A stretch of 64,000 nt of DNA, taken from IMG/VR virus record IMGVR_UViG_3300050139_000095, positions 64,001 to 128,000 of that record; one strand, 5' to 3'. This DNA is from a virus. Within the stretch, counting starts at the first letter, position 1. Every line of letters starts with the position of its first letter. Positions 1 to 64,000 of the stretch are shown here, one piece after another. The translations under genes were made by a program, and so were the position numbers. Under the pieces are notes generated by a model. That model made no database searches, was not told where the DNA came from, and saw only the letters and a list, made by a program, of their open reading frames with translations.

Positions 1-60
1 TTTTGACATCAAGCGCGTGGTTGATCAGTGGGAAAGATTCTTTTCGACTGGAGTGGCAGA

Positions 61-1866
61 ATGAAATTCAGCATAGTGATACCGACAGTGAACCAGGATG
101 CGATGCTCTTGGAATGCCTGGACACCTTCTTTAAGTTCCATGGAAAAGAACACGAAGTGATCGTAGTTGACGACGGCAGCAAGCCTGACCTGCAAGCGAG
201 AATCAAAGCGTTCTGTGACGTTCGCGGCGTTAAGTCGATCATGAAGCCAAACAATAGCGGCTTCCCGATCACAGCCAACATGGGAATCAAGGCCGCGACC
301 GGCGATGTAATTGTGATGGTCAACAACGACATCATCTTCACTTGCGAGATCCTCAAACAGATTGAAGCCGACATGATCAAAGATCCAAAGATCGGCGTGA
401 TCGGCGCTCTGCTTTACTATCCGAACCAAACGATCCAGCACGGCGGGATATTGCGCGTTGGCGGTTACGGCTTCACACATCTCGGGTGGCACAAGACTTA
501 CCATCAGGCTCCAGAAGTTCATCACCCGAAGTATTTGCTTGGCGTGACAGGCGCGATCTTCGCGATCCGCCGCGAGACGATTGATCAAGTTGGAATGTTT
601 GACGAAGGATATTTCTTGGCGTGTGACGATACTCAGTATTGCATTCGCTGTTGGCAACACGACTGGAAGGTTTACTTTGATCCCAAGGTTACGGCCATCC
701 ATGTTGAAGGTGGGACTCGCGGTGCAAGCACTCAGGAGAAGTTGGGCAAGTCCCAACAGACCAGAGACTGGTACTTGAAAGAGAATTATACCCAGGCCAA
801 ATTTTTGAGTTGGTTAAAGACTATCGACCTAGTTGAAGTTGATCGAAGGGTGAACGAAGCGAATCTTACCGTGGGCGCAAGCCCAGCCCCGCATTCCGTT
901 CCGCAATCCAAAGAACCAACACCGCTCCCCCAAATTCAGAAGGTAACGGTTCAGACCACCAAGCCCATTGGACAATTTGATCGCGATCTAGGTATGGCCA
1001 AGATCATAGGGATCAGGAGAACTGGCGCTTTGGGGGATGTTATGTTGGCCACCCCGATTGTTCGTGAACTGAAGCGTCGGTATCCTGACTCCCAAATTTA
1101 TTTCGCAACCCACTGCCCTGATGCTCTATTTGGGAATCCATACATCACTGACATCGTGAGGAACATTGGCGAACTGCAAGATTTGACCAATGTCGTTTAC
1201 GATTTGGATATGGCGTATGAGAGCAATCCGAAGATGCATGTGATCGAAGCTTATTCAAAGATTGTCTTCGGGCACGGGATCAGTGACTACCGAATTGATT
1301 TGGTATCTGGCTCAAAAGATTTTGATGAAGTGAGTACGATTCTTGGCGGCGCAATTAACTTCGAGCGCGACAAGGTTGTTGTTCTCCACATGTCAGTTGG
1401 ATGGCCGAACCGGACGTGGCCAAAAGATTCTTGGAATACCGTCGTGAAGCAATTGGCGACTCGTGGATACAAGACGGTCATTATCGGTCGTGGTGGCGAT
1501 TACCGCGCTGACTTGGTTGGTGGTGTGATCAACTGTAACGATAGATTCTCAGTGCGACATACACGCGAGATAATCAAGAGGGCGCAAGTCTTTGTTGGTC
1601 CAGATAGTGGAATGATGCATGTGGCCCAAACTACTGAAACACCATGTGTGGCGATGTTCACCGTGGCCAATCCTTCGTACCGGATCACGCGGCCCAAAGG
1701 AACGGTGTCACTGGTCCCAACTTCGCCGTGCCGTGGATGTCTACATGATGCTCCGCCACCAGTCACATTTGTAGGTTGCAGAATAAATACGCTACAATGT
1801 TTGCGGGAGATCACTCCGGCGCATGTGATCAGGGAAATCGATATGGCGATGAAGAGGCAGTTATGA
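61..1866 (+). CDS. Two-domain glycosyltransferase (GT2 + GT9)
   Basis: Residues 1-250 are a family 2 glycosyltransferase: the start MKFSIVIPTVNQ, the nucleotide-binding VVDDGS near residue 38 and NNDII near residue 86 are visible. Residues from about 310 form a GT9 (ADP-heptose:LPS heptosyltransferase-like) domain with a GALGDVMLATP N-terminal motif and the FVGPDSGMMHVAQ nucleotide-sugar loop near residue 520. A Pro/Gln-rich linker joins them. Both families move activated sugars onto glycans. In a phage this could modify host LPS or virion glycoproteins (inference). The ATG at 61 has a GGAG-type site; a GTG at 28 would add 11 residues. The next gene overlaps its stop (ATGA). Confidence 0.85.
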   Translation: MKFSIVIPTVNQDAMLLECLDTFFKFHGKEHEVIVVDDGSKPDLQARIKAFCDVRGVKSIMKPNNSGFPITANMGIKAATGDVIVMVNNDIIFTCEILKQIEADMIKDPKIGVIGALLYYPNQTIQHGGILRVGGYGFTHLGWHKTYHQAPEVHHPKYLLGVTGAIFAIRRETIDQVGMFDEGYFLACDDTQYCIRCWQHDWKVYFDPKVTAIHVEGGTRGASTQEKLGKSQQTRDWYLKENYTQAKFLSWLKTIDLVEVDRRVNEANLTVGASPAPHSVPQSKEPTPLPQIQKVTVQTTKPIGQFDRDLGMAKIIGIRRTGALGDVMLATPIVRELKRRYPDSQIYFATHCPDALFGNPYITDIVRNIGELQDLTNVVYDLDMAYESNPKMHVIEAYSKIVFGHGISDYRIDLVSGSKDFDEVSTILGGAINFERDKVVVLHMSVGWPNRTWPKDSWNTVVKQLATRGYKTVIIGRGGDYRADLVGGVINCNDRFSVRHTREIIKRAQVFVGPDSGMMHVAQTTETPCVAMFTVANPSYRITRPKGTVSLVPTSPCRGCLHDAPPPVTFVGCRINTLQCLREITPAHVIREIDMAMKRQL

Positions 1867-2132
1867 CCGTGAACATTGTATTAGGAATCATTGGGTTGCT
1901 AGTTATCGGCGGCATCGTTGGCTGGGTGATCGCGGTCATCCGCATGGCTGGTGATCAAAGCATTGTGCGGCTGGACAAGGACGAAGTGATTATCAAAAAA
2001 CCAGAAGATGGATTCGTCTTCGCACAAGTCACTCCGGAGATTCTGCGACAACTGTTGTCAAAGAACGGCGGCAGGGACGGCGGCTCCGATACTGAAGCGC
2101 GAACTCTGATGTCCCGACGCGCACAGCCCTGA
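1863..2132 (+). CDS. Small single-pass membrane protein
   Basis: 89 residues. Residues 3-30 are one strongly hydrophobic segment (VLGIIGLLVIGGIVGWVIAV), followed by a soluble tail with charged KDEVIIKKPEDG. The ATG overlaps the stop of the glycosyltransferase, so the two are translationally coupled. Function not recognised. Confidence 0.6.
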   Translation: MTVNIVLGIIGLLVIGGIVGWVIAVIRMAGDQSIVRLDKDEVIIKKPEDGFVFAQVTPEILRQLLSKNGGRDGGSDTEARTLMSRRAQP

Positions 2133-2223
2133 TCAAAATTTTCATTGAATACAAAAAATCAAAACGATAGCGTGACTGAATAACAAACAGTCAAGCCTAC
2201 GGGCTTTCAACACGGGGGAATAT

Positions 2224-3003
2224 ATGTCAGGTGGCGGATGGTATAAACGCGGCGACGAGATCAAAGACGAAGACTTCAAAACAAGCAATCAAATCTATAG
2301 AAAAATCCCAGAGTTTTGGATCAAAGAAGGTAAGGACAACGGCAGAAATGTTTTGTTCCTTGATGATCCCAATTTTCTTGTGATGCGGATCATGCTGAAG
2401 GTCGGCGATGATTTCGTTTCATTCACTTCGCTCGGCGAAGAGTGTCCGGCAGTAGCCAAGGGATATAATCCAACGGCTTGTTTAGTTCACACGGTTCTCG
2501 ATCTCACGCCGTACAAAGATAAAAAAGGCGTCGAGAAGAAGTATTTCAAAAAGATTTATCTCGTTAAGGGAAAAGATTCTCGCGACCGAATGGAAGAGCG
2601 CCGCTCGAACGCTGGCGGAAGCATTCAAGGGATCAAGATGAAGATCATGCGCCTTGGTGAGAAGTCACCGAACAGCGGCAACGACCTTCAGGTTCTTGGC
2701 CGCATTGACTTGTCGAAGATGAATATCCCTGCCGATGATTTGAAACCGCTCGACTACATGGACTTGTTGGCTCCGCCGACTCGCGCACAGATCGAAGCTG
2801 TTTTGAAATACGCGGCTCCGCCGAACGGAAAGAAATCCAAGACCGTATCGCGTGACTCTCTCGCAGAGACAGATCCTTTCGCCACTGAAGCTAGTCAAGG
2901 TCAACCTGGGCCTGGAGTTGAGGCGGGTGATCCTGGGAACATTGCTAATGGTGACTTCGCGCCAGAGCCTGAGTTCGGCAACGCGGATGAAATACCATTT
3001 TGA
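2224..3003 (+). CDS. ssb: Single-stranded DNA-binding protein
   Basis: 259 residues. The body is rich in charged and aromatic residues. The last 60 residues are Pro/Gly/Glu-rich and disordered-looking and end in DEIPF, the acidic-aromatic tail that bacterial and phage SSBs use to recruit replication and repair partners (E. coli SSB ends DDDIPF). The family coats single-stranded DNA at forks. It opens the replication block, ahead of a helicase and Gp157-like gene. It has a strong GGGGGAAT translation signal 8 bases before the ATG and a 91-base leader with an AAGCC-TACG-GGCTT hairpin. The assignment rests on tail and context; the OB fold cannot be proved by eye. Confidence 0.7.
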   Translation: MSGGGWYKRGDEIKDEDFKTSNQIYRKIPEFWIKEGKDNGRNVLFLDDPNFLVMRIMLKVGDDFVSFTSLGEECPAVAKGYNPTACLVHTVLDLTPYKDKKGVEKKYFKKIYLVKGKDSRDRMEERRSNAGGSIQGIKMKIMRLGEKSPNSGNDLQVLGRIDLSKMNIPADDLKPLDYMDLLAPPTRAQIEAVLKYAAPPNGKKSKTVSRDSLAETDPFATEASQGQPGPGVEAGDPGNIANGDFAPEPEFGNADEIPF

Positions 3004-3006
3004 TTT

Positions 3007-3492
3007 ATGGCCACCAAAGTTTGCTCAGAGTGCAAGGTTGATAAAGACCTTGCTCTCTTCTACAGGCATTCGCTTTCTCCTGGTGGATACCAGAATAAGT
3101 GCAAGGAATGTCATTGTAGGCTGACCAAGGCCAATAGATTAAAAAAGTTTGAGTATTACCGAGACTATGAGCGGTCAAGAGAGAAAGATCCGAAGAGGGT
3201 TGAGGCCAGGAGAATTTATCAAACAGATCTATCTAATAAGGAAATTTTAAATCGTGGTAAAAAGAAGTGGCGTGAAAATAATGTTGATAAAAGAAGAGCG
3301 CATCACTTGGTCCAAACTGCGGTGAGTAATGGATCTCTTATTAGACAGCCATGTTGTGTTTGTGGATCTGTTGAAAAAATTGAGGCTCATCACGATGATT
3401 ATACAAAGCCACTGGAAGTAATGTGGTTGTGTAAATTACATCACGGTCAACGTCATGCGGATCTTAGAAGAGCGGATCAGTTGTTTAGTTAA
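3007..3492 (+). CDS. HNH-like zinc endonuclease, probable homing enzyme
   Basis: 161 residues. The N-terminus has two CxxC pairs (CSEC near residue 6, CKEC near residue 34). The C-terminus has CCVCGS, then EAHHDDY and a CKLHHGQRH segment, which is the arrangement of free-standing phage HNH nucleases. The middle is Lys/Arg-rich. The base composition is visibly more A/T-rich than the flanking SSB and helicase genes. The gene sits four bases after SSB with no clear ribosome site. These features suggest a recently inserted selfish nuclease that nicks or cuts DNA (inference). Confidence 0.7.
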   Translation: MATKVCSECKVDKDLALFYRHSLSPGGYQNKCKECHCRLTKANRLKKFEYYRDYERSREKDPKRVEARRIYQTDLSNKEILNRGKKKWRENNVDKRRAHHLVQTAVSNGSLIRQPCCVCGSVEKIEAHHDDYTKPLEVMWLCKLHHGQRHADLRRADQLFS

Positions 3493-3511
3493 TTGTTGTT
3501 TGGGGGAATAG

Positions 3512-4942
3512 TTGGAAATTCCACGGGGATACGTGAAGATCCCGGCCAACTCGGTCGGGATCGCCTTTCGTCAACTCATTAAGAACGAGTTGACGATTGT
3601 CGCGGATAGCACGTCATCATTCACAAGCGAAGATGTGGTTCATCATTTGTACTCGGACAACCCGCCGTACATTGGTGTGCCTCGTGGATTTTATTTGCAG
3701 CGGCTCAAGCATCGTGGAGTGCCGGGAGAGTTCACCTATTCACTTGGTGGAGCGTTCAATCAGCACGCACGAGAGTTTACTCTGCGTCCTGGTCAGCCGG
3801 AGATTATTGAAAAGGCTCTCAGTGTTTTAAAGAAACACGACTACGGCGGCGTGGTGATTGAAGCCGGTGTGGCCAGCGGGAAGACGTTGATCACTCTTGA
3901 AATCGCAAGGCAGCTTGGACTCAAGACCATTATCATCGTGCCAACGTCAGTGCTGATGGATCAGTGGATCAAAGAGATCAAAAGGTTTTTCCCCATGTGG
4001 AAGGTTGGGAAAGTCTTTGGCGATACCTTTGAGGTCAAGGGTTACGACGTGTGCGTGGCGATGCTTCAGTCGATGGCCATGAAGGATGATTACCCGGCGT
4101 GGTTTTACGAGGAGTTCGGAACGATCATCAGCGATGAAACGCATTTGCTTGGAGCGCCGGAGTTTGCCAAGGGCATCCCGCGCTTCGGTGCGCGGTACAT
4201 GATTGGCGCTTCGGGTACGGTCAGGCGTAAGGATAAGTGCGAGAAGGTTTTCATTTACACTATTGGTGAAGTGATTCCGTTCATGCACGCAGTGAAGACG
4301 ATGCAACCAGAGGTTTTCTTTATAGACACTGGATTCTCTTGGAGTGGGTGGGGAGCACTCGACCGACAGAAATCGCAGGGCCTAAAGCAAATCATTGCAG
4401 ATCCTGGACGTAACGCCATGATCGTTCGTCAGGCCGTCAGAGCGTCCAAGGTTAATCGCAACGTCTTGATCCTGACCGAGCGTAAGGTTCATGCGAAAGA
4501 ACTCTATGGTGCGCTTAATCAGCAATTTTTAGGTAGCCCCTATTCCGCTGGGCTGATGCTTGGGGAAACGAAACAAGATGTTCGCGACGTATCACAAAAG
4601 GCCAACGTGATCATCGCGACTGTCCAATTGATTGGAACCGGATTCAATGAGCCAAGGCTCGACACGTTAATCTTTGCGACACCTGTTCAGAATATCGATC
4701 AGTGCGTAGGCAGGATCAGACGTGAGCATCCGGGGAAGAAAACACCATTCGTGCTCGATCCGGTTGATACCCGATCAGAGGCAGGGATGATTTTTGCTAA
4801 GTCTAGGTTTAAAAAATATCTGGCACAGGGCTGGAAATTACATGGGATCGAATGTTTCCCAAAGGAGTTTTTATGGAAGTACAAGAAGGAACTGTCGTAC
4901 CTGCTACCAAACCCGAACGTGCGTACACGCTCAGGGACTTAG
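3512..4942 (+). CDS. SF2 DNA helicase, UvsW-like
   Basis: 476 residues, the usual size for phage UvsW-type helicases. Walker A is GVASGKT near residue 119, motif Ia is IIIVPTSVLMDQW, motif II is SDETH near residue 207, motif III-like is GASGTVRRKD near residue 233, and motif VI-like is QCVGRIRREHPGK near residue 400. The family unwinds branched DNA and remodels forks for recombination-dependent replication. The start is a TTG preceded by TGGGGGAATA. One exact copy of the TCCAATTGATTGGA palindrome lies inside the gene at 4623, encoding VQLIG. Its 3' end overlaps the next gene by 70 bases. Confidence 0.85.
   Translation: MEIPRGYVKIPANSVGIAFRQLIKNELTIVADSTSSFTSEDVVHHLYSDNPPYIGVPRGFYLQRLKHRGVPGEFTYSLGGAFNQHAREFTLRPGQPEIIEKALSVLKKHDYGGVVIEAGVASGKTLITLEIARQLGLKTIIIVPTSVLMDQWIKEIKRFFPMWKVGKVFGDTFEVKGYDVCVAMLQSMAMKDDYPAWFYEEFGTIISDETHLLGAPEFAKGIPRFGARYMIGASGTVRRKDKCEKVFIYTIGEVIPFMHAVKTMQPEVFFIDTGFSWSGWGALDRQKSQGLKQIIADPGRNAMIVRQAVRASKVNRNVLILTERKVHAKELYGALNQQFLGSPYSAGLMLGETKQDVRDVSQKANVIIATVQLIGTGFNEPRLDTLIFATPVQNIDQCVGRIRREHPGKKTPFVLDPVDTRSEAGMIFAKSRFKKYLAQGWKLHGIECFPKEFLWKYKKELSYLLPNPNVRTRSGT
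4623..4636. repeat. Palindrome TCCAATTGATTGGA, copy 1
   Basis: Exact 14-bp palindrome inside the helicase gene, centre TG. It is the first of 11 exact copies of TCCAAT-YR-ATTGGA in the window. Confidence 0.85.
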
Positions 4943-5565
4943 CGGAAGGCTTCAAAGAGATTGAAAAGCAAATCATCGACAACGGTGGTGAGGTCAGCGA
5001 CGACCTTTATGAATTGCACAATGTCGCGCAGAACTTGTTGGCCGGTAAGTTCGACCGGGTAATTCGTTTCAAGTCGGCGCTCGAAAGCCACATCAAAGAT
5101 TGCCAGATGCAAATCGTAAACAACAAAGCCATGATCGAAAAGATTGATGAGATGGTCGAGGAGTCAGTGAAGTCTCAGGCCACTCAGCGTATTGATGGCA
5201 AGGCTTACGTCGGCAAGGTCGCAAAGAATCCGCCGTCAGTTGAAGTGCTGAACGAGGATGAAGTTCCGCCCGAGTATAAGAATGTGAAGATTGAAATCAA
5301 AGACAAGTTCGCCATGACCGACGTTGCGAAGTACACCAGCTATCGTAACTTTATTGTTGGTCGCATCGTTGGCGCTGACGGAATGACTCCAGAGGAAATT
5401 GCCAAGGTCGATGACTGCGTTGAGATCACGGTTGATAAAAAGAAAATTGCATCGCACTCAAAGACCGCAACCATTCCTGGCATCAAGATCACGCAGAGCA
5501 CTCGCGTTGATGTGAAAGCCGGTAAAGCTAAACCTGCACTGTTGGAGGAAGCCAATGTCCAGTGA
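4873..5565 (+). CDS. Siphovirus Gp157-like protein
   Basis: 230 residues. The first half is helical and charged (YTLRDLAEGFKEIEKQI..., then FKSALESHIKDCQMQI). The second half carries the family's hallmark VAKNPPSVEVLNEDEVPPEY followed by the KTATIPGIKITQSTRVDV strand segment. Gp157 family proteins occur in phage replication/recombination clusters; their biochemical role is unclear. The AAAGGAG site at 4862 selects the ATG at 4873, inside the 3' end of the helicase gene. A further in-frame ATG at 4852 is not needed. Confidence 0.75.
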   Translation: MEVQEGTVVPATKPERAYTLRDLAEGFKEIEKQIIDNGGEVSDDLYELHNVAQNLLAGKFDRVIRFKSALESHIKDCQMQIVNNKAMIEKIDEMVEESVKSQATQRIDGKAYVGKVAKNPPSVEVLNEDEVPPEYKNVKIEIKDKFAMTDVAKYTSYRNFIVGRIVGADGMTPEEIAKVDDCVEITVDKKKIASHSKTATIPGIKITQSTRVDVKAGKAKPALLEEANVQ

Positions 5566-6028
5566 AGTTAAAACGGTGAAACCCGTTAAAAAATCTGCGG
5601 CTGGTGCCCTGGAACAATTGTCATTGAAGGCTGAACCGAAAGCTGCGGCAGCGCCGTCACCTGAAGCGATTGCAGCATTGCCGAAGGAAGTGATTGCTGC
5701 GCCGGTAAAGCAAACCACTAAGATCGAAGTGAAGGCGTCCGGCGAGAAAGAATACACGTCGGTCAAAGATGAAACTAAAGAGTTGGAGACTAAGTTCTTT
5801 TTGGCTAACCCGGTGCGGATCTTCACTGACTACGCCCGTACTATCAACATGGGTAATTACGAGTCGGCAAAGATTTCTGTCGGCCTTAGCATTCCCATTG
5901 GTCCTGAAATCTCTGACGACATGAAGGCGCTGATCCTTGATCGGCACAAGTGGGCCACTGAGTTGATCGGGACTATTGTGACTGAAGAGGAAAAGGGCAT
6001 CAGGGCTTATCTCAGGGAACAGAAGTAG
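5555..6028 (+). CDS. Phage protein of replication cluster, unknown
   Basis: 157 residues in two parts: a Lys/Ala/Pro-rich low-complexity N-terminus (residues 1-65) and a compact C-terminal domain (FLANPVRIFTDYARTINMGN, then SAKISVGLSIPIG and a helical end). It overlaps the Gp157-like gene by 11 bases and is co-transcribed with it. I do not recognise the domain; the context points to DNA metabolism. Confidence 0.6.
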   Translation: MSSEVKTVKPVKKSAAGALEQLSLKAEPKAAAAPSPEAIAALPKEVIAAPVKQTTKIEVKASGEKEYTSVKDETKELETKFFLANPVRIFTDYARTINMGNYESAKISVGLSIPIGPEISDDMKALILDRHKWATELIGTIVTEEEKGIRAYLREQK

Positions 6029-6029
6029 G

Positions 6030-6623
6030 ATGGCTGACACTCCACAGGAGACAATGAGAAAGGCGGCGCTTTGGTTGCGCGGAGAAGACAAAAAGTTTTC
6101 CAAGGCGATCCGCTTTTCAAAATACAAAACTCCGTGGGACCTGGACGACATCCGGCTTCAGTGGCGCGATAAAAAGGAATTGATACCGGCCAGTGTTTAC
6201 GGGAGAGAAGTGATGCTGACCGGAGATCCGAAGATGAAGTCATCGGACAAGATCCCTCTGGTGGACATTGGAGACATGCTGTTACTCCAGTTCATTCCGC
6301 CGAAGGATTTGGATTTCGTTCTCACGGTCTATGAAAACTTTGGCCGACTTATGGTGGTCAACCTTTCTGATCGCGGTCTTGATCCACTGGTTGAGTATTG
6401 TAACAAGATGGACGGAAGGATCGTGACCGCCTTCAAGAAGTTGGAAGCGGCGGGGATCAAAGATATTTGTAGTCTGTTGTGGAAAGAGTTGGGCGGCGCT
6501 TCGATTCGTTCGGACGACCGGCTTGGGAAAAGGGTTTGTTTTTACGCGAACATGGTGTCCAGATACAGGGCTGATCGGGAAGGCTACCATCCCGACATGG
6601 TGCGAATAAAGTTGTTGGGGTAA
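6030..6623 (+). CDS. Hypothetical protein in DNA metabolism operon
   Basis: 197 residues, soluble, basic and aromatic-rich (KAALWLRGEDKKFSKAIRF). No motif recognised. It begins two bases after the preceding stop and ends three bases before the nuclease gene, so it belongs to the same operon. Confidence 0.6.
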   Translation: MADTPQETMRKAALWLRGEDKKFSKAIRFSKYKTPWDLDDIRLQWRDKKELIPASVYGREVMLTGDPKMKSSDKIPLVDIGDMLLLQFIPPKDLDFVLTVYENFGRLMVVNLSDRGLDPLVEYCNKMDGRIVTAFKKLEAAGIKDICSLLWKELGGASIRSDDRLGKRVCFYANMVSRYRADREGYHPDMVRIKLLG

Positions 6624-6625
6624 CT

Positions 6626-7456
6626 ATGTTGTTCAATGCGATTAGAAAAGCGAATGAAGATCCGGCCAAACTGGAAGAGTTGTTCGTGCCATTTGATTTG
6701 TTGGCCGAGACCGCGCACCGACTATCGAAGTCGGAGCCGCTGCCGATCCCCACTATGGATACGCTTTACCGAGTTTCAAACATGACGAGGATGTGCGAGC
6801 GAGAAGAGGTCCTGCGTCATAACCTGAAGCGCGAAGCCACCAAGAAGGTTGACGCAAAACTTCAACGGACATTCGACTTTGGTAATGGGTTTCACTATAT
6901 AGTTCAAAACAACTGGTTCGGTTTGTGGGGATGGCTGGAGGGCGATTGGCTTTGTACGTCCTGCGGCGAAAAACATCTCAAGCAATTGAAGCCATCGAAC
7001 TGTCGGAAGTGTAAATCCGCAGAACAATTTCACTATATCGAATTGGAACTTGAGAGCATCCAGCATTTCATAACTGGCCACCCGGATGGCATCCTGGTCG
7101 TTGGTGGGCATCGGTACACGCTGGAGCTAAAGACCTCGAACACAAAATACTTCCAGTATATTAGGAACACGATGCGACGGCCTCTTGACGCGCATCTTGA
7201 TCAAGTGAATCTGTATATGTTTTTGCTTGGCATCTACCGCGCAATCGTCGTGTACTTTGACAAAGACACAAGTGACTGGATGCAGTTTCATGTGAAGTAC
7301 GACAAGCAAAGAGTTGAACGCCTTCTTGGAAAAATAAAAACAGTCAAGGACGGAATACAACTTGGATCGGTGCCGCCAAGAAAAATGTGCGACAAGATCG
7401 GTTGTGCCAGAGCGTTGAGTTGCCCAGTAAGAATCGAGTGTTTCAATAGTAATTAA
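6626..7456 (+). CDS. PD-(D/E)XK nuclease, RecB/Cas4-like
   Basis: 276 residues. A central CTSC...CRKC zinc finger (residues 112-132) precedes the catalytic core GHPDGILV (Asp near residue 153) and YTLELKT (E-x-K near residue 168). The C-terminus has clustered cysteines (MCDKIGCARALSCPVRIEC), as in the iron-sulphur clamp of AddB/Cas4-type exonucleases. The family processes DNA ends during recombination or replication. With SSB, helicase and Gp157 it forms a phage recombination module. The zinc finger inserted before the active site is less usual. Confidence 0.8.
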   Translation: MLFNAIRKANEDPAKLEELFVPFDLLAETAHRLSKSEPLPIPTMDTLYRVSNMTRMCEREEVLRHNLKREATKKVDAKLQRTFDFGNGFHYIVQNNWFGLWGWLEGDWLCTSCGEKHLKQLKPSNCRKCKSAEQFHYIELELESIQHFITGHPDGILVVGGHRYTLELKTSNTKYFQYIRNTMRRPLDAHLDQVNLYMFLLGIYRAIVVYFDKDTSDWMQFHVKYDKQRVERLLGKIKTVKDGIQLGSVPPRKMCDKIGCARALSCPVRIECFNSN

Positions 7457-7505
7457 CCGCTGGAGTTCATGGTGATCTCCGGCTAAGTTCTGGGGGGAAC
7501 TCAAC

Positions 7506-8573
7506 ATGGATGTCAGCTTAATACCGGGGGAGATGAATAATATTATGGCTAAGTTAGAGGGTAAATCTGCAAAAGGAAAAAAAGAAAAGAAATCAAAAGC
7601 GACTTTAGTTACTGACAAAGAGGTTGGCGACGAAAAAGCTTTGGCGGTAGTTGATGAAGACTTCAAGCCTGACACGCAACCGATGGTTGCTTCGGCTGAA
7701 GACGGATTCAATATGCCGAGTGATCAGGCGCGTGAGCGTGTGATGACTCTCAAAGACGAGATGAAGGACAACTACGTTGAACTTTGCCGTCTTCTTCACT
7801 ACATCCACAGAAAGACTTTATATAGTAACTGGGGATTCGGAACCTTCGATGACTACGTGGCGAGTGAACTTGAGTTTGAAAAGAGCAAGGCACGCCATCT
7901 TATTCAGCTTTGGGAATGTCTCTATGAGCGCCAAGGTGACAAAGAAGTTTTCAACAAAGTGATCGCGCTCGGCTGGACAAAGGCCACGATCCTTATGCAT
8001 GTCGTGAACGCGGAGAACGCTGAAGAGTGGGTTGAAAAGGGTACGCACATGTCTTGCGAGCAATTGCGCAAGGAAGTGAAGACCTACTTGGCTCAAAAGA
8101 TTTCAGATGATCCTTCTGAGGCTCTTGAGGGCGCGGATGAAGTCGAGGGAACCAATACCGAACTCGCGATGAAGACCATGAACCTTCAGCTTCACCACGA
8201 CGATTACTTGGCGATTTGTCAGGCTGTCGAGTCGATGCAGAAGATCGAGCCTGGCATTTCGATCAGCAATGCGATCTCTTTGATCTGCCGCGACTTCATG
8301 AGTTCAGTCCCTGCCGATGATCAGAACAATCCAAAGGGCACTCTTGTTGAGATGCTGAAGCGGTATGAGAGTAATTCGTCGCTGAAACTGATCGTTATCG
8401 ATCCAGAAGATAAATCTATCTTGCATGGCTTCGAGCACCTTGCTCTGATTGCGGGTGAGAGCGAATCAACCAGCGCGGAAGAAGGCGCTGACGAAGGGGC
8501 AGTAAGTGAAACAGCGGGTGAAGTTACGGCTAATCAGGTCGCAAGTATCGACGAAGAAGACGTTTTTAACTAA
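7506..8573 (+). CDS. Hypothetical phage protein, possible DNA-binding
   Basis: 355 residues. Residues 15-35 are very basic (SAKGKKEKKSK). A helical region (residues 85-200) contains NWGFGTFDDYVASELEFEK and LQLWECLY-like helices. The C-terminal 50 residues are acidic. The helical centre is compatible with a phage or plasmid regulator, but no family is certain. The ATG has a very strong TGGGGGGAA site at 7490. The acidic tail overlaps the next gene by 68 bases. Confidence 0.6.
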   Translation: MDVSLIPGEMNNIMAKLEGKSAKGKKEKKSKATLVTDKEVGDEKALAVVDEDFKPDTQPMVASAEDGFNMPSDQARERVMTLKDEMKDNYVELCRLLHYIHRKTLYSNWGFGTFDDYVASELEFEKSKARHLIQLWECLYERQGDKEVFNKVIALGWTKATILMHVVNAENAEEWVEKGTHMSCEQLRKEVKTYLAQKISDDPSEALEGADEVEGTNTELAMKTMNLQLHHDDYLAICQAVESMQKIEPGISISNAISLICRDFMSSVPADDQNNPKGTLVEMLKRYESNSSLKLIVIDPEDKSILHGFEHLALIAGESESTSAEEGADEGAVSETAGEVTANQVASIDEEDVFN

Positions 8574-8970
8574 GTACCGTGATGCCGGACAGAATGCGGT
8601 AGCGAACTTTTTTAATGGTCTGATCGTTGCCCTGATGTCTGGCGGAGAAAAAGCGGCTGTGGCCTTCGCCATAGCCGCAGCACCGCAAGTGTTTGCCATT
8701 CCAGTTATCGGGCAAATGCTTTCGTCATTGCTCTTGTTCTTCCTGGGCTTACTCGGCGGGATGATCGACAAGGTGGTTGAAAAAACCACAGACACTATCG
8801 TTATAGATATTCAAGTGAATGGGGAATTATCAACGGTCATGCAGAGCGGGACAGCTTTGCAATTGGCCTCTGCCGGGGGAGATCCAAATGCAATCGCCGA
8901 TGCGAAGATTGATGCCAGTAACGCTCTCACAAGTCTTATTAAGCTTGATGGTTGGGGCACCGTTACTTAG
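8506..8970 (+). CDS. Membrane protein upstream of lipoprotein gene
   Basis: 154 residues from GTG at 8506, preceded by GAAGGGGC. Residues 34-85 are hydrophobic (NFFNGLIVALM and PVIGQMLSSLLLFFLGLLGG), predicting two membrane passes; the rest is soluble. It overlaps both neighbours in other frames. The nested arrangement with a following lipoprotein recalls phage spanin pairs, but the topology differs from a standard Rz protein, so the role stays open. Confidence 0.5.
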   Translation: MKQRVKLRLIRSQVSTKKTFLTKYRDAGQNAVANFFNGLIVALMSGGEKAAVAFAIAAAPQVFAIPVIGQMLSSLLLFFLGLLGGMIDKVVEKTTDTIVIDIQVNGELSTVMQSGTALQLASAGGDPNAIADAKIDASNALTSLIKLDGWGTVT

Positions 8971-9325
8971 CTGCCAACAAATCCCTGTGAAGGACGAAAT
9001 TGGATACGGCGCTCTCGGCACTGAAGGCGCTGTTCAAGTTCACACCTTGGCGAATGTTCCGTCAGTAAACCTCAGTCTTCAGCAATTCGCAGCGCGGTGG
9101 AACTCCTTGAATGATCCTTTGATTTGTTTGCCAGCATCGGCATACGCAGATATGAAAGAGGATCTTGAAAAGGCGTGTACATATTTGCAGTCATGCACGA
9201 CCGACACGCAGACCGCTGTCGATAACATTTCAACCAAGATTGATTCCATTAAAGCGGCGGCTGACAAAGTTATAGGAATCAACAAAGCAAGGCGACTTAA
9301 AAAGGCGAGCGATGGAATCAACTAA
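8888..9325 (+). CDS. Putative lipoprotein
   Basis: 145 residues. The GGGGGAG site at 8875 sets the ATG at 8888. The N-terminus has RR at residues 6-7, a hydrophobic core and a lipobox LLSC with lipidated Cys29. The mature part is helical with a coiled-coil-like end (NISTKIDSIKAAADKVIG). It starts 83 bases inside the preceding membrane-protein gene, an overlap reminiscent of Rz/Rz1. A lysis role is possible but unproved. Confidence 0.55.
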   Translation: MQSPMRRLMPVTLSQVLLSLMVGAPLLSCQQIPVKDEIGYGALGTEGAVQVHTLANVPSVNLSLQQFAARWNSLNDPLICLPASAYADMKEDLEKACTYLQSCTTDTQTAVDNISTKIDSIKAAADKVIGINKARRLKKASDGIN

Positions 9326-10121
9326 AGAATCAAGTCTTCGACTCATTGATGTTCATGTTGACCGCATAGATCCAAATCCGAATAACGCGAATGAAATGGA
9401 TGAGCCTACATTCCAGCGGCTATGCGAAGAGTTCCGCGAGCACGGGATCATCATACCGATTACTTTGATTGAGAAACCAGATGGCCGGTATAAGCTGATT
9501 GGTGGTGAGCATAGGTGGAAGGCCGCGATTGCCACTGACCACAAATATATCCCGTCAATCGTTCTCGCGGATGAGAAGTGGAATGATCCGGACATCGTGG
9601 ATCTTGTGGCTGTGCGGATCAATGAGATCCGTGGCCGAGTGTCGGCGCAGAAGTTGACGCCGATCTATGAGCGTGTGGTCGCGAAGCATGGCGAGGAAGC
9701 TGCGCAGAAGATCATGGGTATCACCCACGACGATGTGTTCCGCAAGTTGGTGCGCAAGATGGCGAAGAACATCCAGAAGTCTTTGCCGGTGGACATGGCA
9801 AAGAAGGTTGAAGAGGCGGCGGCCAAGGCCAAAGATCCCGCGCAGCTTGGCAGGTCGCTGTCGAAGATTTTTACCCAAGAGGCAAAGAGCATGGAGTCCA
9901 ACTGCCTTGTCTTCAAGGGTGGGACCAAAGAGCATGTCTTGGTCAAGTGTTCGCCAGATATGTTTGCCGCGATGAAAGAGTTGGTGCGGTACGCTCAGGC
10001 TTACGGTGAAGACATCAATGACGTTTTATTTAGTAGTGTTTTAGTTCCATTGAAATCTTATCAGGCTAGATCGCAGAGTGATCCGCCGTCAGATGAAATT
10101 GTCGCGACGGTTTCGCATTAG
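9312..10121 (+). CDS. ParB/Srx-fold domain protein
   Basis: 269 residues. Residues 8-110 form a ParB N-terminal (ParB/sulfiredoxin) domain: VDRIDPNPNNANEMD, then EHGIIIPITLIE and the GGEHRWKAAI box, the CTPase/nuclease signature region of ParB. A helical segment follows (THDDVFRKLVRKMAKNIQK) and could be a DNA-binding region. ParB relatives bind centromere-like palindromes or act as nucleases. It is the last gene of the replication operon and a candidate binder of the scattered palindrome described here (inference). Confidence 0.75.
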   Translation: MESTKESSLRLIDVHVDRIDPNPNNANEMDEPTFQRLCEEFREHGIIIPITLIEKPDGRYKLIGGEHRWKAAIATDHKYIPSIVLADEKWNDPDIVDLVAVRINEIRGRVSAQKLTPIYERVVAKHGEEAAQKIMGITHDDVFRKLVRKMAKNIQKSLPVDMAKKVEEAAAKAKDPAQLGRSLSKIFTQEAKSMESNCLVFKGGTKEHVLVKCSPDMFAAMKELVRYAQAYGEDINDVLFSSVLVPLKSYQARSQSDPPSDEIVATVSH

Positions 10122-10123
10122 TA

Positions 10124-10166
10124 GGGTTCGGCCCGAATCCATGGGCCTAGCCCTAGACAATTGTCT
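10124..10166. other. Cluster of inverted repeats after ParB-like gene
   Basis: Three inverted repeats follow one another right after the stop: GGGTTCG-GCC-CGAATCC (10124-10140), GGGC-CTA-GCCC (10143-10153) and the perfect palindrome AGACAATTGTCT (10155-10166). There is no long T-run, so a simple intrinsic terminator is not clear. The rest of the gap to 10229 is AT-rich with no gene; it probably ends the replication operon and starts the next one. Confidence 0.45.
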
Positions 10167-10229
10167 TATCTAGACTAGCACCAGTTCATTTTAGATTGGC
10201 AAATTTTCTTACAGCGTTAGACTTGATTC

Positions 10230-10793
10230 ATGGCGAAAAAGAGTGGATCTGATACTCGGCGGAAGTCATTGTGCGATTTCCGTGGCGAAAAGCTGGTCAT
10301 CGCCGAAGAAACGATAACAGTCAGAGAACTCCTCGCGTGGGTGTCAAGCGTCGGGGCCGACCTGACAGGCGTCGATCTCTCTGGCTTTAATGCCACACAT
10401 TCAAATTTTATATACATCTACGCTCCACAGATCAGAATGTATGGCGGTGACTTTCGTCACAGCAAGTTTTGTAAATCAGTTTTCCACCAGGGAGACTTGA
10501 GTGACAGCGACTTTTCACACTCAGACTTCCGTGGCTGTTACCTGAACGACTCGAAGTGCGTGGGCGCGGATTTTTCAAACTGCGACATGCGCGGAGCATA
10601 TTTGTTTGATGCCGACTTTACTCGGGCCAACTTCTCGAAATCCGATCTTAGGGGATGCAAGATAGAATGTGCTATCCTTGATCATGCCGATCTAACTGGA
10701 GCCAACATAGAAGGGGTAGAATTCATTGAGTGTGACATGAATTTCACGAAGCTAAGTCTTGCAGAGAAGACTCACATGTTCAGACTCAATTGA
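10230..10793 (+). CDS. Pentapeptide repeat protein
   Basis: 187 residues. From residue 44 to 180 there are repeated A/S/C-D/N-L/F-x-x units (ADLTGVDLSG, SDSDFSHSDFRG, ADFSNCDMRG, ADLTGANIEG), which build a right-handed quadrilateral beta-helix. Family members include DNA mimics such as MfpA/Qnr, but most have unknown roles. Length and repeat number match small single-domain members. It begins a new unit after a 108-base gap. Confidence 0.85.
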   Translation: MAKKSGSDTRRKSLCDFRGEKLVIAEETITVRELLAWVSSVGADLTGVDLSGFNATHSNFIYIYAPQIRMYGGDFRHSKFCKSVFHQGDLSDSDFSHSDFRGCYLNDSKCVGADFSNCDMRGAYLFDADFTRANFSKSDLRGCKIECAILDHADLTGANIEGVEFIECDMNFTKLSLAEKTHMFRLN

Positions 10794-10799
10794 AAATAT

Positions 10800-11099
10800 A
10801 TGCGCAAGGAAGCGAACTTTAAGTCATCGGATGGAGCGCGAACGAAGTTCAATGTGCAGGTGCGCGGCGGAACTGTCGTTTCAAATTCAAAGGACATCGT
10901 TTTTATTTTGGGCACGGACCAAATAATGTACAGGATCGACATGAAGTCCCAGAGGGAATTCTCCAATATGGATCTCGATCCTGGGGAAACTTTATGGATC
11001 TATTGCGTTCCCCAAAGGTTTCGAGTATTAACTATCCTGAAACAATCGGATCAATATGATTGTCCTGGTGATGTTGATAAGGTCGTTGAGTTAGAATAA
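10800..11099 (+). CDS. Hypothetical protein
   Basis: 99 residues, beta-rich pattern (TKFNVQVRGGTVVSNSKDIV), soluble. It starts six bases after the pentapeptide gene. No family recognised. Confidence 0.5.
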   Translation: MRKEANFKSSDGARTKFNVQVRGGTVVSNSKDIVFILGTDQIMYRIDMKSQREFSNMDLDPGETLWIYCVPQRFRVLTILKQSDQYDCPGDVDKVVELE

Positions 11100-11109
11100 A
11101 GAGGGACAA

Positions 11110-11769
11110 ATGGAAGTCGAAGGCAAGGGCAAGGCCATTGATTTGGTCTATGAAACTATTCGTCACGCCATACGAGATCCAGACTTTGACGTAGAAGATT
11201 CGCAGATAATTCGCCACGCACTTGAATCCTTTCAAGACATGATCTCCATGACTGCGGCGGTTCATGTGCTGCGCAATGCCGCCAACATGAATGAAGATCA
11301 AGATACTCAAGAGACCTTGAAGCGTTTGGCCATAGGCATTCGCGGGTTACAATTCAATTCTGAGTTAAATGAAAAGGGTATTGTCGATGTGCTTTCTGAT
11401 CTTGAGCACAAGCAATGGATGAAGTGGAGTCAGACGGTAGCGCCTGAAGTGTCAGAAGAACGGCGAGTCCGGTGGAAGATGTTCTGGGTTCCATACGAAC
11501 AGCTTGATGAGGCCACCAAAGGGTTTGATCGTCTGTGGGCTATGCGAGTCATGTCAGTCATCGAGCCAGTGATGGAGAGGATTCGCGGCGAACAGTACGA
11601 AAGGTTTCTTGGCTACGTTCGTCATTCAATGGATCTTTTTTTTCAGAAACAGTTTGAACAAGACATCTTTGAGAGCTATCGCAATCAGGTACTCGCGGAT
11701 ATTTTAAATCAAGTCCAACAAGAATCTCTTGGCGAAGGCGTCGGAGATAGGGAAGAATCTTCCAATTGA
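11110..11769 (+). CDS. RyR-domain-like protein
   Basis: 219 residues. Residues 100-155 carry an RyR-type signature: LSDLEHKQWMKW, then WVPYEQLDEATKGFDRLWAMRVM (usual form: LAENxHxxWA ... LVPYdeLpexEKxyDR). RyR-like domains are common in phages and in nucleotide-signalling systems and may bind nucleotides. The stop codon TGA lies inside a TCCAATTGATTGGA palindrome. An Xre regulator follows at once. Confidence 0.6.
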   Translation: MEVEGKGKAIDLVYETIRHAIRDPDFDVEDSQIIRHALESFQDMISMTAAVHVLRNAANMNEDQDTQETLKRLAIGIRGLQFNSELNEKGIVDVLSDLEHKQWMKWSQTVAPEVSEERRVRWKMFWVPYEQLDEATKGFDRLWAMRVMSVIEPVMERIRGEQYERFLGYVRHSMDLFFQKQFEQDIFESYRNQVLADILNQVQQESLGEGVGDREESSN

Positions 11770-11774
11770 TTGGA
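11761..11774. repeat. Palindrome TCCAATTGATTGGA, copy 2
   Basis: Exact copy, extended to TTCCAATTGATTGGAA. It contains the stop codon of the RyR-like gene and lies 17 bases before the ATG of the Xre gene, just upstream of its GGGGAAC ribosome site. Confidence 0.85.
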
Positions 11775-11791
11775 AAAAGGGGAACATCAAA

Positions 11792-12058
11792 ATGAGAATC
11801 AACGACAAGAAAGTACATCAAGACATCGGATTATTTTTACGAAAGCATCGCCTCAAGCGAGGGATGGAGCAAAAGGAAGTGGCGGCCAAGATCGGTCTTG
11901 GTCAGGCTCAATACATTTCCAACGTGGAGAATGGCAAGGCGGCAGTGTCGATCAAATCTCTGAAGAGACTGGTCAAGCACTACGGCATTCCCAAGAAGGA
12001 AGTCTCTCGCATGATTGGCAAGACAATTGAACACTATTACAACACGCAGTTGAGGTAA
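11792..12058 (+). CDS. Xre-family HTH regulator
   Basis: 88 residues. Residues 10-70 are a Cro/C1-type helix-turn-helix: GLFLRKHRLKRGMEQKEVAAKIGLGQAQYISNVENG in overall pattern, with the recognition helix around QAQYISNVE. Such proteins bind short palindromes as dimers. A TCCAATTGATTGGA palindrome sits directly upstream, a typical autoregulation position, so this is the best local candidate for the palindrome's ligand (inference). The start ATG at 11792 follows AAGGGGAACATCAAA. Confidence 0.8.
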   Translation: MRINDKKVHQDIGLFLRKHRLKRGMEQKEVAAKIGLGQAQYISNVENGKAAVSIKSLKRLVKHYGIPKKEVSRMIGKTIEHYYNTQLR

Positions 12059-12061
12059 CAG

Positions 12062-12685
12062 ATGATCAAGGGACCAAGCCTAGAAGTAGGCGAACAACTT
12101 ACGCACGCATCGGCCACAGTGTTTTGGAATGAATGGAAGTCTTTGTCCATTAGGCCGGAGCATTTGAATGATGTGAACGCAGCGGCCAACTTTATTCTCA
12201 ATCACGAAGCGAGATACCAGACGGTCACGAACGCCACCGGCATCCCATTCTATGTCGTCGGCCTGTGCCACTACCGGGAATCTTCTTTCAACTTCAACAC
12301 GCACCTGGCCAATGGAGATCCGCTCTTTGATCGCCACGGCAATCCGATTGTCACCACTCACGTTCCGGCTGGCCTCGGCCCGTTCAGAACTTGGGAAGAG
12401 GGAGCTATCGGAGCGTTCAAGCACGAGGGATGGCTTCACGGCTATCACTGGGATTTGTTGAATGCGATGGAGAATCTGGAAGCGTTCAATGGCGAAGGCT
12501 ATCGTCACATGGGCGTGATCAATCCATATCTGTTTTCATTCTCGAATCTTTATGTCAAAGGCAAGTATGGATCTGACGGTCACTATGATCCGAACTTGGT
12601 CGATGAACAAGCGGGAGTCGTCACGATTATGTTGGCGCTCAAGGCGCGTGGCATTGGCTTGAATGAGGTTGCACCGGCAGTTTAG
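12062..12685 (+). CDS. Endolysin, lysozyme-like muramidase
   Basis: 207 residues without a signal peptide. Residues 55-85 read YVVGLCHYRESSFNFNTHLANGDPL, the signature of a phage/cyanobacterial lysozyme-like family, with the Glu in HYRES a likely catalytic acid. Conserved TWEEGAIGA and FNGEGYR...NPYLFSFSNLYVKGKY follow. It would cleave peptidoglycan to release progeny. It sits directly after the Xre gene and ends head-on against a minus-strand gene, overlapping four bases. Confidence 0.8.
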   Translation: MIKGPSLEVGEQLTHASATVFWNEWKSLSIRPEHLNDVNAAANFILNHEARYQTVTNATGIPFYVVGLCHYRESSFNFNTHLANGDPLFDRHGNPIVTTHVPAGLGPFRTWEEGAIGAFKHEGWLHGYHWDLLNAMENLEAFNGEGYRHMGVINPYLFSFSNLYVKGKYGSDGHYDPNLVDEQAGVVTIMLALKARGIGLNEVAPAV

Positions 12686-12948
12686 AGAACACCTTCTGGC
12701 CTTTCACCATCCGCACTAATGAAGCGGATGGTGACTGTGCGGTGTTGCTGGATCTCATCCATGACCTCTTGCAGACGCGGCCACAGGAACTCTTTGTCAA
12801 TCCACTTCGCGAGTTTTTCAGGTAACAAGGTTGAATAGAACTTCAAAAGCTTTAACCGGCGCTTGACTGCATCGGCTTCGATCCTTACGAGTGCCTTCTC
12901 AAATTCAATCCTGGTTCCGGAAAACTCTTCGTCGATTGAAAAATCCAT
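12682..12948 (-). CDS. Hypothetical small protein
   Basis: 88 residues from the ATG at 12948, with GAGGAAG upstream on the minus strand. It is rich in charged helices (IEFEKALVRIEADAVKRRLK). Inside its 3' part a perfect 10-bp inverted repeat (12705-12714 with 12724-12733) could end transcription arriving from the endolysin gene. Function unknown. Confidence 0.5.
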   Translation of the reverse strand: MDFSIDEEFSGTRIEFEKALVRIEADAVKRRLKLLKFYSTLLPEKLAKWIDKEFLWPRLQEVMDEIQQHRTVTIRFISADGERPEGVL

Positions 12949-12978
12949 ACACAAAACTTCCTCTTTGGACTATTGATT

Positions 12979-12987
12979 TGATATTAG
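12979..12987 (+). promoter_or_regulatory. Extended -10 promoter candidate
   Basis: GATTTGATATTAG (12975-12987) gives TG-n followed by TATTAG, about 30 bases before the ATG at 13018, in a divergent intergenic region. The same GATTTGATAT core recurs at 19411. Confidence 0.4.
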
Positions 12988-13017
12988 GAATATATTCACA
13001 TTGTTGCGGGGGTTCAA

Positions 13018-13329
13018 ATGGTAAGACTAAATCAAGAAGGCATCAACGAAGCGAAGCGCATTCTCATGGCGATGGGCGCTGAAATCAAGATGGATCGATT
13101 CGGTGAGAGCAATGCAATTTTTCTCAAGCCACTCAACGCTGAACAGGGAAAGTTGATCCTGTCATACGTTCAGCATCTGGAAGATCATTCGTTCAGAAAC
13201 GACGAGGCGATGCGAATGTCATCGAAGCTTGGCGTGGCAGAATCGTTTCTTGATCAGATCAAGAATAGCCCGGAGCAAACGGCCAAGGGGCTTGCGAGCA
13301 AAGGGATTTCTGAATTATCTAAGATGTAA
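13018..13329 (+). CDS. Hypothetical protein
   Basis: 103 residues, helical and charged, first gene of a new plus-strand unit with a GCGGGGG ribosome site. No motif recognised. Confidence 0.55.
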   Translation: MVRLNQEGINEAKRILMAMGAEIKMDRFGESNAIFLKPLNAEQGKLILSYVQHLEDHSFRNDEAMRMSSKLGVAESFLDQIKNSPEQTAKGLASKGISELSKM

Positions 13330-13330
13330 G

Positions 13331-13376
13331 GTGAGGGAGCCTGGTGCATATACTTTGCAGCGCAACCAGGCACACT
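13331..13376 (+). other. Stem-loop downstream of 13018 gene
   Basis: GTGAG and CTCAC plus GCCTGGT and ACCAGGC pair as two stacked stems separated by a 3x3 internal loop, with a 19-base apical loop. No T-run follows. The remainder of the gap to 13483 holds CTATC-GAATT-GATAG near 13437 and a TAAGGAG ribosome site, but no gene. Confidence 0.4.
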
Positions 13377-13483
13377 CACGCATAGCACAATCTCATCCAT
13401 GAAATTCTTGCCACACGAGATCCCCCGTCATAGATTCTATCGAATTGATAGTTTTATGGCGGTCTAGTTTTAAGGAGATGCAA

Positions 13484-13939
13484 ATGGAAACGCAGACAGA
13501 AGGTTCAAAGTTAAATGATCTGGCCTTTGAGAGTGAAGTCGAACGGCTGACCGAAGAGCCAAGTCTCAATGACATAACTCCGATTGGTGATTGGTTGCCT
13601 GATTACGTTCACAAGATGGAGATCAAGGCTCGCGTTCTCGATCAATTGCTTGGCTCGAAAGACTGGCAAGAGCATCCGGTACTGAGCGAACTCTTATCGG
13701 TTGGTGACATTGCTAAGATTGAAGAAGTGTTGGCGACCAGGATCAACGGTGAAGAAAAAGATTCCGGTGCATCTGGAGCCGTGCGGCGCTTGTCACAGTT
13801 GATTGTAGTGCAAGACCTTGCCGATCAATTCCGCGATGCTATTGAAACTAAAGTAGAAGAGATGACTGAAGCGATCAAGCGTTCGCGGATGCTGACTGAT
13901 AGCGCGGTGAAGGTTGAAGTTAATACGCAAAAGAACTAA
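13484..13939 (+). CDS. Hypothetical protein before tmRNA
   Basis: 151 residues, acidic N-terminus, helical throughout. The TAAGGAG site at 13471 sets the ATG at 13484. It ends 11 bases before the tmRNA, so the tmRNA may be transcribed from the same promoter. Function unknown. Confidence 0.55.
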   Translation: METQTEGSKLNDLAFESEVERLTEEPSLNDITPIGDWLPDYVHKMEIKARVLDQLLGSKDWQEHPVLSELLSVGDIAKIEEVLATRINGEEKDSGASGAVRRLSQLIVVQDLADQFRDAIETKVEEMTEAIKRSRMLTDSAVKVEVNTQKN

Positions 13940-13950
13940 GATTAGTTTTT

Positions 13951-14340
13951 GGGCCTGACATGGCTTCGACAGGGAACTGGACAGAGGATTTGCGTGCAGT
14001 GGTGGGCTGGCCACTTAAAAAGCCCAAATTGTATTCGGCAATAATATGCCCCTTCAGAACGTCGCCTAATAAGTGGCGGTCTGGATCAGCGCCTTCGGGC
14101 GCTGGCGGAGTCGCCGAGAACTCTGTAACGAAAGATCGGCAACACGGACAACCCGGCGTCCGGCTCGCAAGAGCGAATTAACGGGGAGTGCGCCGTGACT
14201 TATGGGAACGCGGTCGGTGGTGATGACAGCCGTAAAAATGTCTCGAAGACTTGCCGGTGGTCATGAAACTCCGGATACGCACGTAGAGATTCTTTCACAA
14301 GGTTCTTTGGACGAGGGTTCGATTCCCTCCAGGTCCACCA
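13951..14340 (+). ncRNA. ssrA: Transfer-messenger RNA
   Basis: One-piece tmRNA of 390 nt. The 5' end GGGCCTGACATGGCTTCGACAGGG and 3' end GAGGGTTCGATTCCCTCC-AGGTCC-ACCA fold into the tRNA-like domain. The acceptor pairs GGGCCTG with CAGGTCC and keeps the G3-U70 wobble required by alanyl-tRNA synthetase; CCA is encoded. The likely tag frame runs from GGC at 14037 to tandem stops at 14067-14072 and reads GNNMPLQNVA. tmRNA rescues stalled ribosomes and tags the nascent chain. The tag ends in VA rather than the common LAA. Confidence 0.92.
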
Positions 14341-14345
14341 TTTTT

Positions 14346-14435
14346 GGAAGAGTGTGTGAGCGGTTTAAACAGCCAGTCTTGAAAACTGGTAGACTCGAAA
14401 GAGTCTCGTAGGTTCAAATCCTACCTCTTCCGCCA
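14346..14435 (+). tRNA. tRNA-Ser (UGA)
   Basis: 90 nt including encoded CCA. The acceptor GGAAGAG pairs with CTCTTCC, the anticodon stem is CCAGT/ACTGG with loop CTTGAAA (anticodon TGA at 14380-14382), there is a long class II variable arm, and the T-arm is GTAGG-TTCAAAT-CCTAC. It reads UCA. It lies five bases after the tmRNA and is probably processed from the same transcript. Confidence 0.93.
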
Positions 14436-14446
14436 TGGCCTAATAA

Positions 14447-14496
14447 AGTAGGCCAGAGCGATGTGTCAGCGATCATTCTGGCCTACTATAGTAGGC
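14447..14496. repeat. Nested inverted repeats after tRNA-Ser
   Basis: AGTAGGCCAGA (14447-14457) and TCTGGCCTACT (14477-14487) are perfect 11-bp inverted arms around 19 bases. The right arm overlaps a second perfect 16-bp palindrome, GCCTACTATAGTAGGC (14481-14496). This may act as a processing or termination structure, or mark a recombination site next to the tRNA. Confidence 0.5.
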
Positions 14497-14543
14497 TGAA
14501 AACTAGACCGCTTGTTTTCATTGTCATGCGTTATGATTTCTCC

Positions 14544-15122
14544 ATGAGACAAATCAAATGTTTCTTTCTCGAAGATACTGGCGGAACGCGCTACTCGCTT
14601 CGGCGCTATAGCTGCGGGGCAATTTGCAAATGCCCAGGTAACGGAAGCTATCACAATGGCCAGGTCCATTTGAGTGACAGCCCCGATGACAACCATTGTC
14701 CAGACCGACCGGCCAAGACCGATCCGCGATGGCCGACGAAATGCGATAAGTGTGATTACATCTTCGTGGATGAAGACAACTGGCAGGTCTTTCCCGAAGG
14801 GCTTTATAAAAATGCTGAAGGCACGCTGATGACTTTGCGGGATGCACCTGCCGGTGCAATGTGGTTCGCGGATTGGATGCCGTGGAAGGGCGCTGACGGC
14901 CACTCACTGGTGGTCAAGACTCCCGGTGGCGAATGGATGGTCGATAGCCAGGCGAGTAACTGCACGCGGAAAGATGACAAGGTTCATCGCTGTTGGATTC
15001 GTCACGGAACTGTTCCCAACATCACTGTGGATAAAAACGGTGACACCTGCAACGCTGGAGCCGGTTCGATTCTTTGTGGTTCATATCATGGCTTTTTGCG
15101 CGGCGGGAATCTGGAGGATTGA
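14544..15122 (+). CDS. Cys-rich conserved phage protein
   Basis: 192 residues. Several cysteine pairs (CGAICKC, CDKC) and a distinctive segment (WMVDSQASNCTRKDDKVHRCWIRHG in part, then PNITVDKNGDTCNAGAGSI) recall an uncharacterised family seen in tailed phages. The ATG at 14544 has no ribosome site, but a TATGAT -10-like hexamer ends seven bases upstream, so a leaderless transcript is possible. An in-frame ATG at 14526 is the alternative. Confidence 0.6.
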   Translation: MRQIKCFFLEDTGGTRYSLRRYSCGAICKCPGNGSYHNGQVHLSDSPDDNHCPDRPAKTDPRWPTKCDKCDYIFVDEDNWQVFPEGLYKNAEGTLMTLRDAPAGAMWFADWMPWKGADGHSLVVKTPGGEWMVDSQASNCTRKDDKVHRCWIRHGTVPNITVDKNGDTCNAGAGSILCGSYHGFLRGGNLED

Positions 15123-15124
15123 TG

Positions 15125-15475
15125 ATGGGCCAGGCGAGTCCTTATCTACGCAGAAACCAGGACGGCTACGCGCATTGGTGTCCGGCGTGTAAACAAATGC
15201 ATCGGCTACCTGATTCATGGGACTTCAACGGAGATGTTAACCGGCCAACATTCACTCCAAGCTTCAAGCACTCTGGAATGGCTACGGTCAGAGATGCCAA
15301 TGGAGCGTGGACTGGAGAGTGGGTTAGAGATGCAAATGGGAATACCGTAAGTGAAATCTGCCATTACATTCTGACGGATGGAATTTTAAACTTCTGTACT
15401 GATTGCACGCATGACTTCAAAGGCAAGAATGTTCCTCTCCCAGAACTGCCGGAATATTATCGGGACAGGAAATAA
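15125..15475 (+). CDS. DUF6527-like zinc-binding phage protein
   Basis: 116 residues. The pattern HWCPACKQMHRLP, then WDFNGDVNRPTFTPS, ICHYILTDG and FCTDCTHDFKG matches the layout of the phage family DUF6527 (unknown function, Cys/His metal site). Start after TGGAGGA; a second ATG lies at 15122 across the previous stop. Confidence 0.6.
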   Translation: MGQASPYLRRNQDGYAHWCPACKQMHRLPDSWDFNGDVNRPTFTPSFKHSGMATVRDANGAWTGEWVRDANGNTVSEICHYILTDGILNFCTDCTHDFKGKNVPLPELPEYYRDRK

Positions 15476-15807
15476 TGGGCGGCCTCATTCGCTTGTGGGA
15501 TGAGAGTAAACTTCTCTTCGATCTGCGTGATCGCACGATCATAATCATTCGCGGATGTCCGGAGATCGGGCCAATCAAAAAGATGGTGGAGTGTCATGAC
15601 ATCTTAGACATGACCATCGACATTCAAAAGAGATTCCCCACTGAGTTCCCAGATACACCAGAGTACGATGTCGGTGCGATGAATAGACTGAAGCATTTGA
15701 CCGGGGAGATTTTCGTTTGGTGGGGACCGATACTTCCACAGCCTGACTACGAGGTATATTCACTCGGGGTTCGTAGACTTATTCGCAGTCTCAAAGCGTG
15801 TGGTTAA
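15475..15807 (+). CDS. Hypothetical protein
   Basis: 110 residues, mixed alpha/beta, no motif recognised. The ATG overlaps the upstream stop (TAATG). The stop codon lies inside a strong hairpin. Confidence 0.5.
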   Translation: MGGLIRLWDESKLLFDLRDRTIIIIRGCPEIGPIKKMVECHDILDMTIDIQKRFPTEFPDTPEYDVGAMNRLKHLTGEIFVWWGPILPQPDYEVYSLGVRRLIRSLKACG

Positions 15808-15827
15808 TTACTTCCGTAGTAATTAAC
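15803..15827 (+). other. Stem-loop over stop codon
   Basis: GTTAATTAC-TTCCGTA-GTAATTAAC, a perfect 9-bp stem with a 7-base loop, includes the TAA of the preceding gene. It lies just before the bidirectional terminator and may protect the mRNA 3' end. Confidence 0.5.
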
Positions 15828-15840
15828 TGATCAAAATTTG

Positions 15841-15854
15841 TCCAATCGATTGGA
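15841..15854. repeat. Palindrome TCCAATCGATTGGA, copy 3
   Basis: Exact copy with CG centre, intergenic between convergent operons, two bases before the A-tract of the terminator. Confidence 0.85.
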
Positions 15855-15856
15855 AT

Positions 15857-15885
15857 AAAAAAAGGCCCTGGTCGCCCAGAGCCTT
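15857..15885 (-). terminator. Intrinsic terminator, probably bidirectional
   Basis: AAGGCCCTGG (15862-15871), loop TCGC, CCAGAGCCTT (15876-15885), one mismatch. Read on the minus strand it is followed by seven T (15857-15863), a strong stop for the lipoprotein operon. On the plus strand a weaker T-rich stretch follows. Confidence 0.8.
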
Positions 15886-15908
15886 TCGTGTGTCTTTTGG
15901 TTTAGCTA

Positions 15909-16331
15909 TTAAAAAGGAATTGCTTGGCACGCGGTCGTGATCAAGGTGCTGATCTGTGTGGATGCCGTGCCACCAGAACATCCCCATGTGGGCGGAATTT
16001 GGCTGACGGCCAATCCCATGATCGCGTCAACAGCGAGAGGGCACACTGCGTTTGCAATCGCGCCTTTAGCACTGGGGCCTGACGATGCAGGAGCCGGTGT
16101 CGCTGCGGCACAAAGTTTCGTCACTTTGTTCAGAGCGTTGTTGATGTCACCGCTGATGGCGGCCAAGTTCGTGCAAGATGCTCCGGTAGCAATTGCCGCT
16201 GCGGTTGCAGATGCGATAGCTTGCTCGGCGCTACAGCCGATGGTGGCAACGGGAGTTGTTGTTGAACTGGGACAGCCGGTGAGGCCAAGTGTCAGCCCGA
16301 GAGCCAACAATGTTAATGATAGGAACTTCAT
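15909..16331 (-). CDS. Ala/Ser-rich lipoprotein
   Basis: 140 residues. MKFLSLTLLALGLTLGLTGC is a classic lipoprotein signal with lipidated Cys20. The mature chain is Ala/Thr/Ser-rich with several Cys. A clean AAGGAG site precedes the ATG. Last gene of the minus operon, with a strong terminator after it. It would sit in the inner or outer membrane; role unknown. Confidence 0.75.
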   Translation of the reverse strand: MKFLSLTLLALGLTLGLTGCPSSTTTPVATIGCSAEQAIASATAAAIATGASCTNLAAISGDINNALNKVTKLCAAATPAPASSGPSAKGAIANAVCPLAVDAIMGLAVSQIPPTWGCSGGTASTQISTLITTACQAIPF

Positions 16332-16408
16332 ACCTTTTCTCCTTGTTTGGTTTTGAAAAACCGTAAGAACAGATTAGAGCGGGGATTTTATGGAGAGGCA
16401 AGTCCGAC

Positions 16409-17002
16409 TTAGAACTTTGCCGACTTGATGATGCCAACCAATGTAGTATCTGAAATCGGTGTGAAGTTGTGACGATCAACTCCGACGTTCACCATCTTGC
16501 AGCGCAGTGTCCATGAGTTGTGCGTGTGGCCGCAGATCAGCCAACGACCACGGTCTGGTGGCCTGAAGTCCATAAACCTTTGATCATCCTCACCTATGTT
16601 TGGATTTGCATAGGGCAAGTGAGAGACCGTGACCTTCTCCGCCAAACCTTCAAGCTTTACTTCGCCGCGCACATGGACTTCGTTCCATCCATATTCGAGG
16701 TACTTCTTTGTCATACGGTCACGACGTTCAGCGCCTTTTGATTTGCGGTGCGACGGATGGCAATGGTCATGATTACCAGCGTAAAGAATCTTATAACCAT
16801 TGAGCATTGGGGTAAAGATTTCCGCAGCTTCAAGTGAGAGGGAGAAATCGCCAACACAGACGACCGTATCCTCTGGCTGAACAACCGAGTTCCAATTGGC
16901 AACCAGGGCTAGGTTCATTTGATCAACGGTATTGTACGGACGGTTGCAATACCGGATTACGTTTAGGTGGCCAAAATGAGGATCAGAAGTCCAGTAGCGC
17001 AT
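16409..17002 (-). CDS. Calcineurin-like metallophosphoesterase
   Basis: 197 residues with all metal-site motifs: SDPHFGH (residues 6-12), CVGDFS, YAGNHDH and CGHTHNS. The family hydrolyses phosphodi- or monoesters with two metal ions; small phage and bacterial members of this type often act on nucleotides. It lies in the middle of a minus-strand operon. Confidence 0.85.
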   Translation of the reverse strand: MRYWTSDPHFGHLNVIRYCNRPYNTVDQMNLALVANWNSVVQPEDTVVCVGDFSLSLEAAEIFTPMLNGYKILYAGNHDHCHPSHRKSKGAERRDRMTKKYLEYGWNEVHVRGEVKLEGLAEKVTVSHLPYANPNIGEDDQRFMDFRPPDRGRWLICGHTHNSWTLRCKMVNVGVDRHNFTPISDTTLVGIIKSAKF

Positions 17003-17044
17003 TACCCATGTTGAAGTTGGACTGCCGGAAAGTAAAGGCGGGAT

Positions 17045-17296
17045 TTAATTTTGAGTGCTGAAGCAAAGAGCATTCATGGGGATTCCCATTGCGGCCATGA
17101 CCATCGCGTAATCGGGACGCCGGTCGCCAAGAATGTAGATTGAGTTCTTGGTTTCAGCTACCGTCTTGCCGCTCGCGTGATCGTACTTGAATGAAATAAT
17201 AGTGCCGGTGCAAATCATCGGGCTGTCGGCTTCACCCTCGAAGCGCGTGTACGAATCGCCAATGATAACGACGTGACCGAATCGCGCAGTCATCAT
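17045..17296 (-). CDS. Hypothetical protein
   Basis: 83 residues, beta-rich (HVVIIGDSYTRFEG, TGTIISFKY). Member of the minus operon. A second ATG lies one codon in. No family recognised. Confidence 0.5.
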   Translation of the reverse strand: MMTARFGHVVIIGDSYTRFEGEADSPMICTGTIISFKYDHASGKTVAETKNSIYILGDRRPDYAMVMAAMGIPMNALCFSTQN

Positions 17297-17325
17297 CCAA
17301 CGAGTGAGATTGTGAACAGGTTTTT

Positions 17326-17727
17326 TTACTTGCGCTTGAGTTTCGATTTGAGTTTCTTCTGCGCGGCTCTTCGTTGTGCGCGGTTCAGTTTAGGTTCTTG
17401 TTCGGCATTGTTGTTCGACGGACCAGCGGTTGACACTTCTTTTTCACGACCAGGATCGTACATCTTTTCCACCTTAAGGTTCGTACCCATTCGTTTGTTG
17501 TACCAATCAACGGACTTCTGATCAATGAATCCAGCTTTGTAACCATCTTGCTGTTGAACGATTCTCCAGCGCGGAGTCCAGTCTTCGGCGTCAGGGAAAC
17601 CTTCAAGCGCAAGAAAGTCTTTCATCTGTTGCTGAAGAAGAAGTCTGAAGCCATCAGTGGTTGCAGTTACGCCACTCGGGATTGGATTGAAATCATTTTG
17701 CGTTGTGGCTGAGTTTTGATCGTTCAA
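17326..17727 (-). CDS. Hypothetical protein with basic tail
   Basis: 133 residues from a TTG preceded by GGAGAAC. The C-terminus is very basic (RAQRRAAQKKLKSKLKRK), suggesting nucleic-acid or ribosome contact (inference). The start overlaps the upstream gene's stop. Confidence 0.55.
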   Translation of the reverse strand: MNDQNSATTQNDFNPIPSGVTATTDGFRLLLQQQMKDFLALEGFPDAEDWTPRWRIVQQQDGYKAGFIDQKSVDWYNKRMGTNLKVEKMYDPGREKEVSTAGPSNNNAEQEPKLNRAQRRAAQKKLKSKLKRK

Positions 17728-17939
17728 TCGAGTTCTCCGTACTTATCAACGTATGATGCAATCTCTTCCGGCGACAGGCGACGGACAAACTTCTTGCCGA
17801 CATCCATGCAAATGACTTGCGCACCTTGATGCGCGTTTTGTCCACGGGTTTCTATATCAACGAACGCCGGGAAGACGGCGGCGTAAACATCATTTTGTAG
17901 GTCGGTTCTCTTCGATTGGATTTCTTCCGGCGATAGCAT
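17724..17939 (-). CDS. Hypothetical protein
   Basis: 71 residues, acidic, no motif. The sequence LSPEEI occurs both at its N-terminus and near its C-terminus. Translationally coupled with both neighbours. Confidence 0.5.
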   Translation of the reverse strand: MLSPEEIQSKRTDLQNDVYAAVFPAFVDIETRGQNAHQGAQVICMDVGKKFVRRLSPEEIASYVDKYGELD

Positions 17940-18135
17940 TGTTCCATCCGATCATGGTGAAGTTACTGGAGATGTCACCAAACCAGAATCGGTGCTCGGT
18001 TCCTTCGGTGTCAAGAGCAAGGATCGATTGCTTGCCGACCGCGCTAACGATTACCTTTTCGCACACCGTCTTCTGATGGATGAAGTTATTGCTCTTCAAA
18101 ATCATTCCAACTTCAATGGGGCAAGACACTCGCAT
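17890..18135 (-). CDS. Hypothetical protein
   Basis: 81 residues from the ATG at 18135 (a TTG at 18147 would add four). Beta-rich (KVIVSAVGKQSILALDTEG). Its end overlaps the next gene by 50 bases. Unknown. Confidence 0.45.
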   Translation of the reverse strand: MRVSCPIEVGMILKSNNFIHQKTVCEKVIVSAVGKQSILALDTEGTEHRFWFGDISSNFTMIGWNNAIAGRNPIEENRPTK

Positions 18136-18140
18136 TTGGT

Positions 18141-18599
18141 TCACCAATCTAGATCCATTTTGGATCTCATGAGCACTACGTTATAAATTTGTCTGAGCGT
18201 ATGGTATTCGGTCACAGTGATCGTGTTGGTCTTAACGTAATTCGCCCACAGGTTCGTGACGTAAGTGATGCGCGTTTTGCTGGCATAGACGCGAAGCTTC
18301 GCATGGAGGACGACGGCCACCATCTTGGCCACTTCGTTCTCTGGATAATCTTCCGGGCGCGGGATCTCGCTGGGCCTCGTGGGTTGCGCCAGTCCAATGA
18401 TTTGATCCCAAGTCATGTTGTGCTTTTGCAGGAGCGCGTTGGCAATGCGGATCGCAGACAAGGCTTCGCCATCCGCAGGTGACTGCGTAAGCATGAGAAC
18501 CTTCACCAGCTTTTCTTTGGCGGCCTTGTCCAAGTTCACCTGTCCCTTTACAAATTTCTTTACACGAAGGTTGGCCTGTGGGAAAGAATTACGGTACAC
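18141..18599 (-). CDS. DUF2786-like protein
   Basis: 152 residues from GTG. Residues 25-70 (KLVKVLMLTQSPADGEALSAIRIANALLQKHNMTWD in pattern) match the helical DUF2786 layout seen in phage and bacterial proteins of unknown role. First gene of the minus operon, divergent from 18637. Confidence 0.5.
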   Translation of the reverse strand: MYRNSFPQANLRVKKFVKGQVNLDKAAKEKLVKVLMLTQSPADGEALSAIRIANALLQKHNMTWDQIIGLAQPTRPSEIPRPEDYPENEVAKMVAVVLHAKLRVYASKTRITYVTNLWANYVKTNTITVTEYHTLRQIYNVVLMRSKMDLDW

Positions 18600-18636
18600 C
18601 GATTCGTGATATTGTTCCGCGTCAATGGGGGTTCAG

Positions 18637-18846
18637 ATGAGATTTAGAATTGTGCATAGTGAAGCACTCAATCAATGGAGAGTTCAATGGCGGTTCGCTT
18701 GGATTCCTTTTTGGTTCTGGGAGAAAATTTGGCGAGGTGAGTATGGCCCTGTTCACATTCCTACATTCAACACATTGCAAGCGGCTGAAGATCATTTGAA
18801 AACTTTGGCTCCAGAGAAAGCGGCCAACGATTGGACGGCGGTATGA
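18637..18846 (+). CDS. Hypothetical Trp-rich protein
   Basis: 69 residues, first gene of a short plus operon. TGGGGG at 18626 sets the ATG at 18637. Aromatic-rich (WRVQWRFAWIPFWFWEKIW). Unknown. Confidence 0.5.
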   Translation: MRFRIVHSEALNQWRVQWRFAWIPFWFWEKIWRGEYGPVHIPTFNTLQAAEDHLKTLAPEKAANDWTAV

Positions 18847-19121
18847 TTGATCTTGATGTTTTGACCAGTGACCATAAGTACAACGTCATTCAAGAAGACA
18901 CTGGTGCGATCAGCATCTTGCGCTACGAAGACAAATGGTTGGGACCGGGCTTCCCTGGCGATGGCGCGGTACTGACTCTGGCCCAAGACCTTCATGAAGC
19001 GAGATTGGAATTGCAGAAGGCCGTCAAGTATTTGAAGGAAGGCAAGGCCAAGTTCGCGCCGAACACCACCAATAGTTTCGTCGATGAGTTCATTGCAAAG
19101 CACGAGATCAAAGAGTCATGA
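18843..19121 (+). CDS. Hypothetical protein
   Basis: 92 residues, coupled by ATGA to the upstream gene. C-terminal half helical and charged. Unknown. Confidence 0.5.
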   Translation: MIDLDVLTSDHKYNVIQEDTGAISILRYEDKWLGPGFPGDGAVLTLAQDLHEARLELQKAVKYLKEGKAKFAPNTTNSFVDEFIAKHEIKES

Positions 19122-19306
19122 GCGCGTGCAGTCACGACAAGGCGAGATTCAATCCTGCGGTCGGTGGGACCATAGAGATTTGTTTGAAGTGCCGCACAGT
19201 TCTGAAGAACAAAAGCGGTATGATCGTGAACGAAGAGGACATGACTTCAATGATTAAGATCGTGCTCGAATATCGTCACAAAATATCCAGCCAGCGAAAA
19301 GTTTAA
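19118..19306 (+). CDS. Small putative zinc-binding protein
   Basis: 62 residues. CSH near the start and CLKC in the centre could bind one metal ion. ATGA overlap with the previous gene. Confidence 0.45.
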   Translation: MSACSHDKARFNPAVGGTIEICLKCRTVLKNKSGMIVNEEDMTSMIKIVLEYRHKISSQRKV

Positions 19307-19414
19307 AATTCTCAACAAGCGAAATTTTAATTATTTTTGATTTCGTAATCACTAATGTTTTTACGTTTACCAATTCAAATTTGGTATCCAAACTCAATTT
19401 CTCAAAAACCGATT

Positions 19415-19423
19415 TGATATAAT
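19415..19423 (+). promoter_or_regulatory. Extended -10 promoter
   Basis: TGATATAAT: a consensus TATAAT (19418-19423) with the TG extension, in an AT-rich 149-base gap and 33 bases before the GTG at 19456. No good -35 is seen, as is common for extended -10 promoters. Confidence 0.6.
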
Positions 19424-19455
19424 GAACTCACAACACTAAACAAGTGAGGTTCATA

Positions 19456-19773
19456 GTGAAGCTAAAGAAAATTGTTCCAGGCAAAATATATCAGGTCGGA
19501 GTGACTGATCTCTATGTGGTCAAGGATCAAACGCATGTCAGGATCAAGCGGCGCAAAAAACCAACGTACAAAAACAAACCGTGCTGGAAGATCATGAGGA
19601 TGGTGAATGGTAAATACAAAGACACCAATCGCACGGCCTATGGTTCGATGAAGAGAGTCAGGGAAGCTGTCGGTGAGTACGTTAAGAACATGGCGTTGTT
19701 CCGACACATAGAAAAGGAAAGGGATCACACTGATCGCCTGTTTGCTCAGATCATTTCAGAGATGTGGGGCTGA
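19456..19773 (+). CDS. Small basic protein
   Basis: 105 residues from GTG at 19456 (GTGAGG site six bases before; another GTG at 19444). Very basic (KRRKKPTYKNKPCWKIMR). It has its own promoter and terminator, so it is a monocistronic unit. Perhaps nucleic-acid binding (inference). Confidence 0.55.
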   Translation: MKLKKIVPGKIYQVGVTDLYVVKDQTHVRIKRRKKPTYKNKPCWKIMRMVNGKYKDTNRTAYGSMKRVREAVGEYVKNMALFRHIEKERDHTDRLFAQIISEMWG

Positions 19774-19795
19774 TCTCGATGCATTAACTTTTCGG

Positions 19796-19843
19796 CGAAT
19801 TTTCAATGTATCGCTACGACATATCGAAAATTCGGCTTTTTTT
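19796..19843 (+). terminator. Intrinsic terminator
   Basis: CGAATTTTC (19796-19804) and GAAAATTCG (19826-19834) pair, with an inner ATGT/ACAT stem, then GC and seven T. Terminates the 19456 gene. Confidence 0.75.
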
Positions 19844-19875
19844 CGATATATCCCACGGACGGGGTAAATCGGAAA

Positions 19876-19892
19876 TACCCGGTGCTCGGGTA
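19876..19892 (-). terminator. Possible terminator of minus-strand gene
   Basis: TACCCG-AGCAC-CGGGTA on the minus strand, followed by TTTCC, starts three bases after the stop of the 19896 gene. Confidence 0.4.
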
Positions 19893-19895
19893 AAG

Positions 19896-20321
19896 CTAGG
19901 AAGATTGTTGGCCTTTCGATTGGCGGCCATGGATCTGGTTGTACTTCTTCGTGAAGAAATCAATGCACTTACGCTCAAGCCTTCGGATGATGTCGTCGGC
20001 CATGATCCTGCACATGCCATGATCGCTGCGCAGGTTCTGTATTAGGAGCGTGGCTGTGTTGCGGATGTTGCCGACCTCGTGAACATCGGCTCCGCTATGG
20101 CACTTACGCATGTTATCGAAAATCATTTTGGCGCGTGAGCAATAGGCTTCAATCTGATTTTGCGTCAGATGATCTTGGCAGATCGGGGTATGGATGTGAC
20201 TCAAGCTGGCTTCATCAAGATAGGGACTCTTGTCAACTGGCCTCATAGCGGTTGTGAATATAACATGACACGTCACATTAGGAACGTATTTATACCGGCT
20301 ATGGTGCTGATTACCAGGCAC
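19896..20321 (-). CDS. Hypothetical protein, isolated minus-strand gene
   Basis: 141 residues from a GTG; an internal ATG at 20246 gives 116 residues. His/Cys/Asn-rich, helical C-terminus (MADDIIRRLERKCIDFFTKK). No family recognised. It is flanked by a terminator and a repeat-rich upstream region, so it may be independently regulated. Confidence 0.45.
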   Translation of the reverse strand: MPGNQHHSRYKYVPNVTCHVIFTTAMRPVDKSPYLDEASLSHIHTPICQDHLTQNQIEAYCSRAKMIFDNMRKCHSGADVHEVGNIRNTATLLIQNLRSDHGMCRIMADDIIRRLERKCIDFFTKKYNQIHGRQSKGQQSS

Positions 20322-20323
20322 CG

Positions 20324-20460
20324 TGAATAATTTATGCAGAGGCTGTCAGGTGAATATACGCCTTTATGCATCCAGTGATTACGATTACTTAACGCTGACA
20401 TACACGTATGGATATACGTGCGAGCACATGCGTCGGTGAATAAAGTGCATAAATTATTCA
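20324..20460. repeat. Long-range 15-bp inverted repeat
   Basis: TGAATAATTTATGCA (20324-20338) and its exact complement TGCATAAATTATTCA (20446-20460) enclose 107 bases. Inside lie CACGTAT-GGAT-ATACGTG (near 20404) and two partial copies of the arm. Upstream of the lone minus-strand gene. Confidence 0.65.
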
Positions 20461-20469
20461 AAGCGGATT

Positions 20470-20603
20470 TCTACCAAGCTTTGGTTCGTGTGGACTACTT
20501 TTTGGTAGATGGGCAAAAACTCTTCCACTCTACTGGCCAATGATTTCATGGCCTTAACTATCGAGTGGACTACACCGATTGGATAGTTTAAAAATTAGTC
20601 CAC
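20470..20603. promoter_or_regulatory. Repeat-rich regulatory region
   Basis: TCTACCAA (20470-20477) and TTGGTAGA (20502-20509) are inverted. GTGGACTAC occurs at 20490-20498 and 20565-20573, and its complement TAGTCCAC at 20596-20603. Together with the 15-bp inverted repeat this fills the nearly 400-base gap 20322-20716; no gene is seen there except a poor TTG-started extension of the next gene. Confidence 0.5.
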
Positions 20604-20683
20604 CTACTAACCAAGTACCAATCGGATTAGTAATTAGTAGTTTGGGGAGTGACATCGACATTGAGATCATCGAGTCTTTTCGC

Positions 20684-20697
20684 TCCAATCAATTGGA
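20684..20697. repeat. Palindrome TCCAATCAATTGGA, copy 4
   Basis: Exact copy, CA centre, seven bases before the AAAGGAG site of the 20717 gene. Confidence 0.85.
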
Positions 20698-20716
20698 AAA
20701 ACTAAAGGAGTCTCTT

Positions 20717-20902
20717 GTGGCACTGATCCCGGTACTGATTACGATTGCTCTCGTTGGATTTATTGTTTGGCTGATTTTGCAGATCCCAATGCCGCCACCT
20801 TTTCACAAGGTTATCATCGCGATTGTTTGTGTGGTTCTGGTTCTTTATGTACTACAGTTGTTTGGTTTTACGGCGGGACTTCCAGCGATTAGGCTGAAGT
20901 AA
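20717..20902 (+). CDS. Small two-pass membrane protein
   Basis: 61 residues. An ideal AAAGGAG site (20704-20710) with a six-base spacer selects GTG at 20717; a long extension to a TTG at 20579 lacks a site. Two hydrophobic segments (LIPVLITIALVGFIVWLILQI and VIIAIVCVVLVLYVLQLFGF). Size and topology fit a holin or small phage membrane protein, but its function is unproved. Confidence 0.6.
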   Translation: MALIPVLITIALVGFIVWLILQIPMPPPFHKVIIAIVCVVLVLYVLQLFGFTAGLPAIRLK

Positions 20903-20916
20903 TTTAGGGGGACATC

Positions 20917-21222
20917 ATGGCCGATGATCAGGGGATTGATCCAAAGACATTCAATATGGTTGCGCAAAATGCTCACTGGGAAGCTGGCATGTGCTGGATC
21001 TTCGGTGGCATCATCTTGTTTGGACCGGGCGTCATGTGGTGGTTTCTTGGTATCGGAGTGGTAGTCACCGCGTGGAAAGAGTTCTGGTACGACTACAAGT
21101 ACGAGACAGAGATCGTGCGCGGCTCAAGCCTTGAGGACTTCGTATTTTATTGCGTGGGACTCTTCGGAGCCGTGGCACTTTACCTGATCAAGACTCAGCT
21201 TATCCCATTGGTATTTCATTGA
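20917..21222 (+). CDS. Multi-pass membrane protein
   Basis: 101 residues, hydrophobic segments around residues 25-52 and 78-98. AGGGGGA site. Follows another small membrane protein; a holin-like pair is conceivable. Confidence 0.55.
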   Translation: MADDQGIDPKTFNMVAQNAHWEAGMCWIFGGIILFGPGVMWWFLGIGVVVTAWKEFWYDYKYETEIVRGSSLEDFVFYCVGLFGAVALYLIKTQLIPLVFH

Positions 21223-21524
21223 TGGAATGCATTCGCTGCATCCATTGGCAAAAGGAAATGGGAGCCATGATGTGTCCGATGTGCGCGGCTGAAGCAAAGA
21301 CTGTTGATGAAATGATCGTTGACCTGAACCAGAGAAATTGGCCAGATAATGCAAAGAAAGAAGTCGTGCGTTTGCGCAAGGCTCTTCAATTGATTTCTGG
21401 AATGTGTGGGACGCCTAACGCGGCGGATGGTTGTCGCAACATTATGAAGTTTGTGAGTGAGACTCTTGGTAAGAAGGAACAAGAAAAATACTGTGAAGTT
21501 TCAGGAGTTAAGTTAGATGTTTGA
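21222..21524 (+). CDS. Small zinc-ribbon-like protein
   Basis: 100 residues. CIRC near residue 3 and CPMC near residue 18 form a CxxC/CxxC pair; the rest is helical. The ATG overlaps the upstream stop. Confidence 0.55.
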   Translation: MECIRCIHWQKEMGAMMCPMCAAEAKTVDEMIVDLNQRNWPDNAKKEVVRLRKALQLISGMCGTPNAADGCRNIMKFVSETLGKKEQEKYCEVSGVKLDV

Positions 21525-21684
21525 TCAAGATTGTCCCGACTGCCAATACCCGATGCTCCAATGTATTTGCCACGACGATGATGACGGCGATGGTTTTTTC
21601 GAGAGCGACGATGAAATGAATGAGGACCTAGATGACGAAGAGGATCTTTATGGCGGCGGCGGCAACGACTGTTACTTCCAATGA
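21517..21684 (+). CDS. Small acidic Cys protein
   Basis: 55 residues: CPDCQYPMLQCIC at the start, then a run of Asp/Glu and GGGG. The TCAGGAG site at 21501 supports the ATG; it overlaps both neighbours by a few bases. Confidence 0.5.
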   Translation: MFDQDCPDCQYPMLQCICHDDDDGDGFFESDDEMNEDLDDEEDLYGGGGNDCYFQ

Positions 21685-21926
21685 TTGAACCAACCGGCGA
21701 ACCATCGGCATGGATAAAGTTCTACGACACTCCGGGCGGAGATGTTGCGGTCGTGCTCAAGACCGGCAACAAAATCTACACGCCTGAAGAGCGTACTCCT
21801 GCACAAGCCACGGCTTACGATGTGCTCAAGGTATTCACCGAGAAGTCACAAGCTGACGGCGACAAGGTGAAGACGTTCCACAAGCACGGGGACATGACCG
21901 AGTATGTTGTCGGCAAGGTGAAGTGA
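21681..21926 (+). CDS. Hypothetical protein
   Basis: 81 residues, beta-rich, ATGA-coupled to both sides. No motif recognised. Confidence 0.5.
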   Translation: MIEPTGEPSAWIKFYDTPGGDVAVVLKTGNKIYTPEERTPAQATAYDVLKVFTEKSQADGDKVKTFHKHGDMTEYVVGKVK

Positions 21927-22129
21927 TGGTTGGCGTTGAAATGAAATTGTTTAGTGTCAAAGTTATCAAGCTTGGGCGCAGGGCCACGACTCACATCTTG
22001 GTTACTGCCGCCAGCGAACCTGATGCGCGAAAGCGTGCGGAAGATGAACTCGGCGCGAGATGGGGAATCATCTCCGCGACTGAACAAAAAATATCTAAGA
22101 CCGTTGATGTTGAGGTAACAGGACCATGA
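21926..22129 (+). CDS. Hypothetical protein
   Basis: 67 residues (GTG at 21923 possible). The pattern FSVKVIKL...VTAASEPDARKRAEDEL suggests a small ferredoxin-like alpha/beta fold. Function unknown. Confidence 0.45.
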   Translation: MVGVEMKLFSVKVIKLGRRATTHILVTAASEPDARKRAEDELGARWGIISATEQKISKTVDVEVTGP

Positions 22130-22407
22130 ACCAAAGTATGTCACTTGAGAAGTGGGGAAGCTGCCCACCACATCTCTATTGGATCAAGAATGACCACAAG
22201 TTTGATCGAGAGTTCCAAGATGGCCAGACGTTTCTCATTGCGGTGCCAGTGCAAAATAACAAGACCGGCGCTCTCAAGTGGGACATCGACAAGATAAGTA
22301 TGCTCTGCGATGGCGAGTCGGCAACCATGTGGTACGCGCACTCCGACATTCCATACGATGCTTGGCTGTGGAGTGACGTTGAATATTTCATCGAGGTAAA
22401 AGAATGA
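22126..22407 (+). CDS. Conserved phage protein
   Basis: 93 residues. FLIAVPV, then MLCDGESATMW and WSDVEYFIEV resemble a family of short phage proteins of unknown role. ATGA-coupled. Confidence 0.5.
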   Translation: MNQSMSLEKWGSCPPHLYWIKNDHKFDREFQDGQTFLIAVPVQNNKTGALKWDIDKISMLCDGESATMWYAHSDIPYDAWLWSDVEYFIEVKE

Positions 22408-22667
22408 CCACTTGGTACAAGGCCGTTTGCGATGACCACAAGCAAGTCGCTTCAATTTTTGTAGTGAGAAGTCCACGGCCAGAGGGCGATAAAATCTCAT
22501 GGCCGCCCACTCACGAAGAGTCAGCGCCAAAATTTCTGTCGGATCATTTTGGATGCAAGCTGCGTATGCTCTGTGACGATCATCACGACGACGACATAGC
22601 TAACTCTTATGAACATGTAGATGACTCTCCTGCCGTGGCCGCAGCGAGGAAGAGGTCAAGTGACTGA
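22404..22667 (+). CDS. Hypothetical His/Asp-rich protein
   Basis: 87 residues with a CDDHHDDD cluster that could bind metal. ATGA overlap. Unknown. Confidence 0.5.
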   Translation: MTTWYKAVCDDHKQVASIFVVRSPRPEGDKISWPPTHEESAPKFLSDHFGCKLRMLCDDHHDDDIANSYEHVDDSPAVAAARKRSSD

Positions 22668-22923
22668 TCACTTTGAATTGGCTGGCAGGTGTATGCCTTG
22701 GAACGATGTCTCCAAGTGGAAGGCCGGTGAGTGGTATCCAATGCCGGTCGGATTCATGGAGCGCGATCAAGAAGAGTACATCATCAACGGCTACATGCTT
22801 TACGAACAGGACGAAAGAGATCCGCAAGACCTGATGCCTGTTGGTGGCATGGATGGACTGTTCACGTTCTCGACCGCGCTGAAGATTTGCGAAGAGCACA
22901 ACGGACGAAGGATGATCAAATGA
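22660..22923 (+). CDS. Hypothetical protein
   Basis: 87 residues from GTG at 22660 after GAGGAAGAGG, overlapping the previous stop by eight bases. No motif recognised. Confidence 0.5.
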   Translation: MTDHFELAGRCMPWNDVSKWKAGEWYPMPVGFMERDQEEYIINGYMLYEQDERDPQDLMPVGGMDGLFTFSTALKICEEHNGRRMIK

Positions 22924-23417
22924 ATAAGGAACTGCCAACTAAAGTTCGCGATCACATTCAAGATGTTTGGGGACAGACCGGCGAAGAGGCGGCGAACTTT
23001 CTGTGGAACGAAATCATTGGTCGCGGCGAACCGCTGGCCAAAAGTTCCATTGAACTCTTGGCTATCGCTCGTGCTGACATGGAGAACTACGCAGACATGG
23101 GGCACTTCGCGAGACCAGATGTTGCGACTCCTTATCTCATCGACGGCTTCCAATTCGGTTGGCGGAAAGCTTTCAAGACGTTCCAAGGTTATTGGGCGTC
23201 ACTTCTCATCGCTTGCGAGAACACTGAGCGGATCGGAACTATGGACCGCGTGGCTTGGGCAAACGAAAAGCAACGGGCAGATGGATTCAACATCAAGATT
23301 GCAAAGGCACAAGAGATTCTGGTGAGAATGCGAAGCGCATCAGAGTGTGATTTTTCTGAGATGCCTTACTGGTCAGATCAAGTTATTAAAACTTTGAACG
23401 GGGAAAAGACCGAGTGA
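22920..23417 (+). CDS. Hypothetical protein
   Basis: 165 residues, helical, ATGA-coupled. No family recognised. Confidence 0.55.
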   Translation: MNKELPTKVRDHIQDVWGQTGEEAANFLWNEIIGRGEPLAKSSIELLAIARADMENYADMGHFARPDVATPYLIDGFQFGWRKAFKTFQGYWASLLIACENTERIGTMDRVAWANEKQRADGFNIKIAKAQEILVRMRSASECDFSEMPYWSDQVIKTLNGEKTE

Positions 23418-23764
23418 GCAAAGAAGTTGATCAATGGTGGATGTGTACCGACTGCGAATGCATCTACGATGAAGAGCGAGATGTTTGCGCCAATTGTCTG
23501 AAGGAAGAGTTCCGCGTTCTGGTGGACAAGGATGATTACGATTCGGTGGCGAAGGACGCCAACAATTACAAAGAGGGATTGAATTACAATGCCTCGAAGC
23601 TTCGCGAGTATGTTGGAGAGATCCGCGACTACGAAACAATCGCAGTGAAAGCCAAGGCCCTTTGCAATTTGATTTGCAATTCTCCGCCGACCACGACCAT
23701 CAAGGGCGAGATTGAATCTCTCGCGCTCGAACTGGGCCACCACGACAAGGTGATGAACTCCTAA
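23414..23764 (+). CDS. Zinc-ribbon protein
   Basis: 116 residues from GTG. CTDCEC and CANC near residues 11-28 form a zinc ribbon; the remainder is a long charged helix. Last gene of the 20717-23764 operon. Confidence 0.55.
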   Translation: MSKEVDQWWMCTDCECIYDEERDVCANCLKEEFRVLVDKDDYDSVAKDANNYKEGLNYNASKLREYVGEIRDYETIAVKAKALCNLICNSPPTTTIKGEIESLALELGHHDKVMNS

Positions 23765-23772
23765 TAAATCCC

Positions 23773-23786
23773 TCCAATTGATGGGA
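23773..23786. repeat. Palindrome variant TCCAATTGATGGGA
   Basis: One mismatch to the 14-bp consensus; nine bases after a stop codon between convergent genes. The rest of the gap to 23896 shows no gene. Confidence 0.5.
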
Positions 23787-23896
23787 AGAGGGAAAGATTA
23801 GAATCGGCAAAAAGATCGGCAGGAACTTTACAATAGCTTTACGTGAAGCAAGCTAACGCTGTGATTCGCTTGCACAAAATAATGTATATACCTTAT

Positions 23897-24457
23897 TTAA
23901 AGATCGGCAGAATTGGAGCACCATTCGGCGAGTTCACTCAGCGCGATGTTCGTGTAGCTGTTGAGCCGAATGAGATCGGGGACCTGACCTGGATGGCAAA
24001 AGATGTTCTTGATCACTGCCCAATAGTCAGGAGAACCATCAAGGTTCAACGGGAGTAAGGCGGCTGGTGGCAAAGTAAACTGCGCGGGATCGGCCACGGC
24101 TCTCGCGACTTCAAACTTCAATCCATGTTTCTCTGCCCAAATGTAAGCGACCAATGTTTCCATATCGACAGCATCACATTTGGTGTTGGCCCAAGCCTTT
24201 GCCTTGTCTTGCGCGGTGACTATGGCAAGACTATCGAGGCCAAATTCTTTCGTTGGATCTGTGATCAAAGCGCCAGGCTTCAGCGCGGGATTGAGTCCAC
24301 CGGCAATACCAAAGCTGACAACACAATCGACATTCGGTTTGATCGACTCCAATTGATTGGACAAATGTTGCGGGTTGCCACCACTGACGATGATCGGGAC
24401 CTTGTATTGGCGAAGGATTTCATATTCGGTTTTCATTCCACAAACGAAGAGTTTCAT
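23897..24457 (-). CDS. Nucleoside phosphorylase-like protein, HpnG type
   Basis: 186 residues. VVSFGIAGGLNPALKPGALI, the catalytic-region CDAVDMETLVAY, and the end ADPAQFTLPPAALLPLNLDGSPD...HPGQVPDLIRL follow the order of the purine phosphorylase superfamily, closest to hopanoid-associated phosphorylases (HpnG). The chain is shorter than usual for the family and lacks part of the middle, so the substrate may differ. Inside lies palindrome copy 5, encoding SNQLES. It ends a minus-strand operon. Confidence 0.65.
   Translation of the reverse strand: MKLFVCGMKTEYEILRQYKVPIIVSGGNPQHLSNQLESIKPNVDCVVSFGIAGGLNPALKPGALITDPTKEFGLDSLAIVTAQDKAKAWANTKCDAVDMETLVAYIWAEKHGLKFEVARAVADPAQFTLPPAALLPLNLDGSPDYWAVIKNIFCHPGQVPDLIRLNSYTNIALSELAEWCSNSADL
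24348..24361. repeat. Palindrome TCCAATTGATTGGA, copy 5
   Basis: Exact copy inside the phosphorylase-like gene. Confidence 0.85.
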
Positions 24458-24726
24458 TAGTTCACCGTCGTATCGGGCGGGAGTGGGCGCAGCTTGGTTA
24501 TGATCTCATCACCGAGATCGATTGAGGCGTGAAGGTTCACAATCTCTTGAGCGCGGAGCATGGAGCCGGGAAACTGCGCCTCTTGTGAGTAGCAAAGCAA
24601 AGCCATGGCGACTGCGACATCCATAGGATCGTGGCCGTCAAAGATCGCGGCGACCTTGAGAGATAAGGTTTTTGATTTCTCAAAGCGTTCGAGGACTTCC
24701 TTGTACTGTTCTTCTTTCGTCATCAT
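24457..24726 (-). CDS. Hypothetical protein
   Basis: 89 residues from ATG at 24726 or 24723, after GGGGGAAGTG. Helical, no motif. Coupled by TAATG to the phosphorylase-like gene. Confidence 0.5.
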   Translation of the reverse strand: MMTKEEQYKEVLERFEKSKTLSLKVAAIFDGHDPMDVAVAMALLCYSQEAQFPGSMLRAQEIVNLHASIDLGDEIITKLRPLPPDTTVN

Positions 24727-25076
24727 CACTTCCCCCTGTCTGGACATCGCTCAATGATAGTTTGATCCCACGGTCCTGGATAGTCGTGCTTCATCCAGAG
24801 CGCCATAAATTCTGGGGGAGTGTATTCGACACAGTAACTGATGCTCAAATCCTTTCGGTACTGATCCTTGCGCAGCTTGAAGCCATAGGTGGTATCGAAA
24901 GCGTGCGTGTCATCTTCGAGCCAAGCGTGCTTCATCGTTTGACCTTCCTGGCCGGGCGCGGTGGCAATACCAATCCCGTGGCAAATCTTTGTGATCTTAG
25001 TTCTGCCGCTCATAACTTGGAAGGCAACGGAGTCAAAGCATTCACCTACGGGGTTAATAGGTTTGGGACTCACCAT
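24726..25076 (-). CDS. Hypothetical protein
   Basis: 116 residues. MKHAWLEDDTHAFDTTYG suggests a Cys/His/Asp-type fold, but no catalytic assignment is safe. Operon member. Confidence 0.45.
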   Translation of the reverse strand: MVSPKPINPVGECFDSVAFQVMSGRTKITKICHGIGIATAPGQEGQTMKHAWLEDDTHAFDTTYGFKLRKDQYRKDLSISYCVEYTPPEFMALWMKHDYPGPWDQTIIERCPDRGK

Positions 25077-25303
25077 CTGATCACCTTCATTGGAACGGTG
25101 GCGATGTCACGGGGAGCAATAATGATCTGGTAGTTCTTTTCGCAGCGTTCGCACTTAGCTATCTTTTCAGCAACATCGCGTGCGACTTCGAGAGGGACTT
25201 GTTCGACCGGGTAGCTGCCGTATTCTTTAGGACCACAGCCAGTCTGGAACTGAACTCGGCCACCGCAAGTGCATTGATGCTCAACCCAGGAATAAACGCC
25301 CAC
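25070..25303 (-). CDS. Small zinc-binding protein
   Basis: 77 residues from GTG. CTCG and CERC pairs indicate a zinc site. A direct repeat ACTTTATAAACC (25300 and 25347 areas) flanks its upstream side. Confidence 0.5.
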   Translation of the reverse strand: MGVYSWVEHQCTCGGRVQFQTGCGPKEYGSYPVEQVPLEVARDVAEKIAKCERCEKNYQIIIAPRDIATVPMKVIRW

Positions 25304-25349
25304 TTTATAAACCCCTCTTTATCAACCTATTGTAAACCAATCCCAAACT

Positions 25350-25670
25350 TTATAAACCAGTGTGAATCGCGGCGGGAAGGTTCTCCCTCACTTGTTCCGT
25401 GGTCAGATCGTCAATTGAATCTCCATCGCAGCTACTCCATTCGGTCCAACCAATGCCATCTTCTTTGAAGAACTCTTCATCGAAGACATGCAGTCCACCG
25501 GCATTGGCGTAGTCACCTTTGATCCGATGATTGAGTTGGAACTTGTCGTAGTCGGCGAGCACCTGAAGGATGAACTTTGCTTCAGCCAAGTTCGCAACAG
25601 GAACATGGAAAGGTTTGCCGGGAACTTGGGGAATCCACCAGACGCGGAGATCGCCGGAAGTGTTGATCAT
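25350..25670 (-). CDS. Conserved phage/plasmid protein
   Basis: 106 residues from the ATG at 25670 (AAAGGAA site). VWWIPQVPGKPFHVPV, then YDKFQLNHRIKGDYANAGGL and EWSSCDGDSID match the layout of a widely spread small family of unknown role. Operon member, coupled to 25667. Confidence 0.6.
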   Translation of the reverse strand: MINTSGDLRVWWIPQVPGKPFHVPVANLAEAKFILQVLADYDKFQLNHRIKGDYANAGGLHVFDEEFFKEDGIGWTEWSSCDGDSIDDLTTEQVRENLPAAIHTGL

Positions 25671-26098
25671 TTGTTTTCCTTTAGTGTGGGATTGCCTTGC
25701 CAAAGAGTTTCTATAGGTGAGCGGTAGCCGACTGCGATCTTGACGTGACCTGGGTGAATCCACATCACAGTCTTGACCGGGAAGGTGTTAGTATTGATTC
25801 TGATCCCAGCGGCTTCGCAAGCATTGTAAAGCGCGGGGCAAGGGGAGTAATCCACATTGAGAATGCCAGCGGGGAAGCCAGGCTTATCAACCGGCCAGCA
25901 ATTATTGAAGAACTCCTCTTCCATTGTCCGATAGAGGATGGACTCGAAAGCATTGATAGTTTTTTCGGCTACCGATTCATGCGGGAGCAATGAGGCCATG
26001 GCCGCGTGCCCGTCGTCGCCGTTGTTAAATTCAGGGCGCTCTCGCAAGTGACTGGCCCACCAATGCGCGGCGACCTCCAACTCCTTAACCTTGTTCAT
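25667..26098 (-). CDS. Conserved phage protein
   Basis: 143 residues. AAHWWASHLRERPEFNNGD and the C-terminal VKTVMWIHPGHVKIAVGYRSP resemble an uncharacterised tailed-phage family. Translationally coupled to the secreted protein upstream. Confidence 0.55.
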   Translation of the reverse strand: MNKVKELEVAAHWWASHLRERPEFNNGDDGHAAMASLLPHESVAEKTINAFESILYRTMEEEFFNNCWPVDKPGFPAGILNVDYSPCPALYNACEAAGIRINTNTFPVKTVMWIHPGHVKIAVGYRSPIETLWQGNPTLKENK

Positions 26099-26397
26099 CG
26101 TTTCACCCATGGCTTTTCAAATTGAGAGTAGCTATCGAATAGGTCTTGGATCGCGGGGGTAATGGGATAGTAAGAGCGGATGGTCCAACCTAGGATAGAA
26201 AGATGCCGACTCTGTTGGCGCGACCAAAAGCACTTCACAGCTTCCTTGCGGTACATATCCACAAGTTTATCCACAGGGACTGATTCGTATTGGTAGGGAT
26301 CTTCAGAGATCAAATGACGTTCGCACCAGTCAGCCCAGCGACCGGCGTGCGCGGGGGAAAGCATCACAAGCATTACACTAAAGATTCCCACTCTCAT
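26095..26397 (-). CDS. Small secreted protein
   Basis: 100 residues. MRVGIFSVMLVMLSPAHA is a signal peptide with an AHA cleavage site before Gly19. The mature part has two or more Cys and would be periplasmic. Overlaps both neighbours. Confidence 0.55.
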   Translation of the reverse strand: MRVGIFSVMLVMLSPAHAGRWADWCERHLISEDPYQYESVPVDKLVDMYRKEAVKCFWSRQQSRHLSILGWTIRSYYPITPAIQDLFDSYSQFEKPWVKR

Positions 26398-26578
26398 CAA
26401 CTTCAACCACGATCTTGAACGTGATCCTTCCGTTCTTGAGCCTTGCATAACCTTCGATCTCCAAGTCTTCTTTGCCATCGGCGTCCAACCTAAGCTGCCG
26501 ACCGGCCTGTTTAATAACAACGTCCTTCTCCCTGACTCCACCGAGTATGACCGCGACCGTGCGGCTATAGTGCTTCAT
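26378..26578 (-). CDS. Hypothetical protein, first gene of minus operon
   Basis: 66 residues, beta-rich. GGGGGAGAATCAGC precedes the ATG. Divergent from the long plus block; the 144-base gap to 26722 shows no other gene. Confidence 0.55.
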   Translation of the reverse strand: MKHYSRTVAVILGGVREKDVVIKQAGRQLRLDADGKEDLEIEGYARLKNGRITFKIVVEVDESGNL

Positions 26579-26722
26579 GCTGATTCTCCCCCAAATGATA
26601 TGGAGTTTCTTAACATATTCCATTACAGTGACAATATGGAAATAGTGAGCGGAGTACACAACTCCGCTTTTCAACCAGGGCATCACAGCGTGGAAACGAA
26701 TATAGAGCATACAGAGATCAGC

Positions 26723-27565
26723 ATGACCGCAAGGGTTCATGTCAATGTTTCATGGCAGTCGATACCCATGGACACGCCCAAGTCCTATCGGCTCTGGCCA
26801 CAATGGGTGAGACCTTCCAAAGTCAAAGCAATCAAAGACCTGCCTATTTTCCCGCAGGTGCATGACATGATTCTGAGTGGTCATCCCGATGTTGAGATAG
26901 CAAGGCTTATTCAAACGTCGGGCCTACATCTCGATGACGAATTGGCGACTGTCCAAGGGTGGGTGAGCCATTACCGTGCGACGGTTCCAAAGGCATTGAT
27001 CCTCGTGAAGCACATGCCGAAGGCCGCAATCGAAGCGCACAAGCGCGTGAATGCCAGTCTGGATCTCATCGCGGAAGCCGATCAGCTTTATCAATGGCAG
27101 AAAGCCAGGGCGCAGAAGTCAATCGACCGCGAGAAATCAATCGACTACATCATTCCGGGTGGCGACAAAGAGATCACAGCGGCCTCGAATCTCTTGGATA
27201 AGTGTTTGAAGATGAGGAAAGAGATCGGCCTGACCGATAAACAAATGACCGATGGCCTCAGTTCCTCCAATCAATTGGAGAGATTCGACATGAATCGCGT
27301 ATACAGCCGCGAGGGCATCAACGAGAAGTTGAGAGATCCTGGGGCAAGGATGAAGATCCTGAACGCAGTAGAGAAGGTCATGGACTTCGTATCCAGGCGA
27401 GTGGAAGAGAGTGAGGCCCCGATTGAACTTGAGGGCGAAGTTATTGACGTTACACAGGGCAGTACAGATGCCAGTACACAACGTAAAGAAAGTGCTGGCC
27501 TGGAAATTATTTCCGAAGTAGACCTGACTGGTATCCAAACAGTGGCGGGAGATGAACCGGGATGA
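26723..27565 (+). CDS. DNA-binding-like protein, possible small terminase
   Basis: 280 residues. Residues 45-90 look like a helix-turn-helix (VHDMILSGHPDVEIARLIQTSGL). A helical middle (EAHKRVNASLDLIAEADQLYQW) and an acidic C-terminus follow. This layout resembles small terminase subunits, but no large subunit is nearby, so it is only a suggestion. The start is uncertain: in-frame ATG also at 26636 and 26768. Palindrome copy 6 lies inside, encoding SNQLE. Confidence 0.55.
   Translation: MTARVHVNVSWQSIPMDTPKSYRLWPQWVRPSKVKAIKDLPIFPQVHDMILSGHPDVEIARLIQTSGLHLDDELATVQGWVSHYRATVPKALILVKHMPKAAIEAHKRVNASLDLIAEADQLYQWQKARAQKSIDREKSIDYIIPGGDKEITAASNLLDKCLKMRKEIGLTDKQMTDGLSSSNQLERFDMNRVYSREGINEKLRDPGARMKILNAVEKVMDFVSRRVEESEAPIELEGEVIDVTQGSTDASTQRKESAGLEIISEVDLTGIQTVAGDEPG
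27266..27279. repeat. Palindrome TCCAATCAATTGGA, copy 6
   Basis: Exact copy within a coding region, CA centre. Confidence 0.85.
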
Positions 27566-27870
27566 ATCGATTTAGAAGGAATCGTTTGAAGCGTGCTTTC
27601 AAAAAGGGATGGGAGATTTTCCTTTGCGATTGGTGGAAGCACGATTGGGAGTTCGACGGCGGCAAGTGGGTGACGAAAGATGTTTCGATCACCACGCGCA
27701 AATGCAAGCGCGAGTTCTGCGGCCTCAAGCAAGACATCGAACACTATCATGTGATCCCGAATTACACGCCGGGTGAATGCGGCCATGGCATCTCGATGCT
27801 CGGCAAAGAGCGGAGACCTGGCGATACCGATTACGAAATGAAATACGACAACACTGCGAGGCCCTCATGA
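27562..27870 (+). CDS. Hypothetical basic protein
   Basis: 102 residues. Basic N-terminus, Trp-rich (FLCDWWKHDWEF), two Cys. ATGA-coupled. Unknown. Confidence 0.5.
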   Translation: MNRFRRNRLKRAFKKGWEIFLCDWWKHDWEFDGGKWVTKDVSITTRKCKREFCGLKQDIEHYHVIPNYTPGECGHGISMLGKERRPGDTDYEMKYDNTARPS

Positions 27871-28070
27871 ACCGAGAACAATTGATCAACGCTTTGATGG
27901 CGCTTCCAGCCGGGACCGAGATCATGGTCAGTACCGATGGCCACAACATTTGGGAGACTGGCGGAGTGTTCTCTTCGGCGCGGGTGGGCGCGAACAAAAT
28001 CATAGTGTGTTCGCCGAAGGCTTTGGCGTACCTGAACACGGTGAAAGTTGATCTTCCGGAAGAGCCGTAA
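27867..28070 (+). CDS. Hypothetical protein
   Basis: 67 residues, coupled to the previous gene. LINALMALPAGTEIMVSTDGHNI recalls small phage proteins of unknown function. The 147-base AT-rich gap after it (28071-28217) holds no gene and probably a promoter. Confidence 0.5.
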   Translation: MNREQLINALMALPAGTEIMVSTDGHNIWETGGVFSSARVGANKIIVCSPKALAYLNTVKVDLPEEP

Positions 28071-28217
28071 TTAAATTATTAACGGAAGGCACTTGGTCGT
28101 AAGTAATTATAATTATTATTAACCACTTGAAATCATTGGGGCTGAGTGAGCGTTTTTATTAGGAATAATTATTACTGGAGTTTTCATACGAATTTTTAAT
28201 AATTGGGGGGATGCATC

Positions 28218-28646
28218 ATGAGTGAAACTGTCGAAGACAAGATCAAGAATTTCAATCAAGAAAAGCCAGAGGCATCGGCAACGGATCACAAGCCGGTGAA
28301 CGACACGCTCATCGACCGGATCATCACCAAGCGCCAAAAGATCCTGATCAAGTTCCACTCAATGAATGACATTCTCAATAAGCATGGCGCGTGGTTCGAC
28401 GGCTACGGAAACCTTTGCGTGTCCACCTACAGCGTTCCGGGGCCGACGCACTTGGCTCCGTCGTACTTCCATTACTTGGGCAAGACCGTTGAGGCGCTAT
28501 CGCACCACTCGTATCCCGACTGGGCGATTGAAGCGCAATGGTCGGATATGTTTGAACAGAACATGGCTCTCCGTGCGATTGCACAAGGGACGATGGATGC
28601 TGATCGGATGCGCGACATTGCGCGGAAGGCGTGCATTGTTCCATGA
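28218..28646 (+). CDS. Hypothetical protein
   Basis: 142 residues, first gene after an AT-rich gap, with a TTGGGGGG site. Soluble and charged. No motif recognised. Confidence 0.55.
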   Translation: MSETVEDKIKNFNQEKPEASATDHKPVNDTLIDRIITKRQKILIKFHSMNDILNKHGAWFDGYGNLCVSTYSVPGPTHLAPSYFHYLGKTVEALSHHSYPDWAIEAQWSDMFEQNMALRAIAQGTMDADRMRDIARKACIVP

Positions 28647-29029
28647 CGTGGCGACGGGCGCGGCAAACAAAAGAGAAGTTGTTGACGCCAAGGCCGTGTC
28701 CTCGCTGCGGTCGTCACATGAGCCTAAAGTTCTTGATGGCGAGGATGAAACAGCGAGGGAATAATATCCGTGCGGCGCTGGCGGATGCGCTGTCTCGCGG
28801 TCAAACGATTGGCCGGAAGCGTTTGCAGATCGACGAAGAAGTGTTGAAGCTGCGCAAGGAAGGGTTCTCCTATCGCGCTATCGCGTTTGAACTCGGTCAC
28901 ACCATCGGACCTATCCGCAGGATCTGTACTGAGGCGGGGCTAAACAAATTGAGGCCGACGAAGTATAAGCCGGATGCTGGGCGATCAACAGAGACGGATG
29001 GCAACAGACCATGGTTGAATTTTAAATGA
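28643..29029 (+). CDS. HTH protein with zinc knuckle
   Basis: 128 residues. CPRCGRH near residue 23, then a resolvase-like helix-turn-helix (IDEEVLKLRKEGFSYRAIAFELG with IGPIRRICTEAGL). Likely DNA-binding. Confidence 0.6.
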   Translation: MTWRRARQTKEKLLTPRPCPRCGRHMSLKFLMARMKQRGNNIRAALADALSRGQTIGRKRLQIDEEVLKLRKEGFSYRAIAFELGHTIGPIRRICTEAGLNKLRPTKYKPDAGRSTETDGNRPWLNFK

Positions 29030-29217
29030 TCAAAGATATTGTAATGCCACTGACGGTTGAAGTTCTCGTCACCGCGACCATCAAGGATGGCAAGATGACT
29101 TGGAATGTTGAAGACAAAGACATGCGCGATGCGATCCGAGTCGTAATCAAAAAGCGGATGGCAGTGGTCAACCAGCTTGGTGAACTTGTGTCGAGGAGCC
29201 GCGATGAAGAAACTTGA
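29026..29217 (+). CDS. Hypothetical protein
   Basis: 63 residues, ATGA-coupled. No motif recognised. Confidence 0.45.
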   Translation: MIKDIVMPLTVEVLVTATIKDGKMTWNVEDKDMRDAIRVVIKKRMAVVNQLGELVSRSRDEET

Positions 29218-29338
29218 ACCGTTCCGCTGCAAGAAACACATGCGGTACAAAGTAATGATGCCACCGCGCACCGGCTGTGAAGGTTGTTGGAAGATGTGGA
29301 ATGAAAAGCATGGAGTGGAAAATGCTAAGAGTATTTGA
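29204..29338 (+). CDS. Very small Cys/His protein
   Basis: 44 residues with RCKKH and GCEGCW, a metal-knuckle pattern seen in small phage proteins. GAGGAG site at 29192. Overlaps both neighbours. Confidence 0.5.
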   Translation: MKKLEPFRCKKHMRYKVMMPPRTGCEGCWKMWNEKHGVENAKSI

Positions 29339-29612
29339 GTGGTACGTCGGAATCGGTTGGGCTTACGGATTGATTTGGTATGCGTTCTATAAACTGAACG
29401 GCCAGAAGTATCTCAATCGCGGGAAGGTTTCGATGGTGATCATCTTCGGATTTATCGGTTCGATCTTACTCTCGATTGATATTGTTCTCTTGTTCGTGCG
29501 GATCGTTTCAGGGATCTCGCTGTTCAATTGGGTTGTGATTAGAAAGATTAAAGTTCCCGAGACTTCTGGTCAGCGACATGGGGAGACGGTGCGACCGGAC
29601 GTAGTGCATTGA
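29322..29612 (+). CDS. Membrane protein
   Basis: 96 residues with two hydrophobic segments (YVGIGWAYGLIWYAFY and MVIIFGFIGSILLSIDIVLLF). The ATG at 29322 follows GGAGTGGAAA. Its last codons run into the structured RNA region. Confidence 0.5.
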   Translation: MLRVFEWYVGIGWAYGLIWYAFYKLNGQKYLNRGKVSMVIIFGFIGSILLSIDIVLLFVRIVSGISLFNWVVIRKIKVPETSGQRHGETVRPDVVH

Positions 29613-29832
29613 TCATGCACTCGACGGTTGCTGGGCACATGTACGGCGCAAGATATGGAGCCGGGGCCGCAAGGCAACGAGGCTTGGCCAAGTAGTGGGT
29701 GCGATCCCCACGGGAGATACGGCGCGGAAGCAACCATACGCACGTATCGACAGGAAGAGGTAACGCACTTCCTGACCAGGAGTTGAGGGATTTGTTAGCG
29801 TCATGTTCCCGTTAGTCAGATGTGTGACTAAC
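29603..29832 (+). ncRNA. Candidate structured RNA
   Basis: No gene fits 29613-29858, but helices are dense: AGTGCAT/ATGCACT (29603-29621); GGTTGCT (29626-29632) with AGCAACC (29729-29735) closing a 110-base multibranch unit that holds GTGGG-TGCGATC-CCCAC (29695-29711); CAGGAAG/CTTCCTG (29751-29774); GTTAGTCA/TGACTAAC (29811-29832). TACGGCGC is repeated at 29642 and 29718. The T-arm-like hairpin is not in tRNA spacing, and I do not recognise a known RNA family. It could be a free RNA or the leader of the MazG-like gene, whose ribosome site follows. Confidence 0.5.
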
Positions 29833-29858
29833 TGGAGGATGTGACTAGGAGTTGTTCG

Positions 29859-30554
29859 ATGTTAGATCCGATTGTTTTTAAGATTCTGAAGCCAGGCGGG
29901 AAGATCAAGTGCGACATCGACTTCGTGCCGTGGGACTTCGTTAAGGACTGCGAAGCGCAAGCGTGGATGAATCACCAACAGACTCTCAAGCGGCTCGATG
30001 AGCGCGGCGGCCTGTCGCCGGTCGAACTCTATGCGGTAAAGCATGGTCGCAGCGCGGCTTGGGTTATGTCTCGCGAGATGACTGAAGAGCAAGCGATCAT
30101 TTGGCTTGAGGTCGAACTCCATAAACTAGCTGGCCCCAAAAGTCTCCTGCAAAATATTACTGAGTTTCTGAAGGACAAGCCGACCGACGAGAAGATGGTG
30201 CGGGACAAGATCCCTGCCTTCAGCGCGGCAAAGAATGACGGCGGAGTGTTCCGCCACCCAAAGCATTTGCATGAGCGGTATCAATTCATCTGCATGAAAC
30301 TGTTGGAAGAGACGATGGAAGTAGTTTCAGAACTCGATTTGGCCAAACAGAAGACTCGGATGCCGGTGGTCAAGGTAGCCAAGGTGATCGAAGAGATCGG
30401 GGATCTCCTCGACGTGGTGGATATGATTTCCAAAAGCTTCGGCATTGATCCGAAGACAATAGAGGACCAAAGGATCTTGAAGCGCGAACGCAAGGGCGGC
30501 TTCGACGAAGAGTTCATCTGGGATATGAAAACTAGGGGGACTGTAAAATGTTAG
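29859..30554 (+). CDS. MazG-like NTP pyrophosphohydrolase fusion
   Basis: 231 residues. Residues 1-75 match a frequent phage domain (FVPWDFVKDCEAQAWMNHQQ, then RGGLSPVELYAV). Residues 110-230 form an all-alpha pyrophosphatase: MVRDKIPAF, KLLEETMEVVSE and VIEEIGDLLDVVDMI, with E-E-x-x-E and E-x-x-D metal ligands, ending RKGGFDEEFIWDM. The family removes aberrant nucleotides. TAGGAG at 29847 sets the ATG at 29859. Confidence 0.75.
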   Translation: MLDPIVFKILKPGGKIKCDIDFVPWDFVKDCEAQAWMNHQQTLKRLDERGGLSPVELYAVKHGRSAAWVMSREMTEEQAIIWLEVELHKLAGPKSLLQNITEFLKDKPTDEKMVRDKIPAFSAAKNDGGVFRHPKHLHERYQFICMKLLEETMEVVSELDLAKQKTRMPVVKVAKVIEEIGDLLDVVDMISKSFGIDPKTIEDQRILKRERKGGFDEEFIWDMKTRGTVKC

Positions 30555-30742
30555 TTCTTACCCGTGCTCTCGGTACATACATCAGCCTTGAAGGTGGGCG
30601 GATAAAGATCCAGTTGATTCAGATCAAGGGCAAGCAAGTCCGTCTCGGAATCATTTGTGATAGAGCAATCGACATCGCCCGGCTCGACAAGGACGGGCAG
30701 GTGGAAGACATCAAACCAAAAACTAAGGACGGTAATAAGTGA
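30548..30742 (+). CDS. csrA: CsrA/RsmA-like RNA-binding regulator
   Basis: 64 residues, the normal CsrA length. MLVLTRALGTYISL and IKIQLIQIKGKQVRLGIICD match the CsrA beta-strand pattern (MLVLTRKxGExIxI ... VRLGI). CsrA dimers bind GGA motifs in mRNA leaders and change translation or stability. A phage copy could remodel host carbon and virulence regulation or phage mRNAs (inference). The RNA-binding Arg in VRLG is kept; the usual 'IxAP' becomes IICD. It overlaps the MazG-like gene by seven bases. Confidence 0.8.
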   Translation: MLVLTRALGTYISLEGGRIKIQLIQIKGKQVRLGIICDRAIDIARLDKDGQVEDIKPKTKDGNK

Positions 30743-30945
30743 AGGCAGTTTTAATTCTGGCGGCGCTGTTTCTATCGGGATGCGTTGCTCATAATCAGGA
30801 TCTCTATTCGTCGGACAACAAGATCCACACCACCTGTGTCATAGCGTTCGGGCAAGATGAGGGCGGAGTTTGCTGGCACGGGTATAGCTGTTCGGGTGGC
30901 GTCGATGCCACTCACGGTTGCTGGACGCAGAGAGAGTTCGAGTGA
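30739..30945 (+). CDS. Small lipoprotein
   Basis: 68 residues from GTG, coupled to CsrA (GTGA). MKAVLILAALFLSGC gives lipidated Cys15. The mature part has five more Cys and an HGYSCSGG segment. Confidence 0.6.
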   Translation: MKAVLILAALFLSGCVAHNQDLYSSDNKIHTTCVIAFGQDEGGVCWHGYSCSGGVDATHGCWTQREFE

Positions 30946-31259
30946 TGGACTTCATTCAGTGCAAAGACGTAAACGACGCAGAGGCGCAAATGAAAACCAC
31001 GAAGGCGGCTTTCGTTTCGTCTGATCACCGAGTCTATGAGGACATTGAGTTCTGGGATGAGTTTTCCGTTTGGCATATCAATGCGAAGACTTTATTGCAG
31101 CTTTACAATTTGCAGTCACAGATCGAGAACATGCTCGACGGCGGGAACGAAATGCCATTCGACGGGATCGTTGAGCAAGCGAAAGAACTTCAGGACGAGT
31201 TTAAGAAAGTGGTAAAGGCCATTGGGTACAAGCCGATACATAAAAAGCAAAGGTCGTAG
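30945..31259 (+). CDS. Hypothetical protein
   Basis: 104 residues, helical second half (LLQLYNLQSQIENML). Coupled to the lipoprotein gene (TGATG). Unknown. Confidence 0.5.
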   Translation: MDFIQCKDVNDAEAQMKTTKAAFVSSDHRVYEDIEFWDEFSVWHINAKTLLQLYNLQSQIENMLDGGNEMPFDGIVEQAKELQDEFKKVVKAIGYKPIHKKQRS

Positions 31260-31261
31260 TG

Positions 31262-31462
31262 ATGAAACAGACAGTGACTCTTGAGGAAGCCTTCTCGCTG
31301 GTGGTTAGTCTGTTCAAGAAGGAACAGAACCGGCGCGACAATGCCGAGAGATGTTTGGAGTGGATCACTTCACACGACGCCACCGCCGCAGAATATAAAT
31401 CCATGGCCAAGAGATACTTCGAGGCGAAAGCAAAGGCAGAGGAAGATGAAGCGAAAGCCTGA
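31262..31462 (+). CDS. Hypothetical helical protein
   Basis: 66 residues; a charged helix fills the C-terminal half. GTG at 31259 is an alternative start. Confidence 0.45.
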   Translation: MKQTVTLEEAFSLVVSLFKKEQNRRDNAERCLEWITSHDATAAEYKSMAKRYFEAKAKAEEDEAKA

Positions 31463-31652
31463 AACGATTTTTAAGACTGGTCAGTTGGTAGTGCCTGTCG
31501 CCGCTTGCAAAGAGGAAGTCGTTTTCAAAGTCCTTGGCCCAGCCGTGTTCAAGGAACAATGGTGGACTCCGATTGACGATCCGCGAGAAGAAGATCCCAC
31601 GTTCTTCAAGACTGCGCTCCTCACCAATTACGGGAACAGGAATTGGAAATGA
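31446..31652 (+). CDS. Hypothetical protein
   Basis: 68 residues, beta-rich start (FKTGQLVVPVAACKEEVVFKV) suggesting an SH3-like fold. GAGGAAG precedes the ATG inside the previous gene. Confidence 0.45.
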   Translation: MKRKPETIFKTGQLVVPVAACKEEVVFKVLGPAVFKEQWWTPIDDPREEDPTFFKTALLTNYGNRNWK

Positions 31653-31945
31653 AATCTCCGAAGATTTATTACTTCGCAAAGCTTGGGCTTGAGGGTTACG
31701 CCAACAAGACAGAGCCGACTTTATATCCTCACGCTTTCGTCGAGTTCGTGCGGAAGGAAGACCATGACCAGATTGCCAAAGCTTTCCGTGCAGTGGTGTT
31801 GGCGATGCAACCTTTGGTGAATGTTGGATGCTTGAACGGCGGCGAATACTACAAGCCTCATGTTGCTGAATTGAATGAGAAACTGGCTGACCTTCAGCGG
31901 TTGGTTCCAGATGTTGCCGCGCCGCAAACTTCTCAATCTCCTTGA
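31649..31945 (+). CDS. Hypothetical protein
   Basis: 98 residues, ATGA-coupled to the previous gene; helix-rich end. Unknown. Confidence 0.5.
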   Translation: MKSPKIYYFAKLGLEGYANKTEPTLYPHAFVEFVRKEDHDQIAKAFRAVVLAMQPLVNVGCLNGGEYYKPHVAELNEKLADLQRLVPDVAAPQTSQSP

Positions 31946-31977
31946 ACTCGATCAACTGAATTGCTATTCCGGGCCAC

Positions 31978-32097
31978 ATGAAATATGCATTTTGTTTGTG
32001 GCCACGAAATCAATTCAGCGGCGTGTACGAGATCGCCTTTGAGCGCGGGGCTTTGATGGTTGAACTACGAAGAAGGCATCCGGAGTTGTATGCGTAA
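31978..32097 (+). CDS. Very small protein
   Basis: 39 residues (MKYAFCLWPRNQFSG start). No clear ribosome site, so doubtful. Confidence 0.3.
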   Translation: MKYAFCLWPRNQFSGVYEIAFERGALMVELRRRHPELYA

Positions 32098-32311
32098 CAA
32101 TGATCTTGAGTTGGTTAAAGAGAATGCAGTGGCCTTGGCTAAGTTGTTTAGGATGGCGAAGAGATTCAATAGGTCAGTCAGATTGGCCAGCACAAATATT
32201 TATCGGTATCGTAATGGCAAAGGATCTGAAGCGACTGCGACAAGAGCATGTGACACACGCGATGGACTGAAAGATAAGTTATTGGATTTGATCGAGAGGG
32301 TTGGTGAATGA
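32090..32311 (+). CDS. Hypothetical protein
   Basis: 73 residues, helical and basic. CCGGAG lies before the ATG; a TTG at 32060 could extend it. Confidence 0.45.
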   Translation: MRNNDLELVKENAVALAKLFRMAKRFNRSVRLASTNIYRYRNGKGSEATATRACDTRDGLKDKLLDLIERVGE

Positions 32312-32493
32312 ATAAAGTTAGATTGGTTGTGCTGTGTCTAACCTTATTTGGTTGTGCTAGTGGTACGTTGAAGATGGCGGAACGGAAGTGCTACACGCAA
32401 ACTCCGCGCAGTTCGTGTATGCCAGGTTATGAGGAGACAGGTATTATCAATCGCTACGATGTCGGCAACCTTGAAGTGTGTTGCGTTAAATGA
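32308..32493 (+). CDS. Small lipoprotein
   Basis: 61 residues. MNKVRLVVLCLTLFGC has lipidated Cys16; four more Cys follow. ATGA-coupled. Confidence 0.6.
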   Translation: MNKVRLVVLCLTLFGCASGTLKMAERKCYTQTPRSSCMPGYEETGIINRYDVGNLEVCCVK

Positions 32494-32840
32494 ACAACGA
32501 TCAAAAGCCACGCGAGTTGTGGATCAATCAATCGGCTGAAGGCTTCCAGGTGTGGACCGAATGCCGGTCGGCAGGTTGCTATCACATGGTTGATGTTGGA
32601 GACTATCGAAGCTTCAAGGAACTCCAAGAGAAGATCGTGACGCTCACTAAACAGCGGGATGATGCTCGACGGGAAATTGAAGTGGCGCTCCGCGAGAGGA
32701 TCACATCTGAGAACTATCATTCTGAGCGGATGGTTGAGTGGGTGAAAGCCGGGGCAAAGAACGCGGTAACTTCTTTCACATCGGGGCCGCAGAGACAAAT
32801 CGCTTACGCAGTTGAAGCATTGATGAAGGGTGGGGGATAA
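32490..32840 (+). CDS. Hypothetical protein with coiled coil
   Basis: 116 residues. Residues 45-75 are a charged coiled coil (LQEKIVTLTKQRDDARREIE). Coupled to the lipoprotein gene. Confidence 0.5.
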   Translation: MNNDQKPRELWINQSAEGFQVWTECRSAGCYHMVDVGDYRSFKELQEKIVTLTKQRDDARREIEVALRERITSENYHSERMVEWVKAGAKNAVTSFTSGPQRQIAYAVEALMKGGG

Positions 32841-32841
32841 G

Positions 32842-33066
32842 ATGGGCGGATTTGCTAAAGTGTCAGGTGACAAACTATATTGGTTCGGCAGGAATCTATC
32901 GGCGTACATTCTGACGATTGGGTTCTTCCCAATCTTCTTGGTGATGCTGACATTGGAAATGCTGTGGGAAGGTTTGCTGATCGTGATACGGTCGGACGGA
33001 TCTGAAGAGTTGAGCTACCCATGGGAAATTAGTTGGCCATTTTTCCGTGAGGATGATGGATGGTAA
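32842..33066 (+). CDS. Membrane protein
   Basis: 74 residues, hydrophobic core SAYILTIGFFPIFLVMLTLEML. GTGGGGG site overlaps the upstream stop. Confidence 0.5.
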   Translation: MGGFAKVSGDKLYWFGRNLSAYILTIGFFPIFLVMLTLEMLWEGLLIVIRSDGSEELSYPWEISWPFFREDDGW

Positions 33067-33227
33067 AGGACTTAGCGGCGGAGCGGCGGCGGATCGAGAA
33101 GATCATTAATAAGAGAAAGTCACGGTACGAGTTCGTGGCCAAGGTGAGGAGCGGCGCATCCGAGCGTGCGCAGCGCGGAGTGGTTACTCGAAAGCGCAAC
33201 GAAGACAACGGGGGAAACTATCTATGA
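33060..33227 (+). CDS. Small basic protein
   Basis: 55 residues, rich in Arg/Lys (AERRRIEKIINKRKSRYEF). Overlaps the stop of the previous gene and, by ATGA, the start of the next. Confidence 0.5.
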   Translation: MVKDLAAERRRIEKIINKRKSRYEFVAKVRSGASERAQRGVVTRKRNEDNGGNYL

Positions 33228-33457
33228 CAACGAAGGCTGGAGTGAGACAGGTGGTCAAGGCGCTGACGAGTGATCCCGAATACCGGGAAAGCTGGAAGGC
33301 CAACATTGCAATGTCGTTCTATGATGAGGTCCGGCGCGATCCGATCTTCAGTAACGATCAAGGTGCGGCGAGCGCCATGACACACGACAAGCTGCACACG
33401 ATTTCAAATAAGGCGGCGGATAACTTCCTGAACCTTCTTTGCCGGGACAACGAATGA
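33224..33457 (+). CDS. Hypothetical protein
   Basis: 77 residues, helical, ATGA-coupled, unknown. Confidence 0.5.
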   Translation: MTTKAGVRQVVKALTSDPEYRESWKANIAMSFYDEVRRDPIFSNDQGAASAMTHDKLHTISNKAADNFLNLLCRDNE

Positions 33458-33846
33458 GCCATGACCACAAAGAGTTGGTGAGGCAAGAAGTCACTGCGAT
33501 CCTGAACGAAGGCTACGAGGATCTTGGTAACGGAGTGTGGGCGCGGAAGATCAAGGACCAGCCTCTGAATGAATCCGAAAGAGCATTGGCGATTGCTTTG
33601 CTCCGGCAGGAAGGACGCAGTGGTAAAGGCATGATGATGCCCCGTATGGTTGGAGATCCGAAGGCCGACTTGATGGGACGGTACTTGATGGAGATTGGTT
33701 GGAGACCTGGCGATCCTCTTCCAAAACAATTGGTGAATGGGGATTACAAGATCATGGAGACGTTGAAAGTTATTTGTTTGGTTATGTTCGTGCTGTTTGT
33801 TTTCGCGCTGATCTACGGAGCCTTGGGCGGATCGAGACCGCATTGA
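33454..33846 (+). CDS. Hypothetical protein with C-terminal membrane anchor
   Basis: 130 residues. The last 25 form a hydrophobic segment (ICLVMFVLFVFALIYGAL). ATGA-coupled. Confidence 0.5.
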   Translation: MSHDHKELVRQEVTAILNEGYEDLGNGVWARKIKDQPLNESERALAIALLRQEGRSGKGMMMPRMVGDPKADLMGRYLMEIGWRPGDPLPKQLVNGDYKIMETLKVICLVMFVLFVFALIYGALGGSRPH

Positions 33847-34452
33847 ATGAGCGACTTCATCACGCTGTACACCGACGCTTCAGTTAAGAGAGCCATTCGC
33901 CGTGCGCAGGTCGCGTGGCGCGGTAAGTGTTCCTTCGGAATGATCGAGGGCGTTCAACTCTTGCGGTATAGCGATCATGTTGCGAAGGCCGAGATGAAAG
34001 CAATTCTCTGCGGGGTTCACGATGCGATTTGGCACTTCCCGCAGGTAACAGGATTCTTTATCAACTCTGACAATCTCCAGTGCGTGCAAACCTTTTGGAC
34101 ATTCAGGAATAAGCCGCCGCACAAAGATTTGAAACCGATCTACGATAAGATCCTTGAGATCGCGGATGGCCGATGGATCAGAGCCAAGCATGTGAAGGCG
34201 CACACTGGCGGCAAGGATGTTCGGTCGTGGATGAATCGCCGGGTGGATAAGTTAACGAGGAGCAAGGACCATGAGTACAGTCGAAGTGAAGTGGTTGCTG
34301 GAGAGTCTTCAGAGTTTGAAGTCCACACCACCGCAGAACAGCTTTACAACTCAAGCCGACATGGTGGTGTGCTCGGCCAAGAACAAACTGTTAACCAGGA
34401 TCATTCGATCAGTGAAGCGCCGGACGAAGAAATCCACAGCGAAGTGATTTGA
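33847..34452 (+). CDS. RNase H-like nuclease
   Basis: 201 residues. The carboxylate residues of the RNase H fold appear in order: YTDAS (residue 9), KAEMKAI (residue 47), NSDN (residue 75) and the end VKAHTGGKDVRSWMNRRVDKL (His and Asp). The family removes RNA from RNA-DNA hybrids such as primers. After residue 142 the tail is unrelated and overlaps a possible gene in another frame, so the functional part is probably residues 1-142. Confidence 0.75.
   Translation: MSDFITLYTDASVKRAIRRAQVAWRGKCSFGMIEGVQLLRYSDHVAKAEMKAILCGVHDAIWHFPQVTGFFINSDNLQCVQTFWTFRNKPPHKDLKPIYDKILEIADGRWIRAKHVKAHTGGKDVRSWMNRRVDKLTRSKDHEYSRSEVVAGESSEFEVHTTAEQLYNSSRHGGVLGQEQTVNQDHSISEAPDEEIHSEVI
34271..34447 (+). CDS. Overlapping small basic ORF
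   Basis: 58 residues, preceded by GAGGAG. Start MSTVEVKWLLESLQSL, end rich in Lys/Arg. It overlaps the non-domain tail of the RNase H-like gene; one of the two frames is likely the real coding one there. Confidence 0.35.
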   Translation: MSTVEVKWLLESLQSLKSTPPQNSFTTQADMVVCSAKNKLLTRIIRSVKRRTKKSTAK

Positions 34453-34481
34453 ATTTAAAAAAAACAAACAACGGGGGTAAT

Positions 34482-35267
34482 GTGAATCCACATAGCGAAA
34501 CAAGGCATGAAAAGAAATCGGGCTTCATGATAACAGAGGCACAGGCTTCATTTAGTGAAGTCAAAGACCTTACCAGCAACACTAACGGATACCAATGGAG
34601 AGCCATAGATTTTATGGTGTCATTGATTGATGATGGTGAAACTATCTCTCAAGATGAAACTGGTTTTTGGGTAGAGGTTGTAGTTGATAACTTGAAAGAT
34701 TTTATTTCACATACAGCTAAAGGCGCTACTCACACGCTGTCCAATGTTAAGCAGAGGAAATTTATTTCCAGAATTGAACGTATAGAAGGCTCAAATCCTT
34801 TGGCTTATGCGGTGAGGATTGAAAGAAATATTTATGCATCTGCGAAGAAATATCCAGGCACTGCTAAGTCTAAGTTCAGAGAAGTAATTGAAAAGCCATT
34901 GGATGATCAGGGCACCGATCAGATTGTTGAGTTTTATCATAAGGACATTTCATATCCGAATATCGCCAAGAGATTGAATGCCCAAGGCTATAGAAGTGCT
35001 CGCGGTATCAGATTCGATAAGAAGATTATTAGCCAGATCCTTTTGTCGAAAGGCTTACGAAGTGCTCGTGGAAGAAATGGTAAGGACAGAATTATTACTT
35101 TACCGCCGCCATCAAAGGCCGCTGTCGTGGAAGTAAAACAAGTCGAATCACCAAAGATTGTTGTCCAAGACTCAGGTGCTGGTTTTTTTAGAATGCTATT
35201 GAACGATCTAACTCCAGAGCAAAAAATGACTTTGGCGCGTGAGCAAATTGCCAAAGGCGGCCAGTAA
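34482..35267 (+). CDS. HTH protein, recombinase-like DNA-binding region
   Basis: 261 residues from GTG at 34482, chosen by ACGGGGGTAAT. Residues 145-200 (IVEFYHKDISYPNIAKRLNAQGYRSARG in pattern) look like the HTH of large serine recombinases. No catalytic Ser motif is visible, so it is not a full integrase. Codon use is A/T-rich compared with its neighbours, suggesting recent acquisition. Confidence 0.55.
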   Translation: MNPHSETRHEKKSGFMITEAQASFSEVKDLTSNTNGYQWRAIDFMVSLIDDGETISQDETGFWVEVVVDNLKDFISHTAKGATHTLSNVKQRKFISRIERIEGSNPLAYAVRIERNIYASAKKYPGTAKSKFREVIEKPLDDQGTDQIVEFYHKDISYPNIAKRLNAQGYRSARGIRFDKKIISQILLSKGLRSARGRNGKDRIITLPPPSKAAVVEVKQVESPKIVVQDSGAGFFRMLLNDLTPEQKMTLAREQIAKGGQ

Positions 35268-35317
35268 GTTACAGTCACAGTCACATACTAGATCAATTCA
35301 ACGAAAGGTTAGGCGCA

Positions 35318-35557
35318 ATGGAAGATGGGCATGATCAACTGCGGGGAGTGCGTGCGGATCTCTGGGGTAAGAGTGAGCAAGGCAAGAAGGATCTCGCGGA
35401 AGTGGCGCGGCGGAACGATCCGGTTGAGCGGCTGAAGACAATGGTGATCGTGAAGATGCACATGCTTCGCGGCTGTTGTAACACGGCCAGCATCAAGAAG
35501 AATCAGATCGAAAAGTCCATTCAAGATTTCATCGTTGAAGTTGAGAAGTTCAAATGA
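35318..35557 (+). CDS. Hypothetical protein
   Basis: 79 residues, helical and charged. No motif recognised. Confidence 0.5.
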   Translation: MEDGHDQLRGVRADLWGKSEQGKKDLAEVARRNDPVERLKTMVIVKMHMLRGCCNTASIKKNQIEKSIQDFIVEVEKFK

Positions 35558-35757
35558 AGTGTGTGTCTTGTCCGAATGAAGTGCTGTCGCCAAATCGCAC
35601 CGGGCAATGTAAAGAGTGTCGAACGGTTGCGTGCTCGCATAAGGGATGCAGTAAGCGCATCCAGCGTAAGATCCACACTGATGGCTACTGCCGGGAGCAC
35701 GCCCACATGAGAGCCAGCCGAAGGCGCGAAAGAGATTTGGGCTTGGCCCATGAGTAA
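35554..35757 (+). CDS. Small zinc-finger protein
   Basis: 67 residues with CVSC, CKEC, CSHKGC and CREHAH, enough ligands for two zinc sites. Basic tail. ATGA-coupled. Confidence 0.6.
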   Translation: MKCVSCPNEVLSPNRTGQCKECRTVACSHKGCSKRIQRKIHTDGYCREHAHMRASRRRERDLGLAHE

Positions 35758-35762
35758 ACCAA

Positions 35763-35843
35763 ATGCCGTTTGAAGAGCCGGAGATCGACGAGACTGACGA
35801 CGAATACGATTCAGATCCGGTCAGGTCAGGCGAAGAATTCTAG
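35763..35843 (+). CDS. Very small acidic peptide
   Basis: 26 residues, mostly Asp/Glu. No strong ribosome site, so only a possibility. Confidence 0.25.
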   Translation: MPFEEPEIDETDDEYDSDPVRSGEEF

Positions 35844-35885
35844 ACTGGCCCTTCCTTTTCAGAGCACTTGTGTCATCATTGGGAA

Positions 35886-36380
35886 ATGAAATCGCTTTAC
35901 TACATCGACATGATTTGGACTCCGCTGGTGGCGATCACGCTGATCGAGTTCCACCTGCGCACGTTCGGGTTCACTCCTACGCTGGCGTTTACATTCGCTG
36001 GCGGCGTGTTGCTGTGGACCTTCATGGAATATGTTATCCACAGAGTTCTCCACATCACGAGACATCCTGGGCACTTCAGGCACCATGCCTATCCCGTGGA
36101 ACAGAACGGGCCGGGAGCATTGCAAACGATCATCGTGATGGCGCTCATGTACGGAATTTTCCAATTGATTGGAGGATTCATATTCGCGTCAGGCTTCGAG
36201 GCGGGGCTGTTGAGCGGTCTCGCGGTCTATCTTTTCGTGCATCATGGCATCCACCTGACCACCATCTTCCCGAATAGTAAGCTGCGGATTATGCATGAGA
36301 ATCATCATGCAGGTATCGGCGAGGAAGTCTTCGGAGTCACGACCACCCTTTGGGATCGGTTGTTCAATATCTTTAAGTAG
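35886..36380 (+). CDS. Fatty-acid hydroxylase-like membrane protein
   Basis: 164 residues. Di-iron His motifs of the sterol desaturase/fatty acid hydroxylase family are present in order: EYVIHRVLH, HPGHFRHH, HHGIHL and HENHH. Hydrophobic passes lie around residues 10-50 and 80-115. The family oxidises membrane lipids at the inner membrane. Such a gene is unusual for a phage and may alter host membrane lipids (inference). Palindrome copy 7 lies inside, encoding FQLIGG. Confidence 0.75.
   Translation: MKSLYYIDMIWTPLVAITLIEFHLRTFGFTPTLAFTFAGGVLLWTFMEYVIHRVLHITRHPGHFRHHAYPVEQNGPGALQTIIVMALMYGIFQLIGGFIFASGFEAGLLSGLAVYLFVHHGIHLTTIFPNSKLRIMHENHHAGIGEEVFGVTTTLWDRLFNIFK
36160..36173. repeat. Palindrome TCCAATTGATTGGA, copy 7
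   Basis: Exact copy inside the hydroxylase-like gene. Confidence 0.85.
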
Positions 36381-36393
36381 TGTTCAATGGGCG

Positions 36394-36462
36394 ATGTCCA
36401 TTGCAATTGAACTCGTGATGATCGCCATCTTCGTTGGCGTAATGCTTTACTTTGTCGGGTGA
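36394..36462 (+). CDS. Tiny membrane peptide
   Basis: 22 residues (MSIAIELVMIAIFVGVMLYF start), a single hydrophobic helix, in the gap between two genes. Plausible but weakly supported. Confidence 0.3.
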   Translation: MSIAIELVMIAIFVGVMLYFVG

Positions 36463-36465
36463 TGA

Positions 36466-36684
36466 ATGACTCCATGGTACGCGGAAATGGGAATGCTTTG
36501 TATGTTGTTCCACATGTTGGAATCGCAGATGAAGCCAATAGATCCTGACTGGTCGAAGATGCCAAATCCATTCTCCCAGCAATTCCAAATCGCTATGATG
36601 GTCGGCATAGCAATGCATTTGTTCTTGTGGCCAGTGGTTCTGTTTGCAAGACTATTTCTTTTGATCACGAAGGGTAAGTCATGA
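36466..36684 (+). CDS. Membrane protein
   Basis: 72 residues; C-terminal hydrophobic segment (IAMHLFLWPVVLFARLFLLI). Met-rich N-terminus. Unknown. Confidence 0.5.
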   Translation: MTPWYAEMGMLCMLFHMLESQMKPIDPDWSKMPNPFSQQFQIAMMVGIAMHLFLWPVVLFARLFLLITKGKS

Positions 36685-36866
36685 AGACCGACGCAAGAAC
36701 GCTATGTACAAACGAGGAGTGCGCGAAACGCTTTGACTGTTTCCGCTATCTTCAATATGCCAGTAAAGCGAATCAGTCACTTGGCGTTCAGAAGTTCAAG
36801 CCGAATAAGCAAGGCGACTGTTGGGTATTCCTAAGAAAGAAAGATGATGAGCCAGCTAAAGGATAA
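36681..36866 (+). CDS. Small Cys protein
   Basis: 61 residues, CTNEEC, DCF and DCW cysteines; perhaps a metal site. ATGA-coupled. Confidence 0.5.
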   Translation: MKTDARTLCTNEECAKRFDCFRYLQYASKANQSLGVQKFKPNKQGDCWVFLRKKDDEPAKG

Positions 36867-37176
36867 GGGCCACAACGCTCCGCCACCGCCACCGATTAAG
36901 AAGAAGAAATTCTCTGAGACCATGATCATTGATCTGGATAATCTTCCGGATTGGATGCGCAGGAACTTGGCCGGGCAATTGGAACTCGTGCCGGAGAGAA
37001 TTAATAATCAGGTGGATCTTGATGCTGCGATTGCGGCGGTTGACTTGATGGGTGGCGAACCGATTGATGCCGAGAGAAAGAAAGTTCTGTATCACATCGT
37101 TGCCAAGTCTAAATTGGTTCAGGCATATTTGCTGGCTGTGAAAGTTGACATGATGAAGAAGGGCGCAAAGAAATGA
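36844..37176 (+). CDS. Hypothetical protein
   Basis: 110 residues. Pro run then Lys run (PPPPPIKKKK) near the start; helical C-terminus. Overlaps the previous gene by 23 bases. Confidence 0.5.
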   Translation: MMSQLKDKGHNAPPPPPIKKKKFSETMIIDLDNLPDWMRRNLAGQLELVPERINNQVDLDAAIAAVDLMGGEPIDAERKKVLYHIVAKSKLVQAYLLAVKVDMMKKGAKK

Positions 37177-37493
37177 GCATGGGCGAAAAGCTAGGAACGC
37201 ATTGGACTTTAAGGCTGATGCATTTATTCGATTTGTTATTCGGCTACCGCAGAGTGGTCATGCTCCACAGCGTTGCCATAGGCGGGATGGTCCATGTGTG
37301 TTTGTGGGATAGAGGTTCAAAGAATGTCATGTCCTCAATAGTGATGAAGCCAAAGGACGCGAAGGATTTTTTGAACGGGTTGGAATTAAACATTGATCGA
37401 GCGGAGATTTTCCACGGTGGGAACGGCAAGTCGGCGGCGACACAACAGGAAGACACGACGGCAACGCCGGGCGGTGATGAACTTCGGCAGTAA
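37173..37493 (+). CDS. Hypothetical protein
   Basis: 106 residues, ATGA-coupled; beta-rich centre, polar tail. Unknown. Confidence 0.5.
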   Translation: MSMGEKLGTHWTLRLMHLFDLLFGYRRVVMLHSVAIGGMVHVCLWDRGSKNVMSSIVMKPKDAKDFLNGLELNIDRAEIFHGGNGKSAATQQEDTTATPGGDELRQ

Positions 37494-37626
37494 GGCCAAG
37501 CCGCGCCATCGTTCGGTAGCCGGGCGCACTGGAACGGCGCACAGCAAAACAACTCCAAAGAAATCTAACAGTGGGTATACATCCACGAAGACCTGGAAAG
37601 AAACTTTGCGAAGCCTATTTTGTTGA
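37477..37626 (+). CDS. Small basic protein
   Basis: 49 residues, rich in Lys/Arg/Ser/Thr. GGGCGGTG precedes the ATG, which overlaps the previous gene's end. Confidence 0.45.
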   Translation: MNFGSKAKPRHRSVAGRTGTAHSKTTPKKSNSGYTSTKTWKETLRSLFC

Positions 37627-37675
37627 CTAGCGATTTTGTATTGTGTCTGATCTGGATTCGTTACGGGGGAAGTTT

Positions 37676-38404
37676 GTGGAAGGTTACATTCATACGAACT
37701 CTGGCATCCATGCGTACCCGCTGGACCTGAAGCCGGAGCAAGTAAATATCAATGACATTGCTCACGCGCTGGGACACCAGTGCAGATTCTCCGGCCACTG
37801 CGATTGGTTCTACTCGGTTGGCCAACACTCCTACTATGTTTCAGTGATCATCGAACAGCTTGGCGGGACGCCGATGGATCGTCTGTGCGGATTGTTGCAC
37901 GATGCAACAGAGGCGTACCTTGTCGATCTCCCGAGTCCAATCAAGTGGCAGCTTCCCGAATACAAGATCGCGGAAGACAAAGCGATGGAAGCCATTTGCA
38001 CGCACTTCAATTTACCAAAGAATCCGTTCGGCGAAGGCTTCACTGGCGAGCGAACGATGGCGGCCCAGAATACTTGGGCACTTGTGAAACAGGCTGACCT
38101 TATTGCGCTGGCGACTGAAGCGCGTGACCTGATGAAAAATCCTCCATGGGGAAAGAACCTTGGCCGTGGCATTGAGCCGATGGACTGGAAGATTGATCGC
38201 TGGAAGATCCATGACTCAGCTTCCGTGTTCCGTGCGCAATACTTTGCGCTGGTTGAAGAGATCACCGGGAACTCTGGCCGGATTTGGATTGATCGGATCA
38301 AGAAGGTTGGCAAGAGATTCGATCCGCGCCAGCCGCGAGCACAGATGACGAAGCTTCAAGATAGTTTAATGCCGAGCCTTCATGCGGCGGCGAAGGGACT
38401 CTAA
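37676..38404 (+). CDS. HD-domain phosphohydrolase, YfbR-like
   Basis: 242 residues. YSVGQHS supplies the first metal His and LLHDATEAYLVDLPSPIK the HD pair plus the YfbR-type 5'-nucleotidase signature; the preceding NINDIAHALGHQCRFSGHC is typical. The family dephosphorylates nucleotides. CGGGGGAAG selects GTG at 37676; an extension to GTG at 37643 has no site. Confidence 0.8.
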   Translation: MEGYIHTNSGIHAYPLDLKPEQVNINDIAHALGHQCRFSGHCDWFYSVGQHSYYVSVIIEQLGGTPMDRLCGLLHDATEAYLVDLPSPIKWQLPEYKIAEDKAMEAICTHFNLPKNPFGEGFTGERTMAAQNTWALVKQADLIALATEARDLMKNPPWGKNLGRGIEPMDWKIDRWKIHDSASVFRAQYFALVEEITGNSGRIWIDRIKKVGKRFDPRQPRAQMTKLQDSLMPSLHAAAKGL

Positions 38405-38628
38405 TGGAAGACTGGTTGCAATTATTCGAGTACGCGCATCTGAAGCCGGAACTCCAAGCGGCAAGCGCACCGTTCTGCGAACTCGCACGGCATGTGATCA
38501 AGGATTGGCCGGACAATCAGGAAACACAAACGGCATTGAGAAAGTTATTGGAAGCAAAGGATGCGGCGGTTCGCGGGAAGTTCTTCAAGAAGAGAACGCA
38601 GATCGTTAATAATCCGGATGTTGATTAA
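38404..38628 (+). CDS. Conserved phage protein
   Basis: 74 residues. FEYAHLKPELQAASAPFCELA and RKLLEAKDAAVRGKF match a very common small phage protein of unknown function. Shares one base with the HD gene. Confidence 0.65.
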   Translation: MEDWLQLFEYAHLKPELQAASAPFCELARHVIKDWPDNQETQTALRKLLEAKDAAVRGKFFKKRTQIVNNPDVD

Positions 38629-38744
38629 TTTTATGGGGAAGTCCTAGGCAACAGCGTGGAGATGCATTGAAGCGCCAGGTGCAAGATGAGTCTTAAAGGT
38701 GGCGATTGTCCGACTCTAGAACTTGTATCGCGTTGTGGATGGAG

Positions 38745-38773
38745 ACCTTGCAAGGTTGTGGTATCGTAACCAC
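38745..38773 (+). other. Palindrome and hairpin in gene-free leader
   Basis: ACCTTGCAAGGT (perfect 12-bp palindrome, 38745-38756) is followed by GTGGT-ATCGTA-ACCAC (38758-38773) and a pyrimidine-rich stretch. They lie in the 175-base gap 38629-38803, which holds no gene; a terminator or operator is likely. Confidence 0.4.
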
Positions 38774-38803
38774 CTTCTTCTTCACTTAAAGGGGAGAATG
38801 AAA

Positions 38804-39103
38804 ATGAAAGTAATAAAGGACGGCGTTGTGCGGAGACCGAATCACATTCCTAAAGATGAACTGAAGCGCGAGAACATCCCATCAATCCTTGAGCGCGTGA
38901 GCCGGATTCATGAAGCTGCCACTCGCCTTGAGTCTACGATTGATGGAATGCACCGCTCGATGCACGGAGCCGGTTCGACGGCGAGTGATGAAGAGAAGTC
39001 ACATGTGATCACACTCGAAGACACGTCGAACGATGTGCTCCAGGTTCTGGCGCGAGTTGAACAGAAGTTGAATACCTTTCGTGAAAAAATTTACGGATCT
39101 TAA
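38804..39103 (+). CDS. Hypothetical protein
   Basis: 99 residues. AAAGGGGAG seven bases upstream selects this ATG over the one at 38798. Helical (SRIHEAATRLESTIDGM). Unknown. Confidence 0.55.
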   Translation: MKVIKDGVVRRPNHIPKDELKRENIPSILERVSRIHEAATRLESTIDGMHRSMHGAGSTASDEEKSHVITLEDTSNDVLQVLARVEQKLNTFREKIYGS

Positions 39104-39115
39104 CAAGGAGAATTT

Positions 39116-39376
39116 ATGCCGTGGCTTAATGCTTTATTGGTAGTGGTAGCTTATTGCGGATCGATTGGTCTGAAGGACAATGTGACCAAGATCGACGCTT
39201 GCCGTGTGGAGCGCAGCGAATGCATTCGTCGCGGGGCAGAGCGCAAGGTCTTGAACAATGACATCGTGAACTTGGTGAACGCTTGCTTGGCCAAGCCGGA
39301 TCAATTCACTGGTCCTTTGCCGCCGCCCGAAGCACCGGCCAAGGTTGAAAAGAAAAAGGCTGAGAAGAAGAAATGA
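39116..39376 (+). CDS. Membrane or secreted protein
   Basis: 86 residues. Short hydrophobic N-terminus (LNALLVVVAYCGSIGL), Lys/Pro-rich end (PPPEAPAKVEKKKAEKKK). CAAGGAG site. Envelope location likely. Confidence 0.5.
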   Translation: MPWLNALLVVVAYCGSIGLKDNVTKIDACRVERSECIRRGAERKVLNNDIVNLVNACLAKPDQFTGPLPPPEAPAKVEKKKAEKKK

Positions 39377-39816
39377 TAACGACGATCTTCCACTGCGATG
39401 TTTGCAAAGCTGAAGACACGCGATTGCACAGCGGCACGCCTCACGGGTGGGAGATCGTAAGAGTTGTCACCAGGAATGACGGCAGCTTTGACAAGGGTGG
39501 GAGTTACCGAACCTTTGTTGTTTGCGAAGAGTGCTGGAAGACCGGCAAGAATTTGTTCCCCACATTCTGGCGGAAGATCAAAGCCTTCTTCTTCGGCGCT
39601 CCGAGCGACCTTGAAGACATGAAAGCCAAGTACCACAAACATTCAAATGCCATGCGACTGACGATGGAATTGATTGCCGACTTCAAGCTGGCATACGAAG
39701 ATGACACCGACGATTTAGATATTCGACAATCCTACGAAGCGTTAGTTAACCAAGGGATCAAGATCGAGAACGAGTTAAAGCGACTCGACGATGAGGAGAG
39801 AGGCTATGCAGTTTGA
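39373..39816 (+). CDS. Zinc-ribbon protein
   Basis: 147 residues. CDVC near residue 8 and CEEC near residue 51 form a zinc site; the rest is helical. ATGA-coupled. Confidence 0.55.
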   Translation: MITTIFHCDVCKAEDTRLHSGTPHGWEIVRVVTRNDGSFDKGGSYRTFVVCEECWKTGKNLFPTFWRKIKAFFFGAPSDLEDMKAKYHKHSNAMRLTMELIADFKLAYEDDTDDLDIRQSYEALVNQGIKIENELKRLDDEERGYAV

Positions 39817-40360
39817 AGAAAATGATATTGCGGTTTGTGTCCAGCCACTTGAGAACCTGCCGGAGTATCTGACCAAGGGAAAGAAATATCCCGTGCGCAA
39901 GGTCTTGTCTGACGAGGGCCGGATTGAAGTGATTGATGATCGCGGGATCGTTCAGCACTTTAAGGCCAGCCGGTTCCGTCCATTGGCCGATGACGGTCGC
40001 ACTTACATTGATGAGCCAAACAGATCGGTCGGCGAAGAGATCGTTGAGGACGTGGCCGTGGCCGCAGGTGCCGCGCTCTTGATGCACGAGATTGATGAAA
40101 GCAAAAACTCTGACGACGATGATCGGTCGGACTCGGATGTGAACGTCCGAGATCCAGAGGAAAAATGGGAAGGCGGCGGCGGTGGATTCAGTGGTGCAGG
40201 GGCAACGGGTAGTTGGGAATCGGATACTAAAGATTCGCCAGGGCAAGACAGTGACTCTGAACCTGAAGAGAGTTCGGACTCCAGCGATGACTCAAGCGAC
40301 GATTCAAGTGATGATTCGAGCGACGACTCCGGATCGGATGACAGCGGAAGCGATGAATAA
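39806..40360 (+). CDS. Protein with Ser/Asp-rich tail
   Basis: 184 residues. The first 75 form a small beta domain. The last 40 are almost only Ser, Asp and Glu. GAGGAGAGAGGCT precedes the ATG. The tail is a low-complexity region of unknown role. Confidence 0.5.
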   Translation: MQFEENDIAVCVQPLENLPEYLTKGKKYPVRKVLSDEGRIEVIDDRGIVQHFKASRFRPLADDGRTYIDEPNRSVGEEIVEDVAVAAGAALLMHEIDESKNSDDDDRSDSDVNVRDPEEKWEGGGGGFSGAGATGSWESDTKDSPGQDSDSEPEESSDSSDDSSDDSSDDSSDDSGSDDSGSDE

Positions 40361-40508
40361 AAAAGAACTCAAGGTTGAAGTTGGAGCACTCAAGGATCTC
40401 AAGATCGCCGACGATCTATTGGGCGAGATCCAAAAGGTCGAAGACCTCAAACAGTTGAGGAAGATCCAGGTTAAAATTCAGAGATACCTACTAGGAAAAA
40501 AGAAATGA
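40353..40508 (+). CDS. Small helical protein
   Basis: 51 residues, Lys/Leu-rich amphipathic helices. Overlaps the previous gene's end and the next gene's start. Unknown. Confidence 0.4.
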   Translation: MNKKELKVEVGALKDLKIADDLLGEIQKVEDLKQLRKIQVKIQRYLLGKKK

Positions 40509-40705
40509 AGATCAACAAGGCAAGCATCGTTGAAGAGATTTACAGCAAGCCAGCTTACAATCCAAAGCTGCAAAATGGTTTGAAGTTTACCGAAGACCAA
40601 GTTAAAGCCTTCGGTCTTGAATTGAAAAAGGATGTTGCTATCAAAGCAAAACCACAACCAAAGGAACAAGTTAATGTCGAGACTAAAAGCGAAGTACAAG
40701 ATTGA
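40505..40705 (+). CDS. Hypothetical protein
   Basis: 66 residues, Lys-rich, ATGA-coupled. Confidence 0.45.
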   Translation: MKINKASIVEEIYSKPAYNPKLQNGLKFTEDQVKAFGLELKKDVAIKAKPQPKEQVNVETKSEVQD

Positions 40706-40991
40706 TTCTGTTGTCGAATTGAATGCGGTCGAAGCGACTGACATCAAGGCGGGATTCGGGCGCGTGAACTCGATCACTCAGAATAGAGATGGATTCACTT
40801 ACGCGGTTGAAGGTTACGCTTCGCCGATCAAGGAAGCTTGGATCGTGTCGGCGTTCAACAAGTCACGCGCACGCGGAACCAAGCCCAAGCCGCGCATCAT
40901 TGCTCGCAAGACGACAGTGACTGCGGCACCGGCAGCGCAAAAGACAGCCACGACTCGCGCTCCTGAAGTTCGCGCAGAGGCGGCAGAGTAA
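40674..40991 (+). CDS. Hypothetical basic protein
   Basis: 105 residues with an SH3-like start (VVELNAVEATDIKAGFGRV) and an Ala/Arg/Thr-rich tail. AAGGAAC site. Confidence 0.45.
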   Translation: MSRLKAKYKIDSVVELNAVEATDIKAGFGRVNSITQNRDGFTYAVEGYASPIKEAWIVSAFNKSRARGTKPKPRIIARKTTVTAAPAAQKTATTRAPEVRAEAAE

Positions 40992-41368
40992 TGAAAACCA
41001 CTGGACGGAGAGTTGAAAAGCCGTGGGGATTTGAACTGATCTGGGCAGAGACGCCGAAGTATTTGGGAAAGATCCTGCATATAAATTACGGACAACAACT
41101 CTCTCTTCAGTACCATAATCTTAAAGAGGAAACGATCCGCGTAATCGCCGGTACTTTAGAGTTACAGATTCACCACTCCGGCGCTGATGGAGCGGAAGGT
41201 GGAGTTGAGAAGATCAAGCTGGAAGTTGGCGAAGGCTATCACATCACACCGAAGACGATTCATCGTATGAGGGCGGAGTATGGCGACGTGGAGATCCTGG
41301 AAGTATCGACTGGGGAACTCCTGGATGTTGTCAGACTTGAAGACTCGTATGGGCGCAAAGGAACTTGA
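40991..41368 (+). CDS. Cupin, mannose-6-P isomerase type II-like
   Basis: 125 residues. KPWGFELIWAETPKYLGKILHI, then LSLQYHNLKEETIRVIAG and the end VEILEVSTGELLDVVRLEDSYGR follow the C-terminal domain of type II phosphomannose isomerases. It would supply sugars for glycosylation (inference). Confidence 0.75.
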   Translation: MKTTGRRVEKPWGFELIWAETPKYLGKILHINYGQQLSLQYHNLKEETIRVIAGTLELQIHHSGADGAEGGVEKIKLEVGEGYHITPKTIHRMRAEYGDVEILEVSTGELLDVVRLEDSYGRKGT

Positions 41369-41372
41369 ATTT

Positions 41373-41663
41373 ATGAAAGACGATTTGTTTTGGTTTAAGG
41401 ACACTTACATCCGTGCGAACGCCATCGACGCAATTGGAACGGTGGTCAAGGATGCCGGTATCGTAGGTGAAGACGGCCACCGGGTTCACCGGCATAGCTT
41501 CAGTGTTCTACTCCGTGGCCAGCTATTAACCTACGGATTCGATAGTAAGAATGATGCGGCCAAAGGGCGGGAGTTCTTGGTCCGTGCGTGGCTTGTACAT
41601 CGCGGCGCAGTTGAAGCTGACATCAAGAAGTTGGACAAAATGGAGGTAGGCCATGGCGGATGA
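41373..41663 (+). CDS. Hypothetical protein
   Basis: 96 residues (ATG at 41349 possible). AAAGGAAC upstream. No motif recognised. Confidence 0.5.
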   Translation: MKDDLFWFKDTYIRANAIDAIGTVVKDAGIVGEDGHRVHRHSFSVLLRGQLLTYGFDSKNDAAKGREFLVRAWLVHRGAVEADIKKLDKMEVGHGG

Positions 41664-42138
41664 TTCTGAACGACTGAAAGCAAAGTACGAGAACAAAGGC
41701 TTCAGCTATTTGAGTTGGAAGTGTTCGCTCGACATGGAGGGCTGTGAGGATCTTCACATCACGGCAAAGTTCTTAGGCAAACAGCCGGTGACGAAGGAAG
41801 ACATCTTTGGGTTGCTCGATCCTTTGGACATTCCGCTTGATGTGGATGTCGATGAAGTTGATTGGGTGGCAGAGGAGTGGGACACGAAGAACGACGGCAA
41901 GACCAAAGTTCTCCGGCTGAACAGATACCCGGCCAGCATGGTTGATCTTCACGAGGCGCTGGCACCACTGCGCGATGACGACTATCCCGAGTACAAACCT
42001 CATATCACCGTGCCGGACGCGGTGTGGGCATTGGTGAAGGGCGACGACATGAGTCCTGAGTATGTCGGGCCGACGCAGTTGGGATTGAAGATTGGGCCAT
42101 TGGTTCTCAGCAATCAAGGTGAGAAGAGCGAACTGTGA
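41653..42138 (+). CDS. 2H phosphoesterase-like protein
   Basis: 161 residues. Two His-x-Thr motifs at family spacing, LHITAKFLG near residue 35 and KPHITVPD near residue 116, define the LigT/2H fold. The superfamily opens 2',3'-cyclic phosphates; phage members include the anti-CBASS protein Acb1, which destroys cyclic oligonucleotide signals. Which activity applies here is unknown. Confidence 0.65.
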   Translation: MADDSERLKAKYENKGFSYLSWKCSLDMEGCEDLHITAKFLGKQPVTKEDIFGLLDPLDIPLDVDVDEVDWVAEEWDTKNDGKTKVLRLNRYPASMVDLHEALAPLRDDDYPEYKPHITVPDAVWALVKGDDMSPEYVGPTQLGLKIGPLVLSNQGEKSEL

Positions 42139-42281
42139 AAGTGAATCCCAACAAGAAGATAAAGATCGCGCATTTCTTTGGGGATCAATACGTCGGAACC
42201 ACTGAGGGCAAAGTAAAAGACCTTGTGTTCTTCGATGAAAATTGGAAGCCTTTAAAGAAGAAGAAAAGGAAATCGAAGTAG
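42135..42281 (+). CDS. Small basic protein
   Basis: 48 residues from GTG (GTGA overlap). C-terminus KPLKKKKRKSK. Confidence 0.45.
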   Translation: MKVNPNKKIKIAHFFGDQYVGTTEGKVKDLVFFDENWKPLKKKKRKSK

Positions 42282-42310
42282 TGGGCTTCGATGAGCGCGG
42301 GGATTACAAG

Positions 42311-42406
42311 ATGTCGTTGGATGATTGTCTTAGGGTGGCCGCCGTGATCGCGGTCACGATTGCTGTGGTGTCGATCTGCATTTGGGTTTACCGCGAGGGT
42401 TGGTAG
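42311..42406 (+). CDS. Tiny membrane protein
   Basis: 31 residues, one membrane helix (LRVAAVIAVTIAVVSICIWV). GCGGGGA eight bases before the ATG. Confidence 0.45.
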   Translation: MSLDDCLRVAAVIAVTIAVVSICIWVYREGW

Positions 42407-42862
42407 ATGAGTTTATTCCAATGCCGCAAATGCGGATGTATCGAGAACACAGCTTGCACCGAGTGCAGTCATTGCACATTCCTGATGAACAACGAGTTCA
42501 AGAAGGCCAAGGAAGTCATTTCCAATAACGAACACGTAAAGAATCCGGACAAGCGCGACAAAGAGTATGTGATCTACAAACGGATCTTCGAGGCGCTATT
42601 GAGCTATAAAGTGGTTCTTGATCTAGATCCGGATCAAGAGTTCGAGAACTATTGCTCGGCGTGTTGCCCGGTGTGGTTCGATAAAAAGATGTACGGCATC
42701 GGGCCGAATCCAGATCCGCAACCTGAGATGGGTAAGTGGCATGGCATCTGGACGCGCCGGAAGTTCCCAATGGGATCGATCAAGACCAATCAAGTTGGCA
42801 ACATGGTGTACACGAAGGACGGCAGTCCGGTGAAGATCAGCGACGGTGAGTTGATGGAGTGA
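42407..42862 (+). CDS. Zinc-binding phage protein
   Basis: 151 residues. CRKCGC, CTECSHC and CSACC cysteine groups suggest several zinc sites; the end GKWHGIWTRRKF resembles an uncharacterised phage family. It begins immediately after the previous stop. Confidence 0.6.
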   Translation: MSLFQCRKCGCIENTACTECSHCTFLMNNEFKKAKEVISNNEHVKNPDKRDKEYVIYKRIFEALLSYKVVLDLDPDQEFENYCSACCPVWFDKKMYGIGPNPDPQPEMGKWHGIWTRRKFPMGSIKTNQVGNMVYTKDGSPVKISDGELME

Positions 42863-42993
42863 TGGCCGGAATACTGATTTTGTTTTTCGTGGTTGGCATT
42901 TCTTCGGCAGCGGTTTACTACAGCCTGACTCCTGAAGAGCGAGCCGACGCAGAGCGGTTAGACAAGATCCTTTTCGGGTTAAATATATCGTAA
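42862..42993 (+). CDS. Small membrane protein
   Basis: 43 residues. One hydrophobic helix (ILILFFVVGISSAAVYY) and an acidic tail. Coupled by TGATG. Confidence 0.5.
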   Translation: MAGILILFFVVGISSAAVYYSLTPEERADAERLDKILFGLNIS

Positions 42994-42994
42994 G

Positions 42995-43016
42995 CGCATA
43001 AAATGTGTTTTATGCG
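42995..43016. promoter_or_regulatory. Perfect hairpin or operator
   Basis: CGCATAAAA-TGTG-TTTTATGCG: a 9-bp perfect inverted repeat with a 4-base loop, 24 bases before the ATG at 43041. An A/T-rich -10-like stretch (TATAGAAT) follows it. It could be an operator or a mild terminator. Confidence 0.5.
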
Positions 43017-43040
43017 TATAGAATATAAAGGTTGTAACCT

Positions 43041-43277
43041 ATGAGAACTAAAGAAGAAAAACAGGCGTTGTATAAAGAGCGGCAGCGTCAAATGTCGAAA
43101 GACGCACTCGCTCGGGAAAATTCGCGGAAAAAGCGCGAGGAGAGAAACCTCATGCACAAGGCTGTTCTTTTGGTGGGTGACAACCTTGAGGCGCGAGCCG
43201 TGGCCGACGACCGCGAAGCCATGATCAAAAACAATCCTTCGATCATTGATGGCCCGGCGACCAAGGTGATCGAATGA
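43041..43277 (+). CDS. Hypothetical protein
   Basis: 78 residues, very charged helical N-terminus. First gene after the hairpin. No motif recognised. Confidence 0.5.
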   Translation: MRTKEEKQALYKERQRQMSKDALARENSRKKREERNLMHKAVLLVGDNLEARAVADDREAMIKNNPSIIDGPATKVIE

Positions 43278-43522
43278 CCAAAGAGCAAGTGGAAGCCTTC
43301 CGGAAAGAATGTGAACAGATCGGCACGCACACTAATGCAATTGTGTTCAGTCACTTGGATTGCAACGGTCAGTCGCGCACTTACACTCAAGGGGAGTACA
43401 CGAGTCTTTCGTTCTTGGTGATCGCGCTGTTGGCTTTCGTTCAAGATTTGATTTGGGGTAAGCGTGAGAAGGGCGTAGTGCCGCCGCTGCCGAAGCCTAA
43501 ACTTTTGACCGACGAGAACTAA
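43274..43522 (+). CDS. Hypothetical protein
   Basis: 82 residues, ATGA-coupled; one short hydrophobic stretch (LSFLVIALLAFVQDLIW). Unknown. Confidence 0.5.
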   Translation: MTKEQVEAFRKECEQIGTHTNAIVFSHLDCNGQSRTYTQGEYTSLSFLVIALLAFVQDLIWGKREKGVVPPLPKPKLLTDEN

Positions 43523-43918
43523 ATGAAAATCTATTTCGCTCATCCGATCTCCCACTACGATACTCCACACGAAGCAAAGTGTTTGAAGCGCATCAAGGAG
43601 TGGGCTAAGGAAGTTTTCAGTGGCCGCAAGAAGATTGAGATCCTGAATCCGAATCAGCGCGTACATCAAGAGGCGTATCAGACGAAGGGCTTCAGGCACT
43701 TCGATGCGCTGGTGAGATCGTGTGACATCATCGTGGCGGTTTCTTTTCATGATGGCGAGTGGGGAGCCGGTGTGTACCGCGAGTTACAGCAACAGAACAT
43801 TCATGATTGTTATTCGCTGACCAATGATATGAAGATCAGTCCATTGGACTACCGGGACATCCGGCCACTCTCGATCAGGGAAACTTCACATAGGGTTAGA
43901 ACGCTGAAACAACTGTGA
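43523..43918 (+). CDS. Nucleoside 2-deoxyribosyltransferase-like protein
   Basis: 131 residues. KIYFAHPISHYDT at the start, ILNPN in the middle and DIIVAVSFHDGEWGAGVYREL near residue 70 match the DUF4406/deoxyribosyltransferase fold. Some phage relatives exchange or remove bases from nucleotides. Confidence 0.65.
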   Translation: MKIYFAHPISHYDTPHEAKCLKRIKEWAKEVFSGRKKIEILNPNQRVHQEAYQTKGFRHFDALVRSCDIIVAVSFHDGEWGAGVYRELQQQNIHDCYSLTNDMKISPLDYRDIRPLSIRETSHRVRTLKQL

Positions 43919-44134
43919 GTGTATCAACTTACTGAACCACATCCAGTTGAACGCATCCCAATCATTTGGTCGGAATATTTTAGAGCCGGTCGGTGGGTGG
44001 GGATTTTGATTCACGTCGCGATTCTTTATCAGTTCAAGGATTTGTTTGTGATGGTGTAAGCGCCACTCACGCGCTCTCGTTAGGACTTTAGTTCGATGGA
44101 ACTCAGTCAGGTCGGCGAGCGTTACTGTCTTCAT
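43886..44134 (-). CDS. Hypothetical protein
   Basis: 82 residues. His/Trp-rich. ATGA-coupled to the receiver gene upstream and overlapping the end of the 43523 gene head-on by 33 bases. Possibly the partner of the receiver (inference). Confidence 0.45.
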   Translation of the reverse strand: MKTVTLADLTEFHRTKVLTRAREWRLHHHKQILELIKNRDVNQNPHPPTGSKIFRPNDWDAFNWMWFSKLIHSQLFQRSNPM

Positions 44135-44511
44135 GCGAACGCTCCAACTAAGTCCATGTACCTTTTCACCAGCAAGATAATGAATTGAATGTCGATAGGT
44201 TTGCGAAGGATCTCGGTCGCGTGATTGGCGGCGATGAAATCTGAATCGTGCGCCGACATCATGATGATGGGAATGCTCGCGAATATTTTTGGGCTGACTC
44301 TTTCAAATTCGATAAGGAATGAAGGTCCATCCATCGGAGCCATGTTATGATCGAGGAAGATCAAATTGGGGAGTGATTCGGTTTCGAGTTTGGTCAAGGC
44401 TTCAAGTCCATCGGCGGCCACGGCCACATCGTAGCCTTCGGCCCCTAGAAGTAATTCCATCAGTTCAGTCATGTCTTTGCTATCGTCAACCACTAAGATC
44501 CTGTAGCTCAT
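44131..44511 (-). CDS. CheY-like response regulator receiver
   Basis: 126 residues, a single receiver domain. Key residues are present: acidic pair VVDDS (9-10), phospho-acceptor IFLDHNM (Asp53), MMSAHD (Ser), and LRKPID (Lys). No output domain. No kinase is nearby, so it could be phosphorylated by host kinases or act as a sink (inference). Confidence 0.85.
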   Translation of the reverse strand: MSYRILVVDDSKDMTELMELLLGAEGYDVAVAADGLEALTKLETESLPNLIFLDHNMAPMDGPSFLIEFERVSPKIFASIPIIMMSAHDSDFIAANHATEILRKPIDIQFIILLVKRYMDLVGAFA

Positions 44512-44630
44512 GAACTGGCTCCCGATACGGTGGATGAAAAGTATATCGAATCTGTATACCGGCCATCATCCTTAAACCAGACATTTAAACGCGGCATGTA
44601 AAGATTTCATCTGTGTTCATTAAATAGCTT

Positions 44631-44659
44631 TTGATATTTCCAATCGATTGGAATACATC
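44631..44659 (+). promoter_or_regulatory. Possible promoter with palindrome in spacer
   Basis: TTGATA (44631-44636), 17-base spacer, TACATC (44654-44659). The spacer holds palindrome copy 8, the classic place for a repressor operator. The hexamer matches are weak. Confidence 0.3.
44639..44652. repeat. Palindrome TCCAATCGATTGGA, copy 8
   Basis: Exact copy, CG centre, extended to TTCCAATCGATTGGAA, in the 177-base divergent gap upstream of 44689. Confidence 0.85.
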
Positions 44660-44688
44660 AATTCACTATATTTGAAATGGAGGTTCTG

Positions 44689-44835
44689 ATGGGCCGAGTC
44701 GTATGGTTTGGGCCGGGCATTTCGCTGGCTGGAAGTAAGCTGATATTTTCTTTGATCGTTGTGGTTGGCGCGGCAGTAGGAGCGGCGGCCATTGCCGGAT
44801 ACCAATATGCCAAAAGCCAAAACGATAACGCTTAG
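44689..44835 (+). CDS. Small membrane protein
   Basis: 48 residues with one Ala/Val-rich helix (IFSLIVVVGAAVGAAAIAGY). TGGAGG site. Starts the 44.7-64 kb plus block. Confidence 0.5.
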   Translation: MGRVVWFGPGISLAGSKLIFSLIVVVGAAVGAAAIAGYQYAKSQNDNA

Positions 44836-45010
44836 GTTCACTAAACTTCAAACGCGAATGATCAGGGAGTGGGCCGTGACCGGAAGGCAAGCCGACCTCG
44901 AAGCGTTCGATGAGGGGCTTGTTCCGTATGGGATCACGAAAGAAAAGTGCAAACAAATCTGGATCGACATCTTCAAAGAGTTCGCCCGTGGAAACAAAGC
45001 AAAGGTTTAA
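44807..45010 (+). CDS. Hypothetical protein
   Basis: 67 residues, basic, helical. Overlaps the previous gene. Confidence 0.45.
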   Translation: MPKAKTITLRFTKLQTRMIREWAVTGRQADLEAFDEGLVPYGITKEKCKQIWIDIFKEFARGNKAKV

Positions 45011-45182
45011 GAACGACGCGGAGAGATTCGTCTCCTGTGAGTATGATGGGTTCGTGGATGTCTTCCGCCTCACATTAATGTGGTGGGTGACTTATACGAT
45101 TGCCATCAAAAGATTCCAACTGAAGGCGCTTCATTCCGTTATTGGGAAGGCTCTTCGAGAACATCCGGAGAAGAAAAGATGA
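44988..45182 (+). CDS. Hypothetical protein
   Basis: 64 residues from GTG after AAAGAG; aromatic centre (VDVFRLTLMWWVTY). Unknown. Confidence 0.4.
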   Translation: METKQRFKNDAERFVSCEYDGFVDVFRLTLMWWVTYTIAIKRFQLKALHSVIGKALREHPEKKR

Positions 45183-45451
45183 TTAGGGAAGCGCGACTGA
45201 AGGCCGGTCTCACGCAAGAGGAAGCCGGAAACAAATTGGGGATCAGCCAGAATTACTGGTCGCAGTTTGAAACTGGCGCGATAAATATACCACCAGTATA
45301 TTTTAAGAGCCTTGGCGAATTTCTGAAGATCAATCCGGAGATCCTTTTGCTACATCACATGAACTTGTATGAGAAAGCTTTGCGTGCGGGGATTGGACTC
45401 GACAGCAAGGGCCGGGGAAAGCAACCGACGTTGACGAAGAGGAAGGTATGA
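45179..45451 (+). CDS. Xre-family HTH regulator
   Basis: 90 residues. Residues 2-60 are a Cro/C1 HTH (IREARLKAGLTQEEAGNKLGISQNYWSQFETG in pattern). Basic tail. Second Xre in the window and an alternative binder for the palindrome. ATGA-coupled. Confidence 0.8.
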   Translation: MIREARLKAGLTQEEAGNKLGISQNYWSQFETGAINIPPVYFKSLGEFLKINPEILLLHHMNLYEKALRAGIGLDSKGRGKQPTLTKRKV

Positions 45452-45873
45452 TCAGGCAATCGAGCATAGATGCGTACCATCAAATTAAAGATTCGGGATT
45501 ACTAAATCAGATCCAAGATGAAGTTCTTAAGGTCATAACTGACCATGGTCCTATCACTCAGGGGGAGACTTGGTATTTCCACTTCTCAGATCGACAGCGC
45601 CATGATGTTTGTCCTCGCTTCGCTGAACTTCTTGCTAAGGGAGCGATAAAGTGTTTGCCGAGAAGACCATGCAGGTACACCGGCAGGAGTGTTCAAACAT
45701 GGGATGTGAACGAAGCTTTTTCTGTTCAAGATACTCTGAAGAAATTAACCAAGACTGAGATCATTTCCATGCTGATGAAAGCGATTGATGATCTGAAATC
45801 TGAAAATGTTAAACTGACGAAACTTCTTCAGAAGAAACTGGTAATCAATTTACCAAAGGTTCGCGCCCTGTGA
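45448..45873 (+). CDS. Winged-helix-like protein
   Basis: 141 residues. VLKVITDHGPITQGETWY, then RFAELLAKGAIKCLPRRPCRYTGRSVQTW resembles phage winged helices; C-terminal coiled coil. ATGA-coupled to the Xre gene, so possibly a regulator pair. Confidence 0.55.
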   Translation: MIRQSSIDAYHQIKDSGLLNQIQDEVLKVITDHGPITQGETWYFHFSDRQRHDVCPRFAELLAKGAIKCLPRRPCRYTGRSVQTWDVNEAFSVQDTLKKLTKTEIISMLMKAIDDLKSENVKLTKLLQKKLVINLPKVRAL

Positions 45874-46076
45874 GTGAAGAAAAGCTTGGTCCTCTATCTT
45901 CAGCGCCGGACGTGGTTAAAGAGCGGCGGCTTGCGATCTGCCGGACGTGCCCAAAGCTTTGGAAGATGGTTTCGATCTGTCATGTGTGCAAGTGCTACGT
46001 CCCGGTGAAGACCGGGTTCGCGCTTGCGAGTTGTCCCGACACTCCGAAAAGGTGGTTAGCCCTTGCAAGCGAATGA
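45870..46076 (+). CDS. Zinc-ribbon phage protein
   Basis: 68 residues from GTG. RLAICRTCPKLWKMVSICHVCKCYVPVKT in pattern: four Cys for one zinc, a common small phage family. Confidence 0.55.
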   Translation: MSEEKLGPLSSAPDVVKERRLAICRTCPKLWKMVSICHVCKCYVPVKTGFALASCPDTPKRWLALASE

Positions 46077-46230
46077 TGAATTTGTAGACATCGAAGACCT
46101 GAAGCAAAAGCAGATAAACAAAATCTTGCAATTGCTTTTGGACCGATTGAATTTGCGTGTGATGATCCGGCGCGATCAAACGGCTGGGGATGAAGTTTGG
46201 CTCTATGACCTATCAAGCTTGGACGATTAA
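46063..46230 (+). CDS. Small phage protein
   Basis: 55 residues from TTG, preceded by AAAAGGTGG, overlapping the previous gene. Helical middle, acidic end. Confidence 0.45.
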   Translation: MQANDEFVDIEDLKQKQINKILQLLLDRLNLRVMIRRDQTAGDEVWLYDLSSLDD

Positions 46231-46232
46231 TT

Positions 46233-46469
46233 ATGGTGGACTTTGAAGTGATCGAGTTGAAAGAAGGCGAGCCGGTGGACACCAGTTGGAAGGATACCCA
46301 TCTGAAGCCAACGGTTTTGTTTGTACTGCCGAAAGGTTCCACTGAAGACAAGCCTTCGTATTGCTGGAAGATGATCGACGGCTATGGTCGAACTTATTAC
46401 GCGCAGATCACCCACAAGATGTTGATGGATGGAATCAAGGCGGCGGATAAAATGGGAGCAATATTTTGA
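46233..46469 (+). CDS. Hypothetical protein
   Basis: 78 residues, beta-rich. Unknown. Follows the previous stop by two bases. Confidence 0.5.
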   Translation: MVDFEVIELKEGEPVDTSWKDTHLKPTVLFVLPKGSTEDKPSYCWKMIDGYGRTYYAQITHKMLMDGIKAADKMGAIF

Positions 46470-46555
46470 CGACCTTCTTGATCATCGGTCTCCCGTCGAT
46501 AGCTCTGACGGCGACTATCGTCTACGAACTTGTAACTTCACCTAGGGGGAAGAGA

Positions 46556-46888
46556 ATGGACCTACGAAAACTTCAGACCACGTTGCCGTGGACAATCAAG
46601 TACAGTCAGGACTTCAGATCCAATCCGATGTCGCATAAAGATTTCGCGCACGGACTCACGCACGTCACGAAGGCATCGGGACGATTGAGCGAGATCGTTG
46701 ACAAGATGGATCACAGCAAAGAGTTCGCGGCCAACATGACTCAGGACCAAAAGGTTCTGGTTGGTAATTACATTTCTGATTTGGTTGTTTGCGCTCTCCG
46801 TATGGCGAACACATTCCCTGGCGGGACAATTGATTTGCAGGATGCGGTTGTGAGAAGGATCGAAACTAAGAACGGAGTGAAGTTGTAA
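46556..46888 (+). CDS. Conserved phage protein
   Basis: 110 residues. DFRSNPMSHKDFAHGLTHVTKASGRL and VVCALRMANTFPGGTIDLQDAVV match a helical phage family. AGGGGGA at 46544 selects ATG 46556; a TTG at 46466 would add a 30-residue membrane segment. Confidence 0.55.
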   Translation: MDLRKLQTTLPWTIKYSQDFRSNPMSHKDFAHGLTHVTKASGRLSEIVDKMDHSKEFAANMTQDQKVLVGNYISDLVVCALRMANTFPGGTIDLQDAVVRRIETKNGVKL

Positions 46889-47178
46889 TGCCACTTGATT
46901 GGGAGTTACCACATAAGATTTTTAAATATCCGTTGAAGCTTCAAGACGAACAGTTGATTGAGATGCAGCAATGGGCCGACATTTTATCTGTTAAAAATAT
47001 AGGCGATGAACTTTATTTGTGGGCGATGGTGGCTGTGGATGCCCCAAAGGAAGAGCGAAAGATCATGATCACCGGGACGGGACATCCGATTGATCCTGAG
47101 ATACTGATCGGTGGAAAACATATTGATACTGTGGTCATGCCAAATGGTTTGGTGTGGCATATCTTCGAGGTAAAATAA
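46888..47178 (+). CDS. DUF7352-like phage protein
   Basis: 96 residues. KIFKYPLKLQDEQLIEM, LYLWAMVAVDAPKE, TGTGHPID and NGLVWHIFEV match the order of DUF7352, widespread in phages, unknown role. Confidence 0.6.
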   Translation: MPLDWELPHKIFKYPLKLQDEQLIEMQQWADILSVKNIGDELYLWAMVAVDAPKEERKIMITGTGHPIDPEILIGGKHIDTVVMPNGLVWHIFEVK

Positions 47179-47360
47179 TGAATAAGATTTTTGCATTCCT
47201 GTTGACGCTGACGACCTATGGCTGTGGACCTCACCACGTTTCGACGGTCATGGTGTCAACGACGAAATATACTTGCGTGAATTGGTTCCAGACGATTGCG
47301 ATATGCGACACGGTGGCTGAGTGCAATAAGACTTGCGCGGAAGCGGCAGGTCGCAAATGA
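47178..47360 (+). CDS. Small lipoprotein
   Basis: 60 residues. MNKIFAFLLTLTTYGC, lipidated Cys16, four further Cys. Coupled by TAATG. Confidence 0.55.
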   Translation: MNKIFAFLLTLTTYGCGPHHVSTVMVSTTKYTCVNWFQTIAICDTVAECNKTCAEAAGRK

Positions 47361-47833
47361 ATAAGATCGAAGGATTGAATCCGGAATACAGACCGCTGAC
47401 CAAAGATGAAACGGAAGTTTTCTTGATGGCAGTTATGATGGAGTCCAAGGTCGGCGACAAAGAATTTATTCCGAAGGAAGATTATCCGCCGCTGTTACAG
47501 ATCGTGATGAAGAGAATCGAAGCCATGGAACTGCCGATCAAGTTCACTGACACGGCGAAGATGGTGATGCTCTCGATGATCGATGGACCGGGTAAAGCGA
47601 TTGTGTTTCTGATTGACGCTCTCGCTCTGTACGAGGGCAAGACCGTTACGGGTAACATGATAGCTGAAGACCTTTACCCGTTTGGATTCTACACGGACGA
47701 TTCGTTCGGCAGGTACGTGGATCATTTTATCAGGCCGCACAAAGTGAAGTGGGCAGGAATTTATCTTGGCCAGCCGGACTACTCGCGGCTTCCTGAAGAT
47801 CAACAGCCAAAGGAACAACAACCGAATGGCTGA
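47357..47833 (+). CDS. Hypothetical protein
   Basis: 158 residues, helical, ATGA-coupled. No family recognised. Confidence 0.5.
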   Translation: MNKIEGLNPEYRPLTKDETEVFLMAVMMESKVGDKEFIPKEDYPPLLQIVMKRIEAMELPIKFTDTAKMVMLSMIDGPGKAIVFLIDALALYEGKTVTGNMIAEDLYPFGFYTDDSFGRYVDHFIRPHKVKWAGIYLGQPDYSRLPEDQQPKEQQPNG

Positions 47834-48182
47834 TCTTCCTTGCGGTGAATGTCGTGGCAGGTGCTGCAAGTACCCGGCGTTCTCTCCAGCCGAATTTGAA
47901 TTAGTTAAGAGTGTTCGCGGGATTCCAAAGGGAACAATCGTTCAACCGATGCAGCACGTTCAGAGTTACGATCCGGCCAACAAGCCTGGCGCAGTCGGGT
48001 ACATGCTCCATCGCTTCGACGGAACGTGTCCGTATCTATACGATGGCAAGTGTTCGATCTATTGGATGCGCCCGAAGGTCTGCAAGGACTATGGCGTGGT
48101 GAAGGATCTCCCGTGTGAATATCTTTACCCAGGCGAAGCAAAGCGTTTGCAGCGTGAGCGCGTGAAGAGGTCACAGGCATGA
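47826..48182 (+). CDS. YkgJ-type cysteine cluster protein
   Basis: 118 residues. CGECRGRCCKYPAF at the start, then CPYLYDGKCSIYWMRPKVCKDY: the Cys cluster of the YkgJ family, which binds zinc or iron. Overlaps the previous gene by eight bases. Confidence 0.7.
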   Translation: MADLPCGECRGRCCKYPAFSPAEFELVKSVRGIPKGTIVQPMQHVQSYDPANKPGAVGYMLHRFDGTCPYLYDGKCSIYWMRPKVCKDYGVVKDLPCEYLYPGEAKRLQRERVKRSQA

Positions 48183-48736
48183 GCATCGAAGAGGATGTGA
48201 TCGCGAGTATCCATAGGCAGATCGCGCAAGCCGTGGGCATTCCTGAAGCGATGTTGAAAGGCGGCGACGGGCCGACCACCGGAACCGATGCGTTCATGAG
48301 GCACCTGGATAAGCTGGCCGACGCCTTGAAGATCAAAGTGATCTTGGCCGTGCCGGGAACTCTCCCAAGGTTCGGATTGATTGAGACAGACTTCGTGGAT
48401 GGCATGATGAAGATCCGTGTGCTGGCGGAAGTCGAGAAGACGAAAAAGGATAAGGCACACATTAAGGACTTGAAGAAGAACGAGATACATTGGTATTTGG
48501 CCCACACAAGAGATTTAACAATCATAACGGAGAGGTTCGACAATGAGCGTTGGTGGCAAAGTTATTCAGATTTATCAAGCGGCCCCGGACAAAGTTTGGT
48601 TGAACACCTTGGATCACAGCGAGCCAACGTCAGTGATGGTCAACCCGAAGAACCAAGAGATAAAACTTGGCGACAAAGTTTGGTGGCAAGGTGGAACCGT
48701 CTATTGGACCTCTGTCGAATTAATGAAGACCATTGA
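48179..48736 (+). CDS. Hypothetical protein with overlapping tail
   Basis: 185 residues. Residues 1-120 are plausible; the last 65 run out of frame through the next gene. A TGA in another frame at 48544 would end it naturally, so a frameshift, sequence error or genuine long overlap is possible. Confidence 0.45.
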   Translation: MSIEEDVIASIHRQIAQAVGIPEAMLKGGDGPTTGTDAFMRHLDKLADALKIKVILAVPGTLPRFGLIETDFVDGMMKIRVLAEVEKTKKDKAHIKDLKKNEIHWYLAHTRDLTIITERFDNERWWQSYSDLSSGPGQSLVEHLGSQRANVSDGQPEEPRDKTWRQSLVARWNRLLDLCRINEDH

Positions 48737-48893
48737 ACTTCCGAAGATCAGTGGCTCTGGCGTGAACCATCCGCTCGGCAAGGAATACGAAATCACATAC
48801 GACCTTGGCCGGATCGTCACGCAGAAGAAAACGCGGATCAAAGAACTTGAAGCTGAACTCTTGGCACTAAAGCAAAAGCATGGTTTGATCTAG
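48543..48893 (+). CDS. Hypothetical protein
   Basis: 116 residues. Beta-rich (SVGGKVIQIYQ, LGDKVWWQGGTVYW) with a coiled-coil end (RIKELEAELLALKQK). Preceded by ACGGAGAGG. Conserved-looking; unknown role. Confidence 0.55.
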   Translation: MSVGGKVIQIYQAAPDKVWLNTLDHSEPTSVMVNPKNQEIKLGDKVWWQGGTVYWTSVELMKTIELPKISGSGVNHPLGKEYEITYDLGRIVTQKKTRIKELEAELLALKQKHGLI

Positions 48894-48960
48894 CCCGACA
48901 TGTCGCTGATTTCTATTTTCGGCGACACGTTTGAGGAACATGTTTACGTTGAAGTCATGT

Positions 48961-49036
48961 TGGGTTGTAGCTCAGTTGGCAGAGCCACTGGCTGTTAACC
49001 AGTTGGTCGCAGGTTCGAGTCCTGCCAACCCAGCCA
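48961..49036 (+). tRNA. tRNA-Asn (GUU)
   Basis: 76 nt with encoded CCA. Acceptor TGGGTTG/CAACCCA, anticodon arm ACTGG-CTGTTAA-CCAGT (GTT at 48994-48996), T-arm GCAGG-TTCGAGT-CCTGC. Reads AAC and AAU. Confidence 0.93.
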
Positions 49037-49051
49037 TTTTTCGGGGGAGAA

Positions 49052-49522
49052 ATGTTAGAACCGTATTGCGATCTTGACGGCGTGCTCGCCAACTTCATGG
49101 GCAAAGTCAAAGAACACTATCCTGATTCATACGACTGGATGCCGGACAACATCCTGTGGCCGCGAGTGGATTCCATTCCGAACTTCTGGGAATCACTCGA
49201 CTGGATGCCGGACGGAGAAAAGCTTTGGACGTACCTGAAGACAAAGAATCCAAAGATCCTTTCAGCGCCAGCGAGAGATCCGCGCTGCATTCCTGGCAAG
49301 CATAAGTGGATCGACACTCGGCTCGGAGAGCATGTGCCACGTATCATCGTGAAGGCACACCAGAAAAAAGATTATGCAGCGCCCAATCGCATCCTGATCG
49401 ACGACCTTAAAAAGAATGTTGACGCATGGACAGAGGCCGGTGGTATTGGAATACTTCACACCAACGCTATCGAAACGATAGTTTTACTTGAGGGACATTT
49501 CCTGGAGAGCAAGCATGGATAA
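49052..49522 (+). CDS. HAD-like 5'(3')-deoxyribonucleotidase
   Basis: 156 residues. CDLDGVLANF carries the catalytic DxD at residues 7-9; ILIDDLKKNVDAWTEAGGIGILH is motif IV with the second Asp pair. The family dephosphorylates deoxynucleotides. Confidence 0.8.
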   Translation: MLEPYCDLDGVLANFMGKVKEHYPDSYDWMPDNILWPRVDSIPNFWESLDWMPDGEKLWTYLKTKNPKILSAPARDPRCIPGKHKWIDTRLGEHVPRIIVKAHQKKDYAAPNRILIDDLKKNVDAWTEAGGIGILHTNAIETIVLLEGHFLESKHG

Positions 49523-49772
49523 GGTAATCGTAAAGGTCGGACGCAAGAGAGATAAAGGCCCGTTGTTCCCAACGACTAAACCGATTGTGATGGGACGGCT
49601 TTTGAACTTCGGAATCCTTGAAGCTGGAACCGAAAGCGGGAAGACCGCAGTCGCATTCGCATTTGATATTGGCGACAAAGTTTTGATGGTCGAGACCACG
49701 GCGGAAGTCTTCCGCAAGCTGGGCAGAGAGATCGACGAAGCGGAGAAGATGTTCGAGGCTTATGAAGGGTAA
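49515..49772 (+). CDS. Hypothetical protein
   Basis: 85 residues, beta then helix; SVI-like start MDKVIVKVGRKR. CTGGAGAG site. Unknown. Confidence 0.5.
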   Translation: MDKVIVKVGRKRDKGPLFPTTKPIVMGRLLNFGILEAGTESGKTAVAFAFDIGDKVLMVETTAEVFRKLGREIDEAEKMFEAYEG

Positions 49773-49773
49773 G

Positions 49774-49974
49774 ATGGCTGTGGTCACGTTCAACATCGTG
49801 ACTAGAGCCGGAAGCTTCGGTGAAGTGAACCACGGCGACATCTTGGCGGTACTAGGTAAAGACATTGTGTTTGCCGATCCACTTTGCGATGTCGATGAGT
49901 GCTGTGAGTTTTGTGAACAGATTCGCCGGAGAATCCTATCTCGGCAAAACCTTGGGATACGACATGCAAAGTAA
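49774..49974 (+). CDS. Hypothetical protein
   Basis: 66 residues (ATG at 49762 possible) with a CDVDECCEFC cluster. Unknown. Confidence 0.45.
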   Translation: MAVVTFNIVTRAGSFGEVNHGDILAVLGKDIVFADPLCDVDECCEFCEQIRRRILSRQNLGIRHAK

Positions 49975-50194
49975 AATTCCAATTGATTCAAAGGTCATGG
50001 TCATGGACGCCATCAAGGGCGCGGGATTCTCGAACATCGAGGCGGCCACGCGGATGGAGAAGATGGGCGCGGCCCGGTTCACTGGTGATCAGCATAACCC
50101 GGCGTGGGAGTGGAACACCGACTGGCTTGGAAAGCAGAAGGAAGAGATGCTCTTCACGATTTACTACTGCATGAAATCTGGGCGGATCAAGTGA
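49964..50194 (+). CDS. Hypothetical protein
   Basis: 76 residues, overlapping its neighbours. Helical. Unknown. Confidence 0.45.
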   Translation: MQSKIPIDSKVMVMDAIKGAGFSNIEAATRMEKMGAARFTGDQHNPAWEWNTDWLGKQKEEMLFTIYYCMKSGRIK

Positions 50195-50526
50195 AGAAGA
50201 AGTTGGGACGGTCCAAGCAATGCGCGAAGTGTCCGTGGAAGGTCACGACCAACCCGCACGACATTCCAAACGGCTACCGGGAAGACAAGCACTGCGCTCT
50301 GAAGAAGACAATCGCCGAGCCGGGATCTCTCCGTTCCAATCCTCATGCGATGGCGTGTCACGAGTCGATGCCGGGAAAAGATATGCATTGCATAGGATGG
50401 CTTGCACATCAGATGGGACCTGGGAATAATATCGGCTTGCGCTTGAAGATGATGCATTACGATCTCAGCAAGGTGGAGTTGGACGGGGAACAGCACGAAT
50501 CTTTTGAAGATACGTTGCCGTCATGA
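50191..50526 (+). CDS. DUF6283-like Cys/His phage protein
   Basis: 111 residues from GTG. CAKCPWK, MACHESMP and CIGWLAHQ are in the order of the phage family DUF6283; function unknown, metal binding likely. Confidence 0.55.
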   Translation: MKKKLGRSKQCAKCPWKVTTNPHDIPNGYREDKHCALKKTIAEPGSLRSNPHAMACHESMPGKDMHCIGWLAHQMGPGNNIGLRLKMMHYDLSKVELDGEQHESFEDTLPS

Positions 50527-50535
50527 GGGGGAGTC

Positions 50536-50820
50536 TTGGCTTTCGAGGAAGTGAAATTGGATATGAAGGACATGATCAAGCGTGCGATCTCGACGCTTGG
50601 CTACGTCTACAAGCCTGGAGTCACGGGGCCAAATGTCTTTGATCAAAAGGGAAAACCAGTTTGCTATTTTCGCCAGGCAAAGTTTTGGCCTGAAGGTCAC
50701 GTTTGCCTGTGGGTAGAGACCTCAACCGGGATAAAGCACCTGGACGTTGACATAGACCTGAGTGAGAATGAAGTTGACCTTTTGGCTGGAAGCCAATGTG
50801 ATGAAAGTGAGTTACATTAA
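50536..50820 (+). CDS. Hypothetical protein
   Basis: 94 residues from TTG after GAGGGGGAGTC. No motif recognised. Confidence 0.5.
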   Translation: MAFEEVKLDMKDMIKRAISTLGYVYKPGVTGPNVFDQKGKPVCYFRQAKFWPEGHVCLWVETSTGIKHLDVDIDLSENEVDLLAGSQCDESELH

Positions 50821-50824
50821 ATCT

Positions 50825-50838
50825 TCCAATCAATTGGA
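50825..50838. repeat. Palindrome TCCAATCAATTGGA, copy 9
   Basis: Exact copy, four bases after a stop. Its right arm supplies the GGA of the next gene's ribosome site (GGAGAATCG-ATG). Confidence 0.85.
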
Positions 50839-50844
50839 GAATCG

Positions 50845-51039
50845 ATGGACCAAAAGGCCATAATCGTTTGCGCGAACGGAACTTACCTTCAAAGTTTTCG
50901 CAAAGGGATCTCGATCACCTACACCAATGATCGCGAGAAGGCCAAACGGTTCAACAGTAAGTCAGAGGCCAAGCGGATCGCTACTTCTGTTTTAAGAACG
51001 ATAACTTTTGAGATTGAACTCTACACTCCATTGAAATAG
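50845..51039 (+). CDS. Hypothetical protein
   Basis: 64 residues. Ribosome site overlaps palindrome copy 9, so a protein bound there or an RNA fold could control its translation. Unknown. Confidence 0.5.
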   Translation: MDQKAIIVCANGTYLQSFRKGISITYTNDREKAKRFNSKSEAKRIATSVLRTITFEIELYTPLK

Positions 51040-51060
51040 TTTTTTGACCTTGGGGGAATT

Positions 51061-51291
51061 ATGGACACGCAAACATTGCAGCAAATTTCATTCGGTATTG
51101 ATGTGTTACTCATCTTCCCATCCGTATGGCTTGGATGGAGGAACTTGCAAATCTGGAAGAAGACTCGGGATAATTGGTTGGAGTCGAAAGTTTTCCTTGA
51201 TGACTGCAAGGTGCATTTGTCCGAAGTCGCCAAGGCTCGCAAAGAGTCGGACGACATCTTGGCTAGAGCCAGGAATTTGAGACTGATATAA
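51061..51291 (+). CDS. Single-pass membrane protein
   Basis: 76 residues. N-terminal helix (IDVLLIFPSVWLGWRNL) then coiled-coil tail; an i-spanin-like topology. CTTGGGGGAA site. Confidence 0.5.
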   Translation: MDTQTLQQISFGIDVLLIFPSVWLGWRNLQIWKKTRDNWLESKVFLDDCKVHLSEVAKARKESDDILARARNLRLI

Positions 51292-51557
51292 TGGCGGGAT
51301 TGTTCGAGGGCCTGAAGAGAAGTCCTGTCACCAAATGCGTTTACCTGATCGAGCACTCGCACTACGAGTCAACTCTGTCAGCTAAAGCTTTCTTGGATTA
51401 CACCGAGGCCAATAGATATTTCGATAAGAAAGCAATTGGGTTTACTCACAAGGCGTCGAACAAAGAAGAGGCGATTGGTGACGGTATCGTTGAGTTAAAG
51501 TCTCGCCACAAGAATCATGGCGAAGTTGTTGTGTTTAAAAAAGTAAGTTTACAATAA
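51291..51557 (+). CDS. Hypothetical protein
   Basis: 88 residues; starts on the last base of the previous stop. Unknown. Confidence 0.5.
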   Translation: MAGLFEGLKRSPVTKCVYLIEHSHYESTLSAKAFLDYTEANRYFDKKAIGFTHKASNKEEAIGDGIVELKSRHKNHGEVVVFKKVSLQ

Positions 51558-51577
51558 ACTGGGTTGATGGAGGGGTT

Positions 51578-52156
51578 ATGGATCTGCAAGCTTATGTGGA
51601 GAAGGTCCACGGTATCGCCGTGGCAAAAGGTTGGTGGGAGACTTTCGAGAACGGCGACGTTCAGGTAAGACCATCACGGGAAATTAGGATGCTGATGGTG
51701 ACAGAGATAGCTGAAGCTTCGGAAGAAGTGCGCGGCGGCAAGGCACCAATGTATTGGAACACTCCGACCGGCGTTGTGCGATGGGAAGACGTTGGCTTGG
51801 GAAGTAACTTGAGTGTTGGAACTGAATTGCAAAAGCCTGAAGGTGAAGCGGTTGAGTTGATCGACTGCGTTATCAGGATCATGGATTACTTCGGCGCGTG
51901 CAAATGGAATCTCGAAGAGCACATGTCTGACAGCTATCATCTGCCGGATCGCGAGCGCCCACTTGAAACTCACATGGACATAGTTTCAATGATCTCGATG
52001 GCGTATGGTGATGATGAAGAGAAGATGCTTGGCCGGGTGGTCAAGGTCATCAAGGAATACTTCGCTCGCAAGGACTGGGACTTCGAGACGGTGCTCAAGG
52101 GGAAGATCCAGTACAACGAGACACGGCCATATCGGCATGGCGGGAAGACAGCATAA
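51578..52156 (+). CDS. MazG-like NTP pyrophosphohydrolase
   Basis: 192 residues. VTEIAEASEEVRGG and GEAVELIDCVIRIMDY carry the ExxE and ExxD ligands of the all-alpha family; the end QYNETRPYRHGGK is typical of phage members. It cleans nucleotide pools or lowers alarmones. A near-palindrome lies at 51745. Confidence 0.75.
   Translation: MDLQAYVEKVHGIAVAKGWWETFENGDVQVRPSREIRMLMVTEIAEASEEVRGGKAPMYWNTPTGVVRWEDVGLGSNLSVGTELQKPEGEAVELIDCVIRIMDYFGACKWNLEEHMSDSYHLPDRERPLETHMDIVSMISMAYGDDEEKMLGRVVKVIKEYFARKDWDFETVLKGKIQYNETRPYRHGGKTA
51745..51758. repeat. Palindrome variant ACCAATGTATTGGA
   Basis: One outer mismatch to the 14-bp consensus, inside the MazG-like gene; centre GT breaks the YR rule. Confidence 0.4.
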
Positions 52157-52437
52157 TGCCAACTGGAATTTATGAACGACGGACCAAAAAGGAAATAGCT
52201 TTGCACGGGCTGAAGAAAGATGAGCCAACTAATAACCAGAAGGTGCGAGAGTGGACCGCCGAGTTGGAGCGGTTGATCGGCGAAGCGAACGAAGAAAAGA
52301 AAATGCATGTGTCTGAAACTGATCGCTATCGAAGGATTGGTCTCTCGATTGAGATCGGCAACAAGGAAAGAATGATCGCCAAGATAAAGTCGGATATACA
52401 TTTTCTGTTGACCGGGGAACATAAATCTTTTCGATAG
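52156..52437 (+). CDS. Hypothetical protein
   Basis: 93 residues, helical and charged. MPTGIYERRTKKEIAL recalls short basic phage proteins. Overlaps the previous stop by one base. Confidence 0.5.
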   Translation: MPTGIYERRTKKEIALHGLKKDEPTNNQKVREWTAELERLIGEANEEKKMHVSETDRYRRIGLSIEIGNKERMIAKIKSDIHFLLTGEHKSFR

Positions 52438-52444
52438 GAAGCGC

Positions 52445-52885
52445 ATGACACCGAAGTTAGTATCCAAATACTTTATGTTGGGGACTCTTCTTATTTGGGG
52501 AGTGTTCGATATTTTTCTCTACATAAAATACGGGAACGCGGCCACCGAGTCGGCGACCACATGGCGCGAAGGTAATCTGTTCGCTGGCTTAGTATTTTTT
52601 GTCGGCGCTTTGATGGGCCACTTCTTTGGTCAGTGGAGAAAGCCATCACCTGATACGATAGTTCCGCCAACATGGAGAGCTATCGGAAAGACGGCCTTGG
52701 TTGTACTGATGACTCCGTGGTGTCTTCTCGATGGATACGGGATCATTGTCAGCGCCACTCCATCGGTGGTCGATACTTTCGTTTGGAGTCTTGTCGGCCA
52801 TCAAGTGTGGCTATTGTTCTTGATCGCATTTGGGATCGGAAGTTTGTTTCTGCCGATGGATGAGCCAACGGATTTCCCATCATGA
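52445..52885 (+). CDS. Multi-pass membrane protein
   Basis: 146 residues with about four hydrophobic segments (residues 10-28, 45-62, 83-105, 115-136). Unknown. Confidence 0.55.
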   Translation: MTPKLVSKYFMLGTLLIWGVFDIFLYIKYGNAATESATTWREGNLFAGLVFFVGALMGHFFGQWRKPSPDTIVPPTWRAIGKTALVVLMTPWCLLDGYGIIVSATPSVVDTFVWSLVGHQVWLLFLIAFGIGSLFLPMDEPTDFPS

Positions 52886-53187
52886 AGATTGATCCGGTAC
52901 AGAATGCATTCGCGCAAGAGTCGATCACCAGACTCCGTAAGCTGGTGAACGAAGAGTTGATCAAGCTGCCGCCGCGCCCGTCGCGACTTCAGTTGGTCGA
53001 TCACGCGGAGTTGTGCGCAATCGTTTGGCTCTTCGATCAGGCGGCTGAGATGTCAAAAGGGTTCAGCAAAATATTTGTGGATTACGCTCAAGGCATGGAC
53101 GACATCAAAAAGATTGTAGAGGAAAAAGGAACTCGCGCTCAGATCATCGAACGCTTGGACAAGATCAAGAAGGACGTTGGGCTTTAA
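52882..53187 (+). CDS. Hypothetical protein
   Basis: 101 residues, helical, ATGA-coupled. No family recognised. Confidence 0.5.
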   Translation: MKIDPVQNAFAQESITRLRKLVNEELIKLPPRPSRLQLVDHAELCAIVWLFDQAAEMSKGFSKIFVDYAQGMDDIKKIVEEKGTRAQIIERLDKIKKDVGL

Positions 53188-53188
53188 G

Positions 53189-53644
53189 ATGCAAAGTGAC
53201 ATCAAGGAAGCGTTCAAGCGGCTCGGTATAGATTTGGCGGCCACCAATATTTTGATGACGAAAAATCCTGGCACTCCATCGGATGAGATACGGTGCGTGT
53301 GGCTCTACGGAAAAGGGCGCGACAAGGTAAAGCCTTTCGATCCTCAGAAGAGTGGCAAGTGGCTGATCTTCCATCCAACGAGCGAGATCGACGCGGCGTG
53401 GGCCAAGATTTGGAAAGCTTGCGGCAAAAAGCTTTTGGGATCTGGATGCAAGGTCTCGACGCTTCGCTCGCGCAAGAGTGACGGCAAGCATGTGATCTGT
53501 TGCTATACCGATGACTACGAGAACAAAGAGGACGTGCTCCGCGTGCGATGGGCGCTTTGGGATTTAGGATACCGCTTGCCCCTGTATTACAAATCGGATG
53601 AGATGTCTCGTCGTGGAGAGAGTGGCAGTTTATACAGGGAGTGA
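53189..53644 (+). CDS. DUF1917/BLES03-like protein
   Basis: 151 residues. SGKWLIFHPTSEIDAAWAKIW, KVSTLRSRKSDGKHVICCYTDDY and DLGYRLPLYYKSDE match the order of BLES03-like (DUF1917) proteins, unknown activity. Confidence 0.55.
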   Translation: MQSDIKEAFKRLGIDLAATNILMTKNPGTPSDEIRCVWLYGKGRDKVKPFDPQKSGKWLIFHPTSEIDAAWAKIWKACGKKLLGSGCKVSTLRSRKSDGKHVICCYTDDYENKEDVLRVRWALWDLGYRLPLYYKSDEMSRRGESGSLYRE

Positions 53645-53647
53645 AAA

Positions 53648-54184
53648 ATGAAATGGCTATGGATAGCTTTGTTTATTCCGTTGGCGGCTTGTGCGAGTAA
53701 GGTTGTTCAGAACGATCCGAATGTTCCACTCGGGAATTATTATCAAGTGACTGGCGATGCGTACTTGTATCGAAGCGCCCAGCCGGATCACGCGGGGATG
53801 TTGTGGCTCGCGAACAACGGATTCAAAACAATAATCAATGTGAACGACAATTCGAGTGAGATGGCTTCGGAAGCGCAGGACGCACGGGCGCTCGGCATCA
53901 ATGAGATCCAAGTTCCTTTGGCCAGCTTTGCAACGCCATCGGACGAAGACATCGCGAAGATTGAACAGAGCATTGATCCAACCGCTGGCAAAATCTTGGT
54001 GCATTGCGAACACGGCCAAGACCGCACTGGACTCGTGATCGGACTCCATCGCGTTATTGCCGACCGATGGGCCGCGCAAAAAGCGCATGACGAAATGCTC
54101 CAATACGGATTTCACACAATTCTGGTTCCACTCGACGATTACTTCTGGGACCATTCCAAAGTCATTCCGCAATTTCATAACTAG
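53648..54184 (+). CDS. Lipoprotein phosphatase, PTP/DSP type
   Basis: 178 residues. MKWLWIALFIPLAAC gives lipidated Cys15. YLYRSAQPDHAGMLWLANNGFKTIIN in pattern and the catalytic loop HCEHGQDRTG (C-x5-R) near residue 120 are those of protein tyrosine/dual-specificity phosphatases. It would act on the outer face of the inner membrane or in the outer membrane. Confidence 0.8.
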   Translation: MKWLWIALFIPLAACASKVVQNDPNVPLGNYYQVTGDAYLYRSAQPDHAGMLWLANNGFKTIINVNDNSSEMASEAQDARALGINEIQVPLASFATPSDEDIAKIEQSIDPTAGKILVHCEHGQDRTGLVIGLHRVIADRWAAQKAHDEMLQYGFHTILVPLDDYFWDHSKVIPQFHN

Positions 54185-54192
54185 GGGGACCT

Positions 54193-54996
54193 ATGCAAAA
54201 CAGAGTATTAAACTGGACGCCTTCACTTCCAGATCATCGCGACTTTAAATATTCGATGGTTGAACACGGACACGCGCAAGCTGTCTATCCGTCGAAGGTT
54301 GATCTTCGCCCGTTGATGTCACCGATCATGGATCAAGGCGATCTCGGATCTTGCACCGGCCACGCAGGAGCGGCGGCGGTTGAGTTCCTGGAACTCCAAG
54401 AGATCCGCATGAACCTTCCGGTCGGCAAAGCGCCGCAGGAATATGTGGCCGAGCAATTCGCTCCCGTAAGCCGCTTGTTCATTTACTACAATGAGCGCGT
54501 GATCGACGGCACCACTGACCAAGACGCTGGCGCAAACATGCGTGACGCTTGCACTGTGGCACTGAAGACCGGCATCCCTCGCGAGAGCCTGTGGCAGTAC
54601 GAAGATTCACTGGCGCTGGTTAAGCCGAACGCAGCGGCCTACGCTGAAGCGAAGAACCACAAGATCACGGCTTACTATGCGATCAAGACTTTGCAGGATA
54701 TGAAGCGTTGTCTCGCGCACGGCTTTCCGTTCATCTTTGGAATTTCGATTTACGATTCTTTCATGACTGACGCGGTTGCAGCGAGCGGCATCGTTCCGAT
54801 TCCGAATGCGAATGAGAATCTTTTGGGTGGTCACGCGCTGACTTGCGTCGGCTATGACGACACCAAGATGATGTTCATTGGTCGGAACTCTTGGGGCAAG
54901 GGATGGGGCCAGAGCGGGTACTTCGAGATTCCGTATGGCTATCTCACGAATCCTGACCTTGCTTCGGATATGTTCACCCTTCGGCGGGTAGCCTAA
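54193..54996 (+). CDS. Papain-like C1 cysteine peptidase
   Basis: 267 residues, no signal peptide. Catalytic elements: DQGDLGSCTGHA (Gln and Cys54), GGHALTCVGYDD (His) and GRNSWGKGWG (Asn). C1A-type proteases cut after a variety of residues. GGGGGA site;the phosphatase gene precedes directly, so both may act together on host proteins (inference). Confidence 0.85.
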   Translation: MQNRVLNWTPSLPDHRDFKYSMVEHGHAQAVYPSKVDLRPLMSPIMDQGDLGSCTGHAGAAAVEFLELQEIRMNLPVGKAPQEYVAEQFAPVSRLFIYYNERVIDGTTDQDAGANMRDACTVALKTGIPRESLWQYEDSLALVKPNAAAYAEAKNHKITAYYAIKTLQDMKRCLAHGFPFIFGISIYDSFMTDAVAASGIVPIPNANENLLGGHALTCVGYDDTKMMFIGRNSWGKGWGQSGYFEIPYGYLTNPDLASDMFTLRRVA

Positions 54997-54999
54997 AAA

Positions 55000-55224
55000 G
55001 TGACCACCTACTGGGCGCACATCGTAAACATCCATTTGTCTGCGCCGGTTCCTAGCAATAAGAACTGGCGTGAGGTTATTCGCAAAGAGGACTTCGATGT
55101 TCACCAGGAAAGAGTCAACGTGCGCGAGCGCCGGTACATGGACATCGACCATGAAAACCGGACGCTCTCGGCGGAGATCCTGCTACTCAAATCCGAGATC
55201 AACCGACTAAAAAATACACGGTAA
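55000..55224 (+). CDS. Small coiled-coil protein
   Basis: 74 residues from GTG. C-terminal heptad-like helix (RTLSAEILLLKSEINRL). Unknown. Confidence 0.5.
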   Translation: MTTYWAHIVNIHLSAPVPSNKNWREVIRKEDFDVHQERVNVRERRYMDIDHENRTLSAEILLLKSEINRLKNTR

Positions 55225-55250
55225 GCAGATCATGGTTGCCATGGTGATCA

Positions 55251-55259
55251 TGATAAAAT
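55251..55259 (+). promoter_or_regulatory. Extended -10 promoter candidate
   Basis: TGATAAAAT: TG extension plus TAAAAT, 28 bases before the ATG at 55288, in a 63-base gap. Confidence 0.4.
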
Positions 55260-55287
55260 AATACCTCCAGAAACAAATGGAGGACCA

Positions 55288-55542
55288 ATGAGCAATAAAA
55301 CGGTAGTGCGCGTCATAGGCGAAGTCATCGAGCCGGTGGACAATGGCGATCAGCTTTGTCTTCAAAAAGTTACTTATCAACACGGCAACGGCGAGAACGA
55401 AGACGGCTTTCGTTTCATTCGCAAAGACACTGCCGGTCGCATGAAAGCGCAGCGTGGACAGGCCAACTGCATTTCTCTCGACATGATTAATTTGATGGTG
55501 AGCAAATGGAAAGTCGCGCACGGCGGAATCGCAGTTCCCTAA
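55288..55542 (+). CDS. Hypothetical protein
   Basis: 84 residues. ATGGAGGA site. Beta-rich start (VVRVIGEVIEPV). Unknown. Confidence 0.5.
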   Translation: MSNKTVVRVIGEVIEPVDNGDQLCLQKVTYQHGNGENEDGFRFIRKDTAGRMKAQRGQANCISLDMINLMVSKWKVAHGGIAVP

Positions 55543-55575
55543 ATTGGGTAACTGATTACCTAAATGGGGGAATGG

Positions 55576-55809
55576 ATGTTTGAAGTTACATCGTTAAATC
55601 AGTGTTGGTCTTGGCCGGTGGTTCTACTTGGTCCCGGCATTGAGATTTTTATGGTCGGGATTTTTGTGGGAGTAATGGGCAATCAGCTATTTGAATTCTT
55701 GCGCGTGCTGCGAATGATGAGGGCGCGGAGAAAGAATATCGTGGCGTCCATTGGCCAGACGGATTACATGCACAAACAATTCGCAGAGAAGGATCGCGAG
55801 CATGAGTGA
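55576..55809 (+). CDS. Membrane protein
   Basis: 77 residues with one membrane segment (VVLLGPGIEIFMVGIFVGVMGN). ATGGGGGAATGG precedes the ATG. Confidence 0.5.
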   Translation: MFEVTSLNQCWSWPVVLLGPGIEIFMVGIFVGVMGNQLFEFLRVLRMMRARRKNIVASIGQTDYMHKQFAEKDREHE

Positions 55810-56452
55810 CGATCATTTGTACCAGCCTTTGTTCAAGCCGGAGTTAGCCGACGAAGACTTCATGGAGATCGCCAATGTCGGCGCAGGTCTGACGCTGTTG
55901 AGTCCTGATCGAATGCACGTTCTCTACTCGACTCTTCGCCACGTCATGCAAGCTAATTTGAAAGGCGAAGTGTGGGAGTGCGGAACTTATCGCGGCGGAT
56001 CTGCGATGGTCATGGCCGCGTATCTGAAGAAGAATTACATCGCACAGCCGCTGGTGCTGTTCGATACCTTTGATGGAATGCCAGTTACCAACAAGGCAAT
56101 CGACGAACACAACGAGGGAGATTTTGCTGATACCGATTACGAGACCGTGAAAAAGAATTTGGATTATCCGTTCGCGGAAGTGGTGAAGGGATTTATCCCA
56201 GACACTTTCAAGGGCCGGGAGTTGGCACGGATCTCGATGGCTCACATTGACGTGGACATCTACAATTCTGTCTTGGCGTGCGCGGAATTTATTTATCCAA
56301 GACTTTTGTGCGGCGGCATCATGATCTTTGACGACTACGGATTCCCAACGTGCCGTGGAGCGCGGAAGGCCGTAGACGAATTTTTCAAGAATCGGATGAG
56401 CGTTCCAATCGTTCTGCCAACCGGCCAAGCTATTGTTTTTAAATCTATCTAA
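55802..56452 (+). CDS. TylF/MycF-type sugar O-methyltransferase
   Basis: 216 residues. EVWECGTYRGGSAMVMAAYL, LFDTFDGMP, then MAHIDVDIYNS and GGIMIFDDYGFPTCRGARKAVDEFF match the TylF family, which methylates sugar hydroxyls with S-adenosylmethionine. Together with the GT and cupin genes it suggests glycan synthesis. Confidence 0.8.
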   Translation: MSDDHLYQPLFKPELADEDFMEIANVGAGLTLLSPDRMHVLYSTLRHVMQANLKGEVWECGTYRGGSAMVMAAYLKKNYIAQPLVLFDTFDGMPVTNKAIDEHNEGDFADTDYETVKKNLDYPFAEVVKGFIPDTFKGRELARISMAHIDVDIYNSVLACAEFIYPRLLCGGIMIFDDYGFPTCRGARKAVDEFFKNRMSVPIVLPTGQAIVFKSI

Positions 56453-56504
56453 CGGTTCCCTTGACAAGTTGTAATGCAAATCTGAACATTGTCGAGGGGG
56501 TTAT

Positions 56505-56729
56505 ATGCAGAAGGGTTATGAGGGCGGGATCTCTAGATCCGCACGTTTTGTTCAGGTCAGTCCGAAGAGTCTCAGGACCATCGCCGATAGGCTTGAAGCC
56601 TTGGCGCGAGTGAACTCGAAAGAGTCTGTCACTTTTGAATTAACGCCCGACATCACTTTGTACTATGATCCTGGTATAGACTTGTCTCAAGTGCAACCGA
56701 CTGCCATTCCGTCAACAGGGAGCAAATGA
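56505..56729 (+). CDS. Hypothetical protein
   Basis: 74 residues. TCGAGGGGG site before the ATG. Unknown. Confidence 0.5.
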   Translation: MQKGYEGGISRSARFVQVSPKSLRTIADRLEALARVNSKESVTFELTPDITLYYDPGIDLSQVQPTAIPSTGSK

Positions 56730-56800
56730 ATCAAGTCCATGTTGTGTGTTGGATTCTTATCGTGTTGTGGATTTTCTTTTGGTGGAAGGGCCACGACTAA
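56726..56800 (+). CDS. Tiny membrane peptide
   Basis: 24 residues, one Trp/Ile-rich helix (VCWILIVLWIFFWWKG). ATGA-coupled. Confidence 0.4.
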   Translation: MNQVHVVCWILIVLWIFFWWKGHD

Positions 56801-56815
56801 AACGCAAAGGCATTT

Positions 56816-57094
56816 ATGCGCAAGGCCCCAGAGGATTATCTAAGCGTTGGTGTTCAAAAATTGCTCGACTTTCCTGACAGAGCAAAAGCATTTCTCAAAA
56901 CACATTTGATCGAAGTTAAAGAGATGACCGTGATGTGGAAGGGCAAACAGCACACCATCAAGTCGGTCACTGACATCGATTGGTTGCCGGACGAGATCGC
57001 GGTGTGGGCCGCCAAAGTTCAAATGGGAACTGAGATGTGGTGGGCCACAGAAGAAGGCCAGGCAACCATGAGCGCGTTTGAAAAGGTTCGATGA
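56816..57094 (+). CDS. Hypothetical protein
   Basis: 92 residues. CAAAGG site. Unknown. Confidence 0.5.
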   Translation: MRKAPEDYLSVGVQKLLDFPDRAKAFLKTHLIEVKEMTVMWKGKQHTIKSVTDIDWLPDEIAVWAAKVQMGTEMWWATEEGQATMSAFEKVR

Positions 57095-57342
57095 AGTTTG
57101 AACTCCACACCTTTTGGAAGCACACGGACTGCATGGATCTTTTCCTGTGCGTTCACCACGAGTTTCCGCACGGTAGCGCGACAAGACTTTCGGCTGAGTG
57201 GATGCTTCAATGCGCCACAAAGTACATAACGGTTCGCGTGGGAAATTACTGGGAGAGCGGCCTTCAGACCGTTGACATCCTGCCAACTGAGTACGAAAAA
57301 TGGAGACCATATAATCCACGCGGAGTTTACTGCGGAGATTGA
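57091..57342 (+). CDS. Hypothetical protein
   Basis: 83 residues, Cys/His/Trp-rich, ATGA-coupled. Unknown. Confidence 0.45.
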   Translation: MKFELHTFWKHTDCMDLFLCVHHEFPHGSATRLSAEWMLQCATKYITVRVGNYWESGLQTVDILPTEYEKWRPYNPRGVYCGD

Positions 57343-57354
57343 GCGGAGATTGTT

Positions 57355-57639
57355 ATGCACCGTTGGTTTGTCGCATTCAGTTATAGAAAGAATCCAGAGG
57401 CCCCGGTCGCGTTCTCGAACTTGGTGTGCTCGACACCGGACGCTTATTTCAGCTTCGCACACGTTGCGCAGCGGATCGCGGATGACCATCAGTATTCCGA
57501 TGTGCAAATCATAAACTGGAAGCAATTGCAGGAGATTGAGTTCTTGGCCTACGAAGGCTGGAAGTCGGATCATGGCGTGCCGCCGACTCGCGACGTTGAG
57601 CAAACCTTCGAGGGAGTAGTGCCTGACGATTCCAATTGA
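57355..57639 (+). CDS. Hypothetical protein
   Basis: 94 residues. It ends DDSN-stop, with the stop inside palindrome copy 10. No motif recognised. Confidence 0.5.
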   Translation: MHRWFVAFSYRKNPEAPVAFSNLVCSTPDAYFSFAHVAQRIADDHQYSDVQIINWKQLQEIEFLAYEGWKSDHGVPPTRDVEQTFEGVVPDDSN

Positions 57640-57644
57640 TTGGA
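57631..57644. repeat. Palindrome TCCAATTGATTGGA, copy 10
   Basis: Exact copy; holds the TGA stop of the 57355 gene, as copy 2 does for another gene. Confidence 0.85.
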
Positions 57645-57652
57645 GAAGTCCA

Positions 57653-57733
57653 GTTCCGGAAATAAAACGGAACCTCTGTAATAATAAGATCCCAGCAATT
57701 TTATGAGGTTGCGCCGATATAAAAAGTAACCTC
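57653..57733 (+). promoter_or_regulatory. Leader with alternative hairpins
   Basis: GTTCCG/CGGAAC (57653-57673), then AACCTC (57671-57676), GAGGTT (57705-57710) and AACCTC (57728-57733). GAGGTT can pair with either AACCTC, and the first AACCTC overlaps CGGAAC, so the three helices compete. This is an attenuator-like layout in the 196-base gap before the fibre gene; no gene is seen there. Confidence 0.4.
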
Positions 57734-57761
57734 TAATAACCCCTAGTAAAAACGCCTGGTC

Positions 57762-57789
57762 GTGACCATTCAATTCTCATTGAGATAAT
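57762..57789 (+). promoter_or_regulatory. Promoter candidate for fibre gene
   Basis: GTGACC (57762-57767), 16-base spacer, GATAAT (57784-57789). If used, the transcript would start about 40 bases before the ATG at 57836 and skip the hairpin leader. Confidence 0.35.
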
Positions 57790-57835
57790 TTTGATCGGGC
57801 GTTACGATTGTGTGGATATATTGGTAGGGGGATGG

Positions 57836-60800
57836 ATGAAACGGATCATTGCGGTTCTCGGCCTATTGTGTTGCGTAATCGCGTGGGCGGGAACTCCGCC
57901 ACCGCTGATCGGCATCCTTCAAGGCAACGAGATCAAGTTCTTCGCACCGAACCTAAACATCAATGATGCTGCCAAATTTTTGACTGGCTCCGTAGATCCG
58001 ACTGCGGTCGCGACGGATGCACCGGCAGGATCTTTGTTCCTTCGTTCGACCGGCAATGTGTATGTGAAGTTGGATGCTGGATCGACAGTCAATTGGACTT
58101 TGCTCGCGAATAGTTCATCGACCGTGACCAGTGTTGGACTGGCTCTCGATCCTTCAGTGTTCGCGATCTCAAATTCTCCCGTGGTGAACAGCGGAGTCTT
58201 GACCGGCACTTTCATTCCACAGAATCCGAATATGATTTTCGCGGGGCCAGCTTCAGGTTCCGCAATCCCGCCCACATTCCGATTGCTCGATCCCTTAGAC
58301 ATTCCTTCTCTTGATGCCTCGAAGATCACAAGCGGCCAAGGCTCCATCAGCACATCAACTACTGGCGTGACGATTGGCAATGGCGCGTCTTCAACGGTCG
58401 GCCCTAACGTCACCGTCGATGTTCAGGCCGCGAGCGGATCACAGCCTGGGTTACTGACCGCTGCGAATTTCAATACATTCAACGGCGCGGCCACTATGAC
58501 GAGCGCAGCTTCATCGTCAAATATTTCGAGCGTGCTGGTTAAGCGCGACATCAGCGGTGGCTTCGCGGCTGGACAAGTATCGACCGGCAGCGTGTTGTTC
58601 CGTGACTCTGGCGCGAACGTAATTGGTATTCAGTCACCATCTGCCGTCTCGACCTATGCACTTATTCTTCCGCCTACGCAGGGAAGTTCAAGTCAGACTC
58701 TTTTGAATGACGGCGCTGGAAATTTATCTTGGGCTTCGATCCTTCCAGCATCTCTTCCCAGCGGTCAGATTTTTATCGGAAGCGTTGGCAATACTGCGAC
58801 TCCTCAGACCATCAGTGGCGACGTTGTTTCGATCACGAATGGTGGAGTGACCACGCTTAAGAACACGGGAACTCCTGGTGCGTACTATAAGGTAAACACG
58901 GATGCGCAAGGGCGCGTGACCTCTGGCAACACATCATTGATTACTTCTGATCTTCCTGCGCTGACATCCGCATCAATTTGGATTGGTAACGGCTCGAACT
59001 CTGCGGCGGTCCAACCACTCACTGGTGACATCAGCCTTTCAAATGCTGGCGTTACCGCAGTGAATACCGTTGGTGGATCTTCTGCCGCGAACATTCACTC
59101 GGCTGAGTTGGCAGCTAACGCTTCCACAAATTTGAATACTTCATCGGCTATTGTCAGACGAGATAGCTCAGGCAATTTTTCTGCGGGAACGATGACTGGA
59201 AATGTTACCGGGAATTTAACTGGTAACGTGACCGGCAATGTCAGCGGCACGGCTGGAAGCTTTACTGGAGCATTACTCGGTGATGTGACAGGAACTCAGG
59301 CATCCACGGTTGTTTCTCTCGTCGGCGGATCGTCGGCGGCGAATGTTCACTCGGCTGAACTCGCGGCGAACGCGGCGACAAATATCAATACCGCCAGCAC
59401 TATCGTCAAGCGCGATGGCTCTGGAAACTTTTCGGCTGGTGTGATCTCAGGGGCACTGACTGGCAACGTGACCGGAAACGTAAGTGGATCATCCGCGACG
59501 TTCACGAGTCCTTTGGTTGGTGATGTAACAGGCAACCAAGGCTCTACTGTTGTTGGAAAGATTCAAGGCAGCGCGGTGTCTATCACGGCTCCGACTGACG
59601 CTCAGTTGTTGATCTGGAACAACGGTCAGACAAGATACAATCCAAGTTCATTGAGCGGCGATGCGACGATCACGAATGCAGGTGCCTTGACTGTTGGATC
59701 TGTGGGGACTTCTTCCGCGTCCAACATTCATTCAGCCGAACTCGCGGCCAATGCTGCCACGAATTTGAATACGATCAGCACGATTGTTAAACGCGACGGC
59801 TCTGGAAACTTTTCGGCTGGAACTATCATCGCGGCCCTGACCGGAAATGTGACTGGTAATGTGAGTGGTTCATCTGGATCATTCACTGGTTCTCTGGTTG
59901 GCGATGTGACTGGAAATCAAAGCGCGACTGTTGTTTCAACTGTCGGCGGATCTTCTGCGGCCAATGTGCATAGCGCCGAACTAGCCGCCAATGCGGCGTC
60001 GAGCAATGACACCAGCGGAAATACTATCGTCAAACGCAGTGGTGGTGCCTTCACTACCGGCGCGGTGACTGCGACTGGTGCGGCGGTGACGGGAGTATCG
60101 ACCACGGCTTTGACTGTGAACAATACGACTCTCGTTGCTGATTCATCCAACGGAGCGATTGGAATAAACACGGCACCAGCATCTACTGCGGTACTTGATG
60201 TCGTGAATAATTCTGGAGCAACAAAGGCAGTTCAGATTACTGGCTACGGATCTAACGTAGGATTCCGTGGAAGATTTGCTCGAGGAACTCTTGCAACCCC
60301 GACATCCGTATTGCTCGATGACATCATTGAATTTATCAGTGGCCGTGGATACGGAGCGACTGGATTTGCGACGGCATCGACTGGATCTATCAATATATCG
60401 GCTGGCGCAAACTTCACTGACTCATCAATGCCGACGTACATTTCACTGAGCACAACGCCAGTTTCATCGGTAACAAGTGCAGAGGCCATGCGAGTCAACT
60501 CAACTGGTAACGTGTTGATCGGCAAGACAACCGATGATGCCACCAACAAGCTTCAGGTGAATGGTTCAGCGTCGGTTACGAATGAGAAGATCGCCGGAAC
60601 GGCTGGCGCTGGGTATATCAATTTCAACAATCAATCTTCAGCGGCTCCGAATCCAACAACCAGTGTAAATTTGTTTGCCAATACTTCTGGCCACCTAAGC
60701 ATGATCGAGAGCGGAAGCTTCATCGGATCATTCAGTCTCGCGAACTTGACTGCGAACCGCACGTACACTTTGCCTGATACCAGTGGAACATTTGCTTTCG

Positions 60801-62119
60801 CGGTAAACTTCGGTGGAGATTTCGGTACTGGTGGAACTCAAGGTATGGTTCCGCCGCCGCCGTCAGGCTCTGGAACAACTTCATATTTGAAAGCGAATGG
60901 CTCTTGGACCACGGCTGTTTCAAGTGTGGCAGTAACTGTTCCGTCTGACTTTACGATTACCGGAAGTCCGATCACGACCACTGGAACATTGGCGATCACG
61001 CGGAATACACAGTCGGCGAATATGATTTTCGCAGGTCCGGCGTCAGGTGGCGTTGCAGTTCCGACCTACCGAGCGTTTGTCGTTGGGGATAGCAATCCTG
61101 ACTTATCGTTCTTCTTTGGTGATGGATCTGATGGAAATGTGACGGTCAACTCAGGACTGACCGCCCTTTCGCGTGACATGTATTACAACAACCTCACGCT
61201 AAGTGGATCAGGACAAATATATACTGCCGGGTACAAGATTTTTGTTTTGGGAACTCTTGATATGACTCACTCTACGGCAGGTGCTTTCAACAACGATGGT
61301 GCCGTTGGTGGAAATGCTTCGGCTCAAGCAAAGGGAGCGAGCGGTGGTTTGACCGCCGCTGGAAGTGTGGGTGGCGGTGGAGCCGGTGGCGCTGGAAGTA
61401 CCGCAACGTCAACTACTGGAACTGCGGCCAGTGCTGGATCGGCACAGAATCCAAGCAATAGTCAAAATGGTGGCGCTGGATCGACTGGCGGCGCTGGAAC
61501 AAATGTTGGTAGCGCGGCTGGAAATGGCGGATCAACAACTGCATATCCTCCATTTCATAGATTCACTCCTGATCCAATGTACAACGGGACAACCATCGAT
61601 GGTGGTTCGGGCGGCGGCGGCGGCGGATCTGGTGGCGGGGATGGCACACACTCTGGAGCCGGTGGTGGCGCGGGTGGTTCTGGTGGCGGATCTATTTTTA
61701 TTGCCGCAAATACTATAGCTCGCGGAGCATCTACTTCAGTATCTTCGATCCTCGCACAAGGTGGGGCTGGCGGTGGTCCTGGAACCGACAACGCGGCTTG
61801 CACAAACTGCGGCGGAGCGGGTGGCTCTGGCGGCGGTAGCGGCGGATTCATTATGATTTACTATGCGAATTTAACCGGATCAATTGCTACAAACATGATT
61901 GATGCTTCAGGTGGCGCTGGTGGCGCTGGGGGAAATGCAATCGGCGGAACTGGTGGTAAGGGCGGAAGTTCTGGTGGTGGCGGCAATGTTACTTTATTCA
62001 ATATAAACACAAACACTTCGACAACCAATACTGGATCTGCGGCTGTCTCCGGAACGGTAGCATCGGGAACCACTGGTGGTCCTGGAGCGCCAGTGAACTC
62101 TTTCTTGCTTTCGCTTTAA
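57836..62119 (+). CDS. Giant secreted fibre-like adhesin
   Basis: 1,427 residues. MKRIIAVLGLLCCVIAWAG is a Sec signal peptide, which is unusual for a phage fibre. About four repeats of 85-110 residues follow (NVHSAELAANAAT, VKRDGSGNFSAG, LTGNVTGNVSG, LVGDVTGNQ). A linker with LPDTSGTFAF, typical of fibres, comes next. The last 350 residues are Gly-rich with several polyglycine runs (SGGGSGG) like the glycine-rich tips of phage adhesins. The start ATG at 57836 follows GGTAGGGGG. It could be a receptor-binding protein, or a surface protein put on the host cell. Confidence 0.75.
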   Translation: MKRIIAVLGLLCCVIAWAGTPPPLIGILQGNEIKFFAPNLNINDAAKFLTGSVDPTAVATDAPAGSLFLRSTGNVYVKLDAGSTVNWTLLANSSSTVTSVGLALDPSVFAISNSPVVNSGVLTGTFIPQNPNMIFAGPASGSAIPPTFRLLDPLDIPSLDASKITSGQGSISTSTTGVTIGNGASSTVGPNVTVDVQAASGSQPGLLTAANFNTFNGAATMTSAASSSNISSVLVKRDISGGFAAGQVSTGSVLFRDSGANVIGIQSPSAVSTYALILPPTQGSSSQTLLNDGAGNLSWASILPASLPSGQIFIGSVGNTATPQTISGDVVSITNGGVTTLKNTGTPGAYYKVNTDAQGRVTSGNTSLITSDLPALTSASIWIGNGSNSAAVQPLTGDISLSNAGVTAVNTVGGSSAANIHSAELAANASTNLNTSSAIVRRDSSGNFSAGTMTGNVTGNLTGNVTGNVSGTAGSFTGALLGDVTGTQASTVVSLVGGSSAANVHSAELAANAATNINTASTIVKRDGSGNFSAGVISGALTGNVTGNVSGSSATFTSPLVGDVTGNQGSTVVGKIQGSAVSITAPTDAQLLIWNNGQTRYNPSSLSGDATITNAGALTVGSVGTSSASNIHSAELAANAATNLNTISTIVKRDGSGNFSAGTIIAALTGNVTGNVSGSSGSFTGSLVGDVTGNQSATVVSTVGGSSAANVHSAELAANAASSNDTSGNTIVKRSGGAFTTGAVTATGAAVTGVSTTALTVNNTTLVADSSNGAIGINTAPASTAVLDVVNNSGATKAVQITGYGSNVGFRGRFARGTLATPTSVLLDDIIEFISGRGYGATGFATASTGSINISAGANFTDSSMPTYISLSTTPVSSVTSAEAMRVNSTGNVLIGKTTDDATNKLQVNGSASVTNEKIAGTAGAGYINFNNQSSAAPNPTTSVNLFANTSGHLSMIESGSFIGSFSLANLTANRTYTLPDTSGTFAFAVNFGGDFGTGGTQGMVPPPPSGSGTTSYLKANGSWTTAVSSVAVTVPSDFTITGSPITTTGTLAITRNTQSANMIFAGPASGGVAVPTYRAFVVGDSNPDLSFFFGDGSDGNVTVNSGLTALSRDMYYNNLTLSGSGQIYTAGYKIFVLGTLDMTHSTAGAFNNDGAVGGNASAQAKGASGGLTAAGSVGGGGAGGAGSTATSTTGTAASAGSAQNPSNSQNGGAGSTGGAGTNVGSAAGNGGSTTAYPPFHRFTPDPMYNGTTIDGGSGGGGGGSGGGDGTHSGAGGGAGGSGGGSIFIAANTIARGASTSVSSILAQGGAGGGPGTDNAACTNCGGAGGSGGGSGGFIMIYYANLTGSIATNMIDASGGAGGAGGNAIGGTGGKGGSSGGGGNVTLFNINTNTSTTNTGSAAVSGTVASGTTGGPGAPVNSFLLSL

Positions 62120-62138
62120 CAAAAAAGGAGAAACTAAT

Positions 62139-62531
62139 ATGACGAACGATGCATGGGGTAGAACAGTAGTAAAGACGACCGATGGAGTAACGGATACCTA
62201 CACGGTAGGCGCTGATAGCGACGTTGGAGATCGTGCATTTACTTTGGATTTCCCCGCTGGCGCTGATTTAGAAGGTCAAGTTTATCGCGCAATAAATGGA
62301 CGCCCACCGTCTGGAACTGGTGGAACGCCGGTCAATCTTGCGCTGTTACCTTCCACTGGATTCCTTGGATCAGGCGCAACACAAGATCGTCCAGTAACCA
62401 ATGATGGGCCGCCACCCGATGCCGGTGTATTTGTTGGCCAATATTATTTCGACACCAGCCTTGGCATTCCTGTTTATTTTGTTGGCAATGGAACTACTGG
62501 ATGGGTTGACGCAACAGGCGCTCAAGTTTAA
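62139..62531 (+). CDS. Structural-like protein, paralogue of next gene
   Basis: 130 residues. The first 50 (WGRTVVKTTDGVTDTYTV, then FPAGADLEGQVYRAINGRPP) resemble the next protein's start. AAAGGAG site. Perhaps attached to the fibre. Confidence 0.55.
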   Translation: MTNDAWGRTVVKTTDGVTDTYTVGADSDVGDRAFTLDFPAGADLEGQVYRAINGRPPSGTGGTPVNLALLPSTGFLGSGATQDRPVTNDGPPPDAGVFVGQYYFDTSLGIPVYFVGNGTTGWVDATGAQV

Positions 62532-62540
62532 GGGGGAAGT

Positions 62541-62993
62541 ATGCTACCGAACGATAAATTTGGCCGTTCAGTCACGATGGCCACCGCAGACGGTGAAGAC
62601 AATTACACTGTCACGGGCAGTGATGGCAGTTCATTTTCGGTAAGCTTCCCAGCGGGAACAGATGTCGGTCAGGTGTACAACTCGATCAATGGTCAAGCGC
62701 CAGCGGGATATACACCACCGGCAATTCCGTTGAATCAACAATACACACGGGCACAGTTTGGTGCCCTGTTGATTCAAGGGTTCTCGGATTCAAATGGCGA
62801 TAGGGGCTTGACCGCCGATCAGAATTTTCAGATCGCGCAGATGATGGCCCCATTCGCTTTACTGGCTCAGGCCGGGGATCTCGATACTTTGGTGGCAGAG
62901 GTTTCAAAGATTCCGGTTGACGGAGTTTTGATTACCCAGTCACTCATAGATATGTTTGTTGGGGAAATTCAAGCATACTTAAATGGTAACTGA
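62541..62993 (+). CDS. Structural-like protein, paralogue of previous gene
   Basis: 150 residues. FGRSVTMATADGEDNYTV and FPAGTDVGQVYNSINGQAP align with the gene before, then a different helical domain. AAGGGGGAAG site. Unknown role near the fibre gene. Confidence 0.55.
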   Translation: MLPNDKFGRSVTMATADGEDNYTVTGSDGSSFSVSFPAGTDVGQVYNSINGQAPAGYTPPAIPLNQQYTRAQFGALLIQGFSDSNGDRGLTADQNFQIAQMMAPFALLAQAGDLDTLVAEVSKIPVDGVLITQSLIDMFVGEIQAYLNGN

Positions 62994-63004
62994 CGGGGGA
63001 TGAA

Positions 63005-63337
63005 ATGATCGTTCAAGGCGGAGCAACAATATCGTTTAACTATACGACCTACGATCAAAGGTCAGACCTCTTCATTCAGGCATCCATCTACGATGTGACT
63101 GGCGATACTCCGCAGTTGGTCACGACCTTGCCAATGCCTCATGTGGCCTTTGGAATCTACATCGGAAAATTCGTTCCGCTGTTCAATAGAATTTATCAAG
63201 TGATCAAAGTGGTATACCTCGAAGACACCTTCGACAATATTGATCCGCAGCGTGCGCCTGACGTTGACGATTACTCAGCTTTGGCATTGCAAGATCAAAC
63301 TGGTTCGGACATTATCGGAGTTGTTCAAGATTGTTAA
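63005..63337 (+). CDS. Hypothetical beta-rich protein
   Basis: 110 residues. ISFNYTTYDQRSDLFIQASIYD in pattern suggests an immunoglobulin-like or tail accessory fold. GACGGGGATGAA site. Confidence 0.5.
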   Translation: MIVQGGATISFNYTTYDQRSDLFIQASIYDVTGDTPQLVTTLPMPHVAFGIYIGKFVPLFNRIYQVIKVVYLEDTFDNIDPQRAPDVDDYSALALQDQTGSDIIGVVQDC

Positions 63338-63349
63338 TAGGGGGTTGTT

Positions 63350-63571
63350 ATGGCTAGGCAGGAAACACAATCGGTTGATTTCGTTAAGCGTTTTGAAGAA
63401 CTGAAAAAGCAATGGTTCGCCAAACGAGAAAAGCAATTCGATATTGATGGGGATGAAATCTACTCGGCGGTTCCCGACCGCTCACTACTGGCAAAGATGT
63501 TTGAGAACATGGGTTGCGACATTCCTCTCCACCCGAGCGATCCGCCGAAGCTGATCGGGCCAGCCGAATAA
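63350..63571 (+). CDS. Hypothetical protein
   Basis: 73 residues, helical start. ATAGGGGGTTGTT site. Unknown. Confidence 0.5.
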   Translation: MARQETQSVDFVKRFEELKKQWFAKREKQFDIDGDEIYSAVPDRSLLAKMFENMGCDIPLHPSDPPKLIGPAE

Positions 63572-63573
63572 AT

Positions 63574-63587
63574 TCCAATCAATTGGA
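63574..63587. repeat. Palindrome TCCAATCAATTGGA, copy 11
   Basis: Exact copy, extended to TTCCAATCAATTGGAA, two bases after a stop codon. Confidence 0.85.
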
Positions 63588-63598
63588 AATCAGGACTG

Positions 63599-63617
63599 TG
63601 CCGATGAGTGATCGGCA
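63599..63617 (+). other. Hairpin before 63632 gene
   Basis: TGCCGAT-GAGTG-ATCGGCA, perfect 7-bp stem between palindrome copy 11 and the next ATG. Confidence 0.45.
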
Positions 63618-63631
63618 TGGAATAATTTGTC

Positions 63632-63868
63632 ATGTCGAAGTACCTCAAGACCTTACAGCAAGGCTTCACCGTTCGAGCGGCCAAACTCGCATCTGACATC
63701 TTGAGGGGATGGGTATCTGTCGTTCCGGCTGAAGAGGTTGAGAAGTTCCTGGACACTCACGACTGCAAACCCATAGGCGACACGTCAGACAAAATACTTG
63801 CAGATTTGGTAAAAAATGGTTTCAGTGAAGAGATCATGGACAGGGCGAGAGAACTCGTTGGGGGATAG
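63632..63868 (+). CDS. Hypothetical protein
   Basis: 78 residues, helical, no clear ribosome site. It ends directly before the kinase-like gene. Confidence 0.45.
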   Translation: MSKYLKTLQQGFTVRAAKLASDILRGWVSVVPAEEVEKFLDTHDCKPIGDTSDKILADLVKNGFSEEIMDRARELVGG

Positions 63869-64000
63869 ATGATCGTTGTTGTAAGTGGCAAGATGGGTTC
63901 TGGAAAAACTGCGCTGACAGATCAAATCAAACTCTCAATTCCTAATTGCCATGTGGTTAAATTCGCTGGCCCACTCTATGAGTCGGTCACGGCGGCGCTT
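63869..64000 (+). CDS. P-loop kinase, NMP-kinase-like (partial)
   Basis: First 44 codons only; cut by the window end. VVVSGKMGSGKTALTD is a Walker A, and VVKFAGPLYES resembles the start of phage deoxynucleoside monophosphate kinases. GTTGGGGGAT precedes the ATG. Confidence 0.65.
   Translation, partial: MIVVVSGKMGSGKTALTDQIKLSIPNCHVVKFAGPLYESVTAAL

Follow-up and report, generated by a model that had tools for sequence, protein, structure and literature searches.

Palindromic, near-invariant sites distributed over a replicon, with one dimeric reader each, are known from the bacterial ParB-parS, Noc-NBS and MatP-matS systems. Phages also carry dispersed repeats. Cluster O mycobacteriophages have more than 30 near-invariant dyad repeats genome-wide, about a third of them in genes and mostly off promoters; a dimer is predicted to bind them, but the binder is not named there and their function is unknown (PMC4351075). 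The L5-type stoperators are asymmetric and oriented with transcription (PMC4351075), while the SPbeta repeated elements (SPBRE) lie in promoter regions and their protein MrpR has a tyrosine-recombinase fold (PMC10516654). Here we describe an array of palindromes in a 64-kb stretch of viral DNA (the window), which is the part from 64001 to 128000 of a virus record 160,330 bp long.

A dispersed palindrome in the window and the record

The palindrome TCCAATNNATTGGA is found in 11 exact copies in the window, where 0.02 are expected from dinucleotide shuffles, none of which reaches 11. All the copies listed in an earlier sequence-only reading of this DNA are present at the positions given there, and the whole-genome count that it proposed gives 21 exact copies in the record and 0 in a control read backward. 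The pyrimidine-purine centre (TG, CA or CG) reported in that reading holds in 21/21 copies of the record, the TG and CA centres being found in both orientations. Its spacing of 3-9 kb is correct within the window but not over the whole record, where the gaps between sites range from 2.1 to 27.8 kb. The smallest gap, 2.1 kb, exceeds what random placement gives (P about 0.001), and the gap variance is not unusual within this genome. With up to two mismatches allowed, the window has 18 sites against an expectation of 3.7, which sets the exact class apart and leaves few degraded copies; over the record, palindromes with one arm mismatch add just 4 to the 21 exact copies. The flanks of the 14-bp palindrome show weak added symmetry, with a pyrimidine before and a purine after.

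One copy of TCCAATTGATTGGA (4623-4636) lies within the DNA helicase gene (3512-4942, plus strand, assigned by PHROGs), another (24348-24361) within the minus-strand ORF 23897-24457 and a third (36160-36173) within ORF 35868-36380. At 11761-11774 and 57631-57644, the TGA of TCCAATTGATTGGA is the stop codon of ORFs 11110-11769 and 57355-57639, respectively. The version TCCAATCGATTGGA is located in a convergent gap with a terminator-like hairpin alongside (15841-15854, or 79841 in the record); at 44639-44652 it lies between divergent genes, with a response-regulator gene downstream of it. The version TCCAATCAATTGGA is intergenic at 20684-20697, lies within ORF 26570-27565 at 27266-27279, occupies a short gap with co-directional genes on both sides at 50825-50838, and directly follows the stop codon of the preceding gene at 63574-63587. 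A near-site, TCCAATTGATGGGA (23773-23786), has one arm mismatch and a pyrimidine-purine centre.

Scans of IMG/VR for the exact 14-mer returned mostly single chance copies, and no known phage gave a megablast match to the initial 25 kb of the window. The sequence-only reading knew of no described element with this sequence. Our literature search did not find the palindrome described, and no description of repeats was found in the literature on DLP3, DLP5 and Rhodobacter phages, but the kind of array has a known counterpart in Cluster O (PMC4351075).

The motif class in related phages

The palindrome belongs, as one of its versions, to the broader class TSCA-N6-TGSA. The sequence-only reading had also suggested a count in related phages, and this dyad geometry proves to be the top or near-top dispersed dyad in about 20 relatives that have replication genes in common with this phage, including the Stenotrophomonas phages DLP3 and DLP5, Rhizobium phage L338C, Agrobacterium phage JP1, and Rhodobacter and Vibrio phages. 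The hosts of phages with this geometry (Stenotrophomonas, Rhizobium, Agrobacterium, Rhodobacter, Vibrio and Aeromonas) are unrelated, and single genomes carry as few as about 8 or as many as about 94 copies. In a held-out set of 50 new records, 49 of which encode Arg at the reading residue described below, TGCA-N6-TGCA is enriched in 28; many of the 22 others are short or distant, and convincing enrichment of TCCA was seen in none of the 50. Furthermore, TGCA sites number 8 and 13 within 20.5 kb at two loci in bacterial genomes, both with Arg. Judged from their genomes, dozens of related phages have their own palindrome version.

Two sets of matches were not retained. The TCCAA-N4-TTGGA sites of genome G025 are clustered in 2.3 kb rather than dispersed, and the five TCCA-N6-TGGA matches of G098 were not counted as motif because they have no shared centre and the reversed control gives four.

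The PHROG_17202 protein as candidate reader

The gene at 7506-8573 (plus strand) encodes a 355-residue protein that matches the PHROG_17202 profile over residues 25-266 (E = 7e-19); the proteins of the relatives match the profile as well (E = 3e-23 to 2e-119). The Pfam label DUF3102 was dropped in favour of PHROG_17202, since the window protein scores 23.3 bits, below the cut-off of 24.4, and the relatives match more weakly or not at all. An AlphaFold2 model, built with IMG/VR relatives only, shows residues 72-198 as a helical domain of high confidence, in which a helix-turn-helix is predicted (HTH, helices 114-122 and 126-141). The model gave no match with E below 1 among solved structures in the PDB, and the candidate has no homology to ParB, Noc or MatP detectable with Pfam. 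PHROG_17202 co-occurs with the sites and was found in every searched genome but three short fragments, many of these genomes having originally been found through PHROG_17202 itself.

Ser127 (codon 7884-7886, plus strand), second in the helix predicted to make recognition contacts, falls in the second helix of the confident HTH and covaries with the TCCA or TGCA version of the motif. At this position (alignment column 69), Ser or Thr is found in 4/4 TCCA phages (STSS) from about three lineages, these four genomes being the whole Ser/Thr side of the rule; no new TCCA phage was found. Arg is present in 17/19 TGCA phages, and in 17/17 once two divergent exceptions, JP1 (Ala) and RcTiptonus (Ser), both with TGCA sites, are left out. 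On the tree, the switch between TCCA and TGCA has to occur three times, well-supported branches forcing at least two of these events, and among about 1,400 columns of six further replication proteins that the phages share, none that was fully pure separated the two classes. The covariation names both a candidate reader and the residue that would set its specificity, and we consider it likely that the PHROG_17202 HTH protein reads the sites. The tie between this family, annotated as of unknown function, and dispersed palindromes appears to be new. The exceptions JP1 and RcTiptonus speak against this protein as reader, as does the absence of the TSCA motif from the relatives G051, G053, G054 and G062, all of which encode PHROG_17202.

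The sequence-only reading had put forward an Xre or a ParB-like binder, and a ParB_N-domain protein of 269 residues is indeed encoded close to the PHROG_17202 gene (9312-10121, plus strand). Its ParB N-terminal domain, with Noc/ParB similarity, makes it a rival binder, or a partner, for which the palindromes would be parS-like, and Corndog-type phages also combine dyad arrays with a ParB-like protein (PMC4351075). However, the full-length family, which has only three TCCA members, is missing from the motif-bearing G028, ValSw4 and G065 and is present in G051 and G054, both without motif. The protein is not required because it is missing from several motif-bearing phages, and no ParA was identified in the annotated part of the roughly 240 predicted genes. 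We do not favour it as site reader since its distribution does not follow the motif, PHROG_17202 being better supported, and regard parS-like sites bound by this protein as very unlikely. Alternatively, a host DNA-binding protein could read sites that the phage merely accumulated. The sites could mimic host sites, but the dyad geometry recurs across phages of unrelated hosts and the motif version changes together with a residue that the phage itself encodes, which makes this highly improbable.

Placement of the sites and their possible role

In most genomes coding sequence carries far fewer sites than expected, and many sites in tandem gaps are directly 3' of a stop codon; others lie well within genes or in convergent gaps (7608 and 79841 in the record). 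The sites of DLP3, DLP5, L338C, JP1, RcTiptonus, G001 and G028 are more evenly spaced than random placement would give. Between DLP3 and DLP5, 28/28 aligned site cores are intact where 6.6 are expected; at the sequence level, the cores are under purifying selection. Site positions are also kept between relatives that are moderately close, a conservation not required if spacing alone mattered. Sequence evidence gives good support to a view of the sites as functional, genome-wide and protein-bound. To this extent the proposal of parS-like, stoperator or genome-organisation sites in the sequence-only reading stands, and its stoperator option is weakened by the symmetry of the sites and by their presence in convergent gaps and genes.

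A role in transcription would have PHROG_17202 or another protein form genome-wide roadblocks or silencers on the palindromes, in the style of L5 stoperators or SPbeta, holding genes down in lysogeny or partitioning transcription. The coding depletion, the many sites just past stop codons and the stoperator-like spread over most of the genome would suit such a role, and lysogeny is documented in relatives: DLP5 is temperate and maintained as a plasmid (PMC5834331), and DLP3 lysogens have been described (PMC7326821). On the other hand, the sites are symmetric and therefore not oriented with transcription, some occupy convergent gaps and gene interiors, and the candidate gene lies amid replication and recombination genes with no lysogeny switch beside it. 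Moreover, with the sigma-70 consensus as sole criterion, promoter-like matches are found at 22.1% of tandem-gap sites and 21.7% of control gaps, so the promoter-operator reading was rejected; SPbeta elements, in contrast, lie in promoter regions (PMC10516654). We hold a transcription role to be unlikely. Intergenic preference and stop-codon proximity also fit it, and to that extent count against the architectural explanation given below.

The gene neighbourhood bears on another possibility, that the bound palindromes load a helicase-primase or an exonuclease/RuvC, as a symmetric counterpart of Chi or as dispersed secondary origins. The PHROG_17202 gene adjoins a Cas4-like exonuclease gene (6626-7456, plus strand) and the helicase gene here, and RuvC and RecA genes in DLP3; replication proteins travel with the motif, the helicase being common to all motif-bearing phages with long records. 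Chi-like sites are functionally asymmetric, however, copy number varies more than tenfold between genomes, and neither an origin-like A+T-rich flank nor an iteron cluster was seen around the sites. We hold loading or origin sites to be unlikely as well.

As a whole, we lean slightly towards an explanation in which a dimeric PHROG_17202 HTH protein, from the replication/recombination gene block, would bind palindromes such as TCCAATYRATTGGA, with TSCAA(T) as half-site, and play a genome-wide architectural role in replication. The second half-site base, C or G, would be read by the residue that opens the recognition helix, which is Ser127 in this phage and Arg in most of the relatives. With a site every few kb, the protein could load all along replicating phage DNA. 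We infer dimerisation, actual binding and an architectural purpose, which would be to hold, compact, segregate or mark the DNA for the replication and recombination machinery rather than to switch single promoters, with the parS, Noc or MatP sites of bacteria as model. The array reader probably helps to organise or handle replicating phage DNA; an architectural role of the sites in the strict sense is plausible but short of an even chance. More tentatively, tailed phages with this replication module may run a dedicated, genome-wide DNA-organising system, made of PHROG_17202 and tens of coevolving palindromes, unrelated to ParB and a counterpart of bacterial chromosome organisers. If the architectural role is true, phages with genomes of about 100 kb organise their DNA with dedicated proteins of their own, and such systems have an easy genomic signature. 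The puzzling array becomes a directly testable protein-site pair, and the isolated phages DLP3, JP1 and L338C carry such arrays.

Among known systems, the present sites resemble Cluster A (L5-type) stoperators in being many, short, dispersed and largely intergenic, but differ in being palindromic and in lying also in convergent gaps and inside genes; no immunity repressor was identified in this phage. They share with the SPbeta element and MrpR the pairing of a phage-encoded protein with a site repeated over a large phage genome (PMC10516654), but lack the promoter link, and the candidate binder is an HTH protein. The site sequence differs from those of ParB-parS, Noc-NBS and MatP-matS. The closest precedent is the 17-bp dyad repeat of the Cluster O phages Corndog and Firecracker, TGTTCGG-N3-CCGAACA, which has other arms and another spacer; the searched half of Firecracker yielded no relative of PHROG_17202. 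Dispersed phage dyad arrays were known before, without a known reader; the present one spans dozens of phages of unrelated hosts.

Dispersed palindromes in the record and in related phages

With genes for a tail sheath and a baseplate of the T4-like type, the record is assigned to a contractile-tailed phage. All eleven copies of TCCAATNNATTGGA reported in the window by the sequence-only reading were recovered at their positions, against 0.02 expected from dinucleotide shuffles. The proposed count over the whole record, in which the window spans positions 64001-128000, extended this to 21 copies in 160,330 bp, all 21 with the YR centre (TG, CA or CG), while the reversed control had no match across the same 160,330 bp. 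Single-arm-mismatch versions add only 4 sites, and Y/R flanks outside the palindrome weakly lengthen its symmetry.

Relatives, which that reading had also named as a check, were gathered by sheath search plus pattern scan, from IMG/VR records that may be fragments. Three of them carry many copies: G003 (134,619 bp, sheath identity 62%) has 16, while G028 and G001, both found through the pattern scan alone, have 12 and 23 exact copies, the latter with 94 of TCCA-N6-TGGA. Fragments G002 and G004 hold 2 and 3, and most remaining pattern-scan matches are one chance copy each. The four long motif-bearing records have in common a DnaB-like helicase, a primase, a second helicase, a Cas4-like exonuclease and a non-enzymatic protein with an HTH-like segment. 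G001 (L167-L172) also contains CGCG-N11-CGCG 10 times (about 0 expected).

A motif-blind dyad scan showed that other phages with this type of replication have dyads of the same geometry: TGCAATYRATTGCA in the Stenotrophomonas phages DLP3 and DLP5, TGCAATCGATTGCA in RcTiptonus, TGCAAC-N2-GTTGCA in HJ05 and L338C, TTGCAAACGTTTGCAA in the Agrobacterium phage JP1, GTGCAA-N4-TTGCAC in TM16 and Y1_11, and further cases in RcZahn, KarBoss, ValSw4, SIO-2, PP24, G055, G058, G064 and G065. The TCCA and TGCA versions of this class, TSCA-N6-TGSA, differ at the second half-site base. The signal was weak in PJ32 and G063, and the scan detected no TSCA-type dyad in G051, G053, G054 and G062. The clade without these sites, which includes G053, may have its own motif; GACCA-N2-TGGTC occurs 7 times in G053 (L327-L329; 0.1 expected). 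JP1 (PQ741606; L372-L376) carries a second dispersed palindrome, GTATATAC, in 28 copies (1.6 expected).

Placement and conservation of the sites

Fully intragenic sites number 9 of 21 in the record against 18.6 expected (P = 6e-7), a count that is approximate as gene calls came from a simple script; DLP3, whose unreliable calls mixed strands against an all-plus annotation, was left out of the coding-depletion figures. Several other sites overlap a stop codon via the TGA within the motif, and tandem, convergent and divergent gaps all hold sites. No promoter link was found at the sites. Their depletion from genes and proximity to stop codons would also fit a possible role as transcription roadblocks. 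In seven genomes the sites are spaced more evenly than random by at least one of two tests (P ≤ 0.001 or similar level); several others show no such evenness.

Comparisons of relatives point to selection on the sites. Between DLP3 and DLP5, all 10 fixed bases are kept in 28 aligned sites (6.6 intact expected), with flanks at 83% identity, and TM16 and Y1_11 share 6 intact sites (0.2 expected). Conservation of site positions, with turnover, clearly exceeds chance in comparisons reaching down to about 45% protein identity; records G000 and G003 have one site at the identical codon of a helicase-like gene.

Elsewhere in the window, a stand-alone CheY-like response-regulator domain (44131-44511, minus strand) lies divergent to the gene after site 44639, and a glycosyltransferase akin to GtrB-like O-antigen conversion proteins (28-1866, plus strand) adjoins the replication genes. 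A predicted 147-aa protein (25667-26110, minus strand) is a match to the Pfam BTG family, above cut-off (E = 3e-7); this domain is best known from eukaryotes. There are also tRNA-Ser (TGA; 14346-14435) and tRNA-Asn (GTT; 48961-49036) genes.

A candidate reader of the palindromes

Two candidate DNA-binding proteins are encoded near each other, a ParB_N protein (window 9312-10121) and a 355-aa protein of PHROG_17202 (window 7506-8573), a family listed as of unknown function. In profile searches of 30 records, PHROG_17202 was found in 27, the exceptions being only three short fragments, and several motif-rich phages had no full-length member of the ParB-like family. Because many of the records were found through PHROG_17202, its presence by itself is weak evidence; covariation argues more strongly for it as the candidate binder. 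One alignment column carries Ser or Thr in the four TCCA phages (S, T, S, S) and Arg in 17/17 TGCA phages with JP1 (A) and RcTiptonus (S) set aside; these two, both TGCA, form a divergent clade, and the purity is somewhat favourable since they were excluded after being seen. TCCA phages lie at three places on the tree, where well-supported branches force two separate TCCA/TGCA changes and three are preferred. In a control on six other shared replication proteins, none of 1,415 usable columns was fully pure, with one helicase column reaching 15/16.

In the AlphaFold2 model, residues 72-198 form a domain predicted with confidence, which includes helices 114-122 and 126-141. The covarying Ser127 comes second in helix 126-141, a start-of-helix position at which base contacts are usual in HTH proteins, and arginine reading guanine is a common protein-DNA contact. 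A PDB structure search with the model gave no match.

The motif was then counted in 50 held-out records of newly collected PHROG_17202 loci, nearly all with Arg at the covarying column. TGCA-N6-TGCA was enriched in 28 of them (P < 0.001 against uniform-base expectation), and two bacterial genome assembly loci had 8 and 13 TGCA sites within 20.5 kb. This supports the protein-to-motif prediction on the Arg side only, no new TCCA phage being among these records. One held-out record, G098, showed nominal TCCA enrichment, judged to reflect composition.

Proposed role and known precedents

We favour an architectural or partition-type role, because the site is symmetric and lacks a promoter link, because sites occur throughout early and late regions with even spacing in several genomes, and because the candidate gene sits among replication-recombination genes; the sites may alternatively act in replication or recombination. 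Most likely, a dimer would load at palindromes every few kb along the phage DNA.

DLP5 is kept as a phagemid, which its authors credit to ParB-domain proteins; the portions of these open-access papers considered here do not describe the palindromes (PMC5834331, PMC7326821), and an earlier description may exist elsewhere. Cluster O mycobacteriophages carry more than 30 dyad repeats of 17 bp, of unknown function; the paper describing them makes a case against control of promoters (PMC4351075). Their distribution is similar to that of the present class, whereas the sequence differs, and the present class adds a named candidate reader.

Follow-up and report, generated by a model that had tools for sequence, protein, structure and literature searches.

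A candidate structured 5′ leader upstream of overlapping mazG-like and csrA-like genes in a phage genome

The described systems closest to the locus reported here are the 5′ leader riboregulators, that is, riboswitches and protein-binding leaders, whose expression platform sequesters a Shine-Dalgarno sequence. The candidate resembles them in its computed architecture, in which a domain closed by a P1-type helix is followed by a hairpin and the Shine-Dalgarno sequence and in which one strand of the P1 helix is computed to be able to mask the Shine-Dalgarno sequence as well. It differs from the known 5′ leader riboregulators in having no Rfam match, no relatives, and no known ligand and in the intrinsic strength of its P1.

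The DNA analyzed here (the window, 64,000 nt) comprises bases 64001 to 128000 of a 160,330-base IMG/VR virus record. The major capsid protein of this phage is of the T4 gp23 type and shows ~30% identity to the capsids of cyanophages and other T4-like phages. Related IMG/VR contigs, with capsid identities of 41 to 87%, are mostly fragments, apart from the long contigs G005 (149 kb) and G007 (134 kb). The phage genome encodes a tmRNA, tRNA-Ser, and tRNA-Asn. The tmRNA is located at 13951-14435, with tRNA-Ser directly after it and then a strong hairpin at ~14447-14478. On the minus strand, a gene at 23897-24457 matches the nucleoside phosphorylase superfamily (PF01048, E=7.8e-10), and the surrounding genes are mostly on the plus strand.

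A preliminary description of the region, made from the sequence without database searches, had proposed a possible new structured RNA in a 246-base gene-free stretch. This stretch is in fact present at 29613-29858, between the end of a small upstream open reading frame (ORF) at 29612 and the ATG of the downstream gene at 29859, and contains no credible gene. All six frames of the gap had non-coding codon scores (-0.19 to -0.46, compared to a gene mean of +0.19). A hidden gene was rejected, as the ORFs of 52 to 63 aa present on both strands had non-coding codon scores and none of the ORFs in the gap matched a family above the cut-off. An origin acting at the DNA level was also rejected, as the site showed no GC-skew switch. 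When the boundaries were moved, a different fold largely displaced the helices of the preliminary description. The parts of the revised fold and the two genes downstream are as follows.

29555..29573, plus strand: P1 closing helix, 5′ strand (inverted repeat; pair probabilities ~1 for 29556-29571)
29591..29631, plus strand: hairpin P2 (pair probabilities ~0.9-1)
29632..29712, plus strand: central part, for which two or more folds are nearly equal in energy, one of them with a T-loop-like hairpin at 29695-29711 (comparison of minimum free energies)
29716..29748, plus strand: hairpin GATACG...CGTATC, which holds the second TACGGCGC (pair probabilities ~0.9-1)
29751..29774, plus strand: hairpin CAGGAAG...CTTCCTG, which partly competes with the inner end of P1 (probability ~0.8)
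29772..29790, plus strand: P1 closing helix, 3′ strand (inverted repeat), containing TGACCAGGAGTTG at 29773-29785
29801..29845, plus strand: stable hairpin just 5′ of the Shine-Dalgarno sequence (-23.7 kcal/mol; z -5.1 for 29796-29848)
29842..29854, plus strand: TGACTAGGAGTTG, a near-copy of the P1 3′ strand (direct repeat, 12/13)
29859..30554, plus strand: downstream gene, MazG-like (C-terminal PF03819, E=0.012, below the Pfam cut-off)
30548..30742, plus strand: gene of the CsrA family that overlaps the end of the preceding gene (PF02599, E=2.2e-10, passing the Pfam cut-off; CsrA-like in PHROG)

P1 is an inverted repeat of 19 nt (29555-29573 and 29772-29790, 17/19 paired) that closes a 236-nt domain, and it forms the near-certain elements of the fold together with the hairpins 29591-29631 and 29716-29748. 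The folded unit thus comprises 29555-29790 and the hairpin 29801-29845 and begins 48 nt upstream of the start reported before. At its 5′ strand, P1 extends into the final codons of the ORF upstream. The cumulative coding score of this ORF peaks at codon 29568, and its 19-codon tail scores -0.186, a value reached by only 0.5% of gene pieces. Because the coding signal is lost there, the non-coding element probably starts at ~29553-29571.

The segment folded previously, 29603-29848, has a folding z of only -2.2, which is mostly due to its last hairpin. The 8-bp hairpin reported before the MazG-like gene is the core of this much stronger hairpin, 29801-29845, whose energy is near the strongest 0.1% of the genome's 50-nt windows and which stops one base short of the Shine-Dalgarno sequence. 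As it lacks a T-run and is followed by TAGGAG, it is not an intrinsic terminator, and none was found on the plus strand. For the 7-bp closing stem assigned to 29626-29632 and 29729-29735, complementary arms exist, but their pairing probability within that segment is 0.0 because the 5′ strand sits in the near-certain hairpin 29591-29631; a 7-bp helix at comparable distance arises in 18% of shuffles. The GGTTGC formerly assigned to the closing stem lies within P2, as does the GTGCAT/ATGCAC hairpin. The T-loop-like hairpin 29695-29711 occurs in the sequence but belongs to an alternative fold (probability 0.2-0.3), the minimum free energy being -102.0 kcal/mol compared to -101.1 kcal/mol when this hairpin is enforced. 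The word TACGGCGC is found at 29642 and 29718 as described, but its repetition is not significant: the window holds 3 copies compared to 1.1 expected, and 11% of shuffles reach 3.

The domain 29553-29792 folds to -102.0 kcal/mol with a z of -4.5 to -4.9, and 0 of 200 shuffles were as good. Folding was better on the plus strand (z -4.9) than on the minus strand (z -3.8), which fits the expectation for an RNA because the helices use G-U pairs. Unselected 240-nt windows of the same genome have a mean z of -0.38 (sd 1.2). For a selection-matched background, the boundaries of each genome window were set by its best long-range helix, and 25 shuffles were used for each. The mean z was then -1.23 (sd 1.37); a z of -4.5 or lower was reached by 15 of 634 windows and one of -4 or lower by 27, and the target itself scored -3.9 in this run (25 shuffles). 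Once the choice of boundaries is matched in this way, the fold ranks only within the top 2-5% of genome windows. The P1 helix score was equaled in 0.2% of shuffles, compared to 1.9% of windows from the genome. In 23 other noncoding gaps, z was mostly near zero, two gaps having comparable values, and the known tmRNA of the phage reaches only -2.2. Since two other gaps score comparably and the tmRNA scores so low, z by itself cannot decide for or against an RNA at this locus, in line with a review according to which single-sequence structure prediction alone is no evidence of functional structure (PMC8250186). Two other long gaps left by a crude gene caller, 54997-55287 (z ~-4.7 to -5.9) and 57640-57835 (z ~-3.9 to -4.3), fold unusually well; the former may contain an uncalled gene end and a terminator.

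These background counts favor the explanation that the locus is ordinary spacer or decayed DNA, GC-rich and G-rich, that folds well by chance, as do the non-unique middle of the fold and the 11 longer gaps that the crude caller leaves in the genome (the largest being the tmRNA/tRNA gap). In that case at most the hairpin before the Shine-Dalgarno sequence would work, in mRNA stability or RNase processing. We regard this explanation as a real possibility, if a somewhat doubtful one: the near-zero z of most other gaps of the phage speaks against it, and a long closing helix together with a Shine-Dalgarno-matching repeat is unlikely in shuffles (0.2% and 1.75%, respectively). A structured RNA at this site is plausible, since non-coding DNA occurs here in a dense phage genome and since the G-U pairs of the long closing helix favor the plus strand as RNA.

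Searching 29400-30000 with Rfam release 15 (4227 models) yielded nothing at gathering score, in agreement with the earlier statement that the element fits no RNA family familiar to its author; relaxation to E<=10 gave only a meaningless microRNA match (mir-4477, E=5.2). Searches of IMG/VR, GTDB contigs, phages, plasmids, and the records of related phages revealed no homologue of the RNA. The matches obtained were all trivial or due to chance, whether by distant blastn searches against phages and plasmids, by scans of IMG/VR with the MazG-like protein, its alignment with the G005 relative, two neighboring proteins, the capsid protein (as a single sequence and as an alignment), and two DNA patterns derived from the RNA, by scans of GTDB contigs, by tblastn of the downstream genes, or by a covariance model (R1) run on 18 records and on 19 loci. 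Among all collections searched, the candidate RNA thus appears to be a singleton, which also favors chance folding. Two further leads were dropped. The record L004 has GTGGGTGCGATCCCCACGG and GCTGGGCACAT in common with the locus at similar spacing, but the rest does not align. In G005, the gap that follows the homologous gene has a z of -1.4 and no visible similarity. Several known RNA classes were set aside as well: group I introns (a weak likeness by eye, AAGATAT; Rfam silent, no downstream exon), self-cleaving ribozymes (Rfam silent), and Y RNA or YrlA with a Ro protein (Rfam silent; no TROVE-domain gene, PF05731, in the record).

The T-loop-like hairpin GTGGGTGCGATCCCCAC is also present in two unrelated large phages, at L003:9687-9703 (minus strand) and L006:2314-2330 (plus strand), in apparent tRNA genes with an unusual T-loop (TGCGATC). 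The 11-base word ATACGCACGTA is common to the candidate RNA (29736-29746) and the phage tmRNA (14275-14285), and its core, TACGCACGTA, has no other plus-strand occurrence in the record. The exact hairpin in apparent phage tRNA genes and the word common with the tmRNA, which is matched in 2.4% of shuffles, would fit a degenerate element derived from a tRNA, tmRNA, or intron with the T-loop hairpin as its relic. The likeness to tmRNA and tRNA is confined to that one hairpin and that one word; the candidate is not built like a tRNA, and neither ARAGORN nor any Rfam model recognizes anything at the locus. The T-arm, whose probability is only 0.2-0.27, is followed by neither an acceptor strand nor a CCA, and there is no exon downstream. 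Such an origin is very improbable.

The candidate RNA lies on the same strand as the overlapping mazG-like/csrA two-gene unit and immediately 5′ of it. The N-terminal domain of the MazG-like product shows 38% identity to a shorter protein of phage G005 over the N-terminal part. Alleles of csrA have been described in 30 of the 2517 phage genomes of one study (PMC7366521), and csrA-like genes are also present, in different places, in the related records G005 and G007. CsrB/RsmZ-type CsrA-sequestering RNAs come to mind, as the CsrA-family gene is ~750 nt downstream of the domain; the candidate differs from them in that its GGA and ANGGA motifs are not enriched and mostly lie in stems rather than loops. 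Its 240 nt contain 8 GGA triplets, a number equaled by 11.9% of genome windows and by 40% of mononucleotide shuffles. Because GGA is not enriched and most triplets are paired, a CsrA sponge of the CsrB/RsmZ type, which has many GGA in loops, was rejected. More generally, a trans-acting phage small RNA of ~236 nt, released from a transcript by processing and with P1 as its closing helix (for example, a regulator directed at the host or at CsrA), would agree with the compact multi-hairpin domain, its own end-to-end closing helix, and the CsrA-like gene nearby. At the locus the plus strand lacks promoter-like and terminator-like sites, the GGA distribution argues against a sponge, and the Shine-Dalgarno copy and the position suggest action in cis, so that we consider a small RNA unlikely.

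Of the explanations weighed, the best, which we put forward tentatively, is that about 29555-29845 on the plus strand forms a structured 5′ leader of the mazG-like and csrA genes. The leader would be transcribed from the plus strand as part of the mRNA and would control translation of the two overlapping genes, with the P1-closed domain followed by the stable hairpin directly 5′ of the Shine-Dalgarno sequence. A possible pairing switch is suggested by the 13-nt sequence TGACCAGGAGTTG, which recurs with one change as TGACTAGGAGTTG. These are the only two copies in the record, and a repeat of this kind was found in 1.75% of shuffles. Owing to this near-repeat, the 5′ strand of P1 should be able to pair with either copy, and the Shine-Dalgarno sequence AGGAG (29847-29851) lies within TGACTAGGAGTTG. 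The computed pairing energy of the P1 5′ strand is -30.9 kcal/mol with its P1 partner and -19.0 kcal/mol with the Shine-Dalgarno copy. In the free fold the Shine-Dalgarno sequence is partly open (0.19-0.65 unpaired), whereas blocking of the P1 3′ strand leaves it fully paired with the P1 5′ strand in the computation. Accordingly modeled, pairing of the P1 5′ strand with its own 3′ strand would keep the Shine-Dalgarno sequence partly free, its pairing with the near-identical copy would block it, and the stability of P1 would set the translation level. P1 is predicted to be a strong default that would not open unaided, because it is far more stable than the alternative. The gene-free stretch, the repeats, and the calculated folds with their energies are shown here; from them we infer transcription, the structure inside the cell, and the switch, which a putative ligand or protein, possibly the phage's own CsrA-like protein, might throw.

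In favor of the leader, we counted the non-coding scores in six frames and the loss of coding signal over the 5′ strand of P1, the z of the P1-closed domain and the better folding of the plus strand, the stable hairpin before the Shine-Dalgarno sequence, the unique 13-nt near-repeat and the masking obtained when the P1 3′ strand is blocked, and the position directly 5′ of a same-strand, overlapping two-gene unit. Counted against it were the lack of a homologue, the rank of the fold only in the top 2-5%, the 1.9% of genome windows with an equally good helix, the much greater stability of P1 than of the alternative pairing, the lack of a promoter-like site near the candidate leader on the plus strand, and the situation in G005, where neither the homologue of the N-terminal part of the downstream gene nor the csrA-like gene has such a gap upstream. 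That the locus represents a new class of phage riboswitch-like leader, with a ~236-nt closed domain, a P1 strand captured by a near-copy over the mazG-like/csrA Shine-Dalgarno sequence, and no relative in the public collections searched, seems quite improbable.

For now, the locus illustrates the limits of single-sequence folding, as the first fold was largely wrong and the improved one is only moderately unusual for the genome. Should the leader prove real, two phage genes with MazG-like and CsrA-like products, whose functions could alter nucleotide signaling and RNA regulation in the host, would be under the control of an orphan structured RNA.
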